Shown here one piece after another: positions 1 to 64,000 of a stretch of DNA of 64,000 bases. The stretch covers positions 2,310,315 through 2,374,314 of the forward strand of contig RPFO01000080.1 in NCBI GenBank assembly GCA_009746045.1, read 5' to 3'. Position numbers and translations under genes: made by a program. The notes beneath the pieces are model-generated. The model had not been told where the DNA came from. It saw only the letters and a list, made by a program, of their open reading frames with translations, and made no database searches. Origin of the DNA: Mesostigma viride. Its lineage: Eukaryota > Streptophyta > Mesostigmatophyceae > Mesostigmatales > Mesostigmataceae. Position 1 is the first letter of the stretch. Each line of letters opens with the position of its first letter.

Positions 1-71
1 CTAGTACAATAGCATTGGCGACATTACATTTATCGCCGCATGAATGCTTCTCCATGCACTGCCGGTGACAG

Positions 72-263
72 GTGTCAGGCCTCAACATAAAAACGGACAC
101 CCCCGTCGGCCATGGCAATCTCATCTGTTTCTCGCTCTACTGCGGCGAGGACGTAAGCGAGGGCCCCAGCAGGCGGCGCGTGTGGGTGGACGTCACGGGA
201 GAAGAGAAGGGAGGCATTTTGGCTGCGTTCAAGGAGTTCTTTGAGGATGGCAGTATTAAAAAG
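72..263 (+). CDS. POP: POP exon 1 in window (start of 3'-5' exonuclease domain)
   Basis: 64 codons, phase 0 on both sides. It has the family pattern [12 protein letters not shown] followed by VWVDV and FFEDGSIKK. The acceptor CAG ends at 71: the frame upstream is closed by TGA at 66-68, so 72 is the natural start. The donor is AAG/GTAATA. Two decayed copies of this donor region follow at 336-365 and 430-462. Confidence 0.85.
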
Positions 264-3200
264 GTAATAACTCTATCTAATTAATTAATGACGAGTTTAG
301 TGATAGGGAGGTATTCTGGACGTGCTCAGGGCATGGTTCGAGGATGACAGTATTGAAAAACTGATGATTTTATCTGATCAAGCGGATGGGTAGGTGTTAG
401 CTTTGGGTCATGGGTGCATTCAGGAGATGCTTCGAGGGCGACAGATATTTAATGGTAGTAAAGTGTATCTAATTTAAAAGCTGATGGGTGTTATTCTCCA
501 GTCCCTGTCATGTCTATCGTCCCTACCTTGACTTTTGTGAACCGAGCACAGGAACTCCTTCACTCTCAACCACCCACCCGCCCGCCCACACAACTGCAAG
601 CCAGCCAGCCAGCCAGCCAGGCCCCAACCACTGCCGCACCCACGCACGCACCCCGGTGTCCCTTGCTCGCGATGCAATCCATGTTCCTTTGCTGACACGC
701 TTTTGTCCTTGGTCAGTGCAGTGCAGCTGGTCACGATTTTATATGGTGCAGCTTGACTCTTAGTTTTGATGATGATCGTAGTTACAGTTGATATTGGCGG
801 CAATTTGAAAGTTCGTGACACTTTTCTTCTGCATGTGTGGCACATCAACAGCTTTGACCTGTGTCAATCGCATCTCGCGGTGTGCCCTCCGCAGGTGTGG
901 CACAACTACAGCTTTGACCGGCACATTTTCGAGAACGTGGGCTTTGAGCCGCGCGGCTTCCTGGGCGACACAATGCACATGGCGCGCCTGCTGAACTCCT
1001 CACGCAAGCCGCCCAACGGCTACTCGCTGGAGTCCCTGTCAGGTGCGTCCGCCCTGGGCCACGCATAGCCTTCTCCCTCCCTTCCTTCCTTCCTTCCTTC
1101 CTTCCTCCCTCCCTCCCTCCCTCCCTCCCTTCCTTTGTTCCTCCCTCCCTCCCTCCCTCCCTCCCTCCCTCCCTCCCTCCCTCCCTCCCTCCCTCCCTCC
1201 CTCCCTCCCTCCCTCCCTCCCTCCCTCCCTCCCTCCCTCCTCCTCCCTCCCTCCCTCCTCCCTCCCTCCCTCCCTCCCTCCCTCCCTCCCTCCCTCCCTC
1301 CCTCCCTCCCTCCCTCCTCCCTCCCTCCCTCCCTCCCTCCTCCCTCCCTCCCTCCCTCCCTCCCTCCCTCCTCCCTCCCTCCCTCCCTCCCTCCCTCCTC
1401 CCTCCCTCCCTCCCTCCCTCCCTCCTCCCTCCCTCCTCCCTCCCTCCCTCCTCCCTCCCTCCTCCCTCCCTCCCTCCTCCCTCCCTCCCTCCCTCCCTCC
1501 CTCCCTCCCTCCCTCCCTCCCTCCCTCCCTCCTCCCTCCTCCCTCCCTCCCTCCCTCCTCCCTCCCTCCCTCCCTCCCTCCCTCCCTCCCTCCCTCCCTC
1601 CCTCCCTCCCTCCCTCCCTCCCTCCCTCCCTCCCTTCCTTTTCCCTTTCTTCCTGCCCCCTTTCTGCCTTCTCCCTTCTTTCCCTCTCCCTTCCTTCTCT
1701 CTTTCTCCCTTCTCCCTTCTTTCCTTCTCCCTCCCTTCCTTCCCCCTTCTTCCTCCTCCCTTTCTCCCTTCTCCCTTTCTCCCTTCTCCCTTTATTCCTT
1801 CTCTCCTTCCTTCTCCCTTCTCCTTATCTCCCTTCCCCCTTTCTCCCGTCTCCCTTCTCCCTTCTCCCTTTCTCCCTTCTCTCTCCCTTCCTTTTCCCTT
1901 TCTTCCTTCTCCCTTTCACCCCTCTCCCTGTTTTCCTTCCCCCTTCCTTCTCCCTTCCTTCTCCCTTCCGTACTTGTCCCTTTCTTCCTTCTCCCCTTCC
2001 TTCTCCCTTTCTTCCTGTCCCCTTCCTTCCTTCTCCCTCTTTCTCCTAGGATGCAGATGAGCTGCGATACCGATGCGTACGCCATAGTCACCATGCGTGG
2101 TGCTGTAGTACATTTTCTTTGCAGATTGCTTCTCCTTGTCTTGGTGTTGTGTGGGTGTCGTATGCCTTCTGGTGGGCGCGTTTGGAGCGATGGGTCGGTG
2201 TTTGTTCCATGGGTTGGGCTAGACTGCTGACATGAGTTGGGGCCCTTATCATATTTACAGTACAGATAGTGTATGATTTAATAACAATATAGTAGTACTA
2301 ATAGTAGTAGAAGTATATATAATTATGGTTGTGGGCGTAGTTTGTGACATGCCTTGGCTTGCTGGCATTCCGCTGGGCACAGTCCCCGGACACAAGCTAC
2401 TCGAATAGGCTATGACCAAGTAGTATTCTGACCAGTCGTGCCTCTGCTAGAAGTCCATTGTCAAGCTGCTTGGGTATTATCAAGTAGTTCCCTTACAAAC
2501 AGTAATCCAACAGACGACTTACCAGTAGTTGTGATGCCCTCTGTTAGTATCCACAGCACTGAGGCCTCTGCTGGAAGGCCACGGAGCACGATCCAGTGCT
2601 TTCAAACCTCGCCCCGTTCTCAATGTGGTGCACCATGGGTCATACGGGCTGACATCACTCTGTGTGAGATGCAACGGCAAAAGGTGGTCTACTTGCCGTT
2701 CTTCTTTGTCCAAGCGGGCCTTGTGGTTGAATGCCCCGGCTTTGCACCATTGCCCCATGGTTGACCGCTCGGGCTTCAGAGCATTTACTTGATTGGCTGC
2801 ATCATGGTTGCTGCTACGACCGGCTAAGGCTGCCCCTAAGACTGCCCCCACGAGGGGGGGCCCTCACGAAGCCTAGCTTTGCAAACCTCTCTAAACATGC
2901 CCTCTTCCTCCGCATACTCGCCACCTGCCCTTTTCTTCCCCCATGCTGCGTGGAACCCCGCAGCGGATGCATCGATCATGCTGGCGGACCACCTGCGTGA
3001 GATGGGCGGCGACAAGAAGCGGAGCATGAAGGAGCGGTTCGGGCAGCGCAAGATGAAGAAGGATGGGACGCCAGGTGGGGGCAAGACAGTAGCAATCTTC
3101 TTTTGTTATCTTTGTACTGTATTTATCAATTATCTTTGTTATCTTTGTACTGTATTTAGCAATCATCTTTGTTATCTTTGTACTGTATTTAGCAATCATC

Positions 3201-6200
3201 TTTGTTATTTTTGTACTGTATTTAGCAATCATCTTTGTTATCTTTGTACTGTATTTAGCAATTGTCTTTGTTATCTTTGTAGTCTATTCGTGACATGTTT
3301 GCAGCAGCGCTCGTCGCAGGATGAAGAAGGACAGCACGACCGGTAGAAAATGACAGCTCTAGTGAAATTATTCACAACAATCGTAGAAACGCACTGATCA
3401 CTTTTTCTGGTTTCTGAATGTTGGTTGAATGGGCATGACATTCAGAGACGTGATGGCTGTAGTAAACCAAGGCTGGCAGCTAGTATTTCCAGAAGTTTAT
3501 GTGAACAAGCGACGGGAAAGCCTTTTATATATAGCATTTTGTATTCATCGTATGTTTTCTTTATCAAAACGAAGGACAAATAAAAATGGTCCAAACTGCA
3601 GGTCAAAACTATCATCTGAAATATCGGAGCACGGTATCTTCAAGAGAACCTGCAAGCGTTAGCATTTAGTGGCCTGCTGGCCTATTGGCCGATACTCTTG
3701 CAAGACACAAATATCTTCTGGCTTCTTCTTCGTCTCTTTCTTTAGGTCGACAGGCAGCCAGCCCCCCTCGCATAGCTGTCCTTCAGGTTGAAAGCGCTCC
3801 ATCCATGATTATACATTGCTACCCTTCTGTGACCATCAGCCCCAATGGAAGCCAACAGGGAAAAGACTGCATGCAGTTAATTTGTTGCGACGATTAATTA
3901 TTATTATGAGCAGGCTCGCCCGTCTTAACTCCTGTCTTTGTCGCTCCTTAACTCCTGTCTTTGGTTGCTCCCCTCTGTGTCAATACTTTCTCCTATTTTA
4001 GGTGTCTCATGTCTCAAGCGTGTCGGTCCCTATCCCCGACGCTACTTCCTCCTATTTGTGGTCTTATCATCCTATCTGTGCCGCTACTACCCCTATGTTT
4101 GTCTCATGTCTCAGGCGTGTCGGTCACCATCCCTGACATGCTGGTGCTCCAGCAAGGGGAGGACACGCGGGCTGAGTGGATCGACTATTCCACGCTGGAT
4201 GCCAAGGTACTATGAACGCATTAGCAGTACAGCCATATCCAATAGTACTGTACTAAGGATCGACTATTCCACGCTGGATGCCAAGGTAGCACAGGATGAT
4301 CTATTGCCATCACCAACAGATGTGTTGGTGGTGGGTGATAACGTGAATGGTGCTGTAGGCAAGTGCAACTAGAATACGTGCAACTAGCATGTTCTTTTCC
4401 TGAAAATGCTATACAGATTGAATTGTTTCGCCGAGAAGTTACTGCTGTGAACATTCTCTTGGAGGTACATTGCAACCTGCCCTGCATTCTGGTGTACCTG
4501 GCCCGGCTTCCGCGTCCCTGCTTGCTTGTTTCACCGTTTTAATTATAATATTGAAAGGCTTTTTGTGCCTTTATTATCACAAATGCCGCTCTTATCCTAT
4601 GGGATGCCACACATGCTGCTGTGCTTCTGGCACCTTCGGCATTCCACCCGCCGTCCGACTATGTCCTTTTCTCGAGTTCTTTGTGCTGGAAATGGATGCC
4701 AAACGGTTTCGTGTGCCAGTGCACCTGGTACCTGTACCGGTCGCTGGAGTCGAGGCTGAAGGAGGTGACAGGTGTCAGCTGCTACGGCTACCCACACGTG
4801 AAGACGATGATGGACTACTACGAGGAGGCAAGTGCAGCATATAAGTAGGGTGTGGTATACCCCAAGGTTTGGATTGTCTGGATTCTGTAGTTTGACGTGA
4901 AGGGTGACGACGGACCATTACGAGGAGGTAAGTTTGTTAAGGCTGTGTCATGTCTGCACCGTTCTATACTCTGTGATACTCTTTACTGATCAATCCAGGA
5001 TTAATCAGTAAAGTGTTTTGACATGCCTTGCTGTGTACGCAGCACTTGCTATGTATGTGGATTTCATTGTTGTAATGCTGATTATGTGAGTCATGAGTGC
5101 AGCATGTTACATGAGTACGTCATGAATCATGTTACGGCTGCCATGCACTTTGTTGTTCAGTGCAAGCCTCCATGGGGAGCAACATTATCGCAAGCCAACC
5201 CCCTTTCAGGGTCCCAAAACCACCTGGCAGGGTGCCAAAATAATAATATTTACCCCCTGAAAAGGCTTTCCCACTATCTGAGGGAGACCCAGCCAAACCC
5301 CCGGCTCAGGCCCTGAGAAACCACACCCCGCCCTGGTTATTAGCCAGGGGGTGGGGATATTTTCTCACCAGCAGTAAATAGGGGTTGCCTTGCGAAGCCG
5401 TAGAGTTCACCAAATTACATGTGACTTGATACCTTATCTGCCATATGTTTAGTGAATCACTAAGTTGTATGTCTAGTGAATCAGTTAATTGTATGCTTAG
5501 TGAATCCATGCTTTGGTATCAGGGCTGGCTTCGTGCCAGTGCTTGGAGCCCTCCCTTTCCTTTTCTGCTATTGAAGTTCACGTTTTCACTGCATTTGCCT
5601 CTTTCCTTGGCCCTGTGGTTTATTTGCACCCAGTTCTGGCGCCCGTTCGGCGAGATCCTCGTGGATATGGAACAGGCTGGGTTCCACGTGGACAGGGACC
5701 ACCTGAGGGAGATCGAGCAGGTGGGTGGGCCAAAGATTGCGAAAAATGACCCATCCAACCTTTTTTGCATCACGCCTGGCGTTGCTGTGGCCTGGAGTTG
5801 GCACGCTTGAGATAACCACTTTAAACACTGGTATTAAAGCGCTCTTCTTAGATGACAGGTAAGTTATGGAAGCGCCATATCCCTAGCAACATTATCGTTA
5901 TAGTAGAACTGCCCTACTGTCACCTGATCGATCCCATCGAACGTCATCTCACCCTTCTACTGCAGTAGCCCGCTCCTCTTCCATCATGTTTTGGTGGTGG
6001 CAGAAAGCGAAAGCGGAAGGCGAGCAGTTGAGCGCGCTCGTGCGGGACTGGGCGGCCAGCCGTTGCCCGGACGCCAGGTTTATGAACGTGAACAGTGAGC
6101 AGCAGATCCGACAGCTCCTCTTTGGCGGCTTCCCCAACAAGAACAACAGCAAGTCGAAGTCGGACAAGGACAAGCTGTACCTGCCGTTTGAGAGGGTGTT

Positions 6201-9200
6201 CAAGGTAAATAAGTTAACTTTAGCCCTGTGTTGTGCCATGAACGTTATTGGGAGGGTGTTCAAGGTCTTTGTTTTTAGCTTGATTTGGGGGGTCTTATAT
6301 ATTGAATTACTACTGTCTTGTTACATTTTGTTCTATATCAATTGACTGTGGTTAAAGAGCGTGATTGGAAGGGTGTCCAGGTTGGTCTTAAGCTAAAGGT
6401 TGTTCAATGTGAGCAAGTGTAGCTGGATAAAGGGGCCATTTCCTAGAGCTGTGGTTAAAGAGCGTGGTTGGGAGTGTGTCCAGCGTTATCACGTGCAGCC
6501 AAGTAATGCAGGCCCATCTGTCTGACTGTACCTAAACCGCATTATCTTAGATGGTTGTTTTAGTGCTTTGAGTGCTCAAAGGCGGCTAGCGTCAGTTGCG
6601 TAGGCATGCCCACTGTGTGTGACAACAGAGGGTCTAGCTTCGGTCCACTTGCTGTTTTCTGCCAATCAGAGTTCTTGCTCTTTCTGGATCGGAATCCATT
6701 TCGATAACGGCAACCGGGCACTTGTCACCACTAGCTCTTTTGCCTCATCTGCATCTGAACCGGCCCACCCACGTTTCGCTCTCTTCCGTCTTTGCCTGTG
6801 CAGGATTGCCCCATCTGCGTTTGCATCTTCTCCTATACCAGAATATAGTATATACTATAAACTTTTGTATTTCACATTATAGAAGTAGTTTTTTTAGTAG
6901 GTTTTCTTGGGGGGAGGGAGGCATTTGTGCGTTTGCCCTGTCCTTCCTTGGCAATCTCCCTCCTTGATTTGAACCCCTTCTTGCTTGTTGAACCCCCTTC
7001 ATCCTCCTCGGGTCAGATCCCTAACACGGACGGGTTTGTCGAGCCCGGACGCGAGGGCAAGGCCCCCCGCAAGTTCCGCAACATCACCCTCCACAACATA
7101 CTTGCGCCCCTGTGGGACGAGAACGCGCCGAGTGGGGCCACAGCAAATGCGAGCGGCGTCCATGGGGTCGTGTCGGACAACTCGCCATCCTCCAACGGGG
7201 CATCCACCACTGGGGCCTCTGGCGCTGGCACCAGTCTAGGGGGGGGCGTCGCTGGAAGTGATGGTGCCAGGGGGGGGGAAAGTAACGGGACAGTGGCCGG
7301 GGCAGTGGGGGTGGAAGCCGCGGGTGTGTTTGGGTCGGCGCTAGCCACCCCGTTGATGGCGGGAATAGGGGACTTGGACGATTTCGACGATGGGGCGGTA
7401 TTCAGGGCGGACAGTGAAGGGGATGATGAGGCCGAGAGTGATGCTGGCACCGCCTCCAAGAAACGAGGGGGAGCGAAGGCCGCGAAAGACAAGTCGGAGA
7501 AGGATGAGGACACCGTGGAGGCCAAGGCAGGGGGGGATAAAGACGGGGACCGGAGGGTCGGGATTGGCCCTGGGAAGCTCCCTGCCGATGAGCTGCCATC
7601 GACCACTGCAGGGTGGCCAGGATGCTCGGGTGTGGTGTTGCGTGCGCTGGCGGGGAACGTGGATGCGGGGGACGTTCGGAAGCTGGGCCCCGCGTATCAG
7701 GCGTTTGGGGGCGGGGACGCGGGGGTGGCTGCGTGCCGTGCGCTGGCAGCGTTGTGGCGGATGAACAGCATTGACGCGCTGCTCAGCAACTTCATCCTGC
7801 CGCTGCAGGTAGGGGCGGCTTTGTGACGCATACGGCGTGCGCTGGTTTTGGTGGTCTAGTATTGACGCGCTGCTCAGCAACTGCATCCTGCCGTTGCGGG
7901 TAAGTGACAGAATGAGATAAGTTACGCATGTTAGCGTAAAATAAAAGTAAGTATCAGATTTGTGAGATAAACAGATTTGTGAAGGATTCCCTGTGAGATA
8001 AAGCACGTGCCCTGGCATGAAACCGAAAGTCGCCATTTTATTTTCTGAATGCCAGTTAGCTATGTGTTGCATTGTCAAAATATGTAACTACCACGTCAGC
8101 TTGGTACGCGCCGTTTCAGCCGTGAGCTTGCGAAGCGGATGCGTGTAGCATAAGTCTGATGGTATGTGTAAGAGCGCTCACTGGTCTACGGATAACCAGT
8201 CCGCGATGGGCTGGTCTGCAGTTGGCTGGTCGGATTGCCTTCCCCCTTCTTCCCCTCGGCACGCTTGCTCGCCTCCCATCCACCTCCCCGCCTGTTGGAA
8301 TGTTCATGTTCTCGCCACTCACCTGGCGCTGATCATTGTTGTGGATACACCGGCCACCCTACCCACCTGCCACTGATCGCCGTGAAATAATTCTGGCGCG
8401 CCTGCCATCGATCACCGTGAAATGATTCTGGCGGACTTACCAGGGATCTGCGATCTCAGGGTTGCAAGGCCGCATCCACTGCTCGCTAAATTTGAACACA
8501 GAGACCGGGCGACTCTCCGCGAGACGGCCAAACCTGCAGGTATGCCCCAAATCAGTTATAATCAACTCTCAGTTCAGTAATTAACTCTCTCTTTCCCTAC
8601 AGGAGGGGCGAATGTGTAGGTGCATAGTTGGTCAGTCATCCTCCTTCTCTTCACATGCCGGGCAAATCACCCCTTGTCTTCGCATGCCGGGTGTATTTGC
8701 CCCGCCACCTCGTTGGAGCCTTCCGTTCCTTTTGGGGTTGCAGCATCCGGGGGATAGTGAACATCAGATTGCATCATATCAAGGAGCTCATTAGGGAATG
8801 TACTGCCGCATGTATTGCCCCCTTCTCCCTTTAACCAACTAGCTGGGGGTCAGTACAGGTCAGCAGTATTTCGTCCAGCTCCATAGAATCGTCTTGATGG
8901 ACCGCTCCATGTTCGCGATGGTGTAGTGGTTACTGCGTCGACCTATCACAAAATGTGGCCCCAGTGCGGAATCATATCAAGATTACATAAATTTTTGCTC
9001 TCGTGCGCTGCCCGGGTTGTTTTGCATACTGCCACTCGTCTTCGTTTGCCTAGAACAAGCGTTTGTCAAATGGAACTAGCCGAGGCCTGGTATGCCTATG
9101 ACGATGCGGGTTATATTCTTGCTTTGATGCAGAACCAACCTGCACTTATAACATGGAGCCTAAGGTATGGATGCTATTCGTGGTTCTCTGAACATAGTTT

Positions 9201-11078
9201 CTTTATAGTGAGATGGAAGGGTAGCCGCTATAGCCAGGTTATTGGGTTCACGTGACTTACCTTTTGAGGCCGGTGCGGCCTGATCCGGATCAGTCGTGGC
9301 CAAAACTTTGGCCAGTTTTTCTTGGCCAGGTGGCAGGAGCTACGTTGAGATATAAACCTGCCACTGTCTAGGTTCCTTGGCTCATGGCGTAGTGATGAAC
9401 TAGATCTAGATTCTTTCTCTCACGCAATATGCGACCTAATAGCCCCGGCAGCCTTACGTAAGCTGCCGGCAATTAGAACGCCACATTGCGTCATTTGTTC
9501 AGACGCAACATTTGCGTGGCGAAAAAATGCCGTCCGGGCCAAGGCCGCATGACACGCAAAAAAGGACAAAAACAAACCCAACTAGCTAAGGTCGGCCTCT
9601 TTGCTTTTGCTAGCCTTTGCCAAGCAATAAGTGTTCCCATGAGCATCGGCGGCCGGGATGTGGCCTGCCTTTTGTATGTGCTCCACTCATTGTTTTAATA
9701 AAGAGTCTGGTTACCCTGGAGTTCCACGGTTAATAGAATACTTATTACTAGTTCTAAGAACATGGAAACAAAGGTTTCGCTGCTATTCACAGTCAACATG
9801 GGTTCTTGGTTGGTCTCCCGTCTTTACAGCACCAGCCTGCGCTTGAAACATGAACTGAAACATGTTTTGCGATTCGTTACTGCCCTCTCGACACGGGTCA
9901 TAATCGGGGCCCCCCTTGTTTCCCGTGTGTCTTGTGTCGTCCTCGCAGAACCAACCCGCGCTGGAAAAGGACTTGTACAAAATCCGGCGCGCGTTCAGCG
10001 CCGAGGAAGGGAAGATGCTGATCGTCGCCGACTACGGCCAGGCAAGTGGTCTCCAGTGGTGGAAGTGGGTGGCTCTATGGCCCTACGTGATTTATTATAT
10101 ACACTACTATTAGTAGTATCTACCTTCTGTATACACTATTATTAGTAGTATCTACCTTCTGTATACACTTCTACTAGTAGTATCTACCTTATGTATACAC
10201 TTCTACTAGTAGTATCTACCTTATGTATACACTACTACTAGTAGTATCTACCTTATGTATACACTACTACTAGTAGTATCTACCTTATGTATACTATCCG
10301 ACCGCGTCAGGCCAGCACTAGGCTAGTTCTCGAACGGCGCACTTCAATCGCACCAGCGTCTTTCCTCTCAGGCAACTACCATAGTCCTTCCATGGCGTTG
10401 GATCGCCATGCGTCCAGGCATAGTTGTCTCACTTAATTGATACATATTGTCTACCTTTGTATCAATAGTCGCCAATGATGGCCTTTGGCCTTTGCGTCAG
10501 TGACATGTCAGGCCAATCGCATCATTAGGTCTTGATTGTCGCTGACTATAGCCCCCCCTTCACGTTTAAGAATGGGGTCCGACCAATCCAGGGCTCAAGA
10601 TCTTAAAGAATCTTACTGCTGTGGTTCGATTCTACTACACTCCTCTACTATTAGAGGTCAATCCAGGGTGTCAAGATCTTATACCTGGGAATCTTAAACG
10701 TCAAAGGGGGGGTGTACAGGCAGGCATGTGGTTATTGTCTTCTTGTATGCGAGCACGCCTACATCCCTACCAGCAGATCATCGCTGACTAGGCAAGCGCT
10801 TATTATTGGCGTATAGTGCACACATACCTGCATTCCCTCCAGCGAATTGCCGTCGGCTACGGGCAGGCAAGTGCTCAGCTACTTATGCGTGCATACCAGT
10901 GATTGTGGTGGGTGGCCCTGTGGCCCTATACCTTGTATTTTGTGTCATTCGATGAGGATCCTCGTCGCGGCTGTAGTCAGGCAGGTCTGCTGCTGCTAGG
11001 ACAGGGTGGCCTCATAATCAAGTATTATACTGCTATACGATTAGATGTTGATCGTCGCCGACTATGGGCAGTACATTC

Positions 11079-11145
<67 letters not shown>

Positions 11146-14100
11146 GTCATTATCATGATTATTATCATTATTATTATTGGGGTTGCCCCGTGCCCTCTGT
11201 TCGCCTTGTAGGGGCCCATGCCCTCCAGAGGCTGTCTCTCGGCAAGTGATTTCTCCCGGCCATGATCGTGACTTTGTCACATGCTGTCATGTACTGAGAT
11301 TCCAGTGCGTGTGCGTCCCCCCTTGCCCCCTGAGCATTCATGCTGCCAACCTACAGTTGGAGATGCGCATTCTCGCGCAAGTGACCGGTTAACGGTTGTA
11401 TCATCCATTAACGTGTCCTGCTATAGGGTCTTATCATCCAGTACACGGTTATATCATTCATAGACGCCTGTGTGTGGATATATATAATCCAGTACTACTA
11501 TATGGTTGTATCATTCATAGACGCATCCATATCATGTATCTAAACTGTACCTCTCCTCCCCCCCTCCCTGCCTCAATTTTCTCTGGCTATGCACCGCAGC
11601 GGGAGCTGCGCGCTCTCTCACACAGGATACCCCTCCCCGCCCCCACCGCAAGTATGTCATGCCCCCTCCCCCCTTCCCCATCCGTGGGTGTGACGCAGTC
11701 ATGTGTTCTTTATTCATTGATCCGCTGGGACAGCGCATCATCGCGCTGTCTTCGTGTAGATGAATTAATCCTGGCGCACATGATTCGCCAATACTATGAC
11801 AAGACTGTCTATGTCTCGATGTGTCTGAAATTTCAATAAGACACTTACAACAACGAAAAAATATACTCCTCTCCCCCCTCCACACACACACATGCATCAC
11901 CACCAAACATCCCTCGTCTATGCCCAACCGCTGGAGCTGTGCGTCCTCGCACACATGACGGGTTGATATTACAATACTGTGTATTTAGCAATGTATTTAG
12001 CTATGTATTTATCAATGTATTTGCCAATGTATTTAGCAATGTATTTAGCAATGTATTTAGCAATGCGTCTGAATTATACGCCCCCCATCCACACAACCAA
12101 ATACTCCTCTCTATGCGACAGCTGGAGCTGCGCATCCTCGCGCACATGACGGGTTGTGAGAGCATGACGCAGGCATTCCTTGAGGGCGGCGACTTCCACT
12201 CGCGCACGGCCATGGGTATGTACCCCCACGTGCGAGAGGCCGTCGAGCGGGGCGATGTGCTGCTCGAGTGGGATGAGAAGGATGGTCCCCCGCCCAAGCC
12301 GTTGCTCAAGGTAGGAGCCCCGCACAGTTTGTAGTGCAGGGAATTCGGGTAAGGTGCACATTCTGCACTAAAAGGAGACTGTACCAAAGGAGTACTAAAG
12401 GAGACTGCACCAAAGGAGTACTGAAGGAGACTGTACCAAAGGAGTACTGAAGGAGACTGTACCGAAGGAGTACTAAAAGAGACTGAATATAGGAGTAATA
12501 AAGGAGACTGTAATAAAGGAGTGCTAGAGGAGATAAACGATGGGTCGCTGCCCAAGCCATTGCCCACGCTACAGTGCATGTAGTACACAACAGACAAATG
12601 ATTGCCCCCCGTCCATGCCTTTTTTTCTGTATGGTACGTCACATGTTGCGGATCATGTGTGCATCCGACGCACTGAGCCCACGATGATGTGGCATCATGT
12701 GGATGTTCGGGCTTAAGTAGTGGGCTAACCTACTGGGTTCCTAGCGTGTTCATGTTCGATCTTATGATCCCTTAGTTACGATTCTCTTGTCTTATGATCG
12801 CTTAATTGAGCGTGTTCATGTTCGATCTTATGATCCCTTAGTTACGATTCTCTTTTCTTATGATCGCTTAATTGAGCGTGTTCATGTTCGATCTTATGAT
12901 CCCTTAGTTACGATTCTCTTTTCTTATGATCGCTTAATTGAGCGTGTTCATGTTCGATCTTATGATCCCTTAGTTACGATTCTCTTGTCTTATGATCGCT
13001 TAATTGTTGTTTTCCTGTTTTGTAATTCACGTGTTTGGTTCTGACATGACATGACCACCTACCCAGTGCCCACACGATGGCGTGTCATCACAGCTGCCTG
13101 TGATCTATGTTGTGTTACAGAACGTGTTTGCGCCCAACGCTCTGCGCCTAACAATTGAGGTCTTACACTACACGATCTCTTTCCTATTCCCACAATGTCC
13201 ACCATGTCACTGCGGCAGAGCATGTTGCGTCGGAAGTACCGTGCCCACCACTGCTACTGCACAGTACTGCTAGTTCCAGTACCGCTAGTTAGTACTGCTG
13301 GTAGGGTGCTGCATGTTTGCATGCCTGTCCATTTCCTTGTTCAAGAACGGTTTTACATCGGATGTGCTGCGCCCACAGTGACAATGTTTCCGCGCCTTCT
13401 TTTGTTGCTGCACCACGTTATTTCCCTTTGTTTCAGAACATGCTTGCGTCCGATGTGCCGTGCCCACAATGACATGCCTGCGCGCCTTGTTCCACACTCC
13501 TTTGCCGCAGAACGTGTTTGCGTCGGAGCGCCGCAAGGCCAAAACCCTCAACTTCTCGATCGCATACGGCAAGACCGCGCAGGGGCTGGCCAAGGACTGG
13601 AAGGTGGGGGTTCAAGTTAATCGATTACTACCGTTGTAACTTGGGATCAATAGGTCGGTGGTAGAATACTAATGAAAATCGACTAGAGCGTTATATCAAG
13701 AAGAATACTACTGAAAATCGACTAGAACATGCTATCAAGAAGGATACTAACGAAAATCAAATAGAACATTATATCAAGAAGAATACTAATGAAAATCGAC
13801 TAGAACATTATATCAAGAAGAATACTAATGAAAATCGACTTGCAGGTGGGGTCCTGGGCTTGGAGCGTTTACTGCTAGTGGCATATAAACCCGATAGAGC
13901 AATAACAAGACCGAGGACTGGAAGGTGCGTAGTTACTCACATGGCTGAAATGTGGGAAGGAAGTAAAGGAACGGATGCTGGGGGCCTGGGCTTGTACCTT
14001 ATATCAATGGTGTGTCCGTTTTTAATGGAAACGTGTGCCGTTTAGAATACTAGCAGCAGCTAAGCTCGCATTGATTACCTTAACAGTTTGATATATAGAT

Positions 14101-16584
14101 GAAGCACTTCACAAGACATACTTTTGGCTCGTGTGCGATTACAAAGTGAAATCATGGATAACACGCAATGTCGTTGAAGGCAAACCAGATTCTGAGAGCC
14201 CACTATCATGCTGTGTTTCACTGCGCCATCCTGGGCTCACGTGGCTTGATTTCATGATGGACACCTGGCATGTGCATGAATTTCGAACATAGCTCTGCCA
14301 CACTTAATATTTTCATCGATGTCGCTTGCCGTGGCGCAGGTGAGCACGGAGGAGGCCAAGGCCACTGTAGAGGCCTGGTACAGTGACCGCCCCAAGGTCA
14401 AGGAGTGGCAGGAGTCGCAGCGGCAGTTCCTGGCCAAGCACCGCTACATCTGCACGCTTCTTGGCCGGCGGCGCACGCTGCCCAAGAAGGCGGCTGCCAG
14501 TAGCGGGAAGTCATCATCCTATCGCAAGTCGGCCGAGGAGAGTCGGGAGGAGCGCCAAGCCATCAACACGCCCATCCAGGTATCTATAAGGTCTATAGTG
14601 GTATCGCTCATCCAGGTATCTGTAGTGGTATCTATAGTTGAAATACTACTAGGGTTTTAGTCTATAGTGTTTAGAATAAACATTGTAACTGCCGGAGAGA
14701 CATGAGGAATGCATGGCCATCAGCTTTTTTGCACAGGCAAACGCATTGTTTCTAACGGTCCTACGGTATCTGTGGTCTTTTGTAAGTCTATACACAAGGA
14801 GAGTCGTGAGGAGCGCCAATCCATCAACGCGCGCATCCATGTGCATGACGTTGTGATCAGGTGAGCGTTGGTGTCTACAGTGTCCACGTGGCGTTTATAA
14901 TAAGGTGAGGGTTGGTGTCTACAGTGTCCATGAAGGGCATCCACATTAGGAGGGCTGTAAGGAGCGGCAGGCCGTAAACCTGCTTATTCAGGGGAATACG
15001 GCGTCTGTAAGCCCCTATAGCATAGTTAGTAACTGAAGGGCATCAATCGTGTATAGAGGGCACCCTGCTGTGTATAGAGGGTTGTGAGAAAGTAGCTGGC
15101 CGTCAACACTCACGTTCAGATGAGTTTGCAGTCAAGAATGCGCCCCTTATTGATCACTGCAATGGTCCGATGTTTTTGGCATGCGCTGCCGAAGCTCGCT
15201 CGAGCCACAATCCTCGCATGAAGTGCTCCATGAGAGTTTTCTCTTCGTCCTTCATTCGCACTATCTTCCTCTCACGACAAACCCATTAATTTATTAAGTA
15301 ATTATATATTATTCAATTGTATATATGATAATATTGGTATACATTTTATTATATTATTTAATCATGTTATTTTTTATTATTTTGAATTAATAAATTTACA
15401 CGTACCCAAACATACGATACGTCCCCATATACATTTCTTGTTTTTGGTCCATTGGAGTTCTTTCCCACCAAGAGAAACATTTATTTCACATTTTTGTGTG
15501 CTAGGCTTTGTACGTACAGCCTATGCCACTCCTTCAAAATCAGCACATCATCATCAAGTTTGTATTGTAGCACCATGCTGGGGGCCCAGCATACTAGAGC
15601 ACAAGGTGTTTCCCCTGTTAGCAACGTGGGAGGGTGGGTGGGTGGGTGGGTGGGTGGGTGGGTGGGTGGGTGGGTGGGTGGGTGGGTGGGTGGGTGGGTG
15701 GGTGGGTGGGTGGGTGGGTGGGTGGGTGGGTGGGTGGGTGGGTGGGTGGGTGGGTGGGTGGGTGGGTGGGAGCTTACAAGAGGCCTCCCTACGTCCCCTA
15801 CACCACTCTTAAGTACTTAATTACTGACTGCACATCACAGCTGCGCCACGCCTGGCACAGGTACGAGGTCTAGTGACGTACGTTTGAAGCTACCTAGGCC
15901 TGCACTTTAGGATAACACTCAGCGCGGGCACAAAAAGGCCGGCCGGTGCAGTACCCTCGACAAGCGCTAGTACTACGCTACCTACGGCAGGCCGGTCCCC
16001 TTTGAGCCCGTGCTCGTGCACATATAAAATGAGCAAAACTCAACAAATATGCGATATCTTTCCTCGTTCTAACTTCCGCTTACTAATGTATGTTCTGTCT
16101 TTCCCTTAGTATTGTACCTTCTCTTCGCTAAGATCAGGTTTCTTCTTTGCAAGGAGGTACCTTTCCCTCACCACAGCAACTTGGGCCACGGGCTCTCATG
16201 CACACCTCTTAGATCTTCATTTCTCCTCACCGACAAACTCTTTAATTTTCATTTTCCGGCCTCACCTACAAAACCTCTTTCTGCACTGGCCAATCTGCGC
16301 AGGGAAGCGCGGCCGACATTGTCATGCTTGCCATGCTGCGAATTTCCAAGTCATCACGGCTACGCGAGCTCGGTTGGCGCCTGCTGCTGCAGGTCCACGA
16401 TGAGGTCATCTTGGAGGGGCCTGAGGAGTCGGCCGAGGAGGCCCAGCGACTCGTGGTCGAGTACATGTCCAATCCTTTTGGTCCGACGGAGAACAGCCAG
16501 GGTGGGGAAACGACCCCTGTGCGCCTGAATGTGGCGCTCCCTGTAGATGCGCGGTATGCTCGCACATGGTATGATGCCAAGTGA
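72..16584 (+). CDS. POP: Plant-type organellar DNA polymerase (POP, Pol I-like), last 14 exons
   Basis: Nuclear-encoded family A DNA polymerase that in plants and algae replicates and repairs plastid and mitochondrial DNA. Fourteen exons join with consistent phase: 72-263, 895-1042, 2964-3074, 4115-4206, 4720-4827, 5634-5720, 6004-6204, 7017-7808, 8444-8539, 9949-10041, 12122-12310, 13511-13603, 14340-14579 and 16303-16584. They give about 907 residues. The 3'-5' exonuclease supplies Exo II (HNYSFD, exon 2) and Exo III (YSTLDA, exon 4). The polymerase supplies motif A (DYGQ/LELRIL, split by an intron), motif B ([14 protein letters not shown]) and motif C (VHDEV). Exo I, the N-terminus and any transit peptide lie upstream of the window. 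Exon order and junction residues match plant POP proteins as I know them. The oddities are two GC-AG introns and a large low-complexity insert in exon 8. Domain identity is direct; organelle targeting is inferred from the family. Confidence 0.93.
336..462 (+). repeat. Echoes of POP exon 1 donor region
   Basis: Two diverged copies (about 336-365 and 430-462) of TTGAGGATGGCAGTATTAAA and its flank. Similarity runs on into the intron (TCTATCTAATTA versus TTATCTGATCA), so the duplicated unit spanned the junction. Confidence 0.7.
895..1042 (+). CDS. POP: POP exon 2 (Exo II motif)
   Basis: 49 codons plus 1 nt. It begins [10 protein letters not shown], the exonuclease II motif, and continues with [12 protein letters not shown] and GYSLESLS. 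The acceptor is preceded by CCTCCGCAG and the donor is AG/GTGCGT. A diverged copy of its first 30 bases lies at 831-860, where the acceptor AG has become AT. Confidence 0.9.
1078..2048 (+). repeat. About 1-kb polypyrimidine tract, (CCCT)n
   Basis: A nearly pure CCCTCCCT array occupies about 1105-1635 and grades into mixed C/T-rich sequence to about 2048. It lies inside the POP intron between exons 2 and 3. It is open in several frames only because its repeats translate to Leu-Pro-Pro-Ser. Confidence 0.97.
2049..2963 (+). other. Remainder of POP intron 2
   Basis: No gene recognised. A GGAAGGCCACGGAGCA stretch (2572-2587) also occurs at about 30131-30146 and may be old repeat debris. Confidence 0.4.
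2964..3074 (+). CDS. POP: POP exon 3
   Basis: Starts in phase 1 and encodes [19 protein letters not shown], then [17 protein letters not shown], the family's basic KLKKDG segment between Exo II and Exo III. The donor is CAG/GTGGGG. It ends in phase 1, matching exon 4. Confidence 0.88.
3100..3290 (+). repeat. 33-bp tandem repeat, about 5 copies
   Basis: Units of TTTGTTATCTTTGTACTGTA plus a variable tail in POP intron 3. 33 bp equals 11 codons, which explains the open frame on both strands. Confidence 0.9.
3306..3346 (+). repeat. Echo of POP exon 3 donor
   Basis: GCAGGATGAAGAAGGACAGC followed by CGGT resembles the true exon end GCAAGATGAAGAAGGATGGG followed by CAGGT at 3050-3076. Confidence 0.75.
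4001..4045 (+). repeat. Echo of POP exon 4 acceptor
   Basis: TCATGTCTCAAGCGTGTCGG copies the true acceptor and exon start TCATGTCTCAGGCGTGTCGG (about 4104-4123) with the AG changed to AA, followed by a diverged exon copy. Confidence 0.85.
4115..4206 (+). CDS. POP: POP exon 4 (Exo III motif)
   Basis: Encodes [20 protein letters not shown] followed by [10 protein letters not shown], the exonuclease III Y-x3-D motif. Acceptor CTCAG/GC, donor AAG/GTACTA. The last 32 bases including the donor GTA are repeated perfectly at 4257-4288, so a second usable donor exists. Confidence 0.9.
4257..4288 (+). repeat. Perfect 32-bp duplicate of POP exon 4 end plus donor
   Basis: Identical to 4178-4209, including the GTA of the donor, at an offset of 79 bases. 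It is the youngest-looking echo in the window. Confidence 0.95.
4720..4827 (+). CDS. POP: POP exon 5 (GC donor)
   Basis: 36 codons, phase 0: [16 protein letters not shown] through [11 protein letters not shown], the helical linker after the exonuclease domain. The reading frame requires the intron to start at GCAAGT (4828), a GC-AG intron. A frameshifted copy of the exon end at 4895-4934 carries a canonical GTAAGT instead. Confidence 0.85.
4895..4934 (+). repeat. Echo of POP exon 5 donor with canonical GT
   Basis: The copy ends ACGAGGAGGTAAGT; the real exon ends ACGAGGAGGCAAGT. A 1-nt insertion breaks its coding frame. Confidence 0.8.
5634..5720 (+). CDS. POP: POP exon 6
   Basis: 29 codons, phase 0: [17 protein letters not shown] and [11 protein letters not shown]. 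It continues directly from the YYEE end of exon 5 (family pattern Y-x-E-YWQPFGELL). Acceptor CCCAG, donor CAG/GTGGGT. Confidence 0.88.
6004..6204 (+). CDS. POP: POP exon 7
   Basis: 67 codons, phase 0. It includes the family landmarks [20 protein letters not shown] and LPFERVFK. The donor is AAG/GTAAAT. Decayed copies of the GAGAGGGTGTTCAAGGT donor region follow at 6248-6270, 6362-6385 and 6466-6482. Confidence 0.9.
7017..7808 (+). CDS. POP: POP exon 8 (low-complexity insert between exonuclease and polymerase)
   Basis: 264 codons, phase 0. It opens [20 protein letters not shown] and ends with [18 protein letters not shown], both family landmarks. Between them about 150 residues are rich in Gly, Ala, Ser, Asp, Glu and Lys and look disordered. 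Plant homologues have a shorter linker here. The donor is CAG/GTAGGG, with a 45-bp near-copy of the exon end at 7860-7904. Confidence 0.9.
7860..7904 (+). repeat. 45-bp near-copy of POP exon 8 end with donor
   Basis: Differs from 7769-7813 at only a few positions and carries GGGTAAGT, a stronger-looking donor than the real GTAGGG. Confidence 0.9.
8370..8435 (+). repeat. Short tandem duplication before POP exon 9
   Basis: GATCACCGTGAAATGATTCT-like sequence occurs twice (about 8376 and 8409) just upstream of the exon 9 acceptor. Confidence 0.7.
8444..8539 (+). CDS. POP: POP exon 9 (polymerase entry motif)
   Basis: 32 codons, phase 0, encoding [18 protein letters not shown] then [14 protein letters not shown], a strongly conserved family A stretch that contacts template and primer. 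A closer CAG at 8457-8459 would break the frame, so the acceptor at 8441-8443 is chosen. Confidence 0.92.
8540..9948 (+). other. POP intron 9: no gene, exon 10 acceptor echo and a palindrome
   Basis: At 9128-9150, GCAGAACCAACCTGCACTTA echoes the exon 10 acceptor and start. At about 9442-9472 an interrupted palindrome (CCGGCAGC then TTACGTAA then GCTGCCGG) could form a hairpin. Short GGCCAAAACTTTGGCCAG repeats lie at about 9298-9330. No coding potential recognised. Confidence 0.6.
9949..10041 (+). CDS. POP: POP exon 10 (motif A, first half; GC donor)
   Basis: 31 codons, phase 0: [16 protein letters not shown] and IVADYGQ. DYGQ holds the first catalytic Asp of polymerase motif A. The frame forces a GC-AG intron (GCAAGT at 10042). 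Copies of the donor region recur up to 1 kb downstream, and the acceptor copy is at 9128-9150. Confidence 0.92.
10098..10292 (+). repeat. 32-bp tandem repeat, about 6 copies
   Basis: Units containing ACTACTAGTAGTATCTACCT, each with a self-complementary ACTAGT core, directly downstream of POP exon 10. Confidence 0.9.
10551..10713. mobile_element. Possible foldback (MITE-like) element
   Basis: Imperfect inverted repeats of about 25 bp: left CCCCCCCTTCACGTTTAAGA (10552-10571), right reading as CCCCCCCTTTGACGTTTAAG on the other strand (ends at 10712). The interior has a direct repeat CAATCCAGGG...TCAAGATCTT. No transposase is present and no clear target duplication was found. Confidence 0.45.
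10776..11076 (+). repeat. Four echoes of POP exon 10 donor
   Basis: Copies of ATCGTCGCCGACTACGGCCA plus GGCAAGT at 10776-10800, 10845-10876, 10960-10992 and 11046-11076. The 10845 copy continues into intron sequence (GTGGGTGGCCCTGTGGCCCT versus GTGGGTGGCTCTATGGCCCT). Confidence 0.85.
11080..11182 (+). repeat. (ATT)n microsatellite
   Basis: Nearly pure ATT triplets in POP intron 10. Confidence 0.97.
11350..11965 (+). repeat. Four echoes of POP exon 11 acceptor edge
   Basis: Diverged copies of CAG/CTGGAGCTGCGCATCCTCGC and following exon bases at 11350-11395, 11586-11625, 11755-11800 and 11920-11965. The last retains CACACATGACGGGTTG, nearly identical to the exon. Confidence 0.85.
11983..12065 (+). 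repeat. 12-bp tandem AATGTATTTAGC
   Basis: About seven units just before POP exon 11. Confidence 0.95.
12122..12310 (+). CDS. POP: POP exon 11 (motif A, second half)
   Basis: 63 codons, phase 0: [31 protein letters not shown] and [17 protein letters not shown]. It completes motif A and contains the conserved DFHSRTA. Acceptor GACAG, donor AAG/GTAGGA. Four echoes of its acceptor edge lie upstream between 11350 and 11965. Confidence 0.92.
12368..12575 (+). repeat. 27-28-bp minisatellite followed by exon 11 donor echo
   Basis: About six units of AAAGGAGACTGTACCAAAGG with GAGTACT. They are followed at 12538-12575 by GCCCAAGCCATTGCCCAC, an echo of the exon 11 end GCCCAAGCCGTTGCTCAAGG. Confidence 0.85.
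12745..13008 (+). repeat. 66-bp tandem repeat, 4 copies
   Basis: Units beginning CGTGTTCATGTTCGATCTTA. Because 66 is a multiple of three, one frame stays open across the array; it is not a gene. Confidence 0.95.
13112..13470 (+). repeat. Three echoes of POP exon 12 acceptor edge
   Basis: At 13112-13148 (CAGAACGTGTTTGCGCCCAA), 13340-13376 and 13430-13470 (CAGAACATGCTTGCGTCCGA), versus the true CAGAACGTGTTTGCGTCGGA at 13508. Confidence 0.9.
13511..13603 (+). CDS. POP: POP exon 12 (motif B, O-helix)
   Basis: 31 codons, phase 0: [20 protein letters not shown] then [11 protein letters not shown]. It carries the R-x3-K-x3-NF-x2-YG pattern of the O-helix, which binds the incoming dNTP. Three echoes of its acceptor edge lie upstream. 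Confidence 0.93.
13656..13845 (+). repeat. 39-bp tandem repeat, about 5 copies
   Basis: Units of GAATACTAATGAAAATCGAC plus TAGAACATTATATCAAGAA in POP intron 12. An exon 12 donor echo (GAGGACTGGAAGGTGCG) follows at 13900-13932. Confidence 0.92.
14340..14579 (+). CDS. POP: POP exon 13
   Basis: 80 codons, phase 0: [31 protein letters not shown] and [17 protein letters not shown] and AxNTPxQ are family A fingers/palm landmarks. Donor CAG/GTATCT. Three echoes of the exon end lie in the next intron. Confidence 0.92.
14800..15120 (+). repeat. Three echoes of POP exon 13 donor edge
   Basis: GAGTCGTGAGGAGCGCCAAT at about 14801, then more decayed copies at about 14950-15000 and 15062-15120, echo the exon end GAGTCGGGAGGAGCGCCAAG. 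Confidence 0.8.
15632..15770 (+). repeat. (GGGT)n microsatellite
   Basis: About 35 GGGT units in the last POP intron. It is G-rich on the coding strand and could form quadruplex in RNA. Confidence 0.97.
16303..16584 (+). CDS. POP: POP exon 14 (motif C, C-terminus)
   Basis: 93 codons plus TGA at 16582-16584. [15 protein letters not shown], then [20 protein letters not shown] with motif C (HDE), ending at MVDAxYAxTWYDAK-type sequence. The polymerase ends where plant homologues end. Confidence 0.93.
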   Translation, partial: GSAADIVMLAMLRISKSSRLRELGWRLLLQVHDEVILEGPEESAEEAQRLVVEYMSNPFGPTENSQGGETTPVRLNVALPVDARYARTWYDAK

Positions 16585-16630
16585 GAGTGCATTTACTAAT
16601 GCTTGATAAGTTGTGAACATGATGCGCTTT

Positions 16631-16635
16631 TGTAA
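16631..16635 (+). terminator. TGTAA poly(A) signal, probable
   Basis: TGTAA lies 47 bases after the POP stop, in the position and form of the green-algal polyadenylation signal. The motif is short, so the call rests on position. Confidence 0.5.
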
Positions 16636-16697
16636 GTTGACAGATTGATGTTGCGAGCTCATCTATACACGATTCATCAGGTTTGGGTCAGCACGAT

Positions 16698-16872
16698 TCA
16701 TTCATTAATTAATAAAACACGTGCTCCCGTTGGGGAGTCACGGAGCACCGGAGTGCTTTTCATCCCTGTATGTGCACAACAGGAAGACCGAAGAAAGGGC
16801 AGAGACCCCCTTTCTCCTTCATGCCAGAGGCATGCCACAGCAGCAATCGGACACGATAGACGATCCGGCAAA
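16698..16872 (-). mobile_element. SINE-like short element, copy 1
   Basis: About 170 bp shared with 32531-32703: TGCTCCCGTTGGGGAGTCAC, GGAGCACCG, then GGGCAGAGACCCCC, and CATGCCACAG. The TTAAT-rich tail is on the left, so its 3' end faces left. It ends in a GTGCTCC/GGAGCAC hairpin. Confidence 0.6.
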
Positions 16873-17049
16873 TTCTGTGGGTGCAATAAGACCCGCGTGA
16901 GCATATCATGGCAAGGAGCGTGGGCAAGCAAGCGGAGCATAGCTAGGGCGTAGCATTGGCTGTACTAATGCTATAAGCTAAGCTAAGGCTATGGCTGGTG
17001 GTGTACCGTGCGTTAGCGGTGCACGTGACTAGGTATGGTGGCGCAAGGC

Positions 17050-17600
17050 TAGGCATTGCTGACATTCTAGTCAGCACGATGCATGGGTTCACCAGGTCTA
17101 CGTGAGCCAGGTACCCAGCTAGGCCGAGGTGCCCGTGCCTCAGAATATGGGAAACAAAAGGCAAATCTGCGTACAACTCCTGGTAACGTGCAAACTATAC
17201 GGAATATTGAGTGCTCTGCGTAGCATCTTGGTGACATCTTCCTTGAGCCGATCCATCTCCTGCGTCGGCGTCCACGCCTCCGTGCCGTAGGTCAGACCAT
17301 CACAATGACAACCTTGAACATGCAGGGCGCGCATATGATGAGCCGGTGCAGGCGAGGGTTGCTCCACCAACGTCGGTGCTCGTGGAGATGCCCCCACCCC
17401 ATTCCGATCCGGGTCTTCACATGTCTTCCTCGCAGTCGCGGGTAGCCAGCTGCCGAGCAGCTAGTTTGAAGCAGCCGGAAGCAGGATATATTTTACCTTG
17501 GCCGGTGTCGTCCAAGAGGCGAAGCTGGGGCATGGGCCATGGCCTCCGTTTGGGGGCTAGTTTCAAGACGTTGCCGTCTGCCAAGTTGCTGATATGCTCA
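17050..17600 (-). mobile_element. 5'-truncated APE-type LINE fragment
   Basis: The minus strand encodes YGTEAWTPTQEMDRL and VTKMLRRALNIPYSLHV, matching the C-terminal domain of the LINEs at 43 kb and 46 kb, but broken by stops. Dead fragment between POP and CFAP57. Confidence 0.8.
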
Positions 17601-18259
17601 CAATCCATCAAGTACTTAAGAGTAGGGCATCTTTGGGTAGTCACGGAGCATTGAGGAAATAATAAATTAATGAATTAATAAATAAATACCAACAGGCGAA
17701 ATCTGGTGATGAAAACCCATACAAATATGCCCTTGATTCGAACCAATTGTAAGGCGGCAGATCGGCCCCCATTGAGCCCGCCGCGACATAACTATAAAAT
17801 GAGCAGATTGCTCAGAAAAGGCTGCTGAGGCACCTGCCAACCAATTTATATGGGCATCGGCTGTAACCAACCATAAGACAGGTACTGCCACATGGCAACG
17901 GCCGCAGCGTTGCCATATATACATCAGCCACATCGTGGCATGCGGCTGTCTGCCAACCGTGCTACCCACGTACACATTTTGAGGAGCTTGTGAGCGGCCA
18001 CTATTTCGATAACGATGGCCAATGCACTCTTGTAACTCTTCCCCTCAACATTACCAGTCGTCATTTGATGCATCGTTTCGATCTACCCAATCAGCGATGT
18101 CCATTATTGCCAGTAGGTCCAAGCCAAGGCGGATTGGCGCTTGGTTCTCTTCACTTGGCAGCATAGGTTTCCTTAATAGGCAGCTTGGTCTCCAGCTGTC
18201 TGGTGTCAATCCTCAGCCCGCTTGCTTCTTCACTGTTTCGTATTCAAGTTTCCTTTACT
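17601..18259. other. Convergent 3' gap between POP and CFAP57
   Basis: No gene recognised. At about 17640-17690 an A/T-rich AATAAATTAATGAATTAATA tail resembles LINE 3' tails. A stretch near 17788 (CATAACTATAAAATGAGCAG) resembles one at 16022 (CATATAAAATGAGCAAAACT). Confidence 0.5.
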
Positions 18260-20650
18260 TCACTTGGCTTCGCCATCCCCGTCCCCCTCCTTATATGACC
18301 ATGCCTCGCTGATCACGCCCGCATACTCCCGATCCCCCCCGCTTCCCTTATCACCCCCAGTAGTACTGCCACTAACACGCTGCCCACTCTTGCCCGCGCC
18401 CCCCAGCATGGACACCAACGGCTCGTCATCCATCTTTGGCAGATTCCGCAGCGCCTGCGCCAGCTTGTCCAAGTCCGCGCTCGCCCCCACGGTGGACCTG
18501 CCACCCCCAACGCTTCCCCTGCCACTAGAACCAATGCCCGTCACACCCCTAACACCGAGCTTCCCGCCATACGCCTGGTGCGCCGCCACGCCGCGCCCAC
18601 CGGGATTACTACCGCCATACGCCCCAAAAGCGTCCTCGCTGGAGTTCTCATCCCCCCCTCGCCCCCCTCCAGCAGGATTATCCGCCCTCTGTGGCTGGGG
18701 GCTCTTTGCGGGGTCCCCAAAATTGCCCCCACCCGGGGGCAGCGCCGCATTTGTGAATGCGGGGGTCACCCCCGGATAGGCACCAGCTCCCCCCGGCCCT
18801 GGATAAGGCCCCCCTCCTTGGGGTATCGCTTGCCCCGCCCCCCGGGGGGTATTCCCGGTCCTGGGGACATACCGCCGCGCACTCACTTGCCCTCGGAGCG
18901 CCTCGATCTGGAACTGCTGCGCCTTCATCTCCTGCTGGTTATCCTCCAGCTGCTCCATCAGCTGCTGTATCTTCTCCAGCTCCTTGAGCTTGAGCTGCGA
19001 CGCCATGCGCGCGGTGCTCCCATGGACCACCCCGCCGCGCGGCGTGAGATGCCCCGTGGATGGACGCGCTGGGGGGGGGACCGGCCCCCCGCCCCCCCCA
19101 CCCCCGGCCTTGCCGCTATTCGCGATTATATTCGCAGCTCTCGCGGTCACACCACCCGAGGCAACACTCCGCCGGGACGCCGGCCTGTCTCCTCCTCTCG
19201 AAACCTCCGTGGCCGCGGACTGGGGGCGCCGGCTGTCATCCATGGACGCTGCTAAAGATGGCCGACCTCCCCCCTGATGCTTGCTCATGTCACCCTCACC
19301 CTCTTTACTCCCCGCTGGTGCCACCCCCATGCCCCCCACATCAAACCCATCAACCCTACCCCCCGTGTTGCCACCCACCCCCATCATGCCGGCTTGCCCT
19401 GCGCCTGCATTACCATTACCATCGCCGATGCCGTTGCCGTCGCCACTGCCGGCGTTCTCTGCCACAGAGGACGCGAGTACGGCGTCCAGGTTTAGCGAGA
19501 GCCGCTGCTGGAGCGCGGAGGCCATCACGCCGCCCCGCCCCGACGACACGCTCACCCGGCCTTCCCTGGCCCCCTTGCCCGAAGACACACTCACCCGTGG
19601 CGAGCCAGCATTAGAGCCCAAGGATGATGCTCGCCCCGGATGGGCGGTCGGGCTTCCGCTGGCCCCGCCCCCGCCAACTTGGTTACTGCCATCCTCACGG
19701 GCAGCGTCATTGTTGTTACTGCCGGCCGCGTCGAGGTCGCTATTGACAGCGTAGCTCACGCTGTTGGTCCGGCTGCGGTGCGCGGCGTTGCCGCCCCTGG
19801 TCTCCCCTCCCCGTGGGCTATTGGCCCGGGCACCGGAGGGCACCGACGGGCCCCCCGCGTTGCTGGCGCTCATCACCCGGGGGCTCCCTTGCGAGGACGA
19901 ACGGTGGCCGTTGGCGCTGCCATGCCGACCTGGGCCTCCCGTCTGATTAAACTGCCCTTGGTGATGAATCGACCCTGCGGCCAACGCCGCGGAGCCTCCC
20001 CCTCCTGCCGCGGTGACAGCGATGGACAGCCGCTCTTCCAGCATCCCCGCTCGCAGCTGGAGCTGTTTATTTTCCTTCCGCAGCTGCGCGTTCTCGTCCA
20101 GGAGGATCGAATTCTCCTCACGGCCCTTGGCGTCCTCCCGCACTTTACGGCTGTCGTAATTGCTGATCCGCCGCCGCAACACCGACGACATAACCTCCAC
20201 GTACCCCCGCTGCCGCTCCATCTCCGCCGCGTTCCGCATGCTCTCCAGATCCTGCGTCGTGACCGAGTGCCCGCCCCGTGCGCCAGCAGCAGTATGCCCA
20301 CCGGGGGACCCATGATGTGCCCCCCCCCCGCCAGGACCATGGCTTCCGGACCCCCCCCCAGCATGGGGTGCCCCACTGCCAGCATACCCCGCGGGGTTCA
20401 TCGGGTCCTCCACGAGGCAGTACTTCTGGTACAGCCGCGTGAGGGCGTCGTTGCGGGCGCGAGCATCCGTGTTCTGCATCAGCACCATGAGCTCGTGGAC
20501 AAAGGACGCGATGGTCGTCTCGCGCCGGCCGATGAGCGCCCGCAGCTGCGACAGCTCCTTCTCCAGGGAAGAGATGCGGCCCTCCTTGTCCTGGAGGCGG
20601 CCGCGCAGCTGCGCGTGCGTCTTCATGGACTTGAGCATCTCGCTGTCGAC
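18260..20650 (-). CDS. CFAP57: CFAP57 exon 4 (C-terminal coil and low-complexity tail)
   Basis: 796 codons plus stop. It opens VDSEMLKSMKTHAQLRGRL, then SFVHELMVLMQN and LTRLYQKYC, a conserved CFAP57 C-terminal segment. A long Gly/Ser/Ala/Asn-rich stretch and a Gln-rich coil (KELEKIQQLMEQLEDNQQEM) follow. The exon is GC-rich, so long antisense frames appear opposite it. Confidence 0.85.
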   Translation of the reverse strand, partial: VDSEMLKSMKTHAQLRGRLQDKEGRISSLEKELSQLRALIGRRETTIASFVHELMVLMQNTDARARNDALTRLYQKYCLVEDPMNPAGYAGSGAPHAGGGSGSHGPGGGGAHHGSPGGHTAAGARGGHSVTTQDLESMRNAAEMERQRGYVEVMSSVLRRRISNYDSRKVREDAKGREENSILLDENAQLRKENKQLQLRAGMLEERLSIAVTAAGGGGSAALAAGSIHHQGQFNQTGGPGRHGSANGHRSSSQGSPRVMSASNAGGPSVPSGARANSPRGGETRGGNAAHRSRTNSVSYAVNSDLDAAGSNNNDAAREDGSNQVGGGGASGSPTAHPGRASSLGSNAGSPRVSVSSGKGAREGRVSVSSGRGGVMASALQQRLSLNLDAVLASSVAENAGSGDGNGIGDGNGNAGAGQAGMMGVGGNTGGRVDGFDVGGMGVAPAGSKEGEGDMSKHQGGGRPSLAASMDDSRRPQSAATEVSRGGDRPASRRSVASGGVTARAANIIANSGKAGGGGGGGPVPPPARPSTGHLTPRGGVVHGSTARMASQLKLKELEKIQQLMEQLEDNQQEMKAQQFQIEALRGQVSARRYVPRTGNTPRGAGQAIPQGGGPYPGPGGAGAYPGVTPAFTNAALPPGGGNFGDPAKSPQPQRADNPAGGGRGGDENSSEDAFGAYGGSNPGGRGVAAHQAYGGKLGVRGVTGIGSSGRGSVGGGRSTVGASADLDKLAQALRNLPKMDDEPLVSMLGGAGKSGQRVSGSTTGGDKGSGGDREYAGVISEAWSYKEGDGDGEAK

Positions 20651-23600
20651 CTGGGGGAGACATGGCGACGTGGCGGCGGGGTTGGCGACATGGCGGCGAG
20701 GTTGGCAACATGGTGACGAGAATGGCGGCAGTCAGTGACGAAAAAGAGTGCCATGGCTCCGGAAATGACGACATGATTGTGGAAATGGTGGCTATTGGTG
20801 GCGGAAAACGGTGGCAATCGGTGGCGAAAATTGCGGCAATCAGTGGCAAGTATGGATGAAGGTCGCATTCGAGGTAGCGCTGCGGGTACATACTTTTTGG
20901 GTGGCAATACAAGTACATCACACACCAGTTCCCGACATCCTCGGTCTGACTCTTGACGACCTTACATCCACAACCGCAAACAGACTTTACTGGGTGTTAA
21001 AGGCCAACTGCACCCACCCCTCGGGCTGCTCGTGGCAATGGCGACGACGCCATCACTGACCAACCCCATGCGCCTTTGTGAAATAGTGCCCACCTCCAAC
21101 TGTAGAAAGTTAACTAAGACAGGATATGACAGCCATTGTGGGGTTCTTGATGACAAATCTCCACCCACACCCTTGGTCAGCTTCTTCGGACGACCATACA
21201 GGACCGATCGCCACTTGACCTGGAAAACAAAAAGCTTGCCTCATCTGCCGCTTGGCGTCCTCTTTCAGACACGCTATCACAGGCGCACAGTGGACGAAGT
21301 TAAAAAGACGAAAAATAAATGAATAAATAAGACAGGTCCGTCCCACCCACCTCCTCAGTCTGACGCTTGAGGTACCTGCATCCCTGACCAGTTACTCCAC
21401 TTGTGCACTCCTTGTGCACTCCTTGTGTACTCCTTGCGCTAAGATTAAAAGCACCAGCCCCACCCACCTCCTCTTGATGGCCTGCACCTTGAGGGCTACA
21501 CATCCCCTTGCAAGGACCAAGCTGCCCTATATACTACACATCCCCTTTCAAGTACCAAGTTGCCCTATATACTACACATCCCCTTTCAAGTACCAAGTTG
21601 CCCTATATACTACACATCCCCTTTCAAGTACCAAGTTGCCCTATACACTACACATCCCCTTTCAAGGACCAAGTTGCCCTATAAACTACGTTTTTGTGCA
21701 GTGAAAAGTTTGCGCGACATGGTGCCGCAAACTAGTGCCGCGTGCGAGTAGCGTGCCGCGGTGACCGCCATTGGGGGGTCGATTGCAGCCGTTCCCTTAC
21801 GGGCGTGCCGTTGGCTTGGTTGCGTCCACTGGTTGCGCGCCAAAGTTGGGCAAAAATGTGCCACCATTGCGGGTAAACTTTTGTCAGACAGCAAACTGCG
21901 TGATTTTGGCTCAGGATGACACGGTTTGTTTGCGCAAACTCTTCCGTATTTGAGCAGTGTGGCGTATTGACCACAGAACTGCGGCATTGGGAACGATTCA
22001 AGCGGTATGTGTGTGACAAACATGGTGGGGTTGTTGCCCGGTTGTTGCCCGGTTGTTGCCCGGTTGTTGCATGTCGTGCAAACGCGCAGTCGCTGCGTGC
22101 CAAAGGACAGCTAGGTAGGGTTGCTTTCAATTATTTCAACAGATTTCCATGGATGCAACGAGGGCACGAAGGGACGAAGACAAAGATAGCATGCGGAATG
22201 CAGATTCGCGCCATTTCTCTGCATTCCTCTGCATTAAAGAAGATCATTTAATGTTGTCTGTGCATTTTGCAATGTCAGGTGTTGTGGGATTCAATCAGCG
22301 GTCAGGAAGCGTCTGAAATTGTGCTGCTTTTTGTCAAGATTTCCATCATTATCCGTACATGACAGTCCAGGCTCGCGGGAGGCGCGTCCGACGTCTCTGC
22401 ACGGCAGGGGGAACTCTTTCTTATGCCCCTGGGCGAAGGATGATCCCTTTTGTGGTGGGATCCTGTGCTCAACATCTTTTAATGTTTCGCTTGTTAGCAA
22501 TGTTATCAACGTGAGGGTATGCCTTCTTTCCCATCAGGTAGCGCCAGATACCTTGCCATTCCGCCCTGCTCGTCGCCAGATCCCTGGCAGGTTTTAATGA
22601 TGTTATCTACACTGCATGGCTGGGACGTGTCAAGGCGCGAGCCATGGCATGTCGGCAGGCTGTCGGGGTTTTGTCGAGGGGTTTTCAAGTGGTTTCTTGG
22701 AAGGTGTTTGCTACAAGCACTCAGTTACATGTGAATATTGAGGCAACTTTCTTAGCACCGGCTTCACTGTGCTTGGAGGCTCACAAGCTTGTGTTTTTTT
22801 AGCGAACGGTTGTGCTGGAAAGAAAGTGACAGGGGTTGATCTGGGGGGCATACTGCATGGGTGAAACTGCATGTAGGTAGGGAGTATCATTGGCGAGGCA
22901 GGGAGGACCAAGAGCTCGAGATTAATCAATTAATCAAATATGGGTTAGCGTCTTGCGTGGGCCCCTCTTAACCTCAAACAAAGAACGGGGGCAACGACTG
23001 GTTACCGACGCAGCACCAACTGGAATGTTTGCGTTTAGTGGGCTCTGAACGTGCACACATTCCAGACACGGTTGTCGTACTCTTCAAGATGCCCCTCTGA
23101 TGTCATTTTGAGTACTCTGCGACCGGCGTTGGTCCCCGACTTGGTACACGGAATTAAAATAATTTTAAAAAATTGAACACGCTACGGAATTCACTCAAGC
23201 GGACCATTTCCACTGAAGTTGGTCGCCCGGACTGGAATATTTGCTCGCGCTACAGTAGGCCCTCAACGTGCACACGTTCCATAGACGGTTGTAGTAGAGT
23301 AGGTGACGTGTCCAGCCGGAGACCGGCCACAAACGCCGGAGAGGCAGGATATCAGTTAGTACCTGGGGCCCGGGGGCGAAGCCCCCGTTCTAGTCAAAGT
23401 GCACTAGATATTTACACATCCGCTGTCACCTGCCTCCTCGATCTGCCTCTTCAGGCCCTCACATCCCCTTTGAAGGATCAGTAGTTGACAGAATGCAGAA
23501 AATAATCACACATCCGCCTCACCCACCTCCTCGGTCTGCCTCTTCAGGCCCTCACATCCCCTCTCAAGGGCAAACAGTTGAAGAAATGCAGTAAATGAGC

Positions 23601-25496
23601 AAAGAGTAGTACCCGCCCGCGGTTACCCACCTCCTCGGTCTGCCGCTTGAGGTCCTCCAGCTGCGCCTGCCTGGGTGCGATCTCCCTCCTCAGCTCACTC
23701 ATCTTGACCTCCAAAACATACTTGAGCTTCTCCAGCTCCTTCACCTTGGCCTTCAACGAGGCCACCGCCTGCTCCTTGTCATGAATGATCTTGTCCCGCT
23801 CGCTCAAGTCCTGGAGCAGCTTCCCGCTACTGTGCCGCGCGTCCGCCAGCTCAGCGTTCAGCTTCCCTACCTCGGCCTCTTTGGCCTTGACCGCCTCTTC
23901 CAGCCGAACGAAATGCTTCTGCAGGTCGGTCACCTTTCGCTGGAGGAGCAGGTTCTCGGCGCGGGTGCCTTGTCGCTGGACATCGAGTGCCACGAGGGCC
24001 TTGGTACCGTGCTCCTCTATTGCTTGCATCTCGGCATCCGTGTCTTTTTCCTGCTGGCGGATGTACTCCTGCAGCGCGCGCTCGTTCGCGACCGCCTCGG
24101 CGTGCAGCTTGGCGTAACGCGAGTCGGCCGCGCGCAGCAACGCCTGCGGGCACAGCATGGAGGGGCGAGGAAAACAGGATAAAGAGCGAAACAGAAGAGG
24201 CGACATATAAAAACACCTAATGTGGGAGATTTGTTTATTACAACGCCTCCGGGAACAGCGTGGAGGGGCGAGAAAGACAGGATAAAGATTAGGGAGTTTT
24301 GTTTGTTATTACTATAACTAGTATTGTTACTGTTGTCATCTGCTTATGCTTTGTTATTATGCATACAGCAAGGCCTGCAGGTACATCGTGGGGGAGCAGG
24401 ATTACTTCTATTGTTGTCATCATTCTGTTGTTCTCATTTGTTAATGGAAAGATTGTTGCTACTATTTGTGGAGCAGGTCCCGCGGGCAGGTGGTGGAGGG
24501 GGCGAGTAAGGGAACTGTTGGTATTGTTATTTATTATTATTGATAGTAAACTTTTTTTTCCCTTACTGCGCGCAAAGCAGGCCCCATGGGTCCAACGTGG
24601 AGGGGAACGGACGGGCAGGACAGGGCAGGATGCTACTACAAGGGCAGGATGCTACGATAAGGGCAGGATGCTACGATGAGGGCAGGATGCTACTACAAGG
24701 GCAGGATGCTACGATAAGGGCAGGATGCTACGATAAGGGCAGGATGCTACGATAAGGGCAGGATGCTACGATAAGGGCAGGATGCTACGATAAGGGCAGG
24801 ATGCTACGATAAGGGCAGGATGCTACGATAAGGGCAGGATGCTACGATAAGGGCAGGATGCTACGATAAGGGCAGGATGCTACGATAAGGGCAGGATGCT
24901 ACGATAAGGGCAGGATGCTACTATAATGGCAGGATGCTACGATAAGGGCAGGATGCAGCTATAAGCGCAGGAAATAAGTGACGGCTAGGAGTACGGAAGG
25001 TTTCCCAGCTAGCAGCATAAGTGAGGGGTAAGCAAACGGGAGCAGGCAGGAAAGGGACAGGGAGAAGGGAAGGGATCAGCAGGGTAAAAAATAAAAATAA
25101 AATCATAATAACGATACTAATAATGATGATGATAATCTAGATTATAGTAATGCAATAACAGGCAATTGCCATCGGGAGTGGGCCCTGCGGCTCCACGGCA
25201 AGGGAAGGTGCTCAGAAATGCATGTTAGGAGTATAAGTAGCATGTCAGGAACATGGTTCTCCAGATTTCTGGCCTGCGTTGGTTGTCTCGTTTGTAGATA
25301 GGCACTAGGGAAAGTGCGCAAGCCCTGCGGAAGAACAAGGTAAAAAGCCTCTTGGTGCTATACTAGTATGGGACCACCCCCCCGACACACCTGGCAGTGT
25401 TTCATCAATTCTCCCATCTCGCGGCAGTGCACCACCACCTTACACCAAGCAAACCATCGATCTCATATCAGACTACTAGCATGCACATCCCCCCCC

Positions 25497-25543
<47 letters not shown>

Positions 25544-28500
25544 CCATCGCCTCACCCCCTCACCTGGTAGTGCTCCATCATCTCTTCCATCGCGTGGCGG
25601 TGCGCGGCCTCAGCCACGCTCGCCCGCTCCTCGTACTGGAAGCGCGCGTCCTTGCACTCGGCCAGAAGGCGATCATAGCGCGCGCTCTCCGCCGCTAGCT
25701 TGCGCTCATAGAGGCTCTCCAGTGCCTCCGCAGCCTGGTGATATAAAGAGATAGGGGATACAAAATAGATATGCAAGCTAACAGATAAATAAGAAAACGA
25801 TAGACTATATGAGTTTCCAGCGCCTCCGCGGCCTGGGTGACCTAAATAGATAGGGAAGCGAATAGATATATACAAGAGAAGACCTAAGGAATATGAGAAC
25901 TTCCAGCCCCCCCACGGCCTGGGGGGTATAAATAGTAAGAGGATACAAACAGATAGTAAAATTAAGAGATAAGGAACATTAGATAGTCTCCAGCTCCTCT
26001 GCCGCAGCGAATGTATGGAATTGAGTAGATATCTACAGCGAGGGAAGGGAAGCAATCAGATGCATGAGTCTCCAAGACCTGCGGGATATGAATAGATCAG
26101 GGAGATAAATAGAAGTGCAAGCCCGCAATAGAGAGGACATCATGCTTAACAGGGCACCACCTTCGCACCTGGGGAATATAACGCGAATAAGATGTAAGCA
26201 TACTGACATGAGAAAGTACATAATTCCAGGTGCATCAGCGACTGGGGCAAATGAGAAAGCCACTTCAATACAGCCCCTCACCTGCACCTGCTGGCTATTC
26301 AACAGGTTCACCCTCGCCTCCCACTCCCTATACAGATGATAATTAGACAAGCCATCTGATCTGCACCTGCTGGCTATTCAACAGGTTCACCCTGGCCTCC
26401 CACTCCCTATACAGATTATCATTAGACAAGCCATCTCATCTGCACGTGCTGACTGTTCAACAGGTTCACCCTCGCCTCCCACTCCCTACACAGATGCTAA
26501 TTAGACAAGCCATCTCACCTGCACGTGCTGGCTATTCAACAGGTTCACCCTGGCCTCCCACTCCGCCGTCTCCTGCTCCCTCGCCGCCTGCATCTCCCCC
26601 CGCGCGGCCTCCGCCAGCACCATGCTCGCGTTGCTATCCTCTGTCATCCGCGCAAACTGCTCCCTCCACCGGTTCTCGCTCAGCATCTTCTCGTACTCCG
26701 CATGGCTCGCCACCTCACGCACACGCGACGCCAGCTCGTCCAATGCGGCCTGCTTCTCGTCCAAATCCTCCTTAGCCACCAGGTAGACATCGGTACGGGC
26801 CCCCGGTGCCCCCGTGAACGCCGCCTGGATCGATAACAACGCGCTTGCGAGGCCCCTGTGATCCCCCTGGGCGGCGCCAGAATTACTATTAGTCACGGCC
26901 GATGCAGGCACGATTGCGCCCCCCGGCCCGACCATGTTCGCTGCTGCCCGGTCGTGGACACTGTCCAGGATGTACTGGACCTCGAACATGAAAATCGAGC
27001 CGTCCTCGGACGCCGTGAACAAGAAGTGCTTGTCGGGCGACTGCAGCACTGCCGTGATGGCGGCCTTGTGGATGCGGTACTCCTCGTAGGGCGGGTCCTT
27101 CTCCTGCACGCCCGCCCCCCCCAGCGCGCCCAGCGACGCATGCCCCGCCTTCCCCTTCGCGTGCGAGAGCATCTCCTGCCACCCGTACATGCGCAGGGAC
27201 CCTGAGGTCGTCCCGGCGAGCAGTAGCCGGTCGTCGCGCGAGAGCACGAGCGACGTGATGTGGCCGCTGGTGAGCTCAAACCCGTAGTCCGCCGCGCCGT
27301 TGTCGATCGACTGCACCTGTCGCCCGTCGTTCCCAACAGCAATCACCGCGCCCGTGGTCGTGACGTACCCGGCGTGGGAGTACGGGCAGGCCTTGCGGAC
27401 GTGCTCGGTCCCTGGGTCCCTGGCCAGCACGTCCATGCGCCACTCGTACACCGCGCCGTCCATGCCCGCGGAGACAATCTTCAGGTCGTTGGCGGACCAA
27501 CGGACGCACCGGACGGTCGAGATGTGGCCCTTGAGCAGCGCGACCGTTGCAAACGTGTAGGGGTTAAGGAGCACGATGTTGGTGCCGTTGGCAGCAGCCA
27601 CCAGGTGCCCCCCGTGGCTGAACGCAACCGCCTTGCAGAGCGGCACGTGGAATTCCTTTAATAGCAGCAGGTCGTTCACGAGGACGTGGAAGAGGCGGAG
27701 CTTGTCAGTGCACCCGACCATGACGTAGAAGCCTGACGGGTGGATCGACACGCTGAAAACCGGGTCGGACATCTGCTTCCGCAGCAGGCAGCTCGCGGTG
27801 TGGTAGTTCCATACGCGCACCGTGCAGTCAAGCCCACAGCTGACCAGGTACGGCCGCTGGAGCGCCACGTCCATGGCCACCACGGGGCCATGGTGGAACC
27901 CATTGCACACCAGCGCAAGACCTGACGCCGCATGATCCCCCGAGAGGAGAGTCGCCGCCGTGAAGGACCCTTCCCCGGACTTGCTGTCACCCTGGGGGGT
28001 GGGCGCCCGGACGATGGAATTCCCATGGCTGGCACCGGCGCCGCCGCCCACGGCCCCCGATGCATGCTCTAACACAGTGAGGTTTATCAGGGCCAGCTCG
28101 CTCGAGTCCAGGCCACAGATGAGGGATTCCTCGGCGGGGGAGACGGCGATCCAGCGGACGATGCGACCCGTGGTGCTGCTGGCAGCCCCGGGGGTGGCCG
28201 CCGCCGGGCCCCCGTCCCCTCCGAGATTGAACACCTTGGTCTGTGTGTACAGTGCCTGACCTTGGTACGGGTCGGGGGCGGCGGGGGTGGCGGAGGGCCG
28301 CGGCTGCGTGTGCGCCACGTCGACCTTGTCGTAGAGGATGACGTCGCCGCGCGCGGTCGCGACCACGAATCCGCGCACGAGGCGCTCGACCGCCGTGACG
28401 GCGGAGCGTCCAGGGACCCTGACGACCGCCTTGAGCTCCTGGTTGTCGTGGACGAGCACCTCGGACGCGGTGCTGGCGGCCGCGAGGCGGTCGCCGACGA

Positions 28501-29224
28501 GCCAAACGTGGTCCGTTATGCTGGCGTCCTCGCGATACCCGGCGATTGCGTTCGGGCCGTGGTAGGCGAGCGACTCGTCATCCTTGGAGTAGCGGAGGAT
28601 GCGGAGGGCGCGAGGGCCGCTCACGCAGAGTGTTTGGAAGTCCCACGGGTTGAAGGTGACTTTCTCGAGGGGTCCGTCGGAGCGGTGGTCCGCGTGGCTG
28701 ACCGCGGCGACGACCTTGAGGTTGTACCAGCGCCAGATGAGGATGTAGTAGTCCGGTGGCCCGAGGAGAGTCGCGAGGTATTTGTTGTCGCCACTGAAGG
28801 AGCAGTCGAGGATGTCTCGGGAGAGGGCGGCGGTGTTACCGGGCAGGTTGAGCACCCGGATGCGCTTCTCCATCTGCATGTTGTAGATGGAGATCTGCAT
28901 GGCGTCGGTGTCGACGACCCGCTCCACGGCTGCCAGGTATTTTTTGTTGGGGGACAGGCAGAGGGAGACAACGTCCTTGACCTTGTCACTCTCCAGCAGG
29001 AACGCCATTTCTCTGCGCTCGATGTCATAGAGAGCGATGTGGCGCGCGGCAGGGAAGAGGAATTGGTGGTTGTCGACGTGGTGTACATTGTGCTTCACGG
29101 AAACCTCGAGCCCGAACACGAGCAATGGGTTCAGGAGCACCCCATAGTAAGCCTCGCGCGTTCTTGGATTATCTTTCTCAGCTTCCTCAGCATCCGCTGG
29201 GGCCTTATGGCCCGGTCTCGACAT
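18260..29224 (-). CDS. CFAP57: CFAP57/FAP57 (WDR65) ciliary protein, complete
   Basis: In Chlamydomonas and animals this axonemal WD-repeat/coiled-coil protein is needed for assembly of a subset of inner dynein arms. Exons: complement(26519..29224), (25564..25734), (23631..24143) and (18260..20650), all phase 0, about 1926 residues. The N-terminus (NPLLVFGLEVSVKHNVHHVD, then ARHIALYDI and LSPNKKYLAA) is the CFAP57 signature. WD blades run to about residue 745 and a coiled coil from about 815 to 1210. Then comes a Gly/Ser/Asn-rich tail with another coil at about 1677-1725. The start is ATG at 29224-29222; an upstream in-frame TTG is not used. The tail makes it about 600 residues longer than I remember for the Chlamydomonas protein. 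Exon 1 alone is 2.7 kb, unlike the fragmented neighbour genes. Confidence 0.9.
21527..21690 (-). repeat. 38-bp tandem repeat, 4-5 copies
   Basis: Units of CTACACATCCCCTTTCAAGT plus ACCAAGTTGCCCTATATA. The first unit merges with an exon 3 donor echo (ACACATCCCC also follows the echoes at 23459 and 23553), so the array seems to have been seeded by an echo. Confidence 0.9.
23424..23565 (-). repeat. Two echoes of CFAP57 exon 3 donor
   Basis: At 23424-23470 and 23518-23565, CACCTCCTCGGTCTGCCTCT with GGCCCTCACATCCCCT, compared with the true CACCTCCTCGGTCTGCCGCT with GGTCCTCCAGCTG. More decayed copies lie at about 21239, 21346, 21464 and 20935. Confidence 0.88.
23631..24143 (-). CDS. CFAP57: CFAP57 exon 3 (coiled coil)
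   Basis: 171 codons, phase 0: ALLRAADSRYAKLHAEAVAN through LEDLKRQTEE, an almost continuous heptad-rich coil. Acceptor CCCGCAG, donor GAG/GTGGGT. Both edges are echoed in the flanking introns. Confidence 0.88.
24242..24620 (-). repeat. Four echoes of CFAP57 exon 3 acceptor
   Basis: CAACGCCTCCGGGAACAGCG at 24241 copies CAACGCCTGCGGGCACAGCA at 24139. Further copies lie at about 24367, 24472 and 24574. Similarity covers exon edge and upstream intron (GGAGGGGCGAG, CAGGATAAAG). Confidence 0.88.
24629..24960 (-). repeat. 19-bp tandem repeat, about 17 copies
   Basis: Units of GGGCAGGATGCTACGATAA. The array follows directly on the fourth echo of the exon 3 acceptor, whose end (GGGCAGGACAGGGCAGGATG) looks like the seed. 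Confidence 0.95.
25487..25540 (-). repeat. Poly-C then (CT)n tract
   Basis: About 17 C followed by CT dinucleotides. On the coding (minus) strand this is (GA)n/G-rich sequence just after the exon 2 donor. Confidence 0.95.
25564..25734 (-). CDS. CFAP57: CFAP57 exon 2 (coiled coil)
   Basis: 57 codons, phase 0: AAEALESLYERKLAAESARY through HAMEEMMEHYQ. Acceptor CACCAG, donor CAG/GTGAGG. Confidence 0.88.
25812..26095 (-). repeat. Four echoes of CFAP57 exon 2 acceptor
   Basis: TTCCAGCGCCTCCGCGGCCTGGG at 25815 and decayed copies at about 25899, 25986 and 26066 mirror the true CTCCAGTGCCTCCGCAGCCTGG at 25719. Confidence 0.8.
26277..26520 (-). repeat. 78-bp tandem copies of CFAP57 exon 1 donor edge
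   Basis: Three copies (starting about 26280, 26360 and 26438) plus the genuine exon end at 26517. Each has the CACCTGC splice region and about 55 bases of exon. Each copy also contains a possible acceptor (CTGTATAG). A cassette between them would be 46 nt and would shift the frame. Confidence 0.92.
26519..29224 (-). CDS. CFAP57: CFAP57 exon 1 (WD repeats, start of coiled coil)
   Basis: 902 codons. WD-type elements include GLDCTVRVWNYHTASCLL (about residue 464), VRCVRWSANDLKIVSAGMDG (about 575) and FTASEDGSIFMFEV (about 733). Coil residues follow (EDLDEKQAALDELASRVREV), ending with EARVNLLNSQHVQ. The donor is CAG/GTGAGA. Confidence 0.92.
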
Positions 29225-30910
29225 GTTAGTCCCACGCAAATTTAACCCTCCTTCAGGTGCATCAAGCAATTCCTGTTTTACATCCTGTAAGCTGCAGCGC
29301 CCCTGGCACCGATCTGTGTCCAGAGAAACAGGCCGATGGCTGATTCAGCGGCTGAAATTCTAAGCATCATATTTTCAAGCCCAAAGCTTTTATCATTCGC
29401 GTGATTTACACATGCAATAATTGCAATTAACAGCCATAGTCGCACTTCCAGCCATTATAATTAGCAATTTGTGCACACTCTCAAAATAAAACGGAGCAAA
29501 CCGACAAGAGTATTTTTCCCGTACCTCTGCCAGATGGTGGGGAGTTGGCTCCTGTGGAATGCTCGATGCTAAGTATCCATGAGCAGGATCTTACGTACAT
29601 CGTACTCTGATAAATGTACGTCTGGTGCTGGCGGCTGCCACCGTGCAGGGTATACTGGTATAGCTTTATGCGGTGCCCTCAAATAATTTTGTCATGATGA
29701 CATTGGCCATTGAGCAATGAGCTGGACGTCGATCACTTCCTGAAGTTATCCTGTGTGTATGCGTACTGCCTACTGCGCAGCTAATCACTCATTATTAAAT
29801 TGATGTCTCTTCCAAGTTCCAAATATGCCGTCCAGTAGCTTTGTTACGTCTGGCTATAAGTGGAAGCGAGAGTGCGAGACATCAGGCAGCTTGAGGATAC
29901 ATAGCAGCAAAACTCGGACCAAGAGGAGAGGTTGTTGACAAAAATGATGGGACATTGCACCATCCCAGTCTAATCGCCAACCAAGAGTTCCAAGAGCTGC
30001 CCGCCGGGATTCTGCGCGTTTCAGTTTGGGCATGGGGACGAGCCGGCTCAGTTTGCCTTTCATAATCATGATTTGCCATGGTAGTACACTGGTCACCAAT
30101 AGACGAACTCTGGCGGGACTACTCCCCACTGGCCGGAAGGCCACGGAGCAACGTCACTTGATGCTTGAACGGCCGTGAACCTACAACTGCTGGCTTCTGT
30201 TCCTACGATCAACCGACATAATACATCATGCATGGATCACTCATGCACCGGCTAGGTTGCGAGGGCACGAAGCACACAAATGTCAGTAGCAACATTAACA
30301 GTAGCAACTGAATATTCGTAACAACAATGGATTACGCGATGTCGTCCATGATGCATCCGCACAGGAATGATTTATGCTGACTTTAAAATCACGAGGGCAC
30401 GAGAATGTGTAATGACCATTCTCTGTCATGCATTGTCCTAATTCGCTGACAACCTCGTGCCGTGCTGTTGCAGTCACAGAGTTAGTATGCCCTCGCTTGC
30501 TATTTGAAGCCTGAGAGATGATTGTGACTTGGTTTTAGTTGCTCTTTGTTAAGGAAACATGGGTGAAATGTATACGTATTTCATGTATTGGAACGTCTAC
30601 TTCATTAATTGAGGGATGTCACATGTTCCTTCACTGATTCGAAGCTCCCCGGTTAAGTGACCAGTCCACAAAGGGGAGAAAACGGTGGGCCAGAAGCGGC
30701 TACACCCGGCAATCCAGGTGCAATACTGAGACACCGGATTTGCACTTGTGGGTTGATTTCTTGCTCGAAAACTACAACGTGGGCGGCGCGCTGGTTGGTT
30801 GCTTGCTCGGACTGACATTTTGGGCTTGGCGGAGCCAACGGGGGCCACGCTCTAGTTATCAATAATTTATGCATATGCAATGCGGCACACATGTTGTTAC
30901 GATATTTTTT
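29225..30910. other. Spacer upstream of CFAP57
   Basis: No gene or clear element recognised. It must contain the CFAP57 promoter (minus strand). No TATA box is convincing. Confidence 0.5.
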
Positions 30911-30938
30911 TTAGATTCGGCCCATCCGACCCCCTGTC

Positions 30939-32090
30939 ATGCATCCCGCACCCCTGGCCGACCCCAATGAGCTACCGCCGTTCACCGAGCTCGAGTTGAG
31001 CACCGCCGCCAAGCAACTCCGCTTCTACGCCGCCGTTGGACCCGACCAGCTCCCCGCCCAGGTGATTAAACTGACGGCGCTCACGGGGTTCCTGCTTGAC
31101 GTCTGCAACCGGATCCTGCTTGCCGATGCGCCGCCGATTCCTGAGAGGCAGCACAGCTACCGTATTATGTTGAAGAAAAACAAAGGTTCCCCTGACGTCC
31201 CCGCCAACTACCGCGGAGTCTGCATCCAGAGCGCCGCACTCAAGTTGTTCATTGTCGTCAGAAAGCAACAAACATATTGTTCATGCGCATGATCCTCAAC
31301 TTCCTTCGTTCTGCTCTCGACCGTCACCTTAATTGGGGAGAGTCAATTGGGCTTTCGTCCTGGGCGCAACACCGTCATGGCCATCTTCGTTGCGCGCCGC
31401 CTCTTCGAGGAAATCGCTCTCCTGCAGCCTGGTGAGGTTCCCGCCATCCTGATCTTCGTCGACTTCATCATCAAGGTTTTTTATTCTGTCCTCTGGGCTC
31501 TATGGGCTGTCCTTGCTCGCGCTCGCGTCCCCACTCCCCTGATTACCGTCATCCGCACGCTGTATGAGGGGTCGACCACTTCGGTGCACACTCAACACGG
31601 CTTTACCCCGCCATGTCCACTGCAGACCGGCGTCTGGCAGGGTTGCGTCCTGTCGCCGTACCGGTTTATTATTGTAGTGGATTATGTTATGCGCCAGGCA
31701 CGTGCCCGCTTTGCTAGCATTGCACGTCGTGCCCCTGGCCTAGTGATCACGAATGAGCTTGGGGAAGGGGGGCCGACCAACAGGCAGAATTTCCTAGCTG
31801 ACCTCATTTATGCCGACGACATCACGCTCATCGAGAGGCCGGAGTTTGCCCAACTTTGGCTGGACTGCCTGGCGCTCGAGGCTCGGGCGGTTGGTCTAGA
31901 AATTAATCGGCCCCAAAACGGAGGCCCTGGCTCTTTGCATGGCCAGGCCCCCGCCCACACTCCGCCTCTTAGACGACACCGCGGTCAACTACCCTACTTC
32001 AGGCCGCTTCAAGCTGCTCGGCAGTTGGCTTCCCGACTCCGAGGACGACCTGACGACATGGATCGGCATGGCATGGGCGCAAATCCATGA
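30939..32090 (+). pseudogene. Reverse transcriptase pseudogene of APE-type LINE
   Basis: Two overlapping open pieces (30939-31292 and 31347-32090) in different frames, covering RT fingers and palm. The break lies near 31255-31330 (LFIVVRKQQ in one frame, ILNFLRSALDRHL in another). Confidence 0.85.
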
Positions 32091-32530
32091 CCACCGCCGC
32101 TGGCCGGTGGAGCAACCCTGCCCTACCCCGGATCATCAACCGTGACCAGTCTTCAAGGTCGTCATTCTGACGATCCTGACCTACGGCGCCGAGACCTGGA
32201 CACTGACGCTGGAGCTGGAGCAGCGCCTCGACGGCAACGTCACCAAGATGCTGCGCAAGGCCCTTAACATCCCCTTTGGTTTGCACATTAGTAATGAGGA
32301 CTTGTACGGTGATTTGCCCTATGTTTCCCACATTCTTAGGCACAGGCACCTGGGCCTAGCCAGGCACCTGGCCCGCACAGACAGATCAGGTAGACACATC
32401 AGATAGACTAGCTGCATGGCACCAAGCCCGCCCAGCCTGGGCGTTATGTCCTCACCTCGTGTGCGGCCCCAGGCCGCGCGCGGCAGGGCCGCCACCCATG
32501 GACTTTTCGTGATAGACTCGGCATGGACAT

Positions 32531-32703
32531 TAATTAATTAATTAAACTCGTGCTCCCGTTGGGGAGTCACGGAGCACCGAAGTGCTTTTAATCCCTGTGT
32601 GTGCACTACAGGAGAAAGGGCAGAGACCCCCAGTCTCCTTCATGCCAAAGGCATGCCACAGCTGCAATCGGGCGCGGCTAGCTAAAAGGACAGGCTAACG
32701 ATC
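32531..32703 (-). mobile_element. SINE-like short element, copy 2, with 12-bp target duplication
   Basis: 173 bp inserted in the LINE between two copies of CGGCATGGACAT (32519-32530 and 32704-32715). A TTAATTAATTAATTAA tail at its left end marks its 3' end, so it lies on the minus strand. Shares most of its length with 16698-16872. No tRNA-like boxes seen; it may be a truncated LINE tail rather than a true SINE. Confidence 0.75.
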
Positions 32704-32790
32704 CGGCATGGACATGCATGTGCTACCCTAGACGTGACGGGCTCACACCCGGGCAACCTAGCTGGTTTATCTGTATATATATTCATTAAG

Positions 32791-33215
32791 CGGTTTGAGG
32801 CAGGGGAAAACATGCGTGGACGATAGGAATTATAGCACCGGCGGGCTTCCAAGTGCCGGACGGCAGGCGGTACCACCATTCCGTGGCAGCTTGGCCCAGT
32901 TTGCTACCGGCTGGCACACGTTTTCAGTGCATTTTGGGCTCCAGATTTAAATGCAACGTGCGGTTTGAGGCAGGGGAAAACATGCGTGGACGATAGGAAT
33001 TATAGCACCGGCGGGCTTCAAAGTGCCGGACGGCAGGCGGTACCACCATTCCGTGGCAGCTTGGCCCAGTTTGCTACCGGCTGGCACACGTTTTCAGTGA
33101 ATTTTGGGCTCCAGATTTAAATGCAACGTGCGGTTTGAGGCAGGGGAAAACATGCGTGGACGATAGGAATTATAGCACCGGCGGGCTTCAAAGTGCCGGA
33201 CGGCAGGCGGTACCG
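32791..33215 (+). promoter_or_regulatory. 170-bp tandem 5' monomers, 2.5 copies
   Basis: Units start CGGTTTGAGGCAGGGGAAAA at 32791, 32961 and 33131. The third is cut at GGCGGTACC. Monomers at a LINE 5' end recall promoter monomers of some other LINEs; promoter function is inferred. Confidence 0.8.
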
Positions 33216-33228
33216 CGACCGCAGCGCG

Positions 33229-33280
33229 TTGGGGGGCTGCCGCCCCCCAAACCCCCCGCGTGGGGGGCTCCGCCCCCCAC
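33229..33280 (+). promoter_or_regulatory. Twin GC hairpins upstream of the RLE LINE ORF
   Basis: TTGGGGGGC...GCCCCCCAA (33229-33250) and GTGGGGGGC...GCCCCCCAC (33260-33280) are two adjacent strong stem-loops, about 50 bases before ATG 33329. Confidence 0.7.
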
Positions 33281-33328
33281 ACCCCCCGCCCCCCCCCTCG
33301 GTGGCTGCCACGCCTGCCCTGATTGTTC

Positions 33329-36300
33329 ATGGACGACCCACGACCCCCTTCGCCCAACGGCTCCCCCGCTCCCCGGTTGGCGCCTCGGCGGTCCTCTCGG
33401 CTTGCGGCCCTTCTTGCGGAGGTGGGCGACCCGGCTGCGGGGGGCTCGGGCGCCCCGGTCTCCCCCTCCTTGGTCTGCGAGGTCTGCCGGAGCGGGCACC
33501 GCGGGCACCACATGTTAGTTTGTGATGCTTGCAATTCCGGGTGGCACTTGCAGTGTCTTACTCCCCGGCTCTACCGGGTCCCGCCGGGCTCCTGGACGTG
33601 CCCGCGCTGTCCCCCCCGGCGGGCCCCCGGGCTGCCCTCCCCGCTGGGTGCTCCGGCCCCCTGCCCCGTGTGCCCCCCTGCCGAGGCCCTCGGGGCGGGC
33701 CGTGGCCTGCCCGATGGGGCCGCCGTTGCTCGGGCCCTGGCGCCCTCGGCCCCGGGGCCCCACCCGTCGCCTGGCCCCGCCGACGGGGGCGCGGCGCTGT
33801 CGCCTGGGCTGGGCCCGGCCGACCCCCGGCGGGCCTGGCGACCCCGGCGCCCGCCCCCGGCCCCTCGCTCCCCGACGCTCTGGCCTCCCTTCCCCCGGCC
33901 GCGGTTGGCCACCCAGCCGCCACCCCCGTCCTTGCCGCGTGGGACGGCGGCCCCCGGGCCCACGCGTTCACCTCGTGGCCGCCCTCGCACATTGTCGGCG
34001 TGGTGGGCCGCGCCACCTTTTCTTGGGCGTACTGCCCTTTGTTGCTGGACGCGGTCGGGCTCCAGGCCGCCTTCCCCTCGCTCCCTAGGCCCCCGGCCTT
34101 CCTGGCCCTAGTTGCGCAGGTGCGGGCGACATTTCTTTCCGCCGCCCCCCCGGTGACGGCCTCGACTCTTTGGGGGTATGTCTTGGAAGGATATCACGCC
34201 GGCTGCCGGCTGCCGTGGCATCTCCCGGCCGCCCGGCAGGAAGAGCTGCTTTCCCTGGACGAGCGGGTGGGTCAGGAGGTGGTCGAGTTCGTCACGGCGG
34301 TGGCTCGAGACGCACAGGTCTCGGTGCGGGCGGCCTACCTCGCGGGCGGCGCCGACCTGGGCCTCATGTCCCCGCGGCAGCTTCGCCTCTTCTTGGACGC
34401 CCAGGCCCCGCCTCCCGGCCCGGTTGCCAGTGGGGGCTTTCTCATCACCTCCCTCAGCCTGGCGCAGGCCGCCATGCTGCGTGTGGAGTTCGGGGCCCCC
34501 ATCGCGGTTCAGGGCGGCCAGGCCATCTTGGTGGACTCGGCCGGGCGCGCCCAGCCCCTAACCGCGGGGACGCCTGTTTCTGCCTTCCTCCACGACATCC
34601 TGGAGTTGGCAGGCATCCCGCACGAATGGCACCCCGCGGCTGACCAACCGGTCGGCATCCTCTCGCGCGCCCAGATTGCCGCTCTCCCGGGTTGCTGGGA
34701 GGCCGGCTGGGACCCGCCCCCCCCTCATGTCCGGTCCCTTCTGGAGGGGGACGACCCCGAGTCGGGCTCCTGTGCCATCTGCCTTGAGCCCTTCCGGCCG
34801 GGGGATGGCTTGTGTCGCCTGCCCGCGTGCGGCCACACATTCCATCAAGCGTGCATCGCGCGCAGCTTGCTCCACTCCGTGCCGCGCTGCCCGTTGTGCC
34901 GGGCTGTTGTGCCGCCCCCTGGGACTGCGCTTCCTCTCGGCCCGCCCCCGGTCTCGCTGGGTCCCCTGCCGGGTCCCCACCGGGCCCCGGGGCCAGCTGC
35001 CTCCCCGACCCCTCGGCCGCCGCCCCCGGCCTCGTTGCCGGGGCCTGGGGTGGTCGCGGGCGCGCTGGCGAGTCCCCCTGGGAGGGGCGCCGGCGTTCTC
35101 GATCCCCCTCCGCTGGGGGTCTCCCCGGTGGGCACTGCCTCCTCCGTGGCCCCGGCGGGCCTGCCGGGCGCTGGTCGGGTCGTGGTGCGCGCGCCTGCCG
35201 GCCCGGCTGGGGAGACGCCGCAGGCCCCACGTCCTGCCTTTGCTGGCGCCGCTCCCCGCCACTCAGCGCCCGCCGACGGCCTTCACCGGTGTGCCGTGCT
35301 GCTTCCCACGGGGTCCCCGTGTGCGGGTGTGTTCCACAACCGTAACCTCCTCTGCCAGCACCTTCGCGCTGTGCACCCCGATCTCGGCGCGGCGGATCTG
35401 CAGGCCATGAGCTGTTACCGGTGCCCGGAAGCTCACTGCCAGCGGGTGTACTCCATTCACGGGCGCGCTCAGCACGCGCGCGCCTGTGTTGCTCAACGGC
35501 CCCTCAACCGGCCAGCAGTCCCGGCCCCCTCCCCCCTCCCGCCTCGGCTCCCACCGGCTCCCAGCCCCCGCCGCCCGACTACTCGGCCAGTTGGCGTTGG
35601 CTTGACACGGTTCCCTGGGATGCATGCGCCATCAACCCGACGTCTACCCTGACCGACCTCCCCCACCGCGCGCGTAGCCTTTTCGCGCAATGTGCAATCG
35701 TTTCTCTCCGGCGCATGCACGCCGCTCCGGACGACCCGCTGGGCTTTAAACTGCACATGGTGACCCCCCGCCTGCTCCTCACCCCTCTCGGGCGTGGTGT
35801 GCGCGGCCTCCAGGGTGCGGTTATTGCCCGTTGCCGACGCTTTCTGCAGGGGGACTGGGAGGGGCTGTTTGGCGTGCCGCCCCCGCGCACGGCCCGGCTG
35901 TCGGGGGAGGTCAACTTCGAGCGGGTGGCCGCCGACGTCATCCGCCTCGTCCGCGAGGGGCAGCTCAGCCGGGCCATGACCCGCTTGGAAATGGCCAAGC
36001 TCGCCCCCGCCAATGCGGCTACCCTGGCGGCCTTGGAGGCTCTTCACCCTGCGGAGCCCGGATTCCAGCTGCCCGTGCCGGACCCCCTGCCGGCCCCCCT
36101 CCGGCTGGACCGCGACTGCTTCCTGGAGGTGATGCGTGCGGTCCCGCGGGCTTCCTCTACCGGGCCGTCGGGCTGGCGCTACGAGCACTTGGAGGTCCTG
36201 GTGGGGCATGGGGGCGAGGACATTCTCTTTGACACCCTCATTGACCTGGCGGCTGGTCGCGTTCCTCCCGCTGCGCGCGAGTGGTTAGCGGGCGCTCGCC

Positions 36301-38491
36301 TCCTCGCTCTGCTCAAGGGTGTCTTGCCCCCCCCGAGGGCAAGGTGCGCCCGATCGCCTGCGGTGAGGTGCTCCGCAAGCTCGTGGGCAAAGTGATCTGC
36401 CGCCAAAAGGCGCCCGAGCTCCGTGCCTTTTTCTGCCCGCCCCTCGCAGCGGGTGAGACCTCGGTGGCGGCCCAGCTGGGGGTGACGACTCCAGGCGGGG
36501 CGGATATCCTCATCCATTCGGTGCAGGCCTACCTCGAGGCCCACCCCACCCACGCTGTCGTCAAGGTCGACTGCCACAACGCGTTCAACAGTCTGTCCCG
36601 CGCCAGCATGTTTGCGGCCGTCATGGAGTCCTTCGAGGACTTGTACGCTTGGACAGCCGTGTGCTACGGCCAGCCCGGCCAACTGGTTCACATCATGGAG
36701 GACGGCACTCGCGGCGGCCTGCTGTCGCGGTCGGGCACCCAGCAAGGGGACCCCCTGGGACCCCTGTACTTTGCCGCCCCCCTCCAGGGTTGCCTCCAAG
36801 CGGTCCATGCTGCCCACCCGGCGGTCGCTATTCAGGCCTACTTGGATGATATCTACCTTCTGGGCCCTGTGCCGGACACCACCGCGGCTCTGCTGGCACT
36901 GCAGACCGCGGTGGCCGACATCAACCTCCAGTTGACCCTTGCCAAGTGCGCGGTGTACTCGCCCCAAGGTGATTGCTCCGGCTTTCCGCCCCAGCTCTTG
37001 GGCCGGGACGAGCGCCTCCATGGGTTGGATGTCCTCGGCGTTCCGGTTGGCGACCCCGCGTTTGTCATCGATGCTCTGCGGGCCGCCCTCGAGGCACGCA
37101 CTGAGGTACTGCCCTTGATTGCGCGCCTTCATGATTCGCAGACCAAGGGTCTGCTTCTGTGGTTTTGCGCTCACCCTCGCGTCGTTCACTGGCTCCGGGG
37201 CGCTCTTCCGTCTCAGGTCCGGCTGGCCGCCGAGGGCCACGACGAACGCATCCAGTCGGCCTTGGCGCAGCTGGTCCCGGGCCCCGACCTCCCGCCACAT
37301 GCTATTCGCATTGCCTCCCTGCCTGCACGGATGGGTGGCTGCGGTCTGACTCGTGCCGCCCGGCTGGCCCCAGCAGCATTTTTGGGCTCCGTCGCTCAGT
37401 CGTGGGCGGAAAGCTGCCGGCTCCTGCCCCTTTTGGCAACGGCAGCGCCTGACCTCCTGGACCCCAGCAGCCCTTTGCCCTTCGTCACCGCCATCCAGGA
37501 GGCCTATGCTGAGATCCAGCAGGCCTGTTCTCCCGTCCGTGCCGCTCAGGCGGTACAGCGCCACCTCCCTCGCGGCACTCCCTCGGTCGCCTCCGTTCAA
37601 TCTCCCGCCGCATTCCCTGCTCGCGTCATCGATAAACACCAGAAAACCTACGCGGGTATTCTGCACACGGCTGATTGGATTGCTCTTTTCGCGGACCTCA
37701 ACGCCCAGGGACGTGCGTGGCTGTTCTCGCTTTCCTTGCGGAGTGTGGGCTCGGCGTACCTTCGTGCTCTTCCCATGGCCCCCCCATTCGCCTTGGCTCC
37801 CAGCCACTACTCGGTGGCGCTCCGGCACCAGCTATTTGCCCCGCAGCCTCTTGTTCCGGCCGGGCGGCCTTGTGGTAGCTGTGGGCAGCCGCTGGATCCC
37901 ACGGGGACTCACTACCTTGCCTGCATGGGGGGCCAACAGAATCAGAATTGGTATTTGTATTTGCACACTGTCCTCCTGACGGTGGTGCTCGCCATGATTC
38001 GGTCGGTTTTCCCCCACGCGAACATCCGGTCCGAGGATGCGGATGGCGCTGCCTTCTATTCCCCCAACCACCGGCCTGACATCGTGGTGCTGGACTTTGA
38101 GGGGGGTGGCCGGCATCTGCTTATTGACGTTTCGGTGGCGCGGCCCTTGGCTCTTAGCCACGTGGCTGGGGCCTCCCTCACGGCAGGTTACACGGCGGAC
38201 CGGGCGGAGCGGGCCAAGCTCCTGGCCTACGGCGACGTCGGGCACCATCGTGTGGTGCCCTTTGTCCTGGAGGAGTTTGGGGCCATGGGGCCCCTGACCT
38301 CCGCCTTCTTCAAGGAGTGTTGCCGGCTCCGGGAGGACCGGCTGGACCTGGAGGGCCAGCGGGCCCCATGGTCGGCGCGGACCTGGACGTCATATTGGCG
38401 TCAGCGCTTGTCGGTGGCGCTGACTCGGGCCATGGCTGACATCATGCTCCGCCGTACGCGGGCTGATTTTGCGGTGCAGCAGGGCTATTAG
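33329..38491 (+). pseudogene. RLE LINE polyprotein (PHD, RING-H2, zinc fingers, RT, CCHC, RLE), frame-broken
   Basis: Piece 1 (from ATG 33329): PHD finger, VCEVCRSGH, MLVCDACNSGWHLQC and WTCPRCP. Piece 2 (about 33620-35652): RING-H2, CAICLEPF, PACGHTFHQACI and CPLC, then C2H2-like fingers with LCQHLRAVH and CQRVYSIHGRAQHARAC. Piece 3 (about 35421-36330): RT N-terminus, SGWRYEHLEVLVGHGG. Piece 4 (about 36330-38491): KVDCHNAFNSLSR, TQQGDPLGPLYF and AYLDDIYLL (RT motifs A, B and C). After these come CGSCGQP...THYLAC (CCHC) and HRPDIVVLDF plus LLIDVSV with a downstream Lys, fitting a restriction-like endonuclease. Frame breaks may be decay or homopolymer sequencing errors. If unbroken it would be about 1700 residues. 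Confidence 0.85.
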
Positions 38492-38637
38492 GTTCCTCCC
38501 GTTAGGCGTTTCCATTGGTCTTATCGTAGTATAGAGCTTTGACATGGCTCTGTATATAGGTTTATAGCTGGGCGTTTGCTTTGGTTTGAGTGATTTCACT
38601 CTGCTGTAAGTAATTATATTTTTAATATATATTCATT

Positions 38638-39368
38638 ACCTTGCCTGCATGGGGGGCCAACAGAATCAGAATTGGTATTTGTATTTGCACACTGTCCTCC
38701 TGACGGTGGTGCTCGCCATGATTCGGTCGGTTTTCCCCCACGCGAACATCCGGTCCGAGGATGCGGATGGCGCTGCCTTCTATTCCCCCAACCACCGGCC
38801 TGACATCGTGGTGCTGGACTTTGAGGGGGGTGGCCGGCATCTGCTTATTGACGTTTCGGTGGCGCGGCCCTTGGCTCTTAGCCACGTGGCTGGGGCCTCC
38901 CTCACGGCAGGTTACACGGCGGACCGGGCGGAGCGGGCCAAGCTCCTGGCCTACGGCGACGTCGGGCACCATCGTGTGGTGCCCTTTGTCCTGGAGGAGT
39001 TTGGGGCCATGGGGCCCCTGACCTCCGCCTTCTTCAAGGAGTGTTGCCGGCTCCGGGAGGACCGGCTGGACCTGGAGGGCCAGCGGGCCCCATGGTCGGC
39101 GCGGACCTGGCCGGACGTCATATTGGCGTCAGCGCTTGTCGGTGGCGCTGACTCGGGCCATGGCTGACATCATGCTCCGCCGCACGCGGGCTGATTTTGC
39201 GGTGCAGCAGGGCTATTAGGTTCCTCCCGTTAGGCGTTTCCATTGGTCTTATCGTAGTATAGAGCTTTGACATGGCTCTGTATATAGGTTTATAGCTGGG
39301 CGTTTGCTTTGGTTTGAGTGATTTCACTCTGCTGTAAGTAATTATATTTTTAATATATATTCATTACC
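38638..39368 (+). mobile_element. 5'-truncated copy of the RLE LINE
   Basis: Near-identical to 37917-38640 (from CCTGCATGGGGGGCCAACAG to the 3' end). It starts at a TACC microhomology shared with the target. A 4-bp CCGG insertion (about 39111) shifts the frame before the C-terminus. The 3' flank again reads ATATATATTCATTA. High identity implies recent retrotransposition or duplication. Confidence 0.92.
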
Positions 39369-39650
39369 CTCCCTCGCACCGTGGCTGATGTGTTATTCCC
39401 CCGCACCCGGGCCGACTTTAATTGTCGTTACCCATGCGGTCTTGATCCCTCCCAGCAGGCCTGCATATGGTGGGCCGGCAGCGATGTTGCTGGCAGCATA
39501 TCGGAGTTTAGTGATGTAGTTAGTTGTACCTTGTGCAGCTGGCGTGATCCTTGGATGTCCGTGTCAGATTCCTATTAATTTCTTCAGGGTTCTTCTTCTT
39601 TTCCGGTTTTTCCTTATGTTGCATGCCCCTCTCACCTCCGTAACTTATCA
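39369..39650 (+). mobile_element. Tail of a divergent RLE LINE relative
   Basis: MADVLFPRTRADF resembles the MADIMLRRTRADF end of the full element. The following 3' UTR is different, so this is a second subfamily's 3' end. Confidence 0.6.
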
Positions 39651-39654
39651 TTCT

Positions 39655-40222
39655 CAATTCATGAATATATATTTAATAATATAATTACTTACAGCAGAGT
39701 GAAATCACTCAAGCCAAAGCAAACGCCCAGCTATAAACCTCTATACAGAGCCATGTCAAATCTCTATACTACGATAAGACCAATGGAAACTCCTAACGGG
39801 AGGAACCTAATAGCCCTGCTGCACCGCAAAATCAGCCCGCGTACGGCGGAGCATGATGTCAGCCATGGCCCGAGTCAGCGCCACCGACAAGCGCTGACGC
39901 CAATATGACGTCCAGGTCCGCGCCGACCATGGGGCCCGCTGGCCCTCCAGGTCCAGCCGGTCCTCCCGGAGCCGGCAACACTCCTTGAAGAAGGCGGAGG
40001 TCAGGGGCCCCATGGCCCCAAACTCCTCCAGGACAAAGGGCACCACACGATGGTGCCCGACGTCGCCGTAGGCCAGGAGCTTGGCCCGCTCCGCCCGGTC
40101 CGCCGTGTAACCTGCCGTGAGGGAGGCCCCAGCCACGTGGCTAAGAGCCAAGGGCCGCGCCACCGAAACGTCAATAAGCAGATGCCGGCCACCCCCCTCA
40201 AAGTCCAGCACCACGATGTGAC
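39655..40222 (-). mobile_element. Inverted 5'-truncated RLE LINE copy
   Basis: Reverse complement of about 38081-38635. The left end (its 3' end) has CATGAATATATAT and the right end repeats CATGAATATATAT before APE LINE sequence resumes, a 13-bp target duplication. Confidence 0.9.
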
Positions 40223-40225
40223 CAT

Positions 40226-40415
40226 GAATATATATGGAGGCAGATGGTACGCAAGGATAGATGGCAAGTAGTGATGAAGGAGACCACCCCCAACCAAGTC
40301 TGTGGGGGCTCCGCGTGTGACCGCGTATGTGTGGCATTCATAGCGATTCGGGCCGTGGTGCCCACAACCCTGTAACTAGTGGACCTAGATAGCTTACATC
40401 ATCCATTCCATCCCT
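40226..40415 (+). mobile_element. APE-type LINE, right part of the interrupted copy
   Basis: Begins TATGGAGGCAGATGG and continues with the C-terminal/3' UTR sequence seen at 43 kb and 44.3 kb in reverse. It completes the copy that stops at about 32787. Confidence 0.8.
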
Positions 40416-40591
40416 TTTTTAATTTTTTTTTTCATCGCACCGACAAGCCACGAGCCACGAGGTAGCCATGGCTGATGGCGGAGCTCATAACTTTCACGTT
40501 TGAGCTCCGAATTCGGCTGTGAACATCACTATATCGCTTCGTCTTTCTAAGACGCACATGCTGATATAATTTTCAGAAGCTAATACGCAAT

Positions 40592-41756
40592 ATATGACGA
40601 GAAAACGCTCCTCGATCGACGCAACGCAGCCTGGCGGCTGCGCTCGGCCATGCAAATACGTCTGCAGCTCCGGCTGCAGCTTCGCCATCAGGTCCGGCAG
40701 GCAGCGGTGACACTAGTCGCGCACTGGTGGTCGCCCCGAACCCTCCCGGGCTTGATGCCTCGCCATCTGCATCGCCTGATCCTAAACGCAGCCGCTCAGC
40801 CGACAAAACAGGAGGGTTTTCACGCCCCACAGAACCACCGCGCTTTCGGCCCCAACCTTTCAAGGTCGACGATCACGACTGGACCAACATGTCCCCGGCA
40901 ACTGCTCTGCCTTGCATCTTCTGGGGGGACTTCGCCTCTCTTTACGACCTGTGCCTCCATCTCCACGACATCAATCGCCTCCTCCTCCCGGACGGCAAAT
41001 TTTGGTTTAACACCGACACTCTGCTCGGGTGCGCCCGCCCCCAACTCCAGCACACCATTCTCAACTGAGTCCCTTCTCATGCGCTCTGACGGCGAGATCT
41101 GGGCTCCATCCATCTCCGCCCCCACACTCCGTTCCATCCTTACGGAAGCCTTCCAGCAGCACGTGACCCCCCTTGCTACCGATGTGGCAAACTGGGCGGC
41201 ACGCTGGCTGCTGAGCTTCCTCACCTTTCCGGCACCACCGTCGCCTCCGCCTCCACCACCATGTCCGCCTCCACTGCCGACATCACGGCCCAGCTCCTCG
41301 ACCTCGACCAGCGCCTCCAAGCCACCGCCACCGCCCTTGAGCGCTGCATGCATGACACCGCAGGCCTCACCGCCCAGGCGGTGAAGGAAATCGCTGCCCA
41401 GTGCCCAGCCGGCATCTGCTGGCCCGACCAGTGATGCTCCCTCCACCTGGGCGGACTTGCTTAAGCATCACACCACCTCCACCACCTCCACCATCGCGGC
41501 ACAGCTCAAGCAACAATCACTCGACCTTCGCAAGGAGGCCGACATCACCCAGCGCAGCCACAATGTCATCGTCAAGCACTTCGACCACTGAGCCGGTAGG
41601 TGAGACCTCGCCGAGCCTTCTCACGGCATTTAAGCGCGACATTCTTGCCCCCATGCAACTCACTGGTGAGCTGCGGATGTCGGCTGTCCGCCTTCCCTGC
41701 GCACGGGGTAAGGCTGGCCCGGCACCCGTGCTCCTCACCTTTAAGCAGTTATTAAT
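40592..41756 (+). pseudogene. LINE ORF1 (nucleic-acid-binding protein) remnant
   Basis: Frame-broken ORF1-like sequence. QLKQQSLDLRKEADITQRSH then NVIVKHF, and later LTAFKRDILAPMQ then GELRMSAVRLPCARGKAGPA with PVLLTF, resemble the coiled-coil/RRM pattern of L1-type ORF1 proteins. Several stops and shifts; ends at an ATTAATTAAT tail. Similarity is by eye only. Confidence 0.55.
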
Positions 41757-42836
41757 TAATGGTGAAACCGGCTCTGACCATCATCGGCGGCACCCTTAAC
41801 GTTTTTGGCCTGCTGCCCAACCCATGCAGTGGACAACGCGGTCACCGAGGCGGGCGCCAATTAGGCCACCAAGTTCGTGGTGGGGCACACCCCGGGCGGG
41901 GCGCTGATGTCCAGAGGCGTTCAAGCAGAAGAATTAAGAGCGCCACCAGGTGCAAGGCCAACACATTCTTCAGCTAGCTGGGGCTTTGCCTAGTGCTGAG
42001 AGCCACGGGAGTGCTTGGATATAGGCTTATATTCGGTCTGGGATAGAAGGCTATCCACCTGTACCGGGTGGGCAGCTGTTGTGCATGGCCTGTTGATGGT
42101 CCTTCTTCCAAAGAGACTGCCTATCCACGAACATTGCCCGATAATGGCTGGAGAAGGACTCCCCACAATTGGTTCGATGGCCGAGTAAAAGTTTTCGGGG
42201 TGTCAAACGTCAATTAGGATACAATTCTTTTGGTAGTCTTCTTTTTTAGACTGTCAGTAAGAGTAAGTATAATATGAGCTACTATAGGGACTATATACGG
42301 ATGCGTATATGGGGGTTAAGGGCTTGGGGGGGTAAGGGCGCAATTAAGGGGAAAATATTGTTGGAAGGGCTTGTAAAAAAAGATGGCACTCGATCCAGAG
42401 AAGCCTATCCACGAACACTGGTCGAGAAACGCTGGAGAGGGCGTCCCAATTTTATTCGAGGGCTGAGCAGCCATTCCCAATTAAGGTGCGAATTGGATAG
42501 GGTTCTTTATTTAAAATCGTGTCATCAACGTACCGGTGGCGCTGGCTGCTGGCCGGATGATGGTGGATAGGCTTCTATATCCTGGACCTGATATAGAAGG
42601 ATATCGGCAAGGTGGTTGCGTTAATTGAGTGCGTTCAGAGGGGGCGGTAAACCTGCTGATGTCAGCAACAAGTGGATGCCTGCATGTAAAAGAGCGGGTG
42701 TAAATGAGAAAAGCCCCGCCACACACCCGGTTCAGGTGCATGGTCGGACAGGGCAGCAAATATGCGCGGTGGGGACACGTTCATCCATCATCCCGGCACC
42801 AATTGGTCAGCCAGTATGACAGCCCCTGGCAGTTAA
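41757..42836. other. Unassigned repeat-rich stretch
   Basis: No gene recognised. GCCTATCCACGAACA occurs twice (about 42119 and 42404), suggesting an old internal duplication or element remnant. Confidence 0.4.
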
Positions 42837-43653
42837 TTAATTAATTAATTAATAGACACGTGACTGCGTCACGTGAGAATAAGTCCTCAGTGGGAGGGGA
42901 ACATGGGATGGAATGGATGGTATAAGCTATCTAGGTCCTAGTTACAGGGGTGTGGGCACCGCGGCCCGAATCGCTATGAATGCCATACGCGGTCACACGC
43001 GGAGCCCCCACAGGCTTGGGGGTGGTCTCCTTCATCACTACTTGCCATCTATCCTTGCGCACCATCTGCTTCCATATTACAGACAAACCAGGAGGTTGCC
43101 CGGGGGTGAGCCCGTCACGTCTAGTGTAGCACATGTCCATGCCGAGTCTATCACGAAAAGTCCACGGGTGGCGGCCCTGCCGCGCGCGGCCGGGGGCACG
43201 CCAGGTGAGAACATATCGCCCAGGCTGGGCGGGCTTGGTGCCAGCTAGTCTATCTGATGTATCTACCTGATCTGTGCGGGCCAGGTGCCCGGCTAGGCCC
43301 AGGCGCCTGTGCCTAATAATGTGGGAAACATAGGGCAAATCAGCGTACAAATCCTCATTACTAATGTGCAAACCAAAGGGGATGTTAAGGGCCTTGCGCA
43401 GCATCTTGGTGACGGCGCCGTCGAGTCGTTGCTCCAGCTCCTGCGTCAGTGTCCACGTCTCGGCGCCGTAGGTCAGGATCGTCAGAATGACGACCTTGAA
43501 GAGGTCACGCTTAATTGACGATCCGGGGTAGGGCGGGGTTGCTCCACCAGCGGCGGTGGTCATGATGGAGGTGCGCCCACGCCATGCCGATCCGTGTCGT
43601 CATGTCGTCCTCGCAGTCGGGAAGCCAACTGCCGAGCAGCTTGAAGCGGCCTG
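42837..43653 (-). mobile_element. 5'-truncated APE-type LINE with open C-terminal frame
   Basis: A minus-strand frame at 43563-42931 encodes LTYGAETWTLTQELEQRLDG, VTKMLRKALNIPFGLH and RRLGLAGHLARTDQVDTSD. The 3' terminus at about 42837-42900 has (TTAA)n, then CACGTGACTGCGTCACGTG and CCTCAGTGGGAGGGG. Confidence 0.9.
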
Positions 43654-43680
43654 AAGGCCCCTGGCAGTTAGCGATCACTA

Positions 43681-43683
<3 letters not shown>

Positions 43684-43770
<87 letters not shown>
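43684..43770. repeat. (CT)n microsatellite
   Basis: About 43 CT units at the truncated 5' end of the LINE copy. Confidence 0.98.
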
Positions 43771-43773
<3 letters not shown>

Positions 43774-43814
43774 ACCTGTCATCATCCGGCCCTTGGTCAG
43801 CCCGGCCATGCATG

Positions 43815-44190
43815 AATTTATTTATTAATAGACACGTGAGTGACGTGACTGCGTCGCGTGAGCGCAAGTCCTCAGTGGGAGGGGAACATGGGATGGAATG
43901 GATGAGGTAAGCTATCTAGGTCCTAGTTACAGGTTTGTGGGCACCATGGCCATGCATGAAAACCTAACCCAACGCAAAAAAGCCCCCCCCCCTAACCCTG
44001 ATCGGTGGCAATGGAAGGCAGGGGGGCGGTGATGGACAGCCGTCAGGGCGAGGGGTGTTTCCCGATTCCCAGTTTTTATGCCAAAGTTTGACAGCATAAT
44101 TAACTAATTAATTAATAGACGCGTGACTGCGTCACTTGAGCATAAGTCCTCAGTGGGAGGGGAACATGGGATGGAATGGATTAATTCATG
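43815..44190 (-). mobile_element. Two very short APE LINE 3' tails
   Basis: TTAATAGACACGTG...CCTCAGTGGGAGGGG at 43825-43945 and TTAATAGACGCGTG... at 44112-44180. Each retains only about 80-130 bases of 3' end; the sequence between them is unrelated (AAAACCTAACCCAACGC and onward). Confidence 0.8.
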
Positions 44191-44545
44191 AATTAATTAA
44201 TAGACACGTGACTGCGTCACTTGAGCATAAGTCCTCAGTGGGAGGGGAACATGGGATGGAATGGATGGTGTAAGCTATCTAGGTCCTAGTTAATGGGTTG
44301 TGGGCACCGCGGCCCAAATCCCTATGAATGCCATACGCGGTCACACGCGGAGCCCCCACAGACTTGGGGGTGGTCTCCTTCATCACTACTTGCCATCTAT
44401 CCTTGAGTACCATCTGCCTCCATATTACAGACAAACCAGGAGGCTGCCTGGATGTGAGCCCGTCACGTCTAGTGTAGCACATGTCCATGCTGAGTCTATC
44501 ACGAGTCTATCACGAGTCTATCGCGAGTCATGTCCATGCCGAGTC
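44190..44545 (-). mobile_element. 5'-truncated APE LINE tail
   Basis: Same 3' terminus, followed by matching sequence to about 44500, where CGAGTCTAT repeats three times. Its minus-strand frame encodes MDMCYTRRDGLTSRQPPGL. Confidence 0.85.
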
Positions 44546-44689
44546 TCTCACGACAGCATAATAAGGTCCATGCAAAACTGAATAATATCTAAACCACCTG
44601 GTATATACTAGGGTTTAAAAGTCCCAGGGTACCTGCTGGGTGTCAAAGTTTGACAGTGTCCCCCCTTGATTTCCCACCCCGGCTAGACG

Positions 44690-45060
44690 CATCGTGTAGA
44701 TTAGTTTTAACACGTAGCAGCGTTACGTGAGCATAAGTCCTCAGTACAGTCGAGAGTGGGATGGGATGGGATGGGATGGGATGGGATGGGATGGGAGAGA
44801 GGAAGCTCTAGCTATCTAAGACCTAGTTACGGTTTTGCGGGCACCATGGCCCGAATCACTGTAAATGCCATACTTGGTCACAGGAGGAGCCCCCACAGAC
44901 TTAGGGGTGGTCTCCTTCATGACTACCTGCCACCTATCCTTGCGAACCATCTGCCTCCCCAGATGACAGACCTCGTGCACATATTCTCCCTATCATCCAT
45001 TGTGTCGCCCATGTACTCCCATGTTCCCCTCCCACTGAGGACTTATGCTCATGTGACGCA
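44690..45060 (-). mobile_element. Degenerate APE LINE tail with (GGGAT)n
   Basis: CACGTAGCAGCGTTACGTGAGCATAAGTCC terminus (partial), then seven GGGAT units at 44757-44795, then the AGCCCCCACAGACTTAG block. At 45015-45060 a short inverted terminus (CCTCCCACTGAGGACTTATG) follows. Confidence 0.8.
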
Positions 45061-45230
45061 GTCAAGTGTCTAATTAATCCATTGTGTACGCATGCAGATT
45101 TCACTCTTAACTATGAAGAATACCGCGCCCCCCGCAAGCGAAATCATAGTGATTCGGTACGTGGTGCCCGCAACCCTGCACCTAGAAATTAGGTAGCTAC
45201 ATCCACCCCACCCCACCCCGTTCCACTACC

Positions 45231-45658
45231 ATGCCTCGACCTAACCGTCGGGTGAAAGCCATGGTGGTGCCGGTATTTCGGGCCACAACCTCATCTGTCA
45301 AATGTCAGATTCGTAAAAACCAACGTTTGCTAGATTACCGGCTACGCCTCGGCGTTGTGCAATCAGCCCCAACCCCGAATACCCCGAGCAAGCGGCAGGC
45401 TCGCATCCTACGCTTGCAGGACAAAATAAATGCGATGAAAAGCACTATTTCTACCGCTTCCCTTCCCCCCTCCGTTTCACCCCCACCTCCACCCCCCGCC
45501 GCACCCACCCCCATCATCCATCGTCGTTCTCCCCTGGTGGGCCAGCAGGCATCCTTGGCCCTTGCCACTTTCAACGCCCGCACATTGCTAAATGACGACC
45601 ATAGCTACCGGGTAGAGGAGCTAGTCGCATTCTGCATAGAGCATCGTGTATCTATATA
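45231..45658 (+). pseudogene. APE endonuclease N-terminal fragment of LINE ORF2
   Basis: 142 codons: a basic leader (MPRPNRRVKAMVVPVF), a Pro-rich linker and the first beta strand of the endonuclease (TFNARTL, with the conserved Asn). It ends at TAA because of the deletion junction. Confidence 0.75.
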
Positions 45659-47109
45659 AGGGCTCTGCTGCTGACCCCGGCAACTACCGGGGTGTCTGCA
45701 TCCAGAGCGCCGCGCTGAAGGTCTTCATGCGCATGATGCTACACAGGCTCCGCGCCGCGCTGGACCCACACCTGGGTGAGTCTCAGATGGGTTTCCGTAG
45801 TGGTCGTAACACTGTCATGGCTGTGTTTGTCGCGCGCCGGTTGATGGAGGAGGTGCGTCGACTTCCCCCTGACAGTTTGCCGCTGGTCGTCATTTTTGTT
45901 GACTATATCAAGGCCTTTGACGAGGTTCTCTGGGAGGCTCTTTGGGCCATCCTAGCTCTGGATCGGGTACCACCTGCGTTTATTGCTGCCATTCGCCGAC
46001 TGTACGAGGGCTCACAGGCAGTAGTGCGGACTGCGGAGGGCACCACTCCACCATTCCCCCTTCACCACGGGGTGTGGCAAGGTTGTGTCCTGTCCCCATA
46101 CCTGTTCATTATTGTCGTGGATCACGTCATGCGCCGGGCACGTGCGCGCTTTACTGCTCTTAAGGGGTTCGAGCCAGGCTTGGACATCCTTAACGTGAAA
46201 GAGCACGGCGGGGTTAGACCTGGTTACCGCCTTGCCGACCTGATTTATGCGGATGATACCACCCTTATCGAGAGCCCCGCGCACATTCAGACCTGGCTGG
46301 ACTGCCTGGGCCTGGAGGCGCGGGCGGTGGGGCTGGAGATTAGTGTCAAAACTGAGGCGATGGTGATAGGGGCATCCAGTAAACCACCGCTGCCGCGCCT
46401 GCTTGACGGGACGGAGGTCCCGTTCCGCGACCGCTTCAAGCTGTTGGGGAGCTGGCTTCCTGACACCGCCGACGATGTGGACACCCGCATCGGCCTTGCC
46501 TGGGCCAAGCTCCGTTCGCTCACACCTTACTGGCGCTCGAAGGGCCTGGACGGGCACCGCAAGCGCATGCTCTTCAAGGTCCTCGTCCTCACGGTGCTCA
46601 CGTATGGCGCCGAGGCGTGGACCCTCCCACCCAAACTGGCAGCTCGGCTCGACGGCACCGTTTATAGGATGCTCCGGCAGGTCCTTAACGTAGGTTTTTC
46701 CGAGCGTCCGTCATCAGAGTCTTTGTATCATGGCATGCCTCGTGTTTCGGACGAGATTAGGCAGCGTAGGATAGCATTTGTAGGACACCTTGCCCGCACC
46801 AGCCAGGTCGACACCACCCTTGGTCTGGCCGGCCCCCAGCGGCTTGGACAGCCAGGGCGGCACATTCTGACCTGGCCTGGCCCCGCGGACATTCCCAAAA
46901 GGGTAGGGAAACCTGTCACCAAATACGTTCAGATGTTGCTGGACGACCTAGTGGTCCCAGCCCAGTTTGAGCACCGCATCCACTCCCTCTCCCGTCTTTG
47001 GACTGCCATGCAGGACAAGACGCGGTGGAAGAAGATTGTCAAGGCGCACACGCCCGACCCTGTGGGCAAGCCACCTCCCCCCAAGCGGAGGAGGCGTTTT
47101 GATGAGTAG
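45646..47109 (+). CDS. LINE reverse transcriptase, open 3' part
   Basis: About 487 open codons with no own start; it begins just past the deletion junction. RT motifs: NYRGVCIQSAALKVF, MGFRSGRNTVMAVFVARRL, VIFVDYIKAFDEV (motif A), GVWQGCVLSPYLF (motif B) and LIYADDTTLIE (motif C, YADD). The C-terminal domain follows: FKLLGSWLPDTADDVDTRIG, YGAEAWTLPPKLAARLDG and GHLARTSQVDTT, ending in a basic tail (PPPKRRRRFDE). All catalytic Asp are present, so RT activity is possible in principle, but the element as a whole is defective. Confidence 0.88.
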   Translation: MYLYKGSAADPGNYRGVCIQSAALKVFMRMMLHRLRAALDPHLGESQMGFRSGRNTVMAVFVARRLMEEVRRLPPDSLPLVVIFVDYIKAFDEVLWEALWAILALDRVPPAFIAAIRRLYEGSQAVVRTAEGTTPPFPLHHGVWQGCVLSPYLFIIVVDHVMRRARARFTALKGFEPGLDILNVKEHGGVRPGYRLADLIYADDTTLIESPAHIQTWLDCLGLEARAVGLEISVKTEAMVIGASSKPPLPRLLDGTEVPFRDRFKLLGSWLPDTADDVDTRIGLAWAKLRSLTPYWRSKGLDGHRKRMLFKVLVLTVLTYGAEAWTLPPKLAARLDGTVYRMLRQVLNVGFSERPSSESLYHGMPRVSDEIRQRRIAFVGHLARTSQVDTTLGLAGPQRLGQPGRHILTWPGPADIPKRVGKPVTKYVQMLLDDLVVPAQFEHRIHSLSRLWTAMQDKTRWKKIVKAHTPDPVGKPPPPKRRRRFDE

Positions 47110-47384
47110 TGTAGTTAGGCTTTTCTAGATAGAGTTAGGATAGTTCGATCACGCGGCTTCCTCCACCCCATCCATCATGAAATATGTGCTACATGACCTC
47201 CCCACGGAGGCATGTTATAATTTAATTTAATTTAATTTTTAATCCACCCCACCCCATTTCCATCCGGCCGCTGAGGACCTATCCGCTCGTGAACGCGTGA
47301 CGCAGTCTACGTGTATAATTATTTATTAATTGACCTCTTAACTGTTACCGACATGATATATGTACCTCCTAGACGGGGCGCTGC

Positions 47385-47655
47385 TACCTAGACGGGACGG
47401 GCTCACGCCCGGGGAGCCCCTTGGTTTGTCGATCTGTAATAAGGAGGCAGACAACTGGCTTGCAAGGATCGGTGGCAGGTACGCGTAGTCATGCAGGATA
47501 CCACCTCCAAGTCAAAGGGGGCTCCGCATGTTACCAAGTTTGGCATGCATAGCGATTCGGGACATGGTGCCCGCAACCCTGCAACTAGGAACTCCCATAT
47601 TATTTCCATTAGGACTTATGCTCACGTGAGGCAGTTACGTGTCAATTAATTATGC
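47385..47655 (+). mobile_element. APE LINE 3' tail, plus strand
   Basis: From GACGGGCTCACGCCCGGGGA through CTCACGTGAGGCAGTTACGTGTCAATTAATTA; 5'-truncated, 3' end on the right. Confidence 0.8.
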
Positions 47656-49948
47656 ACCTCGAGTTGGAATGGCATGAGGCTATAGGAATAGTACGTGACG
47701 CACTCGCGTGATTTAGTTTCTCTAACAGAAGCTTCCCTAATTCAAGACCACTGGGCTGTTCACAGCACAGAGACAAACAAGTACGTCCTGGATGTACTTT
47801 AATCCCATGAGCAGCCTATTGCAATTAGGACATTCCCTTCAGCCAGGGGACCTCCCATGTAAGGACAAAACGGCCTGCCGCTGGGCCGCCGGGCCGGCTC
47901 GATACCAGCCAATCCATCTAGCGCGGCACACCCTCAATGATTTCATGCCCGCAATTGCCATGAGGATTTATGCACAACGTTTAAATTTCTGTCAATTAGC
48001 TAGCTGATAAGGCCGATTTCACTAAATGCAGTGCTCAGAATCCTTCGCTCATCGCATGGTCTTGCTTCCCCGCGCCACCTTACTAGATGCTTTGGTATCG
48101 GACAGACTGTCACGCTGTGTAGCCGGCGCCTGGCGACCTAAGGTAGACCCTGGGTTCATCGCCTGCCCTAGCTGCAACCTGGGAACATGCTCAAAAACCC
48201 TGGTGGTGCCACCGTTCTGTGAACGTTCAGTGTTGCCACTTGGCACATGCGCAACGTCACCCAAGTCCTCGAGCCCTGCAATACATCCAACAGCAGGGTG
48301 AAGTTGATGTTAATGGCACAGTGTTAACGACAGAGACTCGGTGCACATGCATGATGCAGATACGCATGAACACATAAAATGGTGGCAGTGTTGACATAAA
48401 CACAATGTAGCAATAAAAGATGACTCTTGTTGTTATACCTGGTGTTAGGTTGTTACATCCAGAGTTTTGTGAAAGCTTGGCTTTTGTTAAGGTCTTTTGG
48501 ACAAGATTTGAGAAAGTTACAAGGTTTCAAGTGCACTGAGATCGAGTGACTGTTTAAGATCTGTTCAGTGCCCTCATTGGTCGTGGCCTGATTCACATGG
48601 GGTTAACTTGTTGGTCCGTTCTGTCAGTCTTAAATGGTCCTTTAGGACGCCAGTGCATACCAATATTTGGTGACGCTTCATGGAGATTCCGCCAGACTGG
48701 CCTGTTTGTCGTCTTGTTTAAGTGTGTTAAGTTAGATGAAGACTGACCTTACCTTTGGATTCCGTGATGCTGATTGGTTCATCGTCACACAGCCGACATG
48801 CACGATTCCAGAATTTAGCAGCGTTTGGGTCGCCATTGTTGAGACATAGTAAAGCTAAGCATCATTCATCCAACCCCCAAACCTCTTTGCTCATTGACCC
48901 TATTCAGTTCCACATATGGTGTCAAGGATATTACTTGTCTAGTTGTCTCTGCAAAGGGAGTGGCACCCAGTCAACACGCTGCAATGACATCGCTGCATGG
49001 AATTACATCTAAGAATTTCCTGGCATACGTGAAGTCATCATTCTCAAAAAGGCAAACCAGGTAAATATCTTTCTTATTTGCAGACTAAGGATGATGTTGG
49101 ATGATTATTTTAAGTCGTTACACACATGAAAACGAACACGTGCACTGAACAATACAGTTGCACAAACACAAATACGAACACGATTAATGTTTGCAAAGGG
49201 GGGGGCATGCAACAGTCTTTGCCATGGCATGTTGTTGGCGTGTCTTGTTGCATGTGATATCTGGCAGAGGTGATGGCCACATAACTCTGTCTGAGAAATG
49301 GAATTGCCCAGGCATCTAAGAGGAGGGGGGACGTCACAGCAAAACTGCCCACTCCAAGTTTGGTCCGACAGGGCTCTGACAGACGTGAAGCGAGCTCAAA
49401 AATCATCCCGGCGCCAGAATTATTAAAAAGGTGTGCCCTCAAGTTGGCTTTTTGAGGACGGCGCGAGGAAAATAGAAACGGAGTGCGCTCGGCAAACACA
49501 CGCGGCGCCTGGTTTTCAGGAAAGGTGCGCGCTCACCGCGAGACTAGGTATTGGTCCGGGGCGTTGGCTTACATCCCGGAGTGAGGTACTCGTACTAATG
49601 CACATATACGTACCACGGTAATTATACGGTCATAATTTATAGGACACGTGGCGAAACTACGTGGAGTGATCTTGGTGGCGTCAGATACAAGTCCTGACTG
49701 CGCCGACTACCTCCCTAGCGTATGAATGCCACGTGTCACACATGCAACGTGCACTCTGTTTCGCCCCGACGGACCCATTTTAGCAAAGGTGTACGCTCAG
49801 CAATTTTTCACTTTGGCTGGTGACGGACGGCAAAAAAGTGTGTGGGCTCAAGTCGGAAAATGGGGGGGTATGTCCCCCCTCCTCTAAAAGGCATCTACCA
49901 TGACGATGGGGTCCTTCTACGAAGACCCTAAACCTTAGATGCTAAGCC
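47656..49948. other. Spacer with no recognised gene
   Basis: No coding region supported. A motif like AAAGGTGTGCCCTCAAG recurs at about 49428, 49524, 49786 and 49836. At 49921-49990 several CCTAAA/CCCTAA-like words occur. Confidence 0.5.
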
Positions 49949-50194
49949 CTAAGCCCAAAGTCCTAAATGCTGAGCCCTACACCTAAACTTCACACACGCA
50001 CCGGCGATGGGCACCCGCACGCTGCCGTCCTTCACCCCCGTGAGGATGCGATGGAGTTCAGGGCTGTTGGCGAAGCGCAGCGCCTCCCGCGCCCGCAACA
50101 CAGGCAGGGAGCTGCTGGCCGCTGCCAAGTTGAGTGAGGGGATGCCACCCCCATTGCGGGGGGTGGTCAGTATGCTCGCGCTATTTACTTGCGC
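49949..50194 (-). CDS. Coiled-coil gene, exon i (possible last exon)
   Basis: AQVNSASILTTPRNGGGIPS, LRAREALRFANSPELHRIL and VKDGSVRVPIAG. Read on, the frame stops at 49949. Alternatively a GTGCGT donor ends the exon at 50002 and a further exon would be needed; none was seen. Confidence 0.5.
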   Translation of the reverse strand, partial: AQVNSASILTTPRNGGGIPSLNLAAASSSLPVLRAREALRFANSPELHRILTGVKDGSVRVPIAGACVKFRCRAQHLGLWA

Positions 50195-53100
50195 CTGCAG
50201 TAGGCGAAGAGCAGGGGCGAAAAGCAGGCTGGGGAGAGCCATTTAGTTCGGCGTTTCACCATTCCATTCAGCGTAGACAGTCGACACATGAAGGTTGCCA
50301 GGGGTAGCTGGTGGTGGGCATGGGTCATAAAAAAGGCGGATGCAGCGGCATTTATGGATGTTCATGGAGAAAACTGGCAGTGCTGTAGCTGTAGAAAAGA
50401 ACTTGAAGGTCTATTTTCAGCGATCCCCCTTGTGTTTTAAGGGAAATATAGTGAAGGTAAATTGGACGCTCCGTTCCCATCTTGACTACATATTTAGCCC
50501 ACTCAATCCCCACTTCTTCTGCAGCCTCCACCACATTACATCTAGCCCCGTTCGCGTCCCCAGTGAAACCTCTACCACTACTCATGTCCCCATGACCAAC
50601 ACCACCCCCACTCATGTCCCTGGTAAACGTGCAGATATGTCGTACTTTAGCCCACAGAGACATCGTTGACATGCGTACACGTTTATGGGAATACCCCCCT
50701 AACAGCCTCAATACTTAGGTCCCCGCCGGCCACCAGCTCTTCCAGCATCCCGTTGGCCACCAAACTTCATTAGATACAAACAACTACTAGATTATGAATA
50801 CCCCCATAGTACACTCTTTTACTCACAGCCAAGTTGGCCACCAGCTCTTCCAGCATCTTGCTGACGACCGATGTTTGTTTGGTACAAACAACTATAAGTA
50901 TTTGAATAACCCCATCACAAATTCCTTTACTCACAGTCCCGTCGGCCACCAGCTCCGCCAGCATCTCGCTGGCGACCGCGTTGCTGTCGCGCGCCTGGCG
51001 CAAAACCGCCGCCACATCCAGCTGGCTCGCCAGTAACGGCGTGCCCACCGCCGCCTGTGCAAATGTGGGTGGGTTGTATACATCGTTCGTTTGTTCGTGC
51101 GAACATGGGTGAGGGATGGATTAGGCAGAGATTAGGCAGAGGTCAGGCAGAGATTAGCCAGAGATTAGGCAGAGGCCAGGCAGAGATTAGCCAGAGATTA
51201 GGCAGAGATTAGGCAGAGATTAGGCAGAGATTAGGTACAGAGTAGAAAGAGGCAAAGTGCATTGGAATAAACAGCTCGATGGAAAGTGATGGATTGCAGA
51301 ACCACTGAGTAAGCAACGCTCATTGGTATACCACCTGCATCGAGCATAGCATCACTAGTTAGCAGCAACGTTGTTGCAAATGATGGTGATTTTGAAAACG
51401 TCCGATGCAAAGATGAATTAATCAGACAGCGCACCCCCCTTACAACCCCGCTCACCTGGACGATATGCACGACACACGCGCCTTACACCAATTGCGGACC
51501 CACACTACAGAAACACCCACACTGACGTTGCTGGGTACTGTAGACGACACTCATGGAATGCGCGGCTCACCAGTACACGAAAAGTAGCCATTCCTCCCCT
51601 GACCCCATCCCCCCCAAAGTCCACACAGCTTAACTTACATTAATCGAAACACACAGGGCTCACCTGGGTGCTGGAGATAACACGAAGAGTTCACCACCAC
51701 CAGACAAACGGTAAAGATATCTAGATTTGGAAAATCAAGAATAGAAGCCCTCTTAAGGATTCTTGCGATGAGAAAAGGGGACCAGCAGCAGCACTATATA
51801 TGCTAACAATATACATTCTTGCGATGAGAAACGGGGACCAGCAGCAGCACTATATATGCTAACAATATACATTCTTGTGATGAGAAAAGGGGACCAGCAG
51901 CAGCAGCCCTATGTATGCTAACAATATATGCTAACAATATACATTCTTGTGATGAGAAAAGGGGACCAGCAGCAGCAGCACTATATATGCTAACAATACA
52001 TGCTAACAATATACATTCTTGTGATGAAATAAGGGGACCAGCAGCAGCAGCCCTATGTATGCTAACAATATATGCTAACAATATACATTCTTGTGATGAG
52101 ACAAGGGGACCAGCAGCAGACGCACTATTTAATATACTAGTATACTAACAAGTAGTGTACTAACAATAGTACTAGTCTATACTAACAATACTTATAGTTC
52201 TAGACAACTAAACTATGGAAGAAACCCAGACCTCACCTTGACAGTCCTGAAGGCAACACAGCACACCGCCACGACACAATGGCCCCCTTTCGCCCGATAC
52301 AGAACAAGAACCATGGGCCCATCTGTAACAGAACGATTGGCCTATCTGTAACAGGGCCATTTGCCCATCTGTAACAGAACGATTGGCCTATCTGTAACAG
52401 GGCCATTTGCCCATCTGTAACAGAACGATTGGCCCATCTGTAACAGAACGATTGGCCCATCTGTAACAGGGCCATTTGCCCATCTGTAACAGAACGATTG
52501 GCCTATCTGTAATTGAACCATTAGCCAATCTTCAATAGCCCCTCACCTTTACAATTCTGACGGGACTACGAGACCACTACCACCACACAGACGGTAGCAA
52601 AGGTTTTCATCGAAAATACAACTAAGACCAGCCGTCACATTGAGAATGCCTTTATGACGCGCAAGAGGGCTTACCTTAACAATGCTTGAGACGAAACAAA
52701 AGAGCTCACCATCCCATCAGGCAAAACAAAGCCAGCGCTTACCTTGACGATGCTGGAGACGACCACCTCCACGTCCTGCGTGACCACCAGGGAGGCCCTG
52801 TCCCCACACAAGTCCACAAACCGTGACCACCGGTCAAGACTGCTCATGATCATCGGCAACGTGCCAGGGCGTTGCACCACTGCGCCCGGCGCCCCCGCCG
52901 CCGCATTTCCCCCCCCTTTCCCGTCCTGCAAAGACCCCCCTCCTCCCCCTGGTGCTGGGGGCCCCTTCTTTCCCCACGCAGACACCCAACCTGGGGCGGC
53001 CCCTTCCAGCTCCTCGGCCGCGGCGGCAAGAAGTTCCGGGTGATGCTCCGCAATCGAAGAGAGCGCGACAAAGGGCGCCCAGGCCGGCACGAGGAGGCGC

Positions 53101-56100
53101 ACCAGCTGGCAGGCCAGGAGCGACTGGATCTCCTCAGGGTCGAGCACATCGACGGCCGAGGACTGGAGGACGAGAGCAGGGTCCCCGGACTGCAGCAACC
53201 ACACGTAGGCGCGGGGAAGGAGGCCGTCGGAGATATAGAGGGGTGGCGCGCGGGCCATCTGGGGTGCCACATGAAGAAGTTTGGAGTGGGCGCGCCAACA
53301 GGATAGCGAAATCAAGTAGATGAGATTAGTACAGTCGCGAAATCAGGTAGAGAACAGAGCAGTCGCGAAATCAGGTAGAGAACAGAGCAGTCGCGAAATC
53401 AGGTAGAGAACAGAACAGTCGCGAAATCAGGTAGATGAGAGTACAGTAGCGAAATCAGGTAGATGAGATTAGTACAGGGGCAGTGCACTGTCACCACGCG
53501 TTGGGGGGCAGTTCGTGGGAAGGCACCCACCTTTCCGAGCATGTTGTCGGGAGGGGTGGCAGGGGGGAAGGCGGGGTGGGAAAAAAGGGAGTGAAGGGGG
53601 GTGGTGAAGGCGGGATGGCATAGGGCGGAAATGGAGGCGTTGGTCTGACTGCATCTTTTAAACTAGTACCATAGCATCCGCAGGTGAAAGCAAAGCACGC
53701 AAACTAAAGAGTCACACAGAAGAAAAGAGAAACTCCACGCCCGTATTTGGCACACCTGTGCATAAGGTAAGAGATGAAGGTAAAGCTGCATAGGGTAAAA
53801 GCATAGCCACAGCATCTGGCACGCTCAGTACAGCAGGCTCTACACTATGAAGATGCACATCTCCACAAAAAAACGAATATAACAATCACAAATATGTTAA
53901 CATACCCCCAGCATATCATGATCGACCAGTTTACTATGACAAGACATCATAATCCACATTAGCAAGACAGCATCTGCCCCTTCCTAATAGCACACACCAC
54001 GATAAATAAAAAGGCTCAACCCTCAGCATCTAGCACGCAAGCATAAGACAAAGGCTTACCCCCAGCATTTCCTCCAATCCCCCCACTCCCCCCCCCCACA
54101 GGTTGGGATATTTCAGCAACCCCACCACCACTTCTTTTCTGGTGAATGGGGGGGGTGCTCTACATGCTGCATTGTTCTCTTTTTCGGTTCCGCCTACCCA
54201 TTCATTCAGGATGGCTCAGTCTACTCATTGTTTCAATAAAGACTGGTGATTCGTGGGAGTGAATGGGTGTAAAAATCTTACCCCCAGCATCTGGCACGCC
54301 TGCACCATGATCGCGTGCAGCTGCGGCAACTGATGGGGACCCACAGGGACACCCAGGTCGACACCTGTCATGTCCGCCAGCCCCCCCTCCCTCCTCATCC
54401 ACGCCAACAACGCCACCATGCCACTCTCCTTTTCCAGCTGCTCGGTTTTCCCCGCGACCACCGGGTGCGTGAGCAGCGCCGCCAGGGTCCCTGAGACGCC
54501 TGTCTGGTCGTCCCGATCGGGCATCGGCGGCGGCAGCACGCGCGTGTGAGGGTTCCCGTCGACGCCTCGTTTGGGCCGGAAGAAGGTGACTTGGGCCAGC
54601 GGTTGGGAGAGCATCTCGTGCGTCGCACCGAGGAGATGCGACGACCGGACGACACCTGGCACCATGGGGTTGCCCGCCCCTTGTCGCGGTGGGTCATTGG
54701 TGTCCTGGTTGTTGTTGTCGTTGTGATTATTCTTGTTGGCACGGGCGCTCCGGAGCAGCCACCCGGCTTGCACGGCGTCCACGTGTTGGAACATGTTCTC
54801 GGTCGCCGCGCCGGATTCGTCGGGTTCGAGCGACTCGCCAGTGAAGGGGGGGGAGTGGATGGTTGCCAGCCTGGTGGGGTGGTAGTGGTGGTGATGGCCG
54901 ATCAGGGGGGCGCGTGACAGAAGTATTGGACGGGGTCAGAGCATGTGGGGAACATGAGGGGCGGCAGCGGATGGTCGCTAGGCACTTATGGGATAGGGAG
55001 GACACATGCTGTGGGTGTGTGGGTGTGTGGGTGGTGGGCGTGTGGGTGTGGTGGGTGTGTGGGTGTGTGGGTGTGTGGGTGTGTGGGTGTGTGGGTGTGT
55101 GGGTGTGTGGGTGTGTGGGTGTGTGGGTGTGTGGGTGTGTGGGTGTGTGGGTGTGTGGGTGTGTGGGTGTGTGGGTGTGTGGGTGTGTGGGTGCGGGGGA
55201 TTGGGTGGGGTGGGGTGGGGTGGGATGTGTGTGTGTGCGTGTGTGTGTGTGGGGTGGGATCCAGTAGAAGAACTCGGAAGTGGGGATCAGGGTGTTTGTA
55301 GCGTCGCAAGGCGACTGCCGCTGTAAGTGGCTGTGTTTGGAATTGATAAGTGCGCACGATGAGAACTGCTAGGAATGCGGCAGAAGGATGGGGTGTGTTG
55401 GGAATGGTAGCTTAGCGTGCGGCAGCAGCATCGGTACAAGGGTATGCAGAACAGGAAGGAGAGCATGGCAAAGAAGGCATACCCGGCAGCCTGCGAAAGT
55501 ACCAGGGGATTAGCCACATGCAAGTGGGTATATGCACACGGGGCAGGGGGGCAAGCACATCAGGCTTGAGGGAATGCGCAACAGGCATGGGAAAAACTGC
55601 ACAAAAGGCTGTGAGCTATGCAAATCGTCCACCCGTTGCAAGCACATGTAGGAGGGCATGCATGACAAGTCCCGGGGTATGCACATCAGTAACCGGCGCC
55701 TCTAAGTGTATGTGTTCCAAGCCTATCTGTGGGCTCTGGACATGGGGCAGCCTTACTGCATCCGCTATGAGCCAGCCATGCTATGAGTCAGCCATGCTTG
55801 TTTGCCAATGCAGAGAGCCACTCTCTGCCGAGACGCCATCATGCTCTAGCCATTGCCTAGCCATGATCATCTTCCACCCCATGTCCGCAACTTCGCACAG
55901 CTGCTGGAATACATGGTGGTGCAGGTGCATCTCAATTGTGCACCCCGAGTAGGTGGTAGTTTACACCAACCACCTGCAGGTTGTCGCCTAGAATGTATTG
56001 AAAACCATATGCCCCTTCTCAGGGATACGTGTTACATATCCTCCCCACAGAGGTATGTTCTTAATTAATTAATTAATTAATTGATGCACATCAGGCAGGG

Positions 56101-59100
56101 GGGTATTTGCACCACCAATAGTAGTAATACAAATTGTTACAAAGGGAGTACCCGGAAACAGCACGTATAGTTCGGTACGCGAAAACAGGCCGCATGCCCT
56201 GTACGCACAAGACATACCCCGTGGCAGCACATGCAGCATACACAAGAAAACGGAGGGCATGCACAGGACACAGCCTGCAGCAGCATAGGCAGGAGGGCAA
56301 GCAGCCCGGGCTGCAGGCTAAACACAACAGACGGTAGCATCAGCATATGGTTAAGGACAGGATGGACCGGGCAGCCACTATGCCAAGGCCTGGACTATAA
56401 GCACAATAGAGCGATGGGTATAGGTAACAGGCAGGAGGGCATATTCGCGACAGAGCGATGGGTATAGGTAGCAGGCAGGAGGGCATATTCGCGACAGAGC
56501 GATCGGAATAGGTATCCGGCAGGAGGGCATATTCGCGACAGAGCGATGGGTATAGGTAGCAGGCAGGAGGGCATATTCGCGACAGAGCGATCGGAATAGG
56601 TGTCCGGCAGGAGGGCATATTCATGGCAGACCAAGGGGTAAAATTTGATCATGTTGTACACAAAAGCATACCCGGCAGCAACTGTATCTGTGGGCCCGTT
56701 GTCCTCCCCCCACAGGCCGGTGTCGTCGCTCAGGCCGCACGACTGGGCGAAGATGCGAACCTCCGGGTTGCTCTGGTGGGCGGACAGGCTGGACACAAAC
56801 TGGACCATGCTGGCGTCCGCCACCTCGTCCGTGCCGTACCTGGAGTTGCCAGGAGGTGGATGTGGATGAATGTGCATGAGTGGGGAGGTTGCCAGGTGGC
56901 GGGGGGAGGGACAACTAATACTACCTCAATTGTCGTTATTTTAATGCTAGTGTAGTATAATACCATCCGCGGGAGTTGTTGGAATAAGGGAACCGAAAGC
57001 TTCGCTGAAAGCCGTTTTTCTGAATACAATCCGGCCTAATGCGCCACTCCTGACCCCCACACGCAAGCCGAGGCCGGCCCCTGGTTACAGAGAAGGCGAC
57101 GTCATGGTGCGAGGACCAAATTCCAGGACTTGAGACAGAAAATAGGAATGACTACGACGGCGGCGAGGTTGAGCCCACTGAAGCAGCCGACGATGGTCAT
57201 TGCTACTGCACTTGGTGCCCCAACATGAATAGGTGCCAGAAGTTCACGTATCGGAGAGAATTGCATTACCACCAGAGGGCCATAAGAAAGAGGGAGCAAC
57301 GGTTTAGTAAATTTCGAATCATATAATGTTTGCAAACGAAATAAATAAGTAATTTCAGAAAACACTTGACCGCAGCTCCCTCTTTCTCTTGGACGTCGGT
57401 GGTGACGCAAACTTCTCAGGTACATGAAATTTGGCGCAGACGCGTGTTGGGGCCACATACGCAGTACCAATAAACGTCGGTGGCTGTTTCAGTGGGCTCC
57501 ACCTTGCCATCGTCATCGCCCTGGCCTGCTTGTCCTTCTTCCCAGCTGGAGACAGGGCTGTCTCGTCCGATGCAGGAGAATCAGATGCTTCCCCCCACCC
57601 CCCCACCCACCCCACCCCCACCCACCCCCACCCCCACCCCCACCCCCACCCCCACCCACCCCCACCCCCACCCCACCCCCACCCCCCCACCCCACCCCAC
57701 CCCCACCCCCACCCCCACCCCCACCCCACCTCATCGTTCCAAATGTCCACCTTAGGCCCTGGGCACGTCGCCTGGCACAATGACGTTGCCTTCTCTGTAA
57801 CTTTGGGCCAGTCTTGGCTTGCACGTGGGGAGAAAAGGTATCGCATCAGGCCCGATGATCTATTTGCTACTAGTATATTTTTTATAGGCTTAATCTTGTT
57901 ATTGTTGCGGCAAGAGGGGCGATGGGACTAGATGTATAGCTCCTATACGCCGTGTGTACCTGGAGTCTAACAGGTGGCGAGGGAGCGACGGAGCTTGGTA
58001 TTAGGCTGCTCGTGGCAAGAGGGGCAACCAAATTAAGTTAAGTTTAGAATACTCCGTGCCGTATGCGGGCATTGCCACGGGACGAGTGTGGATGAATGGG
58101 AATACAGCGGGTTGATGTGGATGAATATGGTCAAGTGTGGCCACGAGGCAAGGGGAGCAGTTCGAATATGGTCAAGTGTGGCCACGAGGCAAGGGGAGCA
58201 GTTCGAATATGGTCAAGTGTGGCCACGAGGTAAGGGGAGCAGTTCGAATATGGTCAAGTGTGGCCACGAGGTAAGGGGAGCAGTTCGAATATGGTCAAGT
58301 GTGGCCACGAGGCAAGGGGAGCAGTTCGAATATGGTCAAGTGTGGCCACGAGGTAAGGGGAGCAGTTCGAATATGGTCAAGTGTGGCCACGAGGCAAGGG
58401 GAGCAGTTCGAATATGGTCAAGTGTGGCCACGAGGTAAGGGGAGCAGTTCTGTTAGAGATTTTGTGGCTAGGCAAGCAACAGAGTTGTATGTATCCCACA
58501 AAGGGCATGCCCATGTATACCCTACTCCATGCCGTGCCTGGGTTCATGTGGATAGGTGCGATTTTGAGTATTTTATTTTAAAATTTATTACTCCCACTTT
58601 TTTAACTAACAAAGTAATTAGTCTTACTCCTATTTCTTTATAGAGAACTTGTTAGATTATCTCACAAACCACAACAAGCTTAATTTAATGCCTCTATACT
58701 TTTTAAACCTTGTTATTCTGTTTAATAAATTATTTTCAGAGAAATCCGATTATTATATAGATTTAACTCACTTTAAAACTTTTAATTATTAAATTGTTAT
58801 TCGTAACAAAAATAAGATGAAGATTAGAAAAATGTTCTAAATATTGTTCTAAAAACAGAAATAATTACAACTTCATTTCTGGTAAGTTTGATTATGATAA
58901 AAAATATGCTTATAATTGGTCGTCAGATTATTACTATGGGATTTGGTCTTTACCTATAGATTTTACGGAGTTTAATAAGAACTATTTCATAGTACCCATG
59001 TTTAAATTTTTTTGCGAAGAAATATATCTGTTTGACGATTTTTTTGTTAATTTTTATCTAAACATCCGTATAGTAACTCATGTTGGACCTTTTATTGCTT

Positions 59101-62100
59101 GCAGAAGTGAAGTATATTTTTATGAGATCAAGGTCTCAAAAGACGAGTTATTTATAAAAAAGAAACAGTATATGTGCAGATTTTATTGATAATATTTTGA
59201 AGGTATCCACTAAAAAAATTCAAACTTAGTAGCTTCTGCAGTTACCTTATAATTATAGGCTGTAGACAAAACTAATAATATTGTACTTTAATAAAAAAAT
59301 ACTAAATAAATGAAGAGTGATATGACAAAAATCGCTAATTCTAATGGGTCAGAGGAAATGGTAGTTAAAAACAAAATGGGAAAAAAAAGAAATAAGCTAT
59401 GCTGAAATAGTTGGAATGGAAAATTTGCCGATGTTGCCACGTAAAGACAGAAATGTTCATCATCATCCTCAAGTTGTTATCACGATTATGATACTACCAT
59501 CATTCTTGTTATCACTCTTGTTCTCAGGACTCTTGCCAAAGGAGCGTTTGTAACAAGTAACAAACTGCGCTTGCAAGGAGCGATTCTATCAAACTGTAGC
59601 GGGTCTGCGGAATTAACAAGCCGCGTTTTGTGGCAAGGGGACTTGATTATTCTATCAGGTGTCACAACTCCGTGGCAAGTAGCGAGCGCTATGGTTGCCA
59701 CCTGGCTGATGGCAACAGCAAGTTGAGATGCACGTGAGAGATATTTCCCTAAGAAACTGGGCTACAGCTATCTGTGCTATTTATCCATAGAATAGTGTTA
59801 TTAAAGCAAACGGGGCCTGGCGCTTTAGCACCGATGAAGCAGTGTGCACAAAGGGGTGTGGTACCCGCACGTGGCCATTCCTAAACTATCCCATTTGTCC
59901 AGTTGCTATCGCAATGGTCTATCACAAGTACTGTAGATAATAAATTTGCAGCGATATGGCTGGCTATAAACAGCAATATATGAAGGATGCTACTCTCACA
60001 CATCGATTATGTTTCCTTGCTCATACCTCTGCAAGAAGTAGCGCTTGATACACATGGGCAACGGCACGGCTGGCTGGCCCTGCCTCATGCAGTAGACATC
60101 GTTCTTGACCTTCATTGCGTAGATGTCGGTCACTATACGCATTGTGTTCTTTAGAGAGAGCAGCAGGTTGGCCTGGGGTGGGACAGGCGGGTCATTGTAC
60201 CGTGAGTGTTGGACAAGACGGGGTATTGTAAGCATAGTGAACAATGATAGTCAGCATTTGCCAGCAGCAAAGTAGGCGTCATACAGACAAGCCCTGTCAG
60301 TAAGTTTACCTTGGGGTTGCCACATGTGCACCTGGGGCAAAACCAGGCCAGGCCACGGCTTCAGAAATAAGATCAGGTTAGGGCTTCAACGGGTCATTAT
60401 TGTTACAGCAGCAAAGCAGATATGATATAGCAGAAACAGGAAAAGCACCGGGCAAAGCAGCGGCAACAACAGCAGGTTCGCCATGAAATAGCAGACATGA
60501 AATGGCAGAAACTAATACCATCAGTACTACTATCATCCCCACCCACTAGCCAGCTTGTCATTATGTTCCAGCCTCATTTGAGTGGCCACACTTGAAGGAC
60601 CACACCCAAGCGCCATTTACATGACCACACCCCAGCGCCATTCATTGGGCTGTATACCCCTCTTCTGGCCTCCTCACTATGCTCTAGCGGCACAGCGCGC
60701 TGCTGATGGTATATATGGCCACGTAGTCATCGCGTGGCCTCCTTGCAATGGTCCACCCACATAGCTTGTAATTATTACTTATTGTTTACACGACCATGTA
60801 CCCGTTTCGTGGCCTCCAGATTCAGCGTCGGCACCCCCACGCTCGTCCCCCCTGCTTGCCCCCGCTTGCCCGCCACGGCTGCGGGCCCTCCCGCGGCAGC
60901 GATCGCCACCGGTGCGCCCCCCCCCACGAGCACGCCGTACGTGAAGAACTTGTTGTCCGTCTGGACACCCTGGTTGATGAAACGGCGCTCGGCCTTGAGC
61001 GTGGTCAGTTGTTGTTCCGCCGCCCTGAGCTTGCGCCCGGTCTGCTCCATGAATTTCTCCTGCGGGAGGCAGCATAAGGCCAACGATACATAGATCCAGT
61101 AACATTTGGACAGTGAGGTAAGAACGAAGGGCGTGATAGGTCTGCCTTATCGAGAGAGTGGGGTGGAAAAGGGGAAGGATAGTTTGCAAAGTGGTCGAAA
61201 CGAGTTCCTCTAGCACGCAATGCCTGCAGCGTAGACCATCAGCCTGCGTGAGGGACACCACTGTGCTTCATCATGGCTTACAGCGGCTCACTCTTGAGCC
61301 TCACCTGCAGCTTGAAATAGGCATAGCGCCCTCCTTTATACTGCTGCTCCTACACCTGCTCCTACACCTGCTGCTTGGAGTGGAACGCCACCGGTGCCCT
61401 GCGCTCCGCCAAAAAGGACAAATACCACAATCTCCTTCACAACACGGTGCCCTTCACAACTCGGCGCCCTTCCCAAGACGATGGCCTTCAGACAAGAACG
61501 CCTTTCACACCACAATGCGCCTTACAGCCACCCACCTGCGGCTTACTTTGACTTGGATGCCATAGATGGAGGCAAGCTGTAAGTGTGTTATAAGCATACC
61601 ATGGTCCTTCTTATTACTGTTTCTCCCTCCCACCTGCAGCCAGGACTCAACAAAGTGGATCACCTGCCGACCGGACTATCACGTGGAGGGATGCCGACGA
61701 CCCTTTCCCCGTTGCCTCAACTGCAGCTTGGATTGCTACCTAGCAATGAAGTGACATACATGCCTGTGTGGAGTGCGAGGCCACCTGCGCCCTGCCTTTC
61801 ATTTCAAGGAACAATCACTATGGGGCCATGAACGGAGTAAGCCGCATACCTGCAGCTTGGAGTGCGAGGCAACCTTAGCCCTGCGCTCCGCCATCTCCTT
61901 CTTTAGACCCTCGATGTCCTCCCTCAGCTGCGCGATGGTCGCCCGAGCGCCCTCTAGGTCGGCGGCCACGCTCTGGTTCTGCGCGGTCAGCAGGTCGCGC
62001 TCCTCACGCGCCTCGCGCAGCCGCTGGGGGGATAAGAAAGTGATCAATAATTAACAAAAAAGACCACAGGGCTTATTAAATAACAGAAGGGTCGCGCTCC

Positions 62101-63387
62101 TCTCTCGCCTCGCGCAGCCGCTGGAGGAAGAGAAAGTGAGCAATCATGGTCGGAGGAAAGCAATCAGTCACAGATATAGACAACCAGCGTTCCTTTGATT
62201 TCAAGAGGGTCTTGCTTGTCGCGCGCCTCGCGTAGTCACTGGCGGGACATTAAAGTAACCAATAATAAATACAGACGAGAAATGTGAAAAAAGAGTGCAT
62301 GAAATAGCATTTGGTATGATAGATATGCCTACCGCAGCCGCTGGGGGAGCATAAAGTGAGCGCTCATGACTATAAACAGCAAAATATTTGTTCGAAAAAG
62401 CTCGTGATCCTCAGTGCGCCTTCCAACCGCTGCTCAAAGGACCAACATAATGCTTATAAATAAGCAACAAATCACAAAAGGATTTGGTCTGAGAAGAACG
62501 CGTCCCGCAACCGCTGGGGGGACTTAAACGCTGGTAAAGGACAAAAAAAAGTACTTTGTCGGAGAAAGATGCCTCGCGCAGCAGCTGGCCACTGGGGAAA
62601 TTAGATAACACCCGATTTGACCCGAGAGAGGTTGATGAGAAAGGGGAGGGGGAAATGGACATCATGAGCATACTGTTTGATATGCGTAATCAAGTTCACA
62701 TGTGTTCAATCGTAGGGGAAGGGGGGAAGGCAGGTGGGTGGAAAAGGGGAGGGGAGAAGGGATGTAACTCAGTGGGCATGTGCCCGCGCTCTGGGAAGGG
62801 GGAAGGAAGACAAGGGGAAAGAGGAAAGAGAGGGAGAAGAAAAACCCACATGGCCCAGCAGAGCAAACTTGCACTGGGCAGTCGGCACTATGCGCCCACG
62901 TATATCATATATTGTTATGCTAGTATATACTTTATTCACTGTACTGGATTCGAATCCAACTGCTAGCCCTATTGGTCATGCTAGTACATACATCATGCAC
63001 TGTACTACATGTCGCTGCCACTCGTGTGGTTTAGCAGTGCAGATAAGCGCTGGCAGTCGACACTGTCTGGCTGCACATATTCACTACATATGCTAGTACA
63101 TACTTAACGCTACCCTAGCGACCTTGCGCTGGCAGTCGTCATCCTCCGCCCCCATGTAGTACACCCTATTGATGCTAGTACATAAGTAGCAGAATATAAT
63201 GTGTATTCCGGCCACCCACATGGTTGAGCAGAGCGATCTTGCGCTGGCAGTCGGCGTTCTCTCCGCGCACCGCCTCGATGTCCGCGTGCAGGCGGCGCGA
63301 TAGCTCCACCTGCTGCTGCAGGCGCTTGGCGAGCTCTAACTGCGCGCTCGAAGGGGTGGGGCCGTCCCGCTGCTTACGCAGATCCGC
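49949..63387 (-). CDS. Unrecognised coiled-coil protein, last nine exons
   Basis: Exons in coding order: complement(63220..63387), (61850..62033 region, start 62023), (60802..61059), (60027..60172), (56672..56839), (54282..54870), (52743..53258), (50935..51054) and (49949..50194). Phases agree at every junction, including 2-to-1 at 60027/56839 and 56672/54870, which strongly supports one gene. The order is coiled coil (first three exons), then a compact motif split by an intron (NTMRIVTDIYAMKVKNDVYC, IKRYFLQR/YGTDEVADAS, NPEVRIFAQSCGL), then Pro/Asn-rich linkers and helical segments. The motif reminds me of one in large flagellate coiled-coil or EF-hand proteins, which with CFAP57 nearby would suit a ciliary role; this is weak inference. 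The N-terminus lies beyond the window. Confidence 0.7.
50712..50868 (-). repeat. Two echoes of exon h donor
   Basis: GCCACCAGCTCTTCCAGCAT at about 50731 and 50838 copies the true GCCACCAGCTCCGCCAGCAT. The shared downstream intron (ACAAACAACTA, GAATA-CCCC) shows that the unit spanned the junction. Confidence 0.9.
50935..51054 (-). CDS. Coiled-coil gene, exon h
   Basis: 40 codons, phase 0: AAVGTPLLASQLDVAAVLRQ, ARDSNAVASEMLAELVADGT. Acceptor GCACAG, donor ACT/GTGAGT. Two echoes of its donor follow. Confidence 0.72.
51112..51240. repeat. AGAGATTAGGC-type short tandem
   Basis: About ten irregular units of 11-12 bp in the intron between exons g and h. Confidence 0.93.
51455..52700 (-). repeat. 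Five echoes of exon g donor plus tandem arrays
   Basis: Copies of ACCTTGACGATGCTGGAGAC at about 51460, 51662, 52233, 52547 and 52673. Between them lie a 55-72-bp array (51775-52105) and a 23-bp array (ATCTGTAACAGAACGATTGG, 52318-52515). Confidence 0.85.
52743..53258 (-). CDS. Coiled-coil gene, exon g
   Basis: 172 codons, phase 0: MARAPPLYISDGLLPRAYVW, VDVLDPEEIQSLLACQLVRL, a Gly-rich linker and VTQDVEVVVSSIVK. Acceptor CCCCAG, donor AAG/GTAAGC. Confidence 0.75.
53305..53470. repeat. 28-bp tandem repeat, about 6 copies
   Basis: Units of GTCGCGAAATCAGGTAGAGA plus ACAGAGCA. Confidence 0.95.
53800..54075 (-). repeat. Echoes of exon f donor
   Basis: ACAGCATCTGGCACGCTC (53808), ACCCCCAGCATATC (53905), a short one near 53965, CCTCAGCATCTAGCACGC (54021) and CTTACCCCCAGCATTTCC (54056), versus the true CTTACCCCCAGCATCTGGCA (54278). 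Confidence 0.85.
54282..54870 (-). CDS. Coiled-coil gene, exon f
   Basis: 196 codons after a 1-nt phase completion: LATIHSPPFTGESLEPDESG, MFQHVDAVQAGWLLRSARAN, an Asn/Asp-rich linker, GTLAALLTHPVVAGKTEQLE and LPQLHAIMVQACQMLG. The acceptor CACCAG is chosen because only it restores the phase with exon e. Confidence 0.72.
55010..55195. repeat. (GTGTGTGG)n array
   Basis: About 22 units of 8 bp, followed by GGGGT and GT runs to 55255. Open in three frames on both strands only by repetition. Confidence 0.97.
56018..56085 (+). mobile_element. LINE 3' tail remnant
   Basis: TACATATCCTCCCCACAGAG followed by GTATGTTC and (TTAA)n resembles the end of the LINE at 47190-47225 (TACATGACCTCCCCACGGAG, GCATGTT, TTTAA). 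Confidence 0.65.
56411..56628. repeat. 44-bp tandem repeat, 5 copies
   Basis: Units of GCGATGGGTATAGGTAGCAG plus GCAGGAGGGCATATTCGCGACAGA. The GGCATA and GTATAGG parts resemble the exon e donor region. Confidence 0.93.
56672..56839 (-). CDS. Coiled-coil gene, exon e (second half of motif)
   Basis: Joins exon d as FLQR/YGTDEVADASMVQFV, continuing SSLSAHQSNPEVRIFAQSCG and LSDDTGLWGEDNGPTDTVAA. Acceptor CTCCAG, donor GG/GTATGC. Confidence 0.75.
57588..57735. repeat. (CCCCCA)n / CCCCA array
   Basis: C-rich array in the intron between exons d and e. Proline-, threonine- and histidine-rich frames here are artefacts. Confidence 0.97.
58117..58450 (+). repeat. 41-bp tandem repeat, 8 copies
   Basis: Units of GAATATGGTCAAGTGTGGCC plus ACGAGGYAAGGGGAGCAGTTC. 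Units differ mainly at one C/T position, giving either GAG/GCAAGG or GAG/GTAAGG. Confidence 0.95.
58556..59340 (+). other. AT-rich island with a foreign-looking 123-codon frame
   Basis: About 785 bases with a sharp drop in GC against all neighbours. An open frame at 58821-59189 reads FDYDKKYAYNWSSDYYYGIW, SLPIDFTEFNKNYF, then MFKFFCEEIYLFDDFFVNFY and ends KKKQYMCRFY. It is rich in Phe, Tyr, Lys and Asn with AT-ending codons. I recognise no family. It could be organelle-derived, viral or bacterial DNA caught in an intron. Confidence 0.55.
60027..60172 (-). CDS. Coiled-coil gene, exon d (first half of conserved-looking motif)
   Basis: 48 codons plus 2 nt: ANLLLSLKNTMRIVTDIYAM and PLPMCIKRYFLQ. 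Acceptor CCCCAG, donor CAGAG/GTATGA. Confidence 0.75.
60802..61059 (-). CDS. Coiled-coil gene, exon c
   Basis: 86 codons, phase 0: EKFMEQTGRKLRAAEQQLTT, RRFINQGVQTDNKFFTYGV, then a Gly/Ala-rich stretch. Acceptor CCCGCAG, donor CGG/GTACAT. Confidence 0.75.
61850..62023 (-). CDS. Coiled-coil gene, exon b
   Basis: 58 codons, phase 0: RLREAREERDLLTAQNQSVA through KKEMAERRAKVASHSKLQ, a clean heptad coil. Acceptor CCCCCAG, donor CAG/GTATGC. Up to six acceptor echoes lie upstream. Confidence 0.78.
62091..62600 (-). repeat. Six echoes of exon b acceptor edge
   Basis: CCTCGCGCAGCCGCTGGAGG (62109), CCTCGCGTAGTCACTGGCGG (62227), CGCAGCCGCTGGGGGAGC (62333), CCAACCGCTG (62425), CGCAACCGCTGGGGGG (62505) and CCTCGCGCAGCAGCTGGCCA (62572), versus the true CCTCGCGCAGCCGCTGGGGG (62011). 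Several also share the following intron words AAAGTGAGC or AAAGTGATC. Confidence 0.9.
62850..63150 (-). repeat. Three echoes of exon a donor edge
   Basis: CACATGGCCCAGCAGAGCAA plus ACTTGCACTGGGCAGTCGGC (62849), GTTTAGCAGTGCAGATAAGC (63026) and CCTTGCGCTGGCAGTCGTCA (63121), compared with the true CACATGGTTGAGCAGAGCGA plus TCTTGCGCTGGCAGTCGGC (63217). Confidence 0.88.
63220..63387 (-). CDS. Coiled-coil gene, exon a
   Basis: 56 codons, phase 0: ADLRKQRDGPTPSSAQLELA, KRLQQQVELSRRLHADIEAV and RGENADCQRKIALLNH. Acceptor GAACAG, donor CAT/GTGGGT. Confidence 0.75.
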
Positions 63388-64000
63388 CTGTTCGCAAGGC
63401 AAGGCATGAGGGGATGTTGGTAACGGGGGATGGGTTCATGCCACAGACGGGATCCTAAAGGGGTTGATGTCAAATGGCGCGCTCCACTTTCACAGCAATG
63501 CTTCCAGTTGCAGCATTTAAAATGGACGAGTCCTTGTGCAGCTCGCGCAGGTCCAAATGTTCACAATTTCAATGATTCCGATTTCGGGATCTTGGTCAGT
63601 TAGGTTCATTGAGTGGATGTAAGAGGGGTTACATCAGTCATAGTGAGGCACCAGGCAAGGAAATAAATTAGTGGGTAGCATTTGACAGTTGGATTAACAG
63701 CAGCTGACACTATATGGCACGTTTTGGGTGCTAGTCTTTTGTTTACAGAAGCCATTTGTCTCCACTTCAAAAAAACACGACTATGCTGGGTTCTCTACTC
63801 ATTCACAAAGCAACATTATGCTCGGTTCTCCACTTCGCCAAGCAACACCACGCTGGGTTCTGCACTTCACAAGGCAACACGACGGCAGGTTCTAGCATTC
63901 GGTTCTCGCGTCCCATCAGATTTTACCTTCACCTGTTCACATATACACACACAACGCTCATAATACGCAACACAGATAGACATACAGACACATACCTATG
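63388..64000 (-). other. Intron upstream of exon a
   Basis: No further exon recognised. A short echo of the exon a acceptor (CGCGCAGGTCCAAATGTTCAC) lies at about 63545. Confidence 0.5.

Follow-up and report, generated by a model that had tools for sequence, protein, structure and literature searches.

Copies of exon edges in the adjoining introns of Mesostigma viride, probably left by recurrent tandem duplication across splice sites

Analysis of the Mesostigma viride genome confirms that copies of exon edges in the adjoining introns are real and recur across the genome. These copies would probably derive from the recurrent tandem duplication of segments spanning a splice site, with the outer copy staying exon and the inner copies decaying. 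The data come from the window (the whole stretch of DNA first analyzed, 64 kb long) and from 27 further stretches, each of ten kb, in the 440-Mb nuclear assembly to which it belongs, where either the last 50 bp (donor) or the first 50 bp (acceptor) of each predicted exon were compared with the adjoining intron, using non-adjacent edges, the intron on the opposite side and the inverted orientation as controls. Of 160 donor edges, 33 had a copy in the intron that follows, against 0 of 800 non-adjacent controls, and of 158 acceptor edges 16 had one in the intron upstream, against 1 of 790, an excess that favours the original prediction, where this comparison with non-adjacent exons had been proposed. 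Donors outnumber acceptors (p=0.012). Copies occurred in 17 of the 28 stretches sampled, which upholds the recurrence implied in the predicted genome-wide habit, and a second sample with thresholds fixed beforehand gave similar copies at 5 of 20 donors (0 of 100 controls) and 3 of 18 acceptors (1 of 90).

The copies lie next to their own junction and in direct orientation. Donor edges matched the adjacent intron in 24 of 104 cases and acceptor edges in 10 of 104, whereas neither matched the intron at the opposite end of the exon (0 of 104 each), in agreement with the anticipated layout of donor echoes downstream and acceptor echoes upstream. Exon slices taken 50-200 bp from the edge matched in just 3 of 225 cases on the donor side and 0 of 218 on the acceptor side, as compared to 28 of 140 donors and 14 of 140 acceptors at the edge itself. 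With a score of at least 19, the 280 junctions contained 54 direct copies, versus 2.4 expected from non-adjacent edges and 5 inverted copies, the latter being near background. The idea of local direct duplication across splice junctions, with decay of the inner copies, is supported. At a score of 16, the same junctions showed 92 copies versus 20 in controls, so roughly one fifth of these may be due to chance.

Exon models were obtained from the DNA alone with our own HMM gene finder, and much of its training sequence also served for the tests. A first pass called too many exons on both strands, and a tightened version was used; this model opens one polymerase exon too late, at 16393, the correct start being 16303. 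Exons under 60 bp or below the score cut (15 initially, 12 later), junctions with fewer than 150 unmasked flank bases or a mostly masked edge, and the retroelement region of the window (30000-48500) were left out before counting. Three of the 27 ten-kb stretches (L009, L011 and L031) contain runs of N. The gaps between predicted exons gave a median intron of 766 bp (n=123).

In the window, 15 of 47 junctions scored. The lenient cut (score 16) gave 45 copies at 20 of the 45 junctions tested, only junctions with z of at least 3.5 being examined, and the strict cut (score 19) gave 22 copies at 14 junctions; the 60-70 copies initially counted by eye are more than the statistics uphold. As foreseen, the copies fall in at least three genes on both strands within 72-63387: a family-A DNA polymerase (plus), a CFAP57-like gene (minus) and at least one further gene (minus). 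For the CFAP57-like protein, several solved axonemal chains score about the same (best four, 2.3e-79 to 3.3e-76), and homology aligned through two splices of the polymerase and two of the CFAP57-like gene. The features are the following:

72-263, plus strand: exon of a DNA polymerase I-like (family-A) gene predicted by the HMM gene finder, with its donor edge copied downstream.
305-474, plus strand: two decayed donor-edge copies, 305-381 (71% of 77) and 411-474 (74% of 66), with a period of about 94-98 bp.
828-859, plus strand: acceptor-edge copy upstream of exon 895-1042 (88% of 32), AG lost.
4895-4933, plus strand: copy of the donor edge of exon 4720-4827 (79% of 39), with GTAAGT where the donor in use is modelled as GC.
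6248-6266, plus strand: donor copy of exon 6004-6204 (95% of 19), whose short length makes it weak.
7812-7902, plus strand: copy that begins 3 bp into the intron and repeats the last ~87 bp of exon 7017-7808, with 76% identity as a whole and 91% of 45 in its best stretch, 7858-7902.
11353-11965, plus strand: four acceptor-edge copies of exon 12122-12310, at 11353-11390, 11575-11627, 11707-11746 and 11898-11965, the middle two weak (scores 19 and 16); the exon begins LELRILAH, aligned to IELRVLAH of polymerase I.
12522-12571, plus strand: donor-edge copy of the same exon (74% of 53).
14610-14992, plus strand: three donor copies of exon 14340-14579, at 14610-14638 (83% of 29), 14797-14842 (89% of 46) and 14948-14992 (69% of 45); homology backs the true junction between INTPIQ and GSAADI, with the following exon from 16303.
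23413-23553, minus strand: two donor copies of CFAP57-like exon 23631-24143 (85% of 41, 77% of 48), period about 93-104.
25388-25430, minus strand: donor copy of CFAP57-like exon 25564-25734 (79% of 43).
26272-26485, minus strand: youngest array, three donor copies (91-95%) of exon 26519-29196, with a unit of 79 bp (46 bp of exon plus 33 bp of intron); Tandem Repeats Finder reports a regular 79 bp x 3.6 array at 26277-26564.
50690-50870, minus strand: two donor copies of exon 50935-51054 (80%, 74%), period 109.
52666-52694, minus strand: donor copy of exon 52743-53258 (86% of 29), weaker.
61366-61795, minus strand: donor copies of exon 61850-62023, at 61755-61795 (80% of 41) and 61366-61411 (83% of 46).
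62084-62588, minus strand: five acceptor copies of the same exon, ranging from one with 85% of 65 to two weak remnants of 18 and 24 bp, which come last; CCAG is retained in 5 of 5.
62844-63149, minus strand: three donor copies of exon 63220-63387 (78% of 58, 73% of 62, 86% of 35).

Head-to-tail arrays of regular units are clear at 26277-26564 and 50727-50978, and most copy-bearing junctions of the window are absent from the Tandem Repeats Finder list.

Best copies keep from 65 to 100% identity with their exon edge, and they decay as non-coding DNA. Substitution rates at codon positions 1, 2 and 3 (0.146, 0.154 and 0.206) reveal a mild third-position excess only, which, together with the 69 of 73 gap runs that are not a multiple of three, makes the copies look like dead DNA and not like alternative exons. 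Donor GT was retained in 19 of 31 copies, close to the 20.8 predicted by neutral decay. Alternative or mutually exclusive exons could account for an intact GT in 22 of 40 donor copies, 10 of those 22 equalling or surpassing the modelled site in strength, but such exons are hardly compatible with substitutions almost as frequent at the first two codon positions as at the third, or with a conserved motif INTPIQ that, translated by eye, reads INARIH in the copy 14797-14842. This reading, extremely improbable, was rejected on the basis of the frame-shifting gaps and the weak codon-position signal.

Regarding the spacing, the nearest recognisable copy was 39-127 bp off, often near 100, at 27 of 55 junctions, and 135-1049 bp off at the other 28, with no single clean short period. 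Part of the intron was co-duplicated with the exon edge at a minority of junctions: a local test, adopted because indels broke the alignment in an earlier global one (where 8 of 30 copies exceeded the 95th control percentile), detected it at p<0.05 in 12 of 54 copies versus 2.7 expected, corresponding to 11 of 41 junctions. The splice site and intron sequence within the copied unit are clear in single arrays. At the remaining 30 of 41 junctions the intron part was non-significant (median p over the 54 copies, 0.38), which, like the several alignments that stop at donor +1 to +3, would be expected if the copies were templated from RNA or from the exon only and stopped at the splice junction. 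Simulated two-sided detection of duplicated units reached 96% at t=0.1 (young units), falling to 17% at t=0.2; young copies whose intron part is not clear are therefore slightly anomalous under tandem duplication. However, the intron parts co-duplicated at 11 junctions, others seen by eye, with indels, at L010, L018 and L029, and the sense orientation of the copies leave exon-only copying weakened, and templating of this kind seems very improbable.

This genome is rich in repeats, and the flank of one copy region carries a dispersed 40-bp repeat, as might occur with a mobile introner-like family, with chance similarity or with assembly error. But 47 copy regions of different junctions lack mutual similarity at an E of 0.001, and the one array searched (264-560) matches only itself in the assembly; the mobile-element reading was rejected on both grounds, and the distinction from introner elements drawn at the outset holds. 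Control rates near zero argue against chance, and most copies are well diverged, unlike duplicated reads, which makes this whole group of explanations as implausible as that of alternative exons.

The favoured pathway of tandem duplication across splice sites would start from non-coding DNA, where short segments would be duplicated in tandem again and again, either by slippage or by end joining. A segment spanning a donor would double the exon tail, the donor and the intron start; the first donor would stay in use, and therefore the protein would be unchanged, while the second copy would turn into intron and decay, each event lengthening the intron by one unit. Acceptor-spanning segments would have the mirror-image outcome, and the outermost splice site would be the one spliced in each case. 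Old events would be readable at the edge, but not as duplicates of the inner intron, because selection holds the exon copy, and the distant nearest copies at 28 junctions may result from decayed intermediates or from larger units. The donor excess would fit a rule of 'first donor wins', since an upstream duplicate acceptor might capture splicing. On this point, AG was kept in 6 of 16 acceptor copies versus 11.7 expected at score 18, and in 5 of 11 versus 8.6 at score 20, with no clear effect at score 22 (5 of 8 versus 6.2), figures that are only suggestive of selection against acceptor copies.

Duplicates occur away from the junctions as well. They were found in 36 of 851 tiles of intron interior at a lag of at least 75 bp, in 21 introns, so that targeting of junctions is not supported and the habit cannot be regarded as special to them. 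Within exons, where no copies had been seen in the original prediction, internal repeats were present at 16 of 286 internal anchors; these 16 belong to 7 predicted exons, one of which alone contributes 6. At the same score, such repeats affect 6.2% of 256 exon-internal anchors and 5.5% of 798 masked intron interiors. On the other hand, donor edges were duplicated at 25 of 134 junctions at a lag of at least 75 bp, 4.4-fold over the interior tiles, of which the simulated difference between one- and two-sided detection (ratio 0.53) covers only about 2-fold. This difference, as well as the excess of donors over acceptors, would be explained if the splice junction, chiefly the donor, were a genuine hot spot of duplication, caused for instance by breaks linked to transcription or R-loops, with introns growing from their 5′ end. 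However, intron stretches adjoining a copied edge were found again in 3 of 26 cases, and this measured re-detection would turn the 18.7% at edges into ~2% inside, below the 4.2% seen; matches scoring at least 25 also lack clear edge enrichment, with 7.5% of 134 donor edges and 1.5% of 136 acceptor edges as compared to 4.3% of 798 in the interior. A hot spot is thus an unlikely explanation.

Only about 5% of the 277 kb of flank falls in the intervals that run from a junction to the most distant copy still recognisable, which makes it excessive to describe the introns as built from such copies. A broader proposal would be that junction-spanning duplication is the main intron-lengthening engine of this lineage, biased to donors by either first-donor-wins or a donor break hot spot, with edges holding a datable record of growth and upstream acceptor copies silenced by selection; we regard it as doubtful.

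Intron sequence decays quickly and thereby conceals its origin, which is why little is understood of what makes introns long. Where coding selection holds one partner of a duplication, the exon edge extends the look-back time and acts as a ruler, making intron growth measurable per junction in terms of unit size, age, donor versus acceptor tolerance and purging of duplicate splice sites. Since an annotated genome is all that the edge test requires, it is applicable to any eukaryote.

Intronic minisatellites are likewise tandem arrays, and the youngest case described here is detected by Tandem Repeats Finder; unlike them, this array takes in the exon edge and splice site, and most junction copies are too decayed for that program. 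Gao and Lynch (2009, cited in PMC4974935) reportedly described introns arising from internal gene duplication, with duplications within genes carrying splice sites along; by comparison, the units in this genome are mostly short and form a decaying series beside an unchanged exon. Chlamydomonas and its relatives share long introns with this genome, an unexplained trait for which excerpts of the corresponding paper (PMC8226300) name no mechanism. Introner elements are also sequences repeated within many introns, but (PMC9860276) they are dispersed related copies, whereas here every junction has its private sequence. A literature search found no description of tandem duplication as a dense record of intron growth, although the claim that nothing of the kind had been described goes too far: intron gain through tandem genomic duplication has been published (reviewed in PMC3443670), and in the potato RdRp gene (PMC4974935) one such duplication spans an intron-exon boundary and one copy turned into intron. 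In both those accounts and this genome, there is a direct local copy of exon sequence beside the junction; the published cases are single instances creating a new intron, whereas here existing introns have apparently been lengthened, at those 33 of 160 donors and, in places, through several rounds.

Diverged copies of exon edges in the adjoining introns, which the original prediction had proposed from the window, are borne out by comparison with edges of non-adjacent exons over the window and 27 ten-kb stretches of the same assembly. Pooled, 33 of 160 donor edges and 16 of 158 acceptor edges have a copy, compared with 0/800 and 1/790 of the respective controls. The pattern is real, replicated and informative, and copies are present in 17 of the 28 stretches. 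The window is richer (15/47 junctions) than the sample elsewhere (34/271); copies occur at 7/15 junctions in the adjoining 10 kb (L029) and at 4/6 in an AAA-family stretch (L031).

Searches of the window (bases 2310315-2374314, contig C1106 of an assembly of 440 Mb in 2243 contigs) found neither an Rfam family at gathering score nor a tRNA. Gene models came from a small gene finder of our own, a hidden Markov model first trained with WD40-containing frames from this genome plus one long window exon, and then with its own output; the models contain false exons, which dilute the measured copy rates. The main features are the following.

72 to about 16580, plus strand: family-A DNA polymerase gene (gene finder)
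At least 23631-29196, possibly extending down to 18416, minus strand: CFAP57-like cilium gene (gene finder)
30915-47061, between the gene-bearing parts: reverse-transcriptase sequence
50002-63387, minus strand: further exons of one or more genes (gene finder)

The alignment with Taq polymerase takes in four joined polymerase exons, and two of their three splices fall within aligned blocks: DWK|VST, and INTPIQ|GSAADI, which is aligned to MPVQ|GTAAD. The first of the three lies between blocks. Three joined CFAP57-like exons are aligned through both splices to solved CFAP57 chains. A few junctions therefore have support beyond the gene finder, on which the remainder wholly depend.

When 60 bp of exon edge were compared with as much as 1 kb of the neighbouring intron, z exceeded 4 relative to edges of other genes at 18/45 window junctions and 19/194 others; for the following 60 bp, deeper in the exon, this was so in only 4/209. 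With up to 150 bp of exon and an alignment score of at least 19, 280 junctions gave 54 copies, compared with 2.4 expected from non-adjacent edges; inverted matches numbered 5. At a score cut of 17, donor edges were found in their own downstream intron in 24/104 cases and in the same exon's upstream intron in 0/104, the corresponding figures for acceptors being 10/104 and 0/104. Exon slices taken 50-200 bp inward gave 3/225 (donor side) and 0/218 (acceptor side), as against 28/140 donors and 14/140 acceptors at the edge itself. In five new stretches, with settings frozen beforehand, copies were found for 5/20 donors (control 0/100) and 3/18 acceptors (control 1/90).

In many copies the alignment continues through the splice site, and the copied exon part has a median length of 46 bp for 32 donors and 32 bp for 11 acceptors. 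The youngest array (26272-26485) consists of three copies, 91-95% identical, of a 79-bp unit made of 46 bp of exon and 33 bp of intron. Periods are about 94-98 bp at window exon 72-263, 109 bp at 50935-51054 and about 93-104 bp at 23631-24143. The nearest lag from junction to copy has a median of 135 bp (n=55), with 27 junctions within 39-127 bp and 28 within 135-1049 bp; the long lags may reflect lost intermediates or larger units. The intron following exon 7017-7808 opens with a copy of the exon's final 87 bp, so the modelled donor lies at the duplication seam. Best-copy identity ranges from 65 to 100% across 47 junctions, a spread that looks like an ongoing process rather than a single burst.

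Sharing of the unit's intron part is recognisable at p<0.05 in 12 of the 54 copies (2.7 expected) and at 11/41 junctions; over all 54, Fisher's combined p is 0.0011 and the median p 0.38. Simulated two-sided decayed segments were detected in 96% of cases at t=0.1, a rate that dropped to 65% at t=0.15 and 17% at t=0.2; donor copies have a mean identity of 0.80. Read by eye, three stretches (L010, L018, L029) show common intron words with indels. No similarity was found between copy regions of different junctions, and the one array searched against the assembly (264-560) occurs once, so a mobile element does not fit as the source. Together with the partly shared intron parts, these results make local tandem duplication the best fit. 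The underlying mutational mechanism is probably an ordinary one, and the conserved exon makes the pattern visible. One copy region has in its flank a 40-bp repeat (L019, beside exon 4668-4973 and next to the junction copy), which recurs six times among five further stretches; the seven places, in L019, L014, L016, L021, L028 and L033, are 92-100% identical, and the repeat may be a small dispersed element.

Copies also occur in intron interiors, at 65/638 anchors with short-period arrays unmasked and at 5.5% of 798 with them masked, where strong hits dominate (4.3% at score 25); exon-internal anchors gave 6.2% of 256, derived from a few repetitive predicted exons. Donor edges gave 19.4% of 134 and acceptor edges 8.8% of 136. 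At lags of at least 75 bp, copies were found for 36/851 interior tiles, spread over 21 introns, with three introns contributing 5 tiles apiece. Edge copies stay visible longer because the exon is not free to decay, and the expected gain is about 2-fold by simulation (0.53) and about 9-fold from intron stretches adjoining known junction copies (3/26). The 4.4-fold excess of donor edges over interior tiles falls between these values, and a junction hot spot of duplication of about two-fold is possible. Donor copies exceed acceptor copies (p=0.012), most simply read as tolerance, an extra downstream donor being ignored and an extra upstream acceptor perhaps not.

The copies look like dead sequence. 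Exon-copy differences at codon positions 1, 2 and 3 are 0.146, 0.154 and 0.206, and of 73 gap runs 69 have lengths not divisible by three (short gaps being favoured by the alignment scoring itself), as expected when an unconstrained copy is compared with an exon under constraint. Of 31 abutting copies, 19 retain the donor GT, against a prediction of 20.8 under neutral decay. For acceptors, AG survives in 6/16 (11.7 predicted, p=0.0014), in 5/11 at score 20 (8.6 predicted, p=0.012) and in 5/8 at score 22 (6.2 predicted, p=0.24); since the deficit fades with a rising cut, loss of AG beyond neutral expectation is treated as a hint only. In 10/40 donor copies the site equals or exceeds the modelled one in strength, so the choice of donor would need to depend on position rather than strength, as judged from the sequence. 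At window 4827 the modelled donor is a GC site (GAG|GCAAGT), and a decayed downstream copy retains GAG|GTAAGT.

The further claim that introns are built from such copies was not demonstrated: the distances from junction to farthest recognisable copy sum to 13.7 kb, or 5% of the 277 kb of flank tested. This share is a floor because the flanks take in some sequence outside introns and the copies reach back only a short time. Gaps of up to 3 kb between neighbouring predicted exons have a median of 766 bp (n=123). Other repeats lie in the window: a CTCC/CTTT-type polypyrimidine repeat of about 960 bp in a polymerase gene intron (1073-2035), and a minisatellite of 18.5 19-bp units in a CFAP57-like intron (24622-24972), near exon-edge copies. 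The reverse-transcriptase region with repeats (32790-40337) holds a 170-bp tandem of 2.5 units (32790-33214), a direct duplication (37909-38646 / 38633-39374; lag 724 bp, 99% identity) and, near 39825-40140, a similar protein reading on the opposite strand.

A literature search by titles and opening lines of abstracts returned no description of exon-edge copies as a general intron feature, a weak negative with subscription papers mostly outside its reach. The density of duplication looks unusual, judged from this one genome, which may or may not be exceptional. Chlamydomonas and its relatives have long introns, the cause of which is left open in the accessible part of PMC8226300. Tandem genomic duplication is described in PMC3443670 and PMC4974935 as a route to new introns, with a case in potato, among these two, of duplication across an intron-exon boundary.
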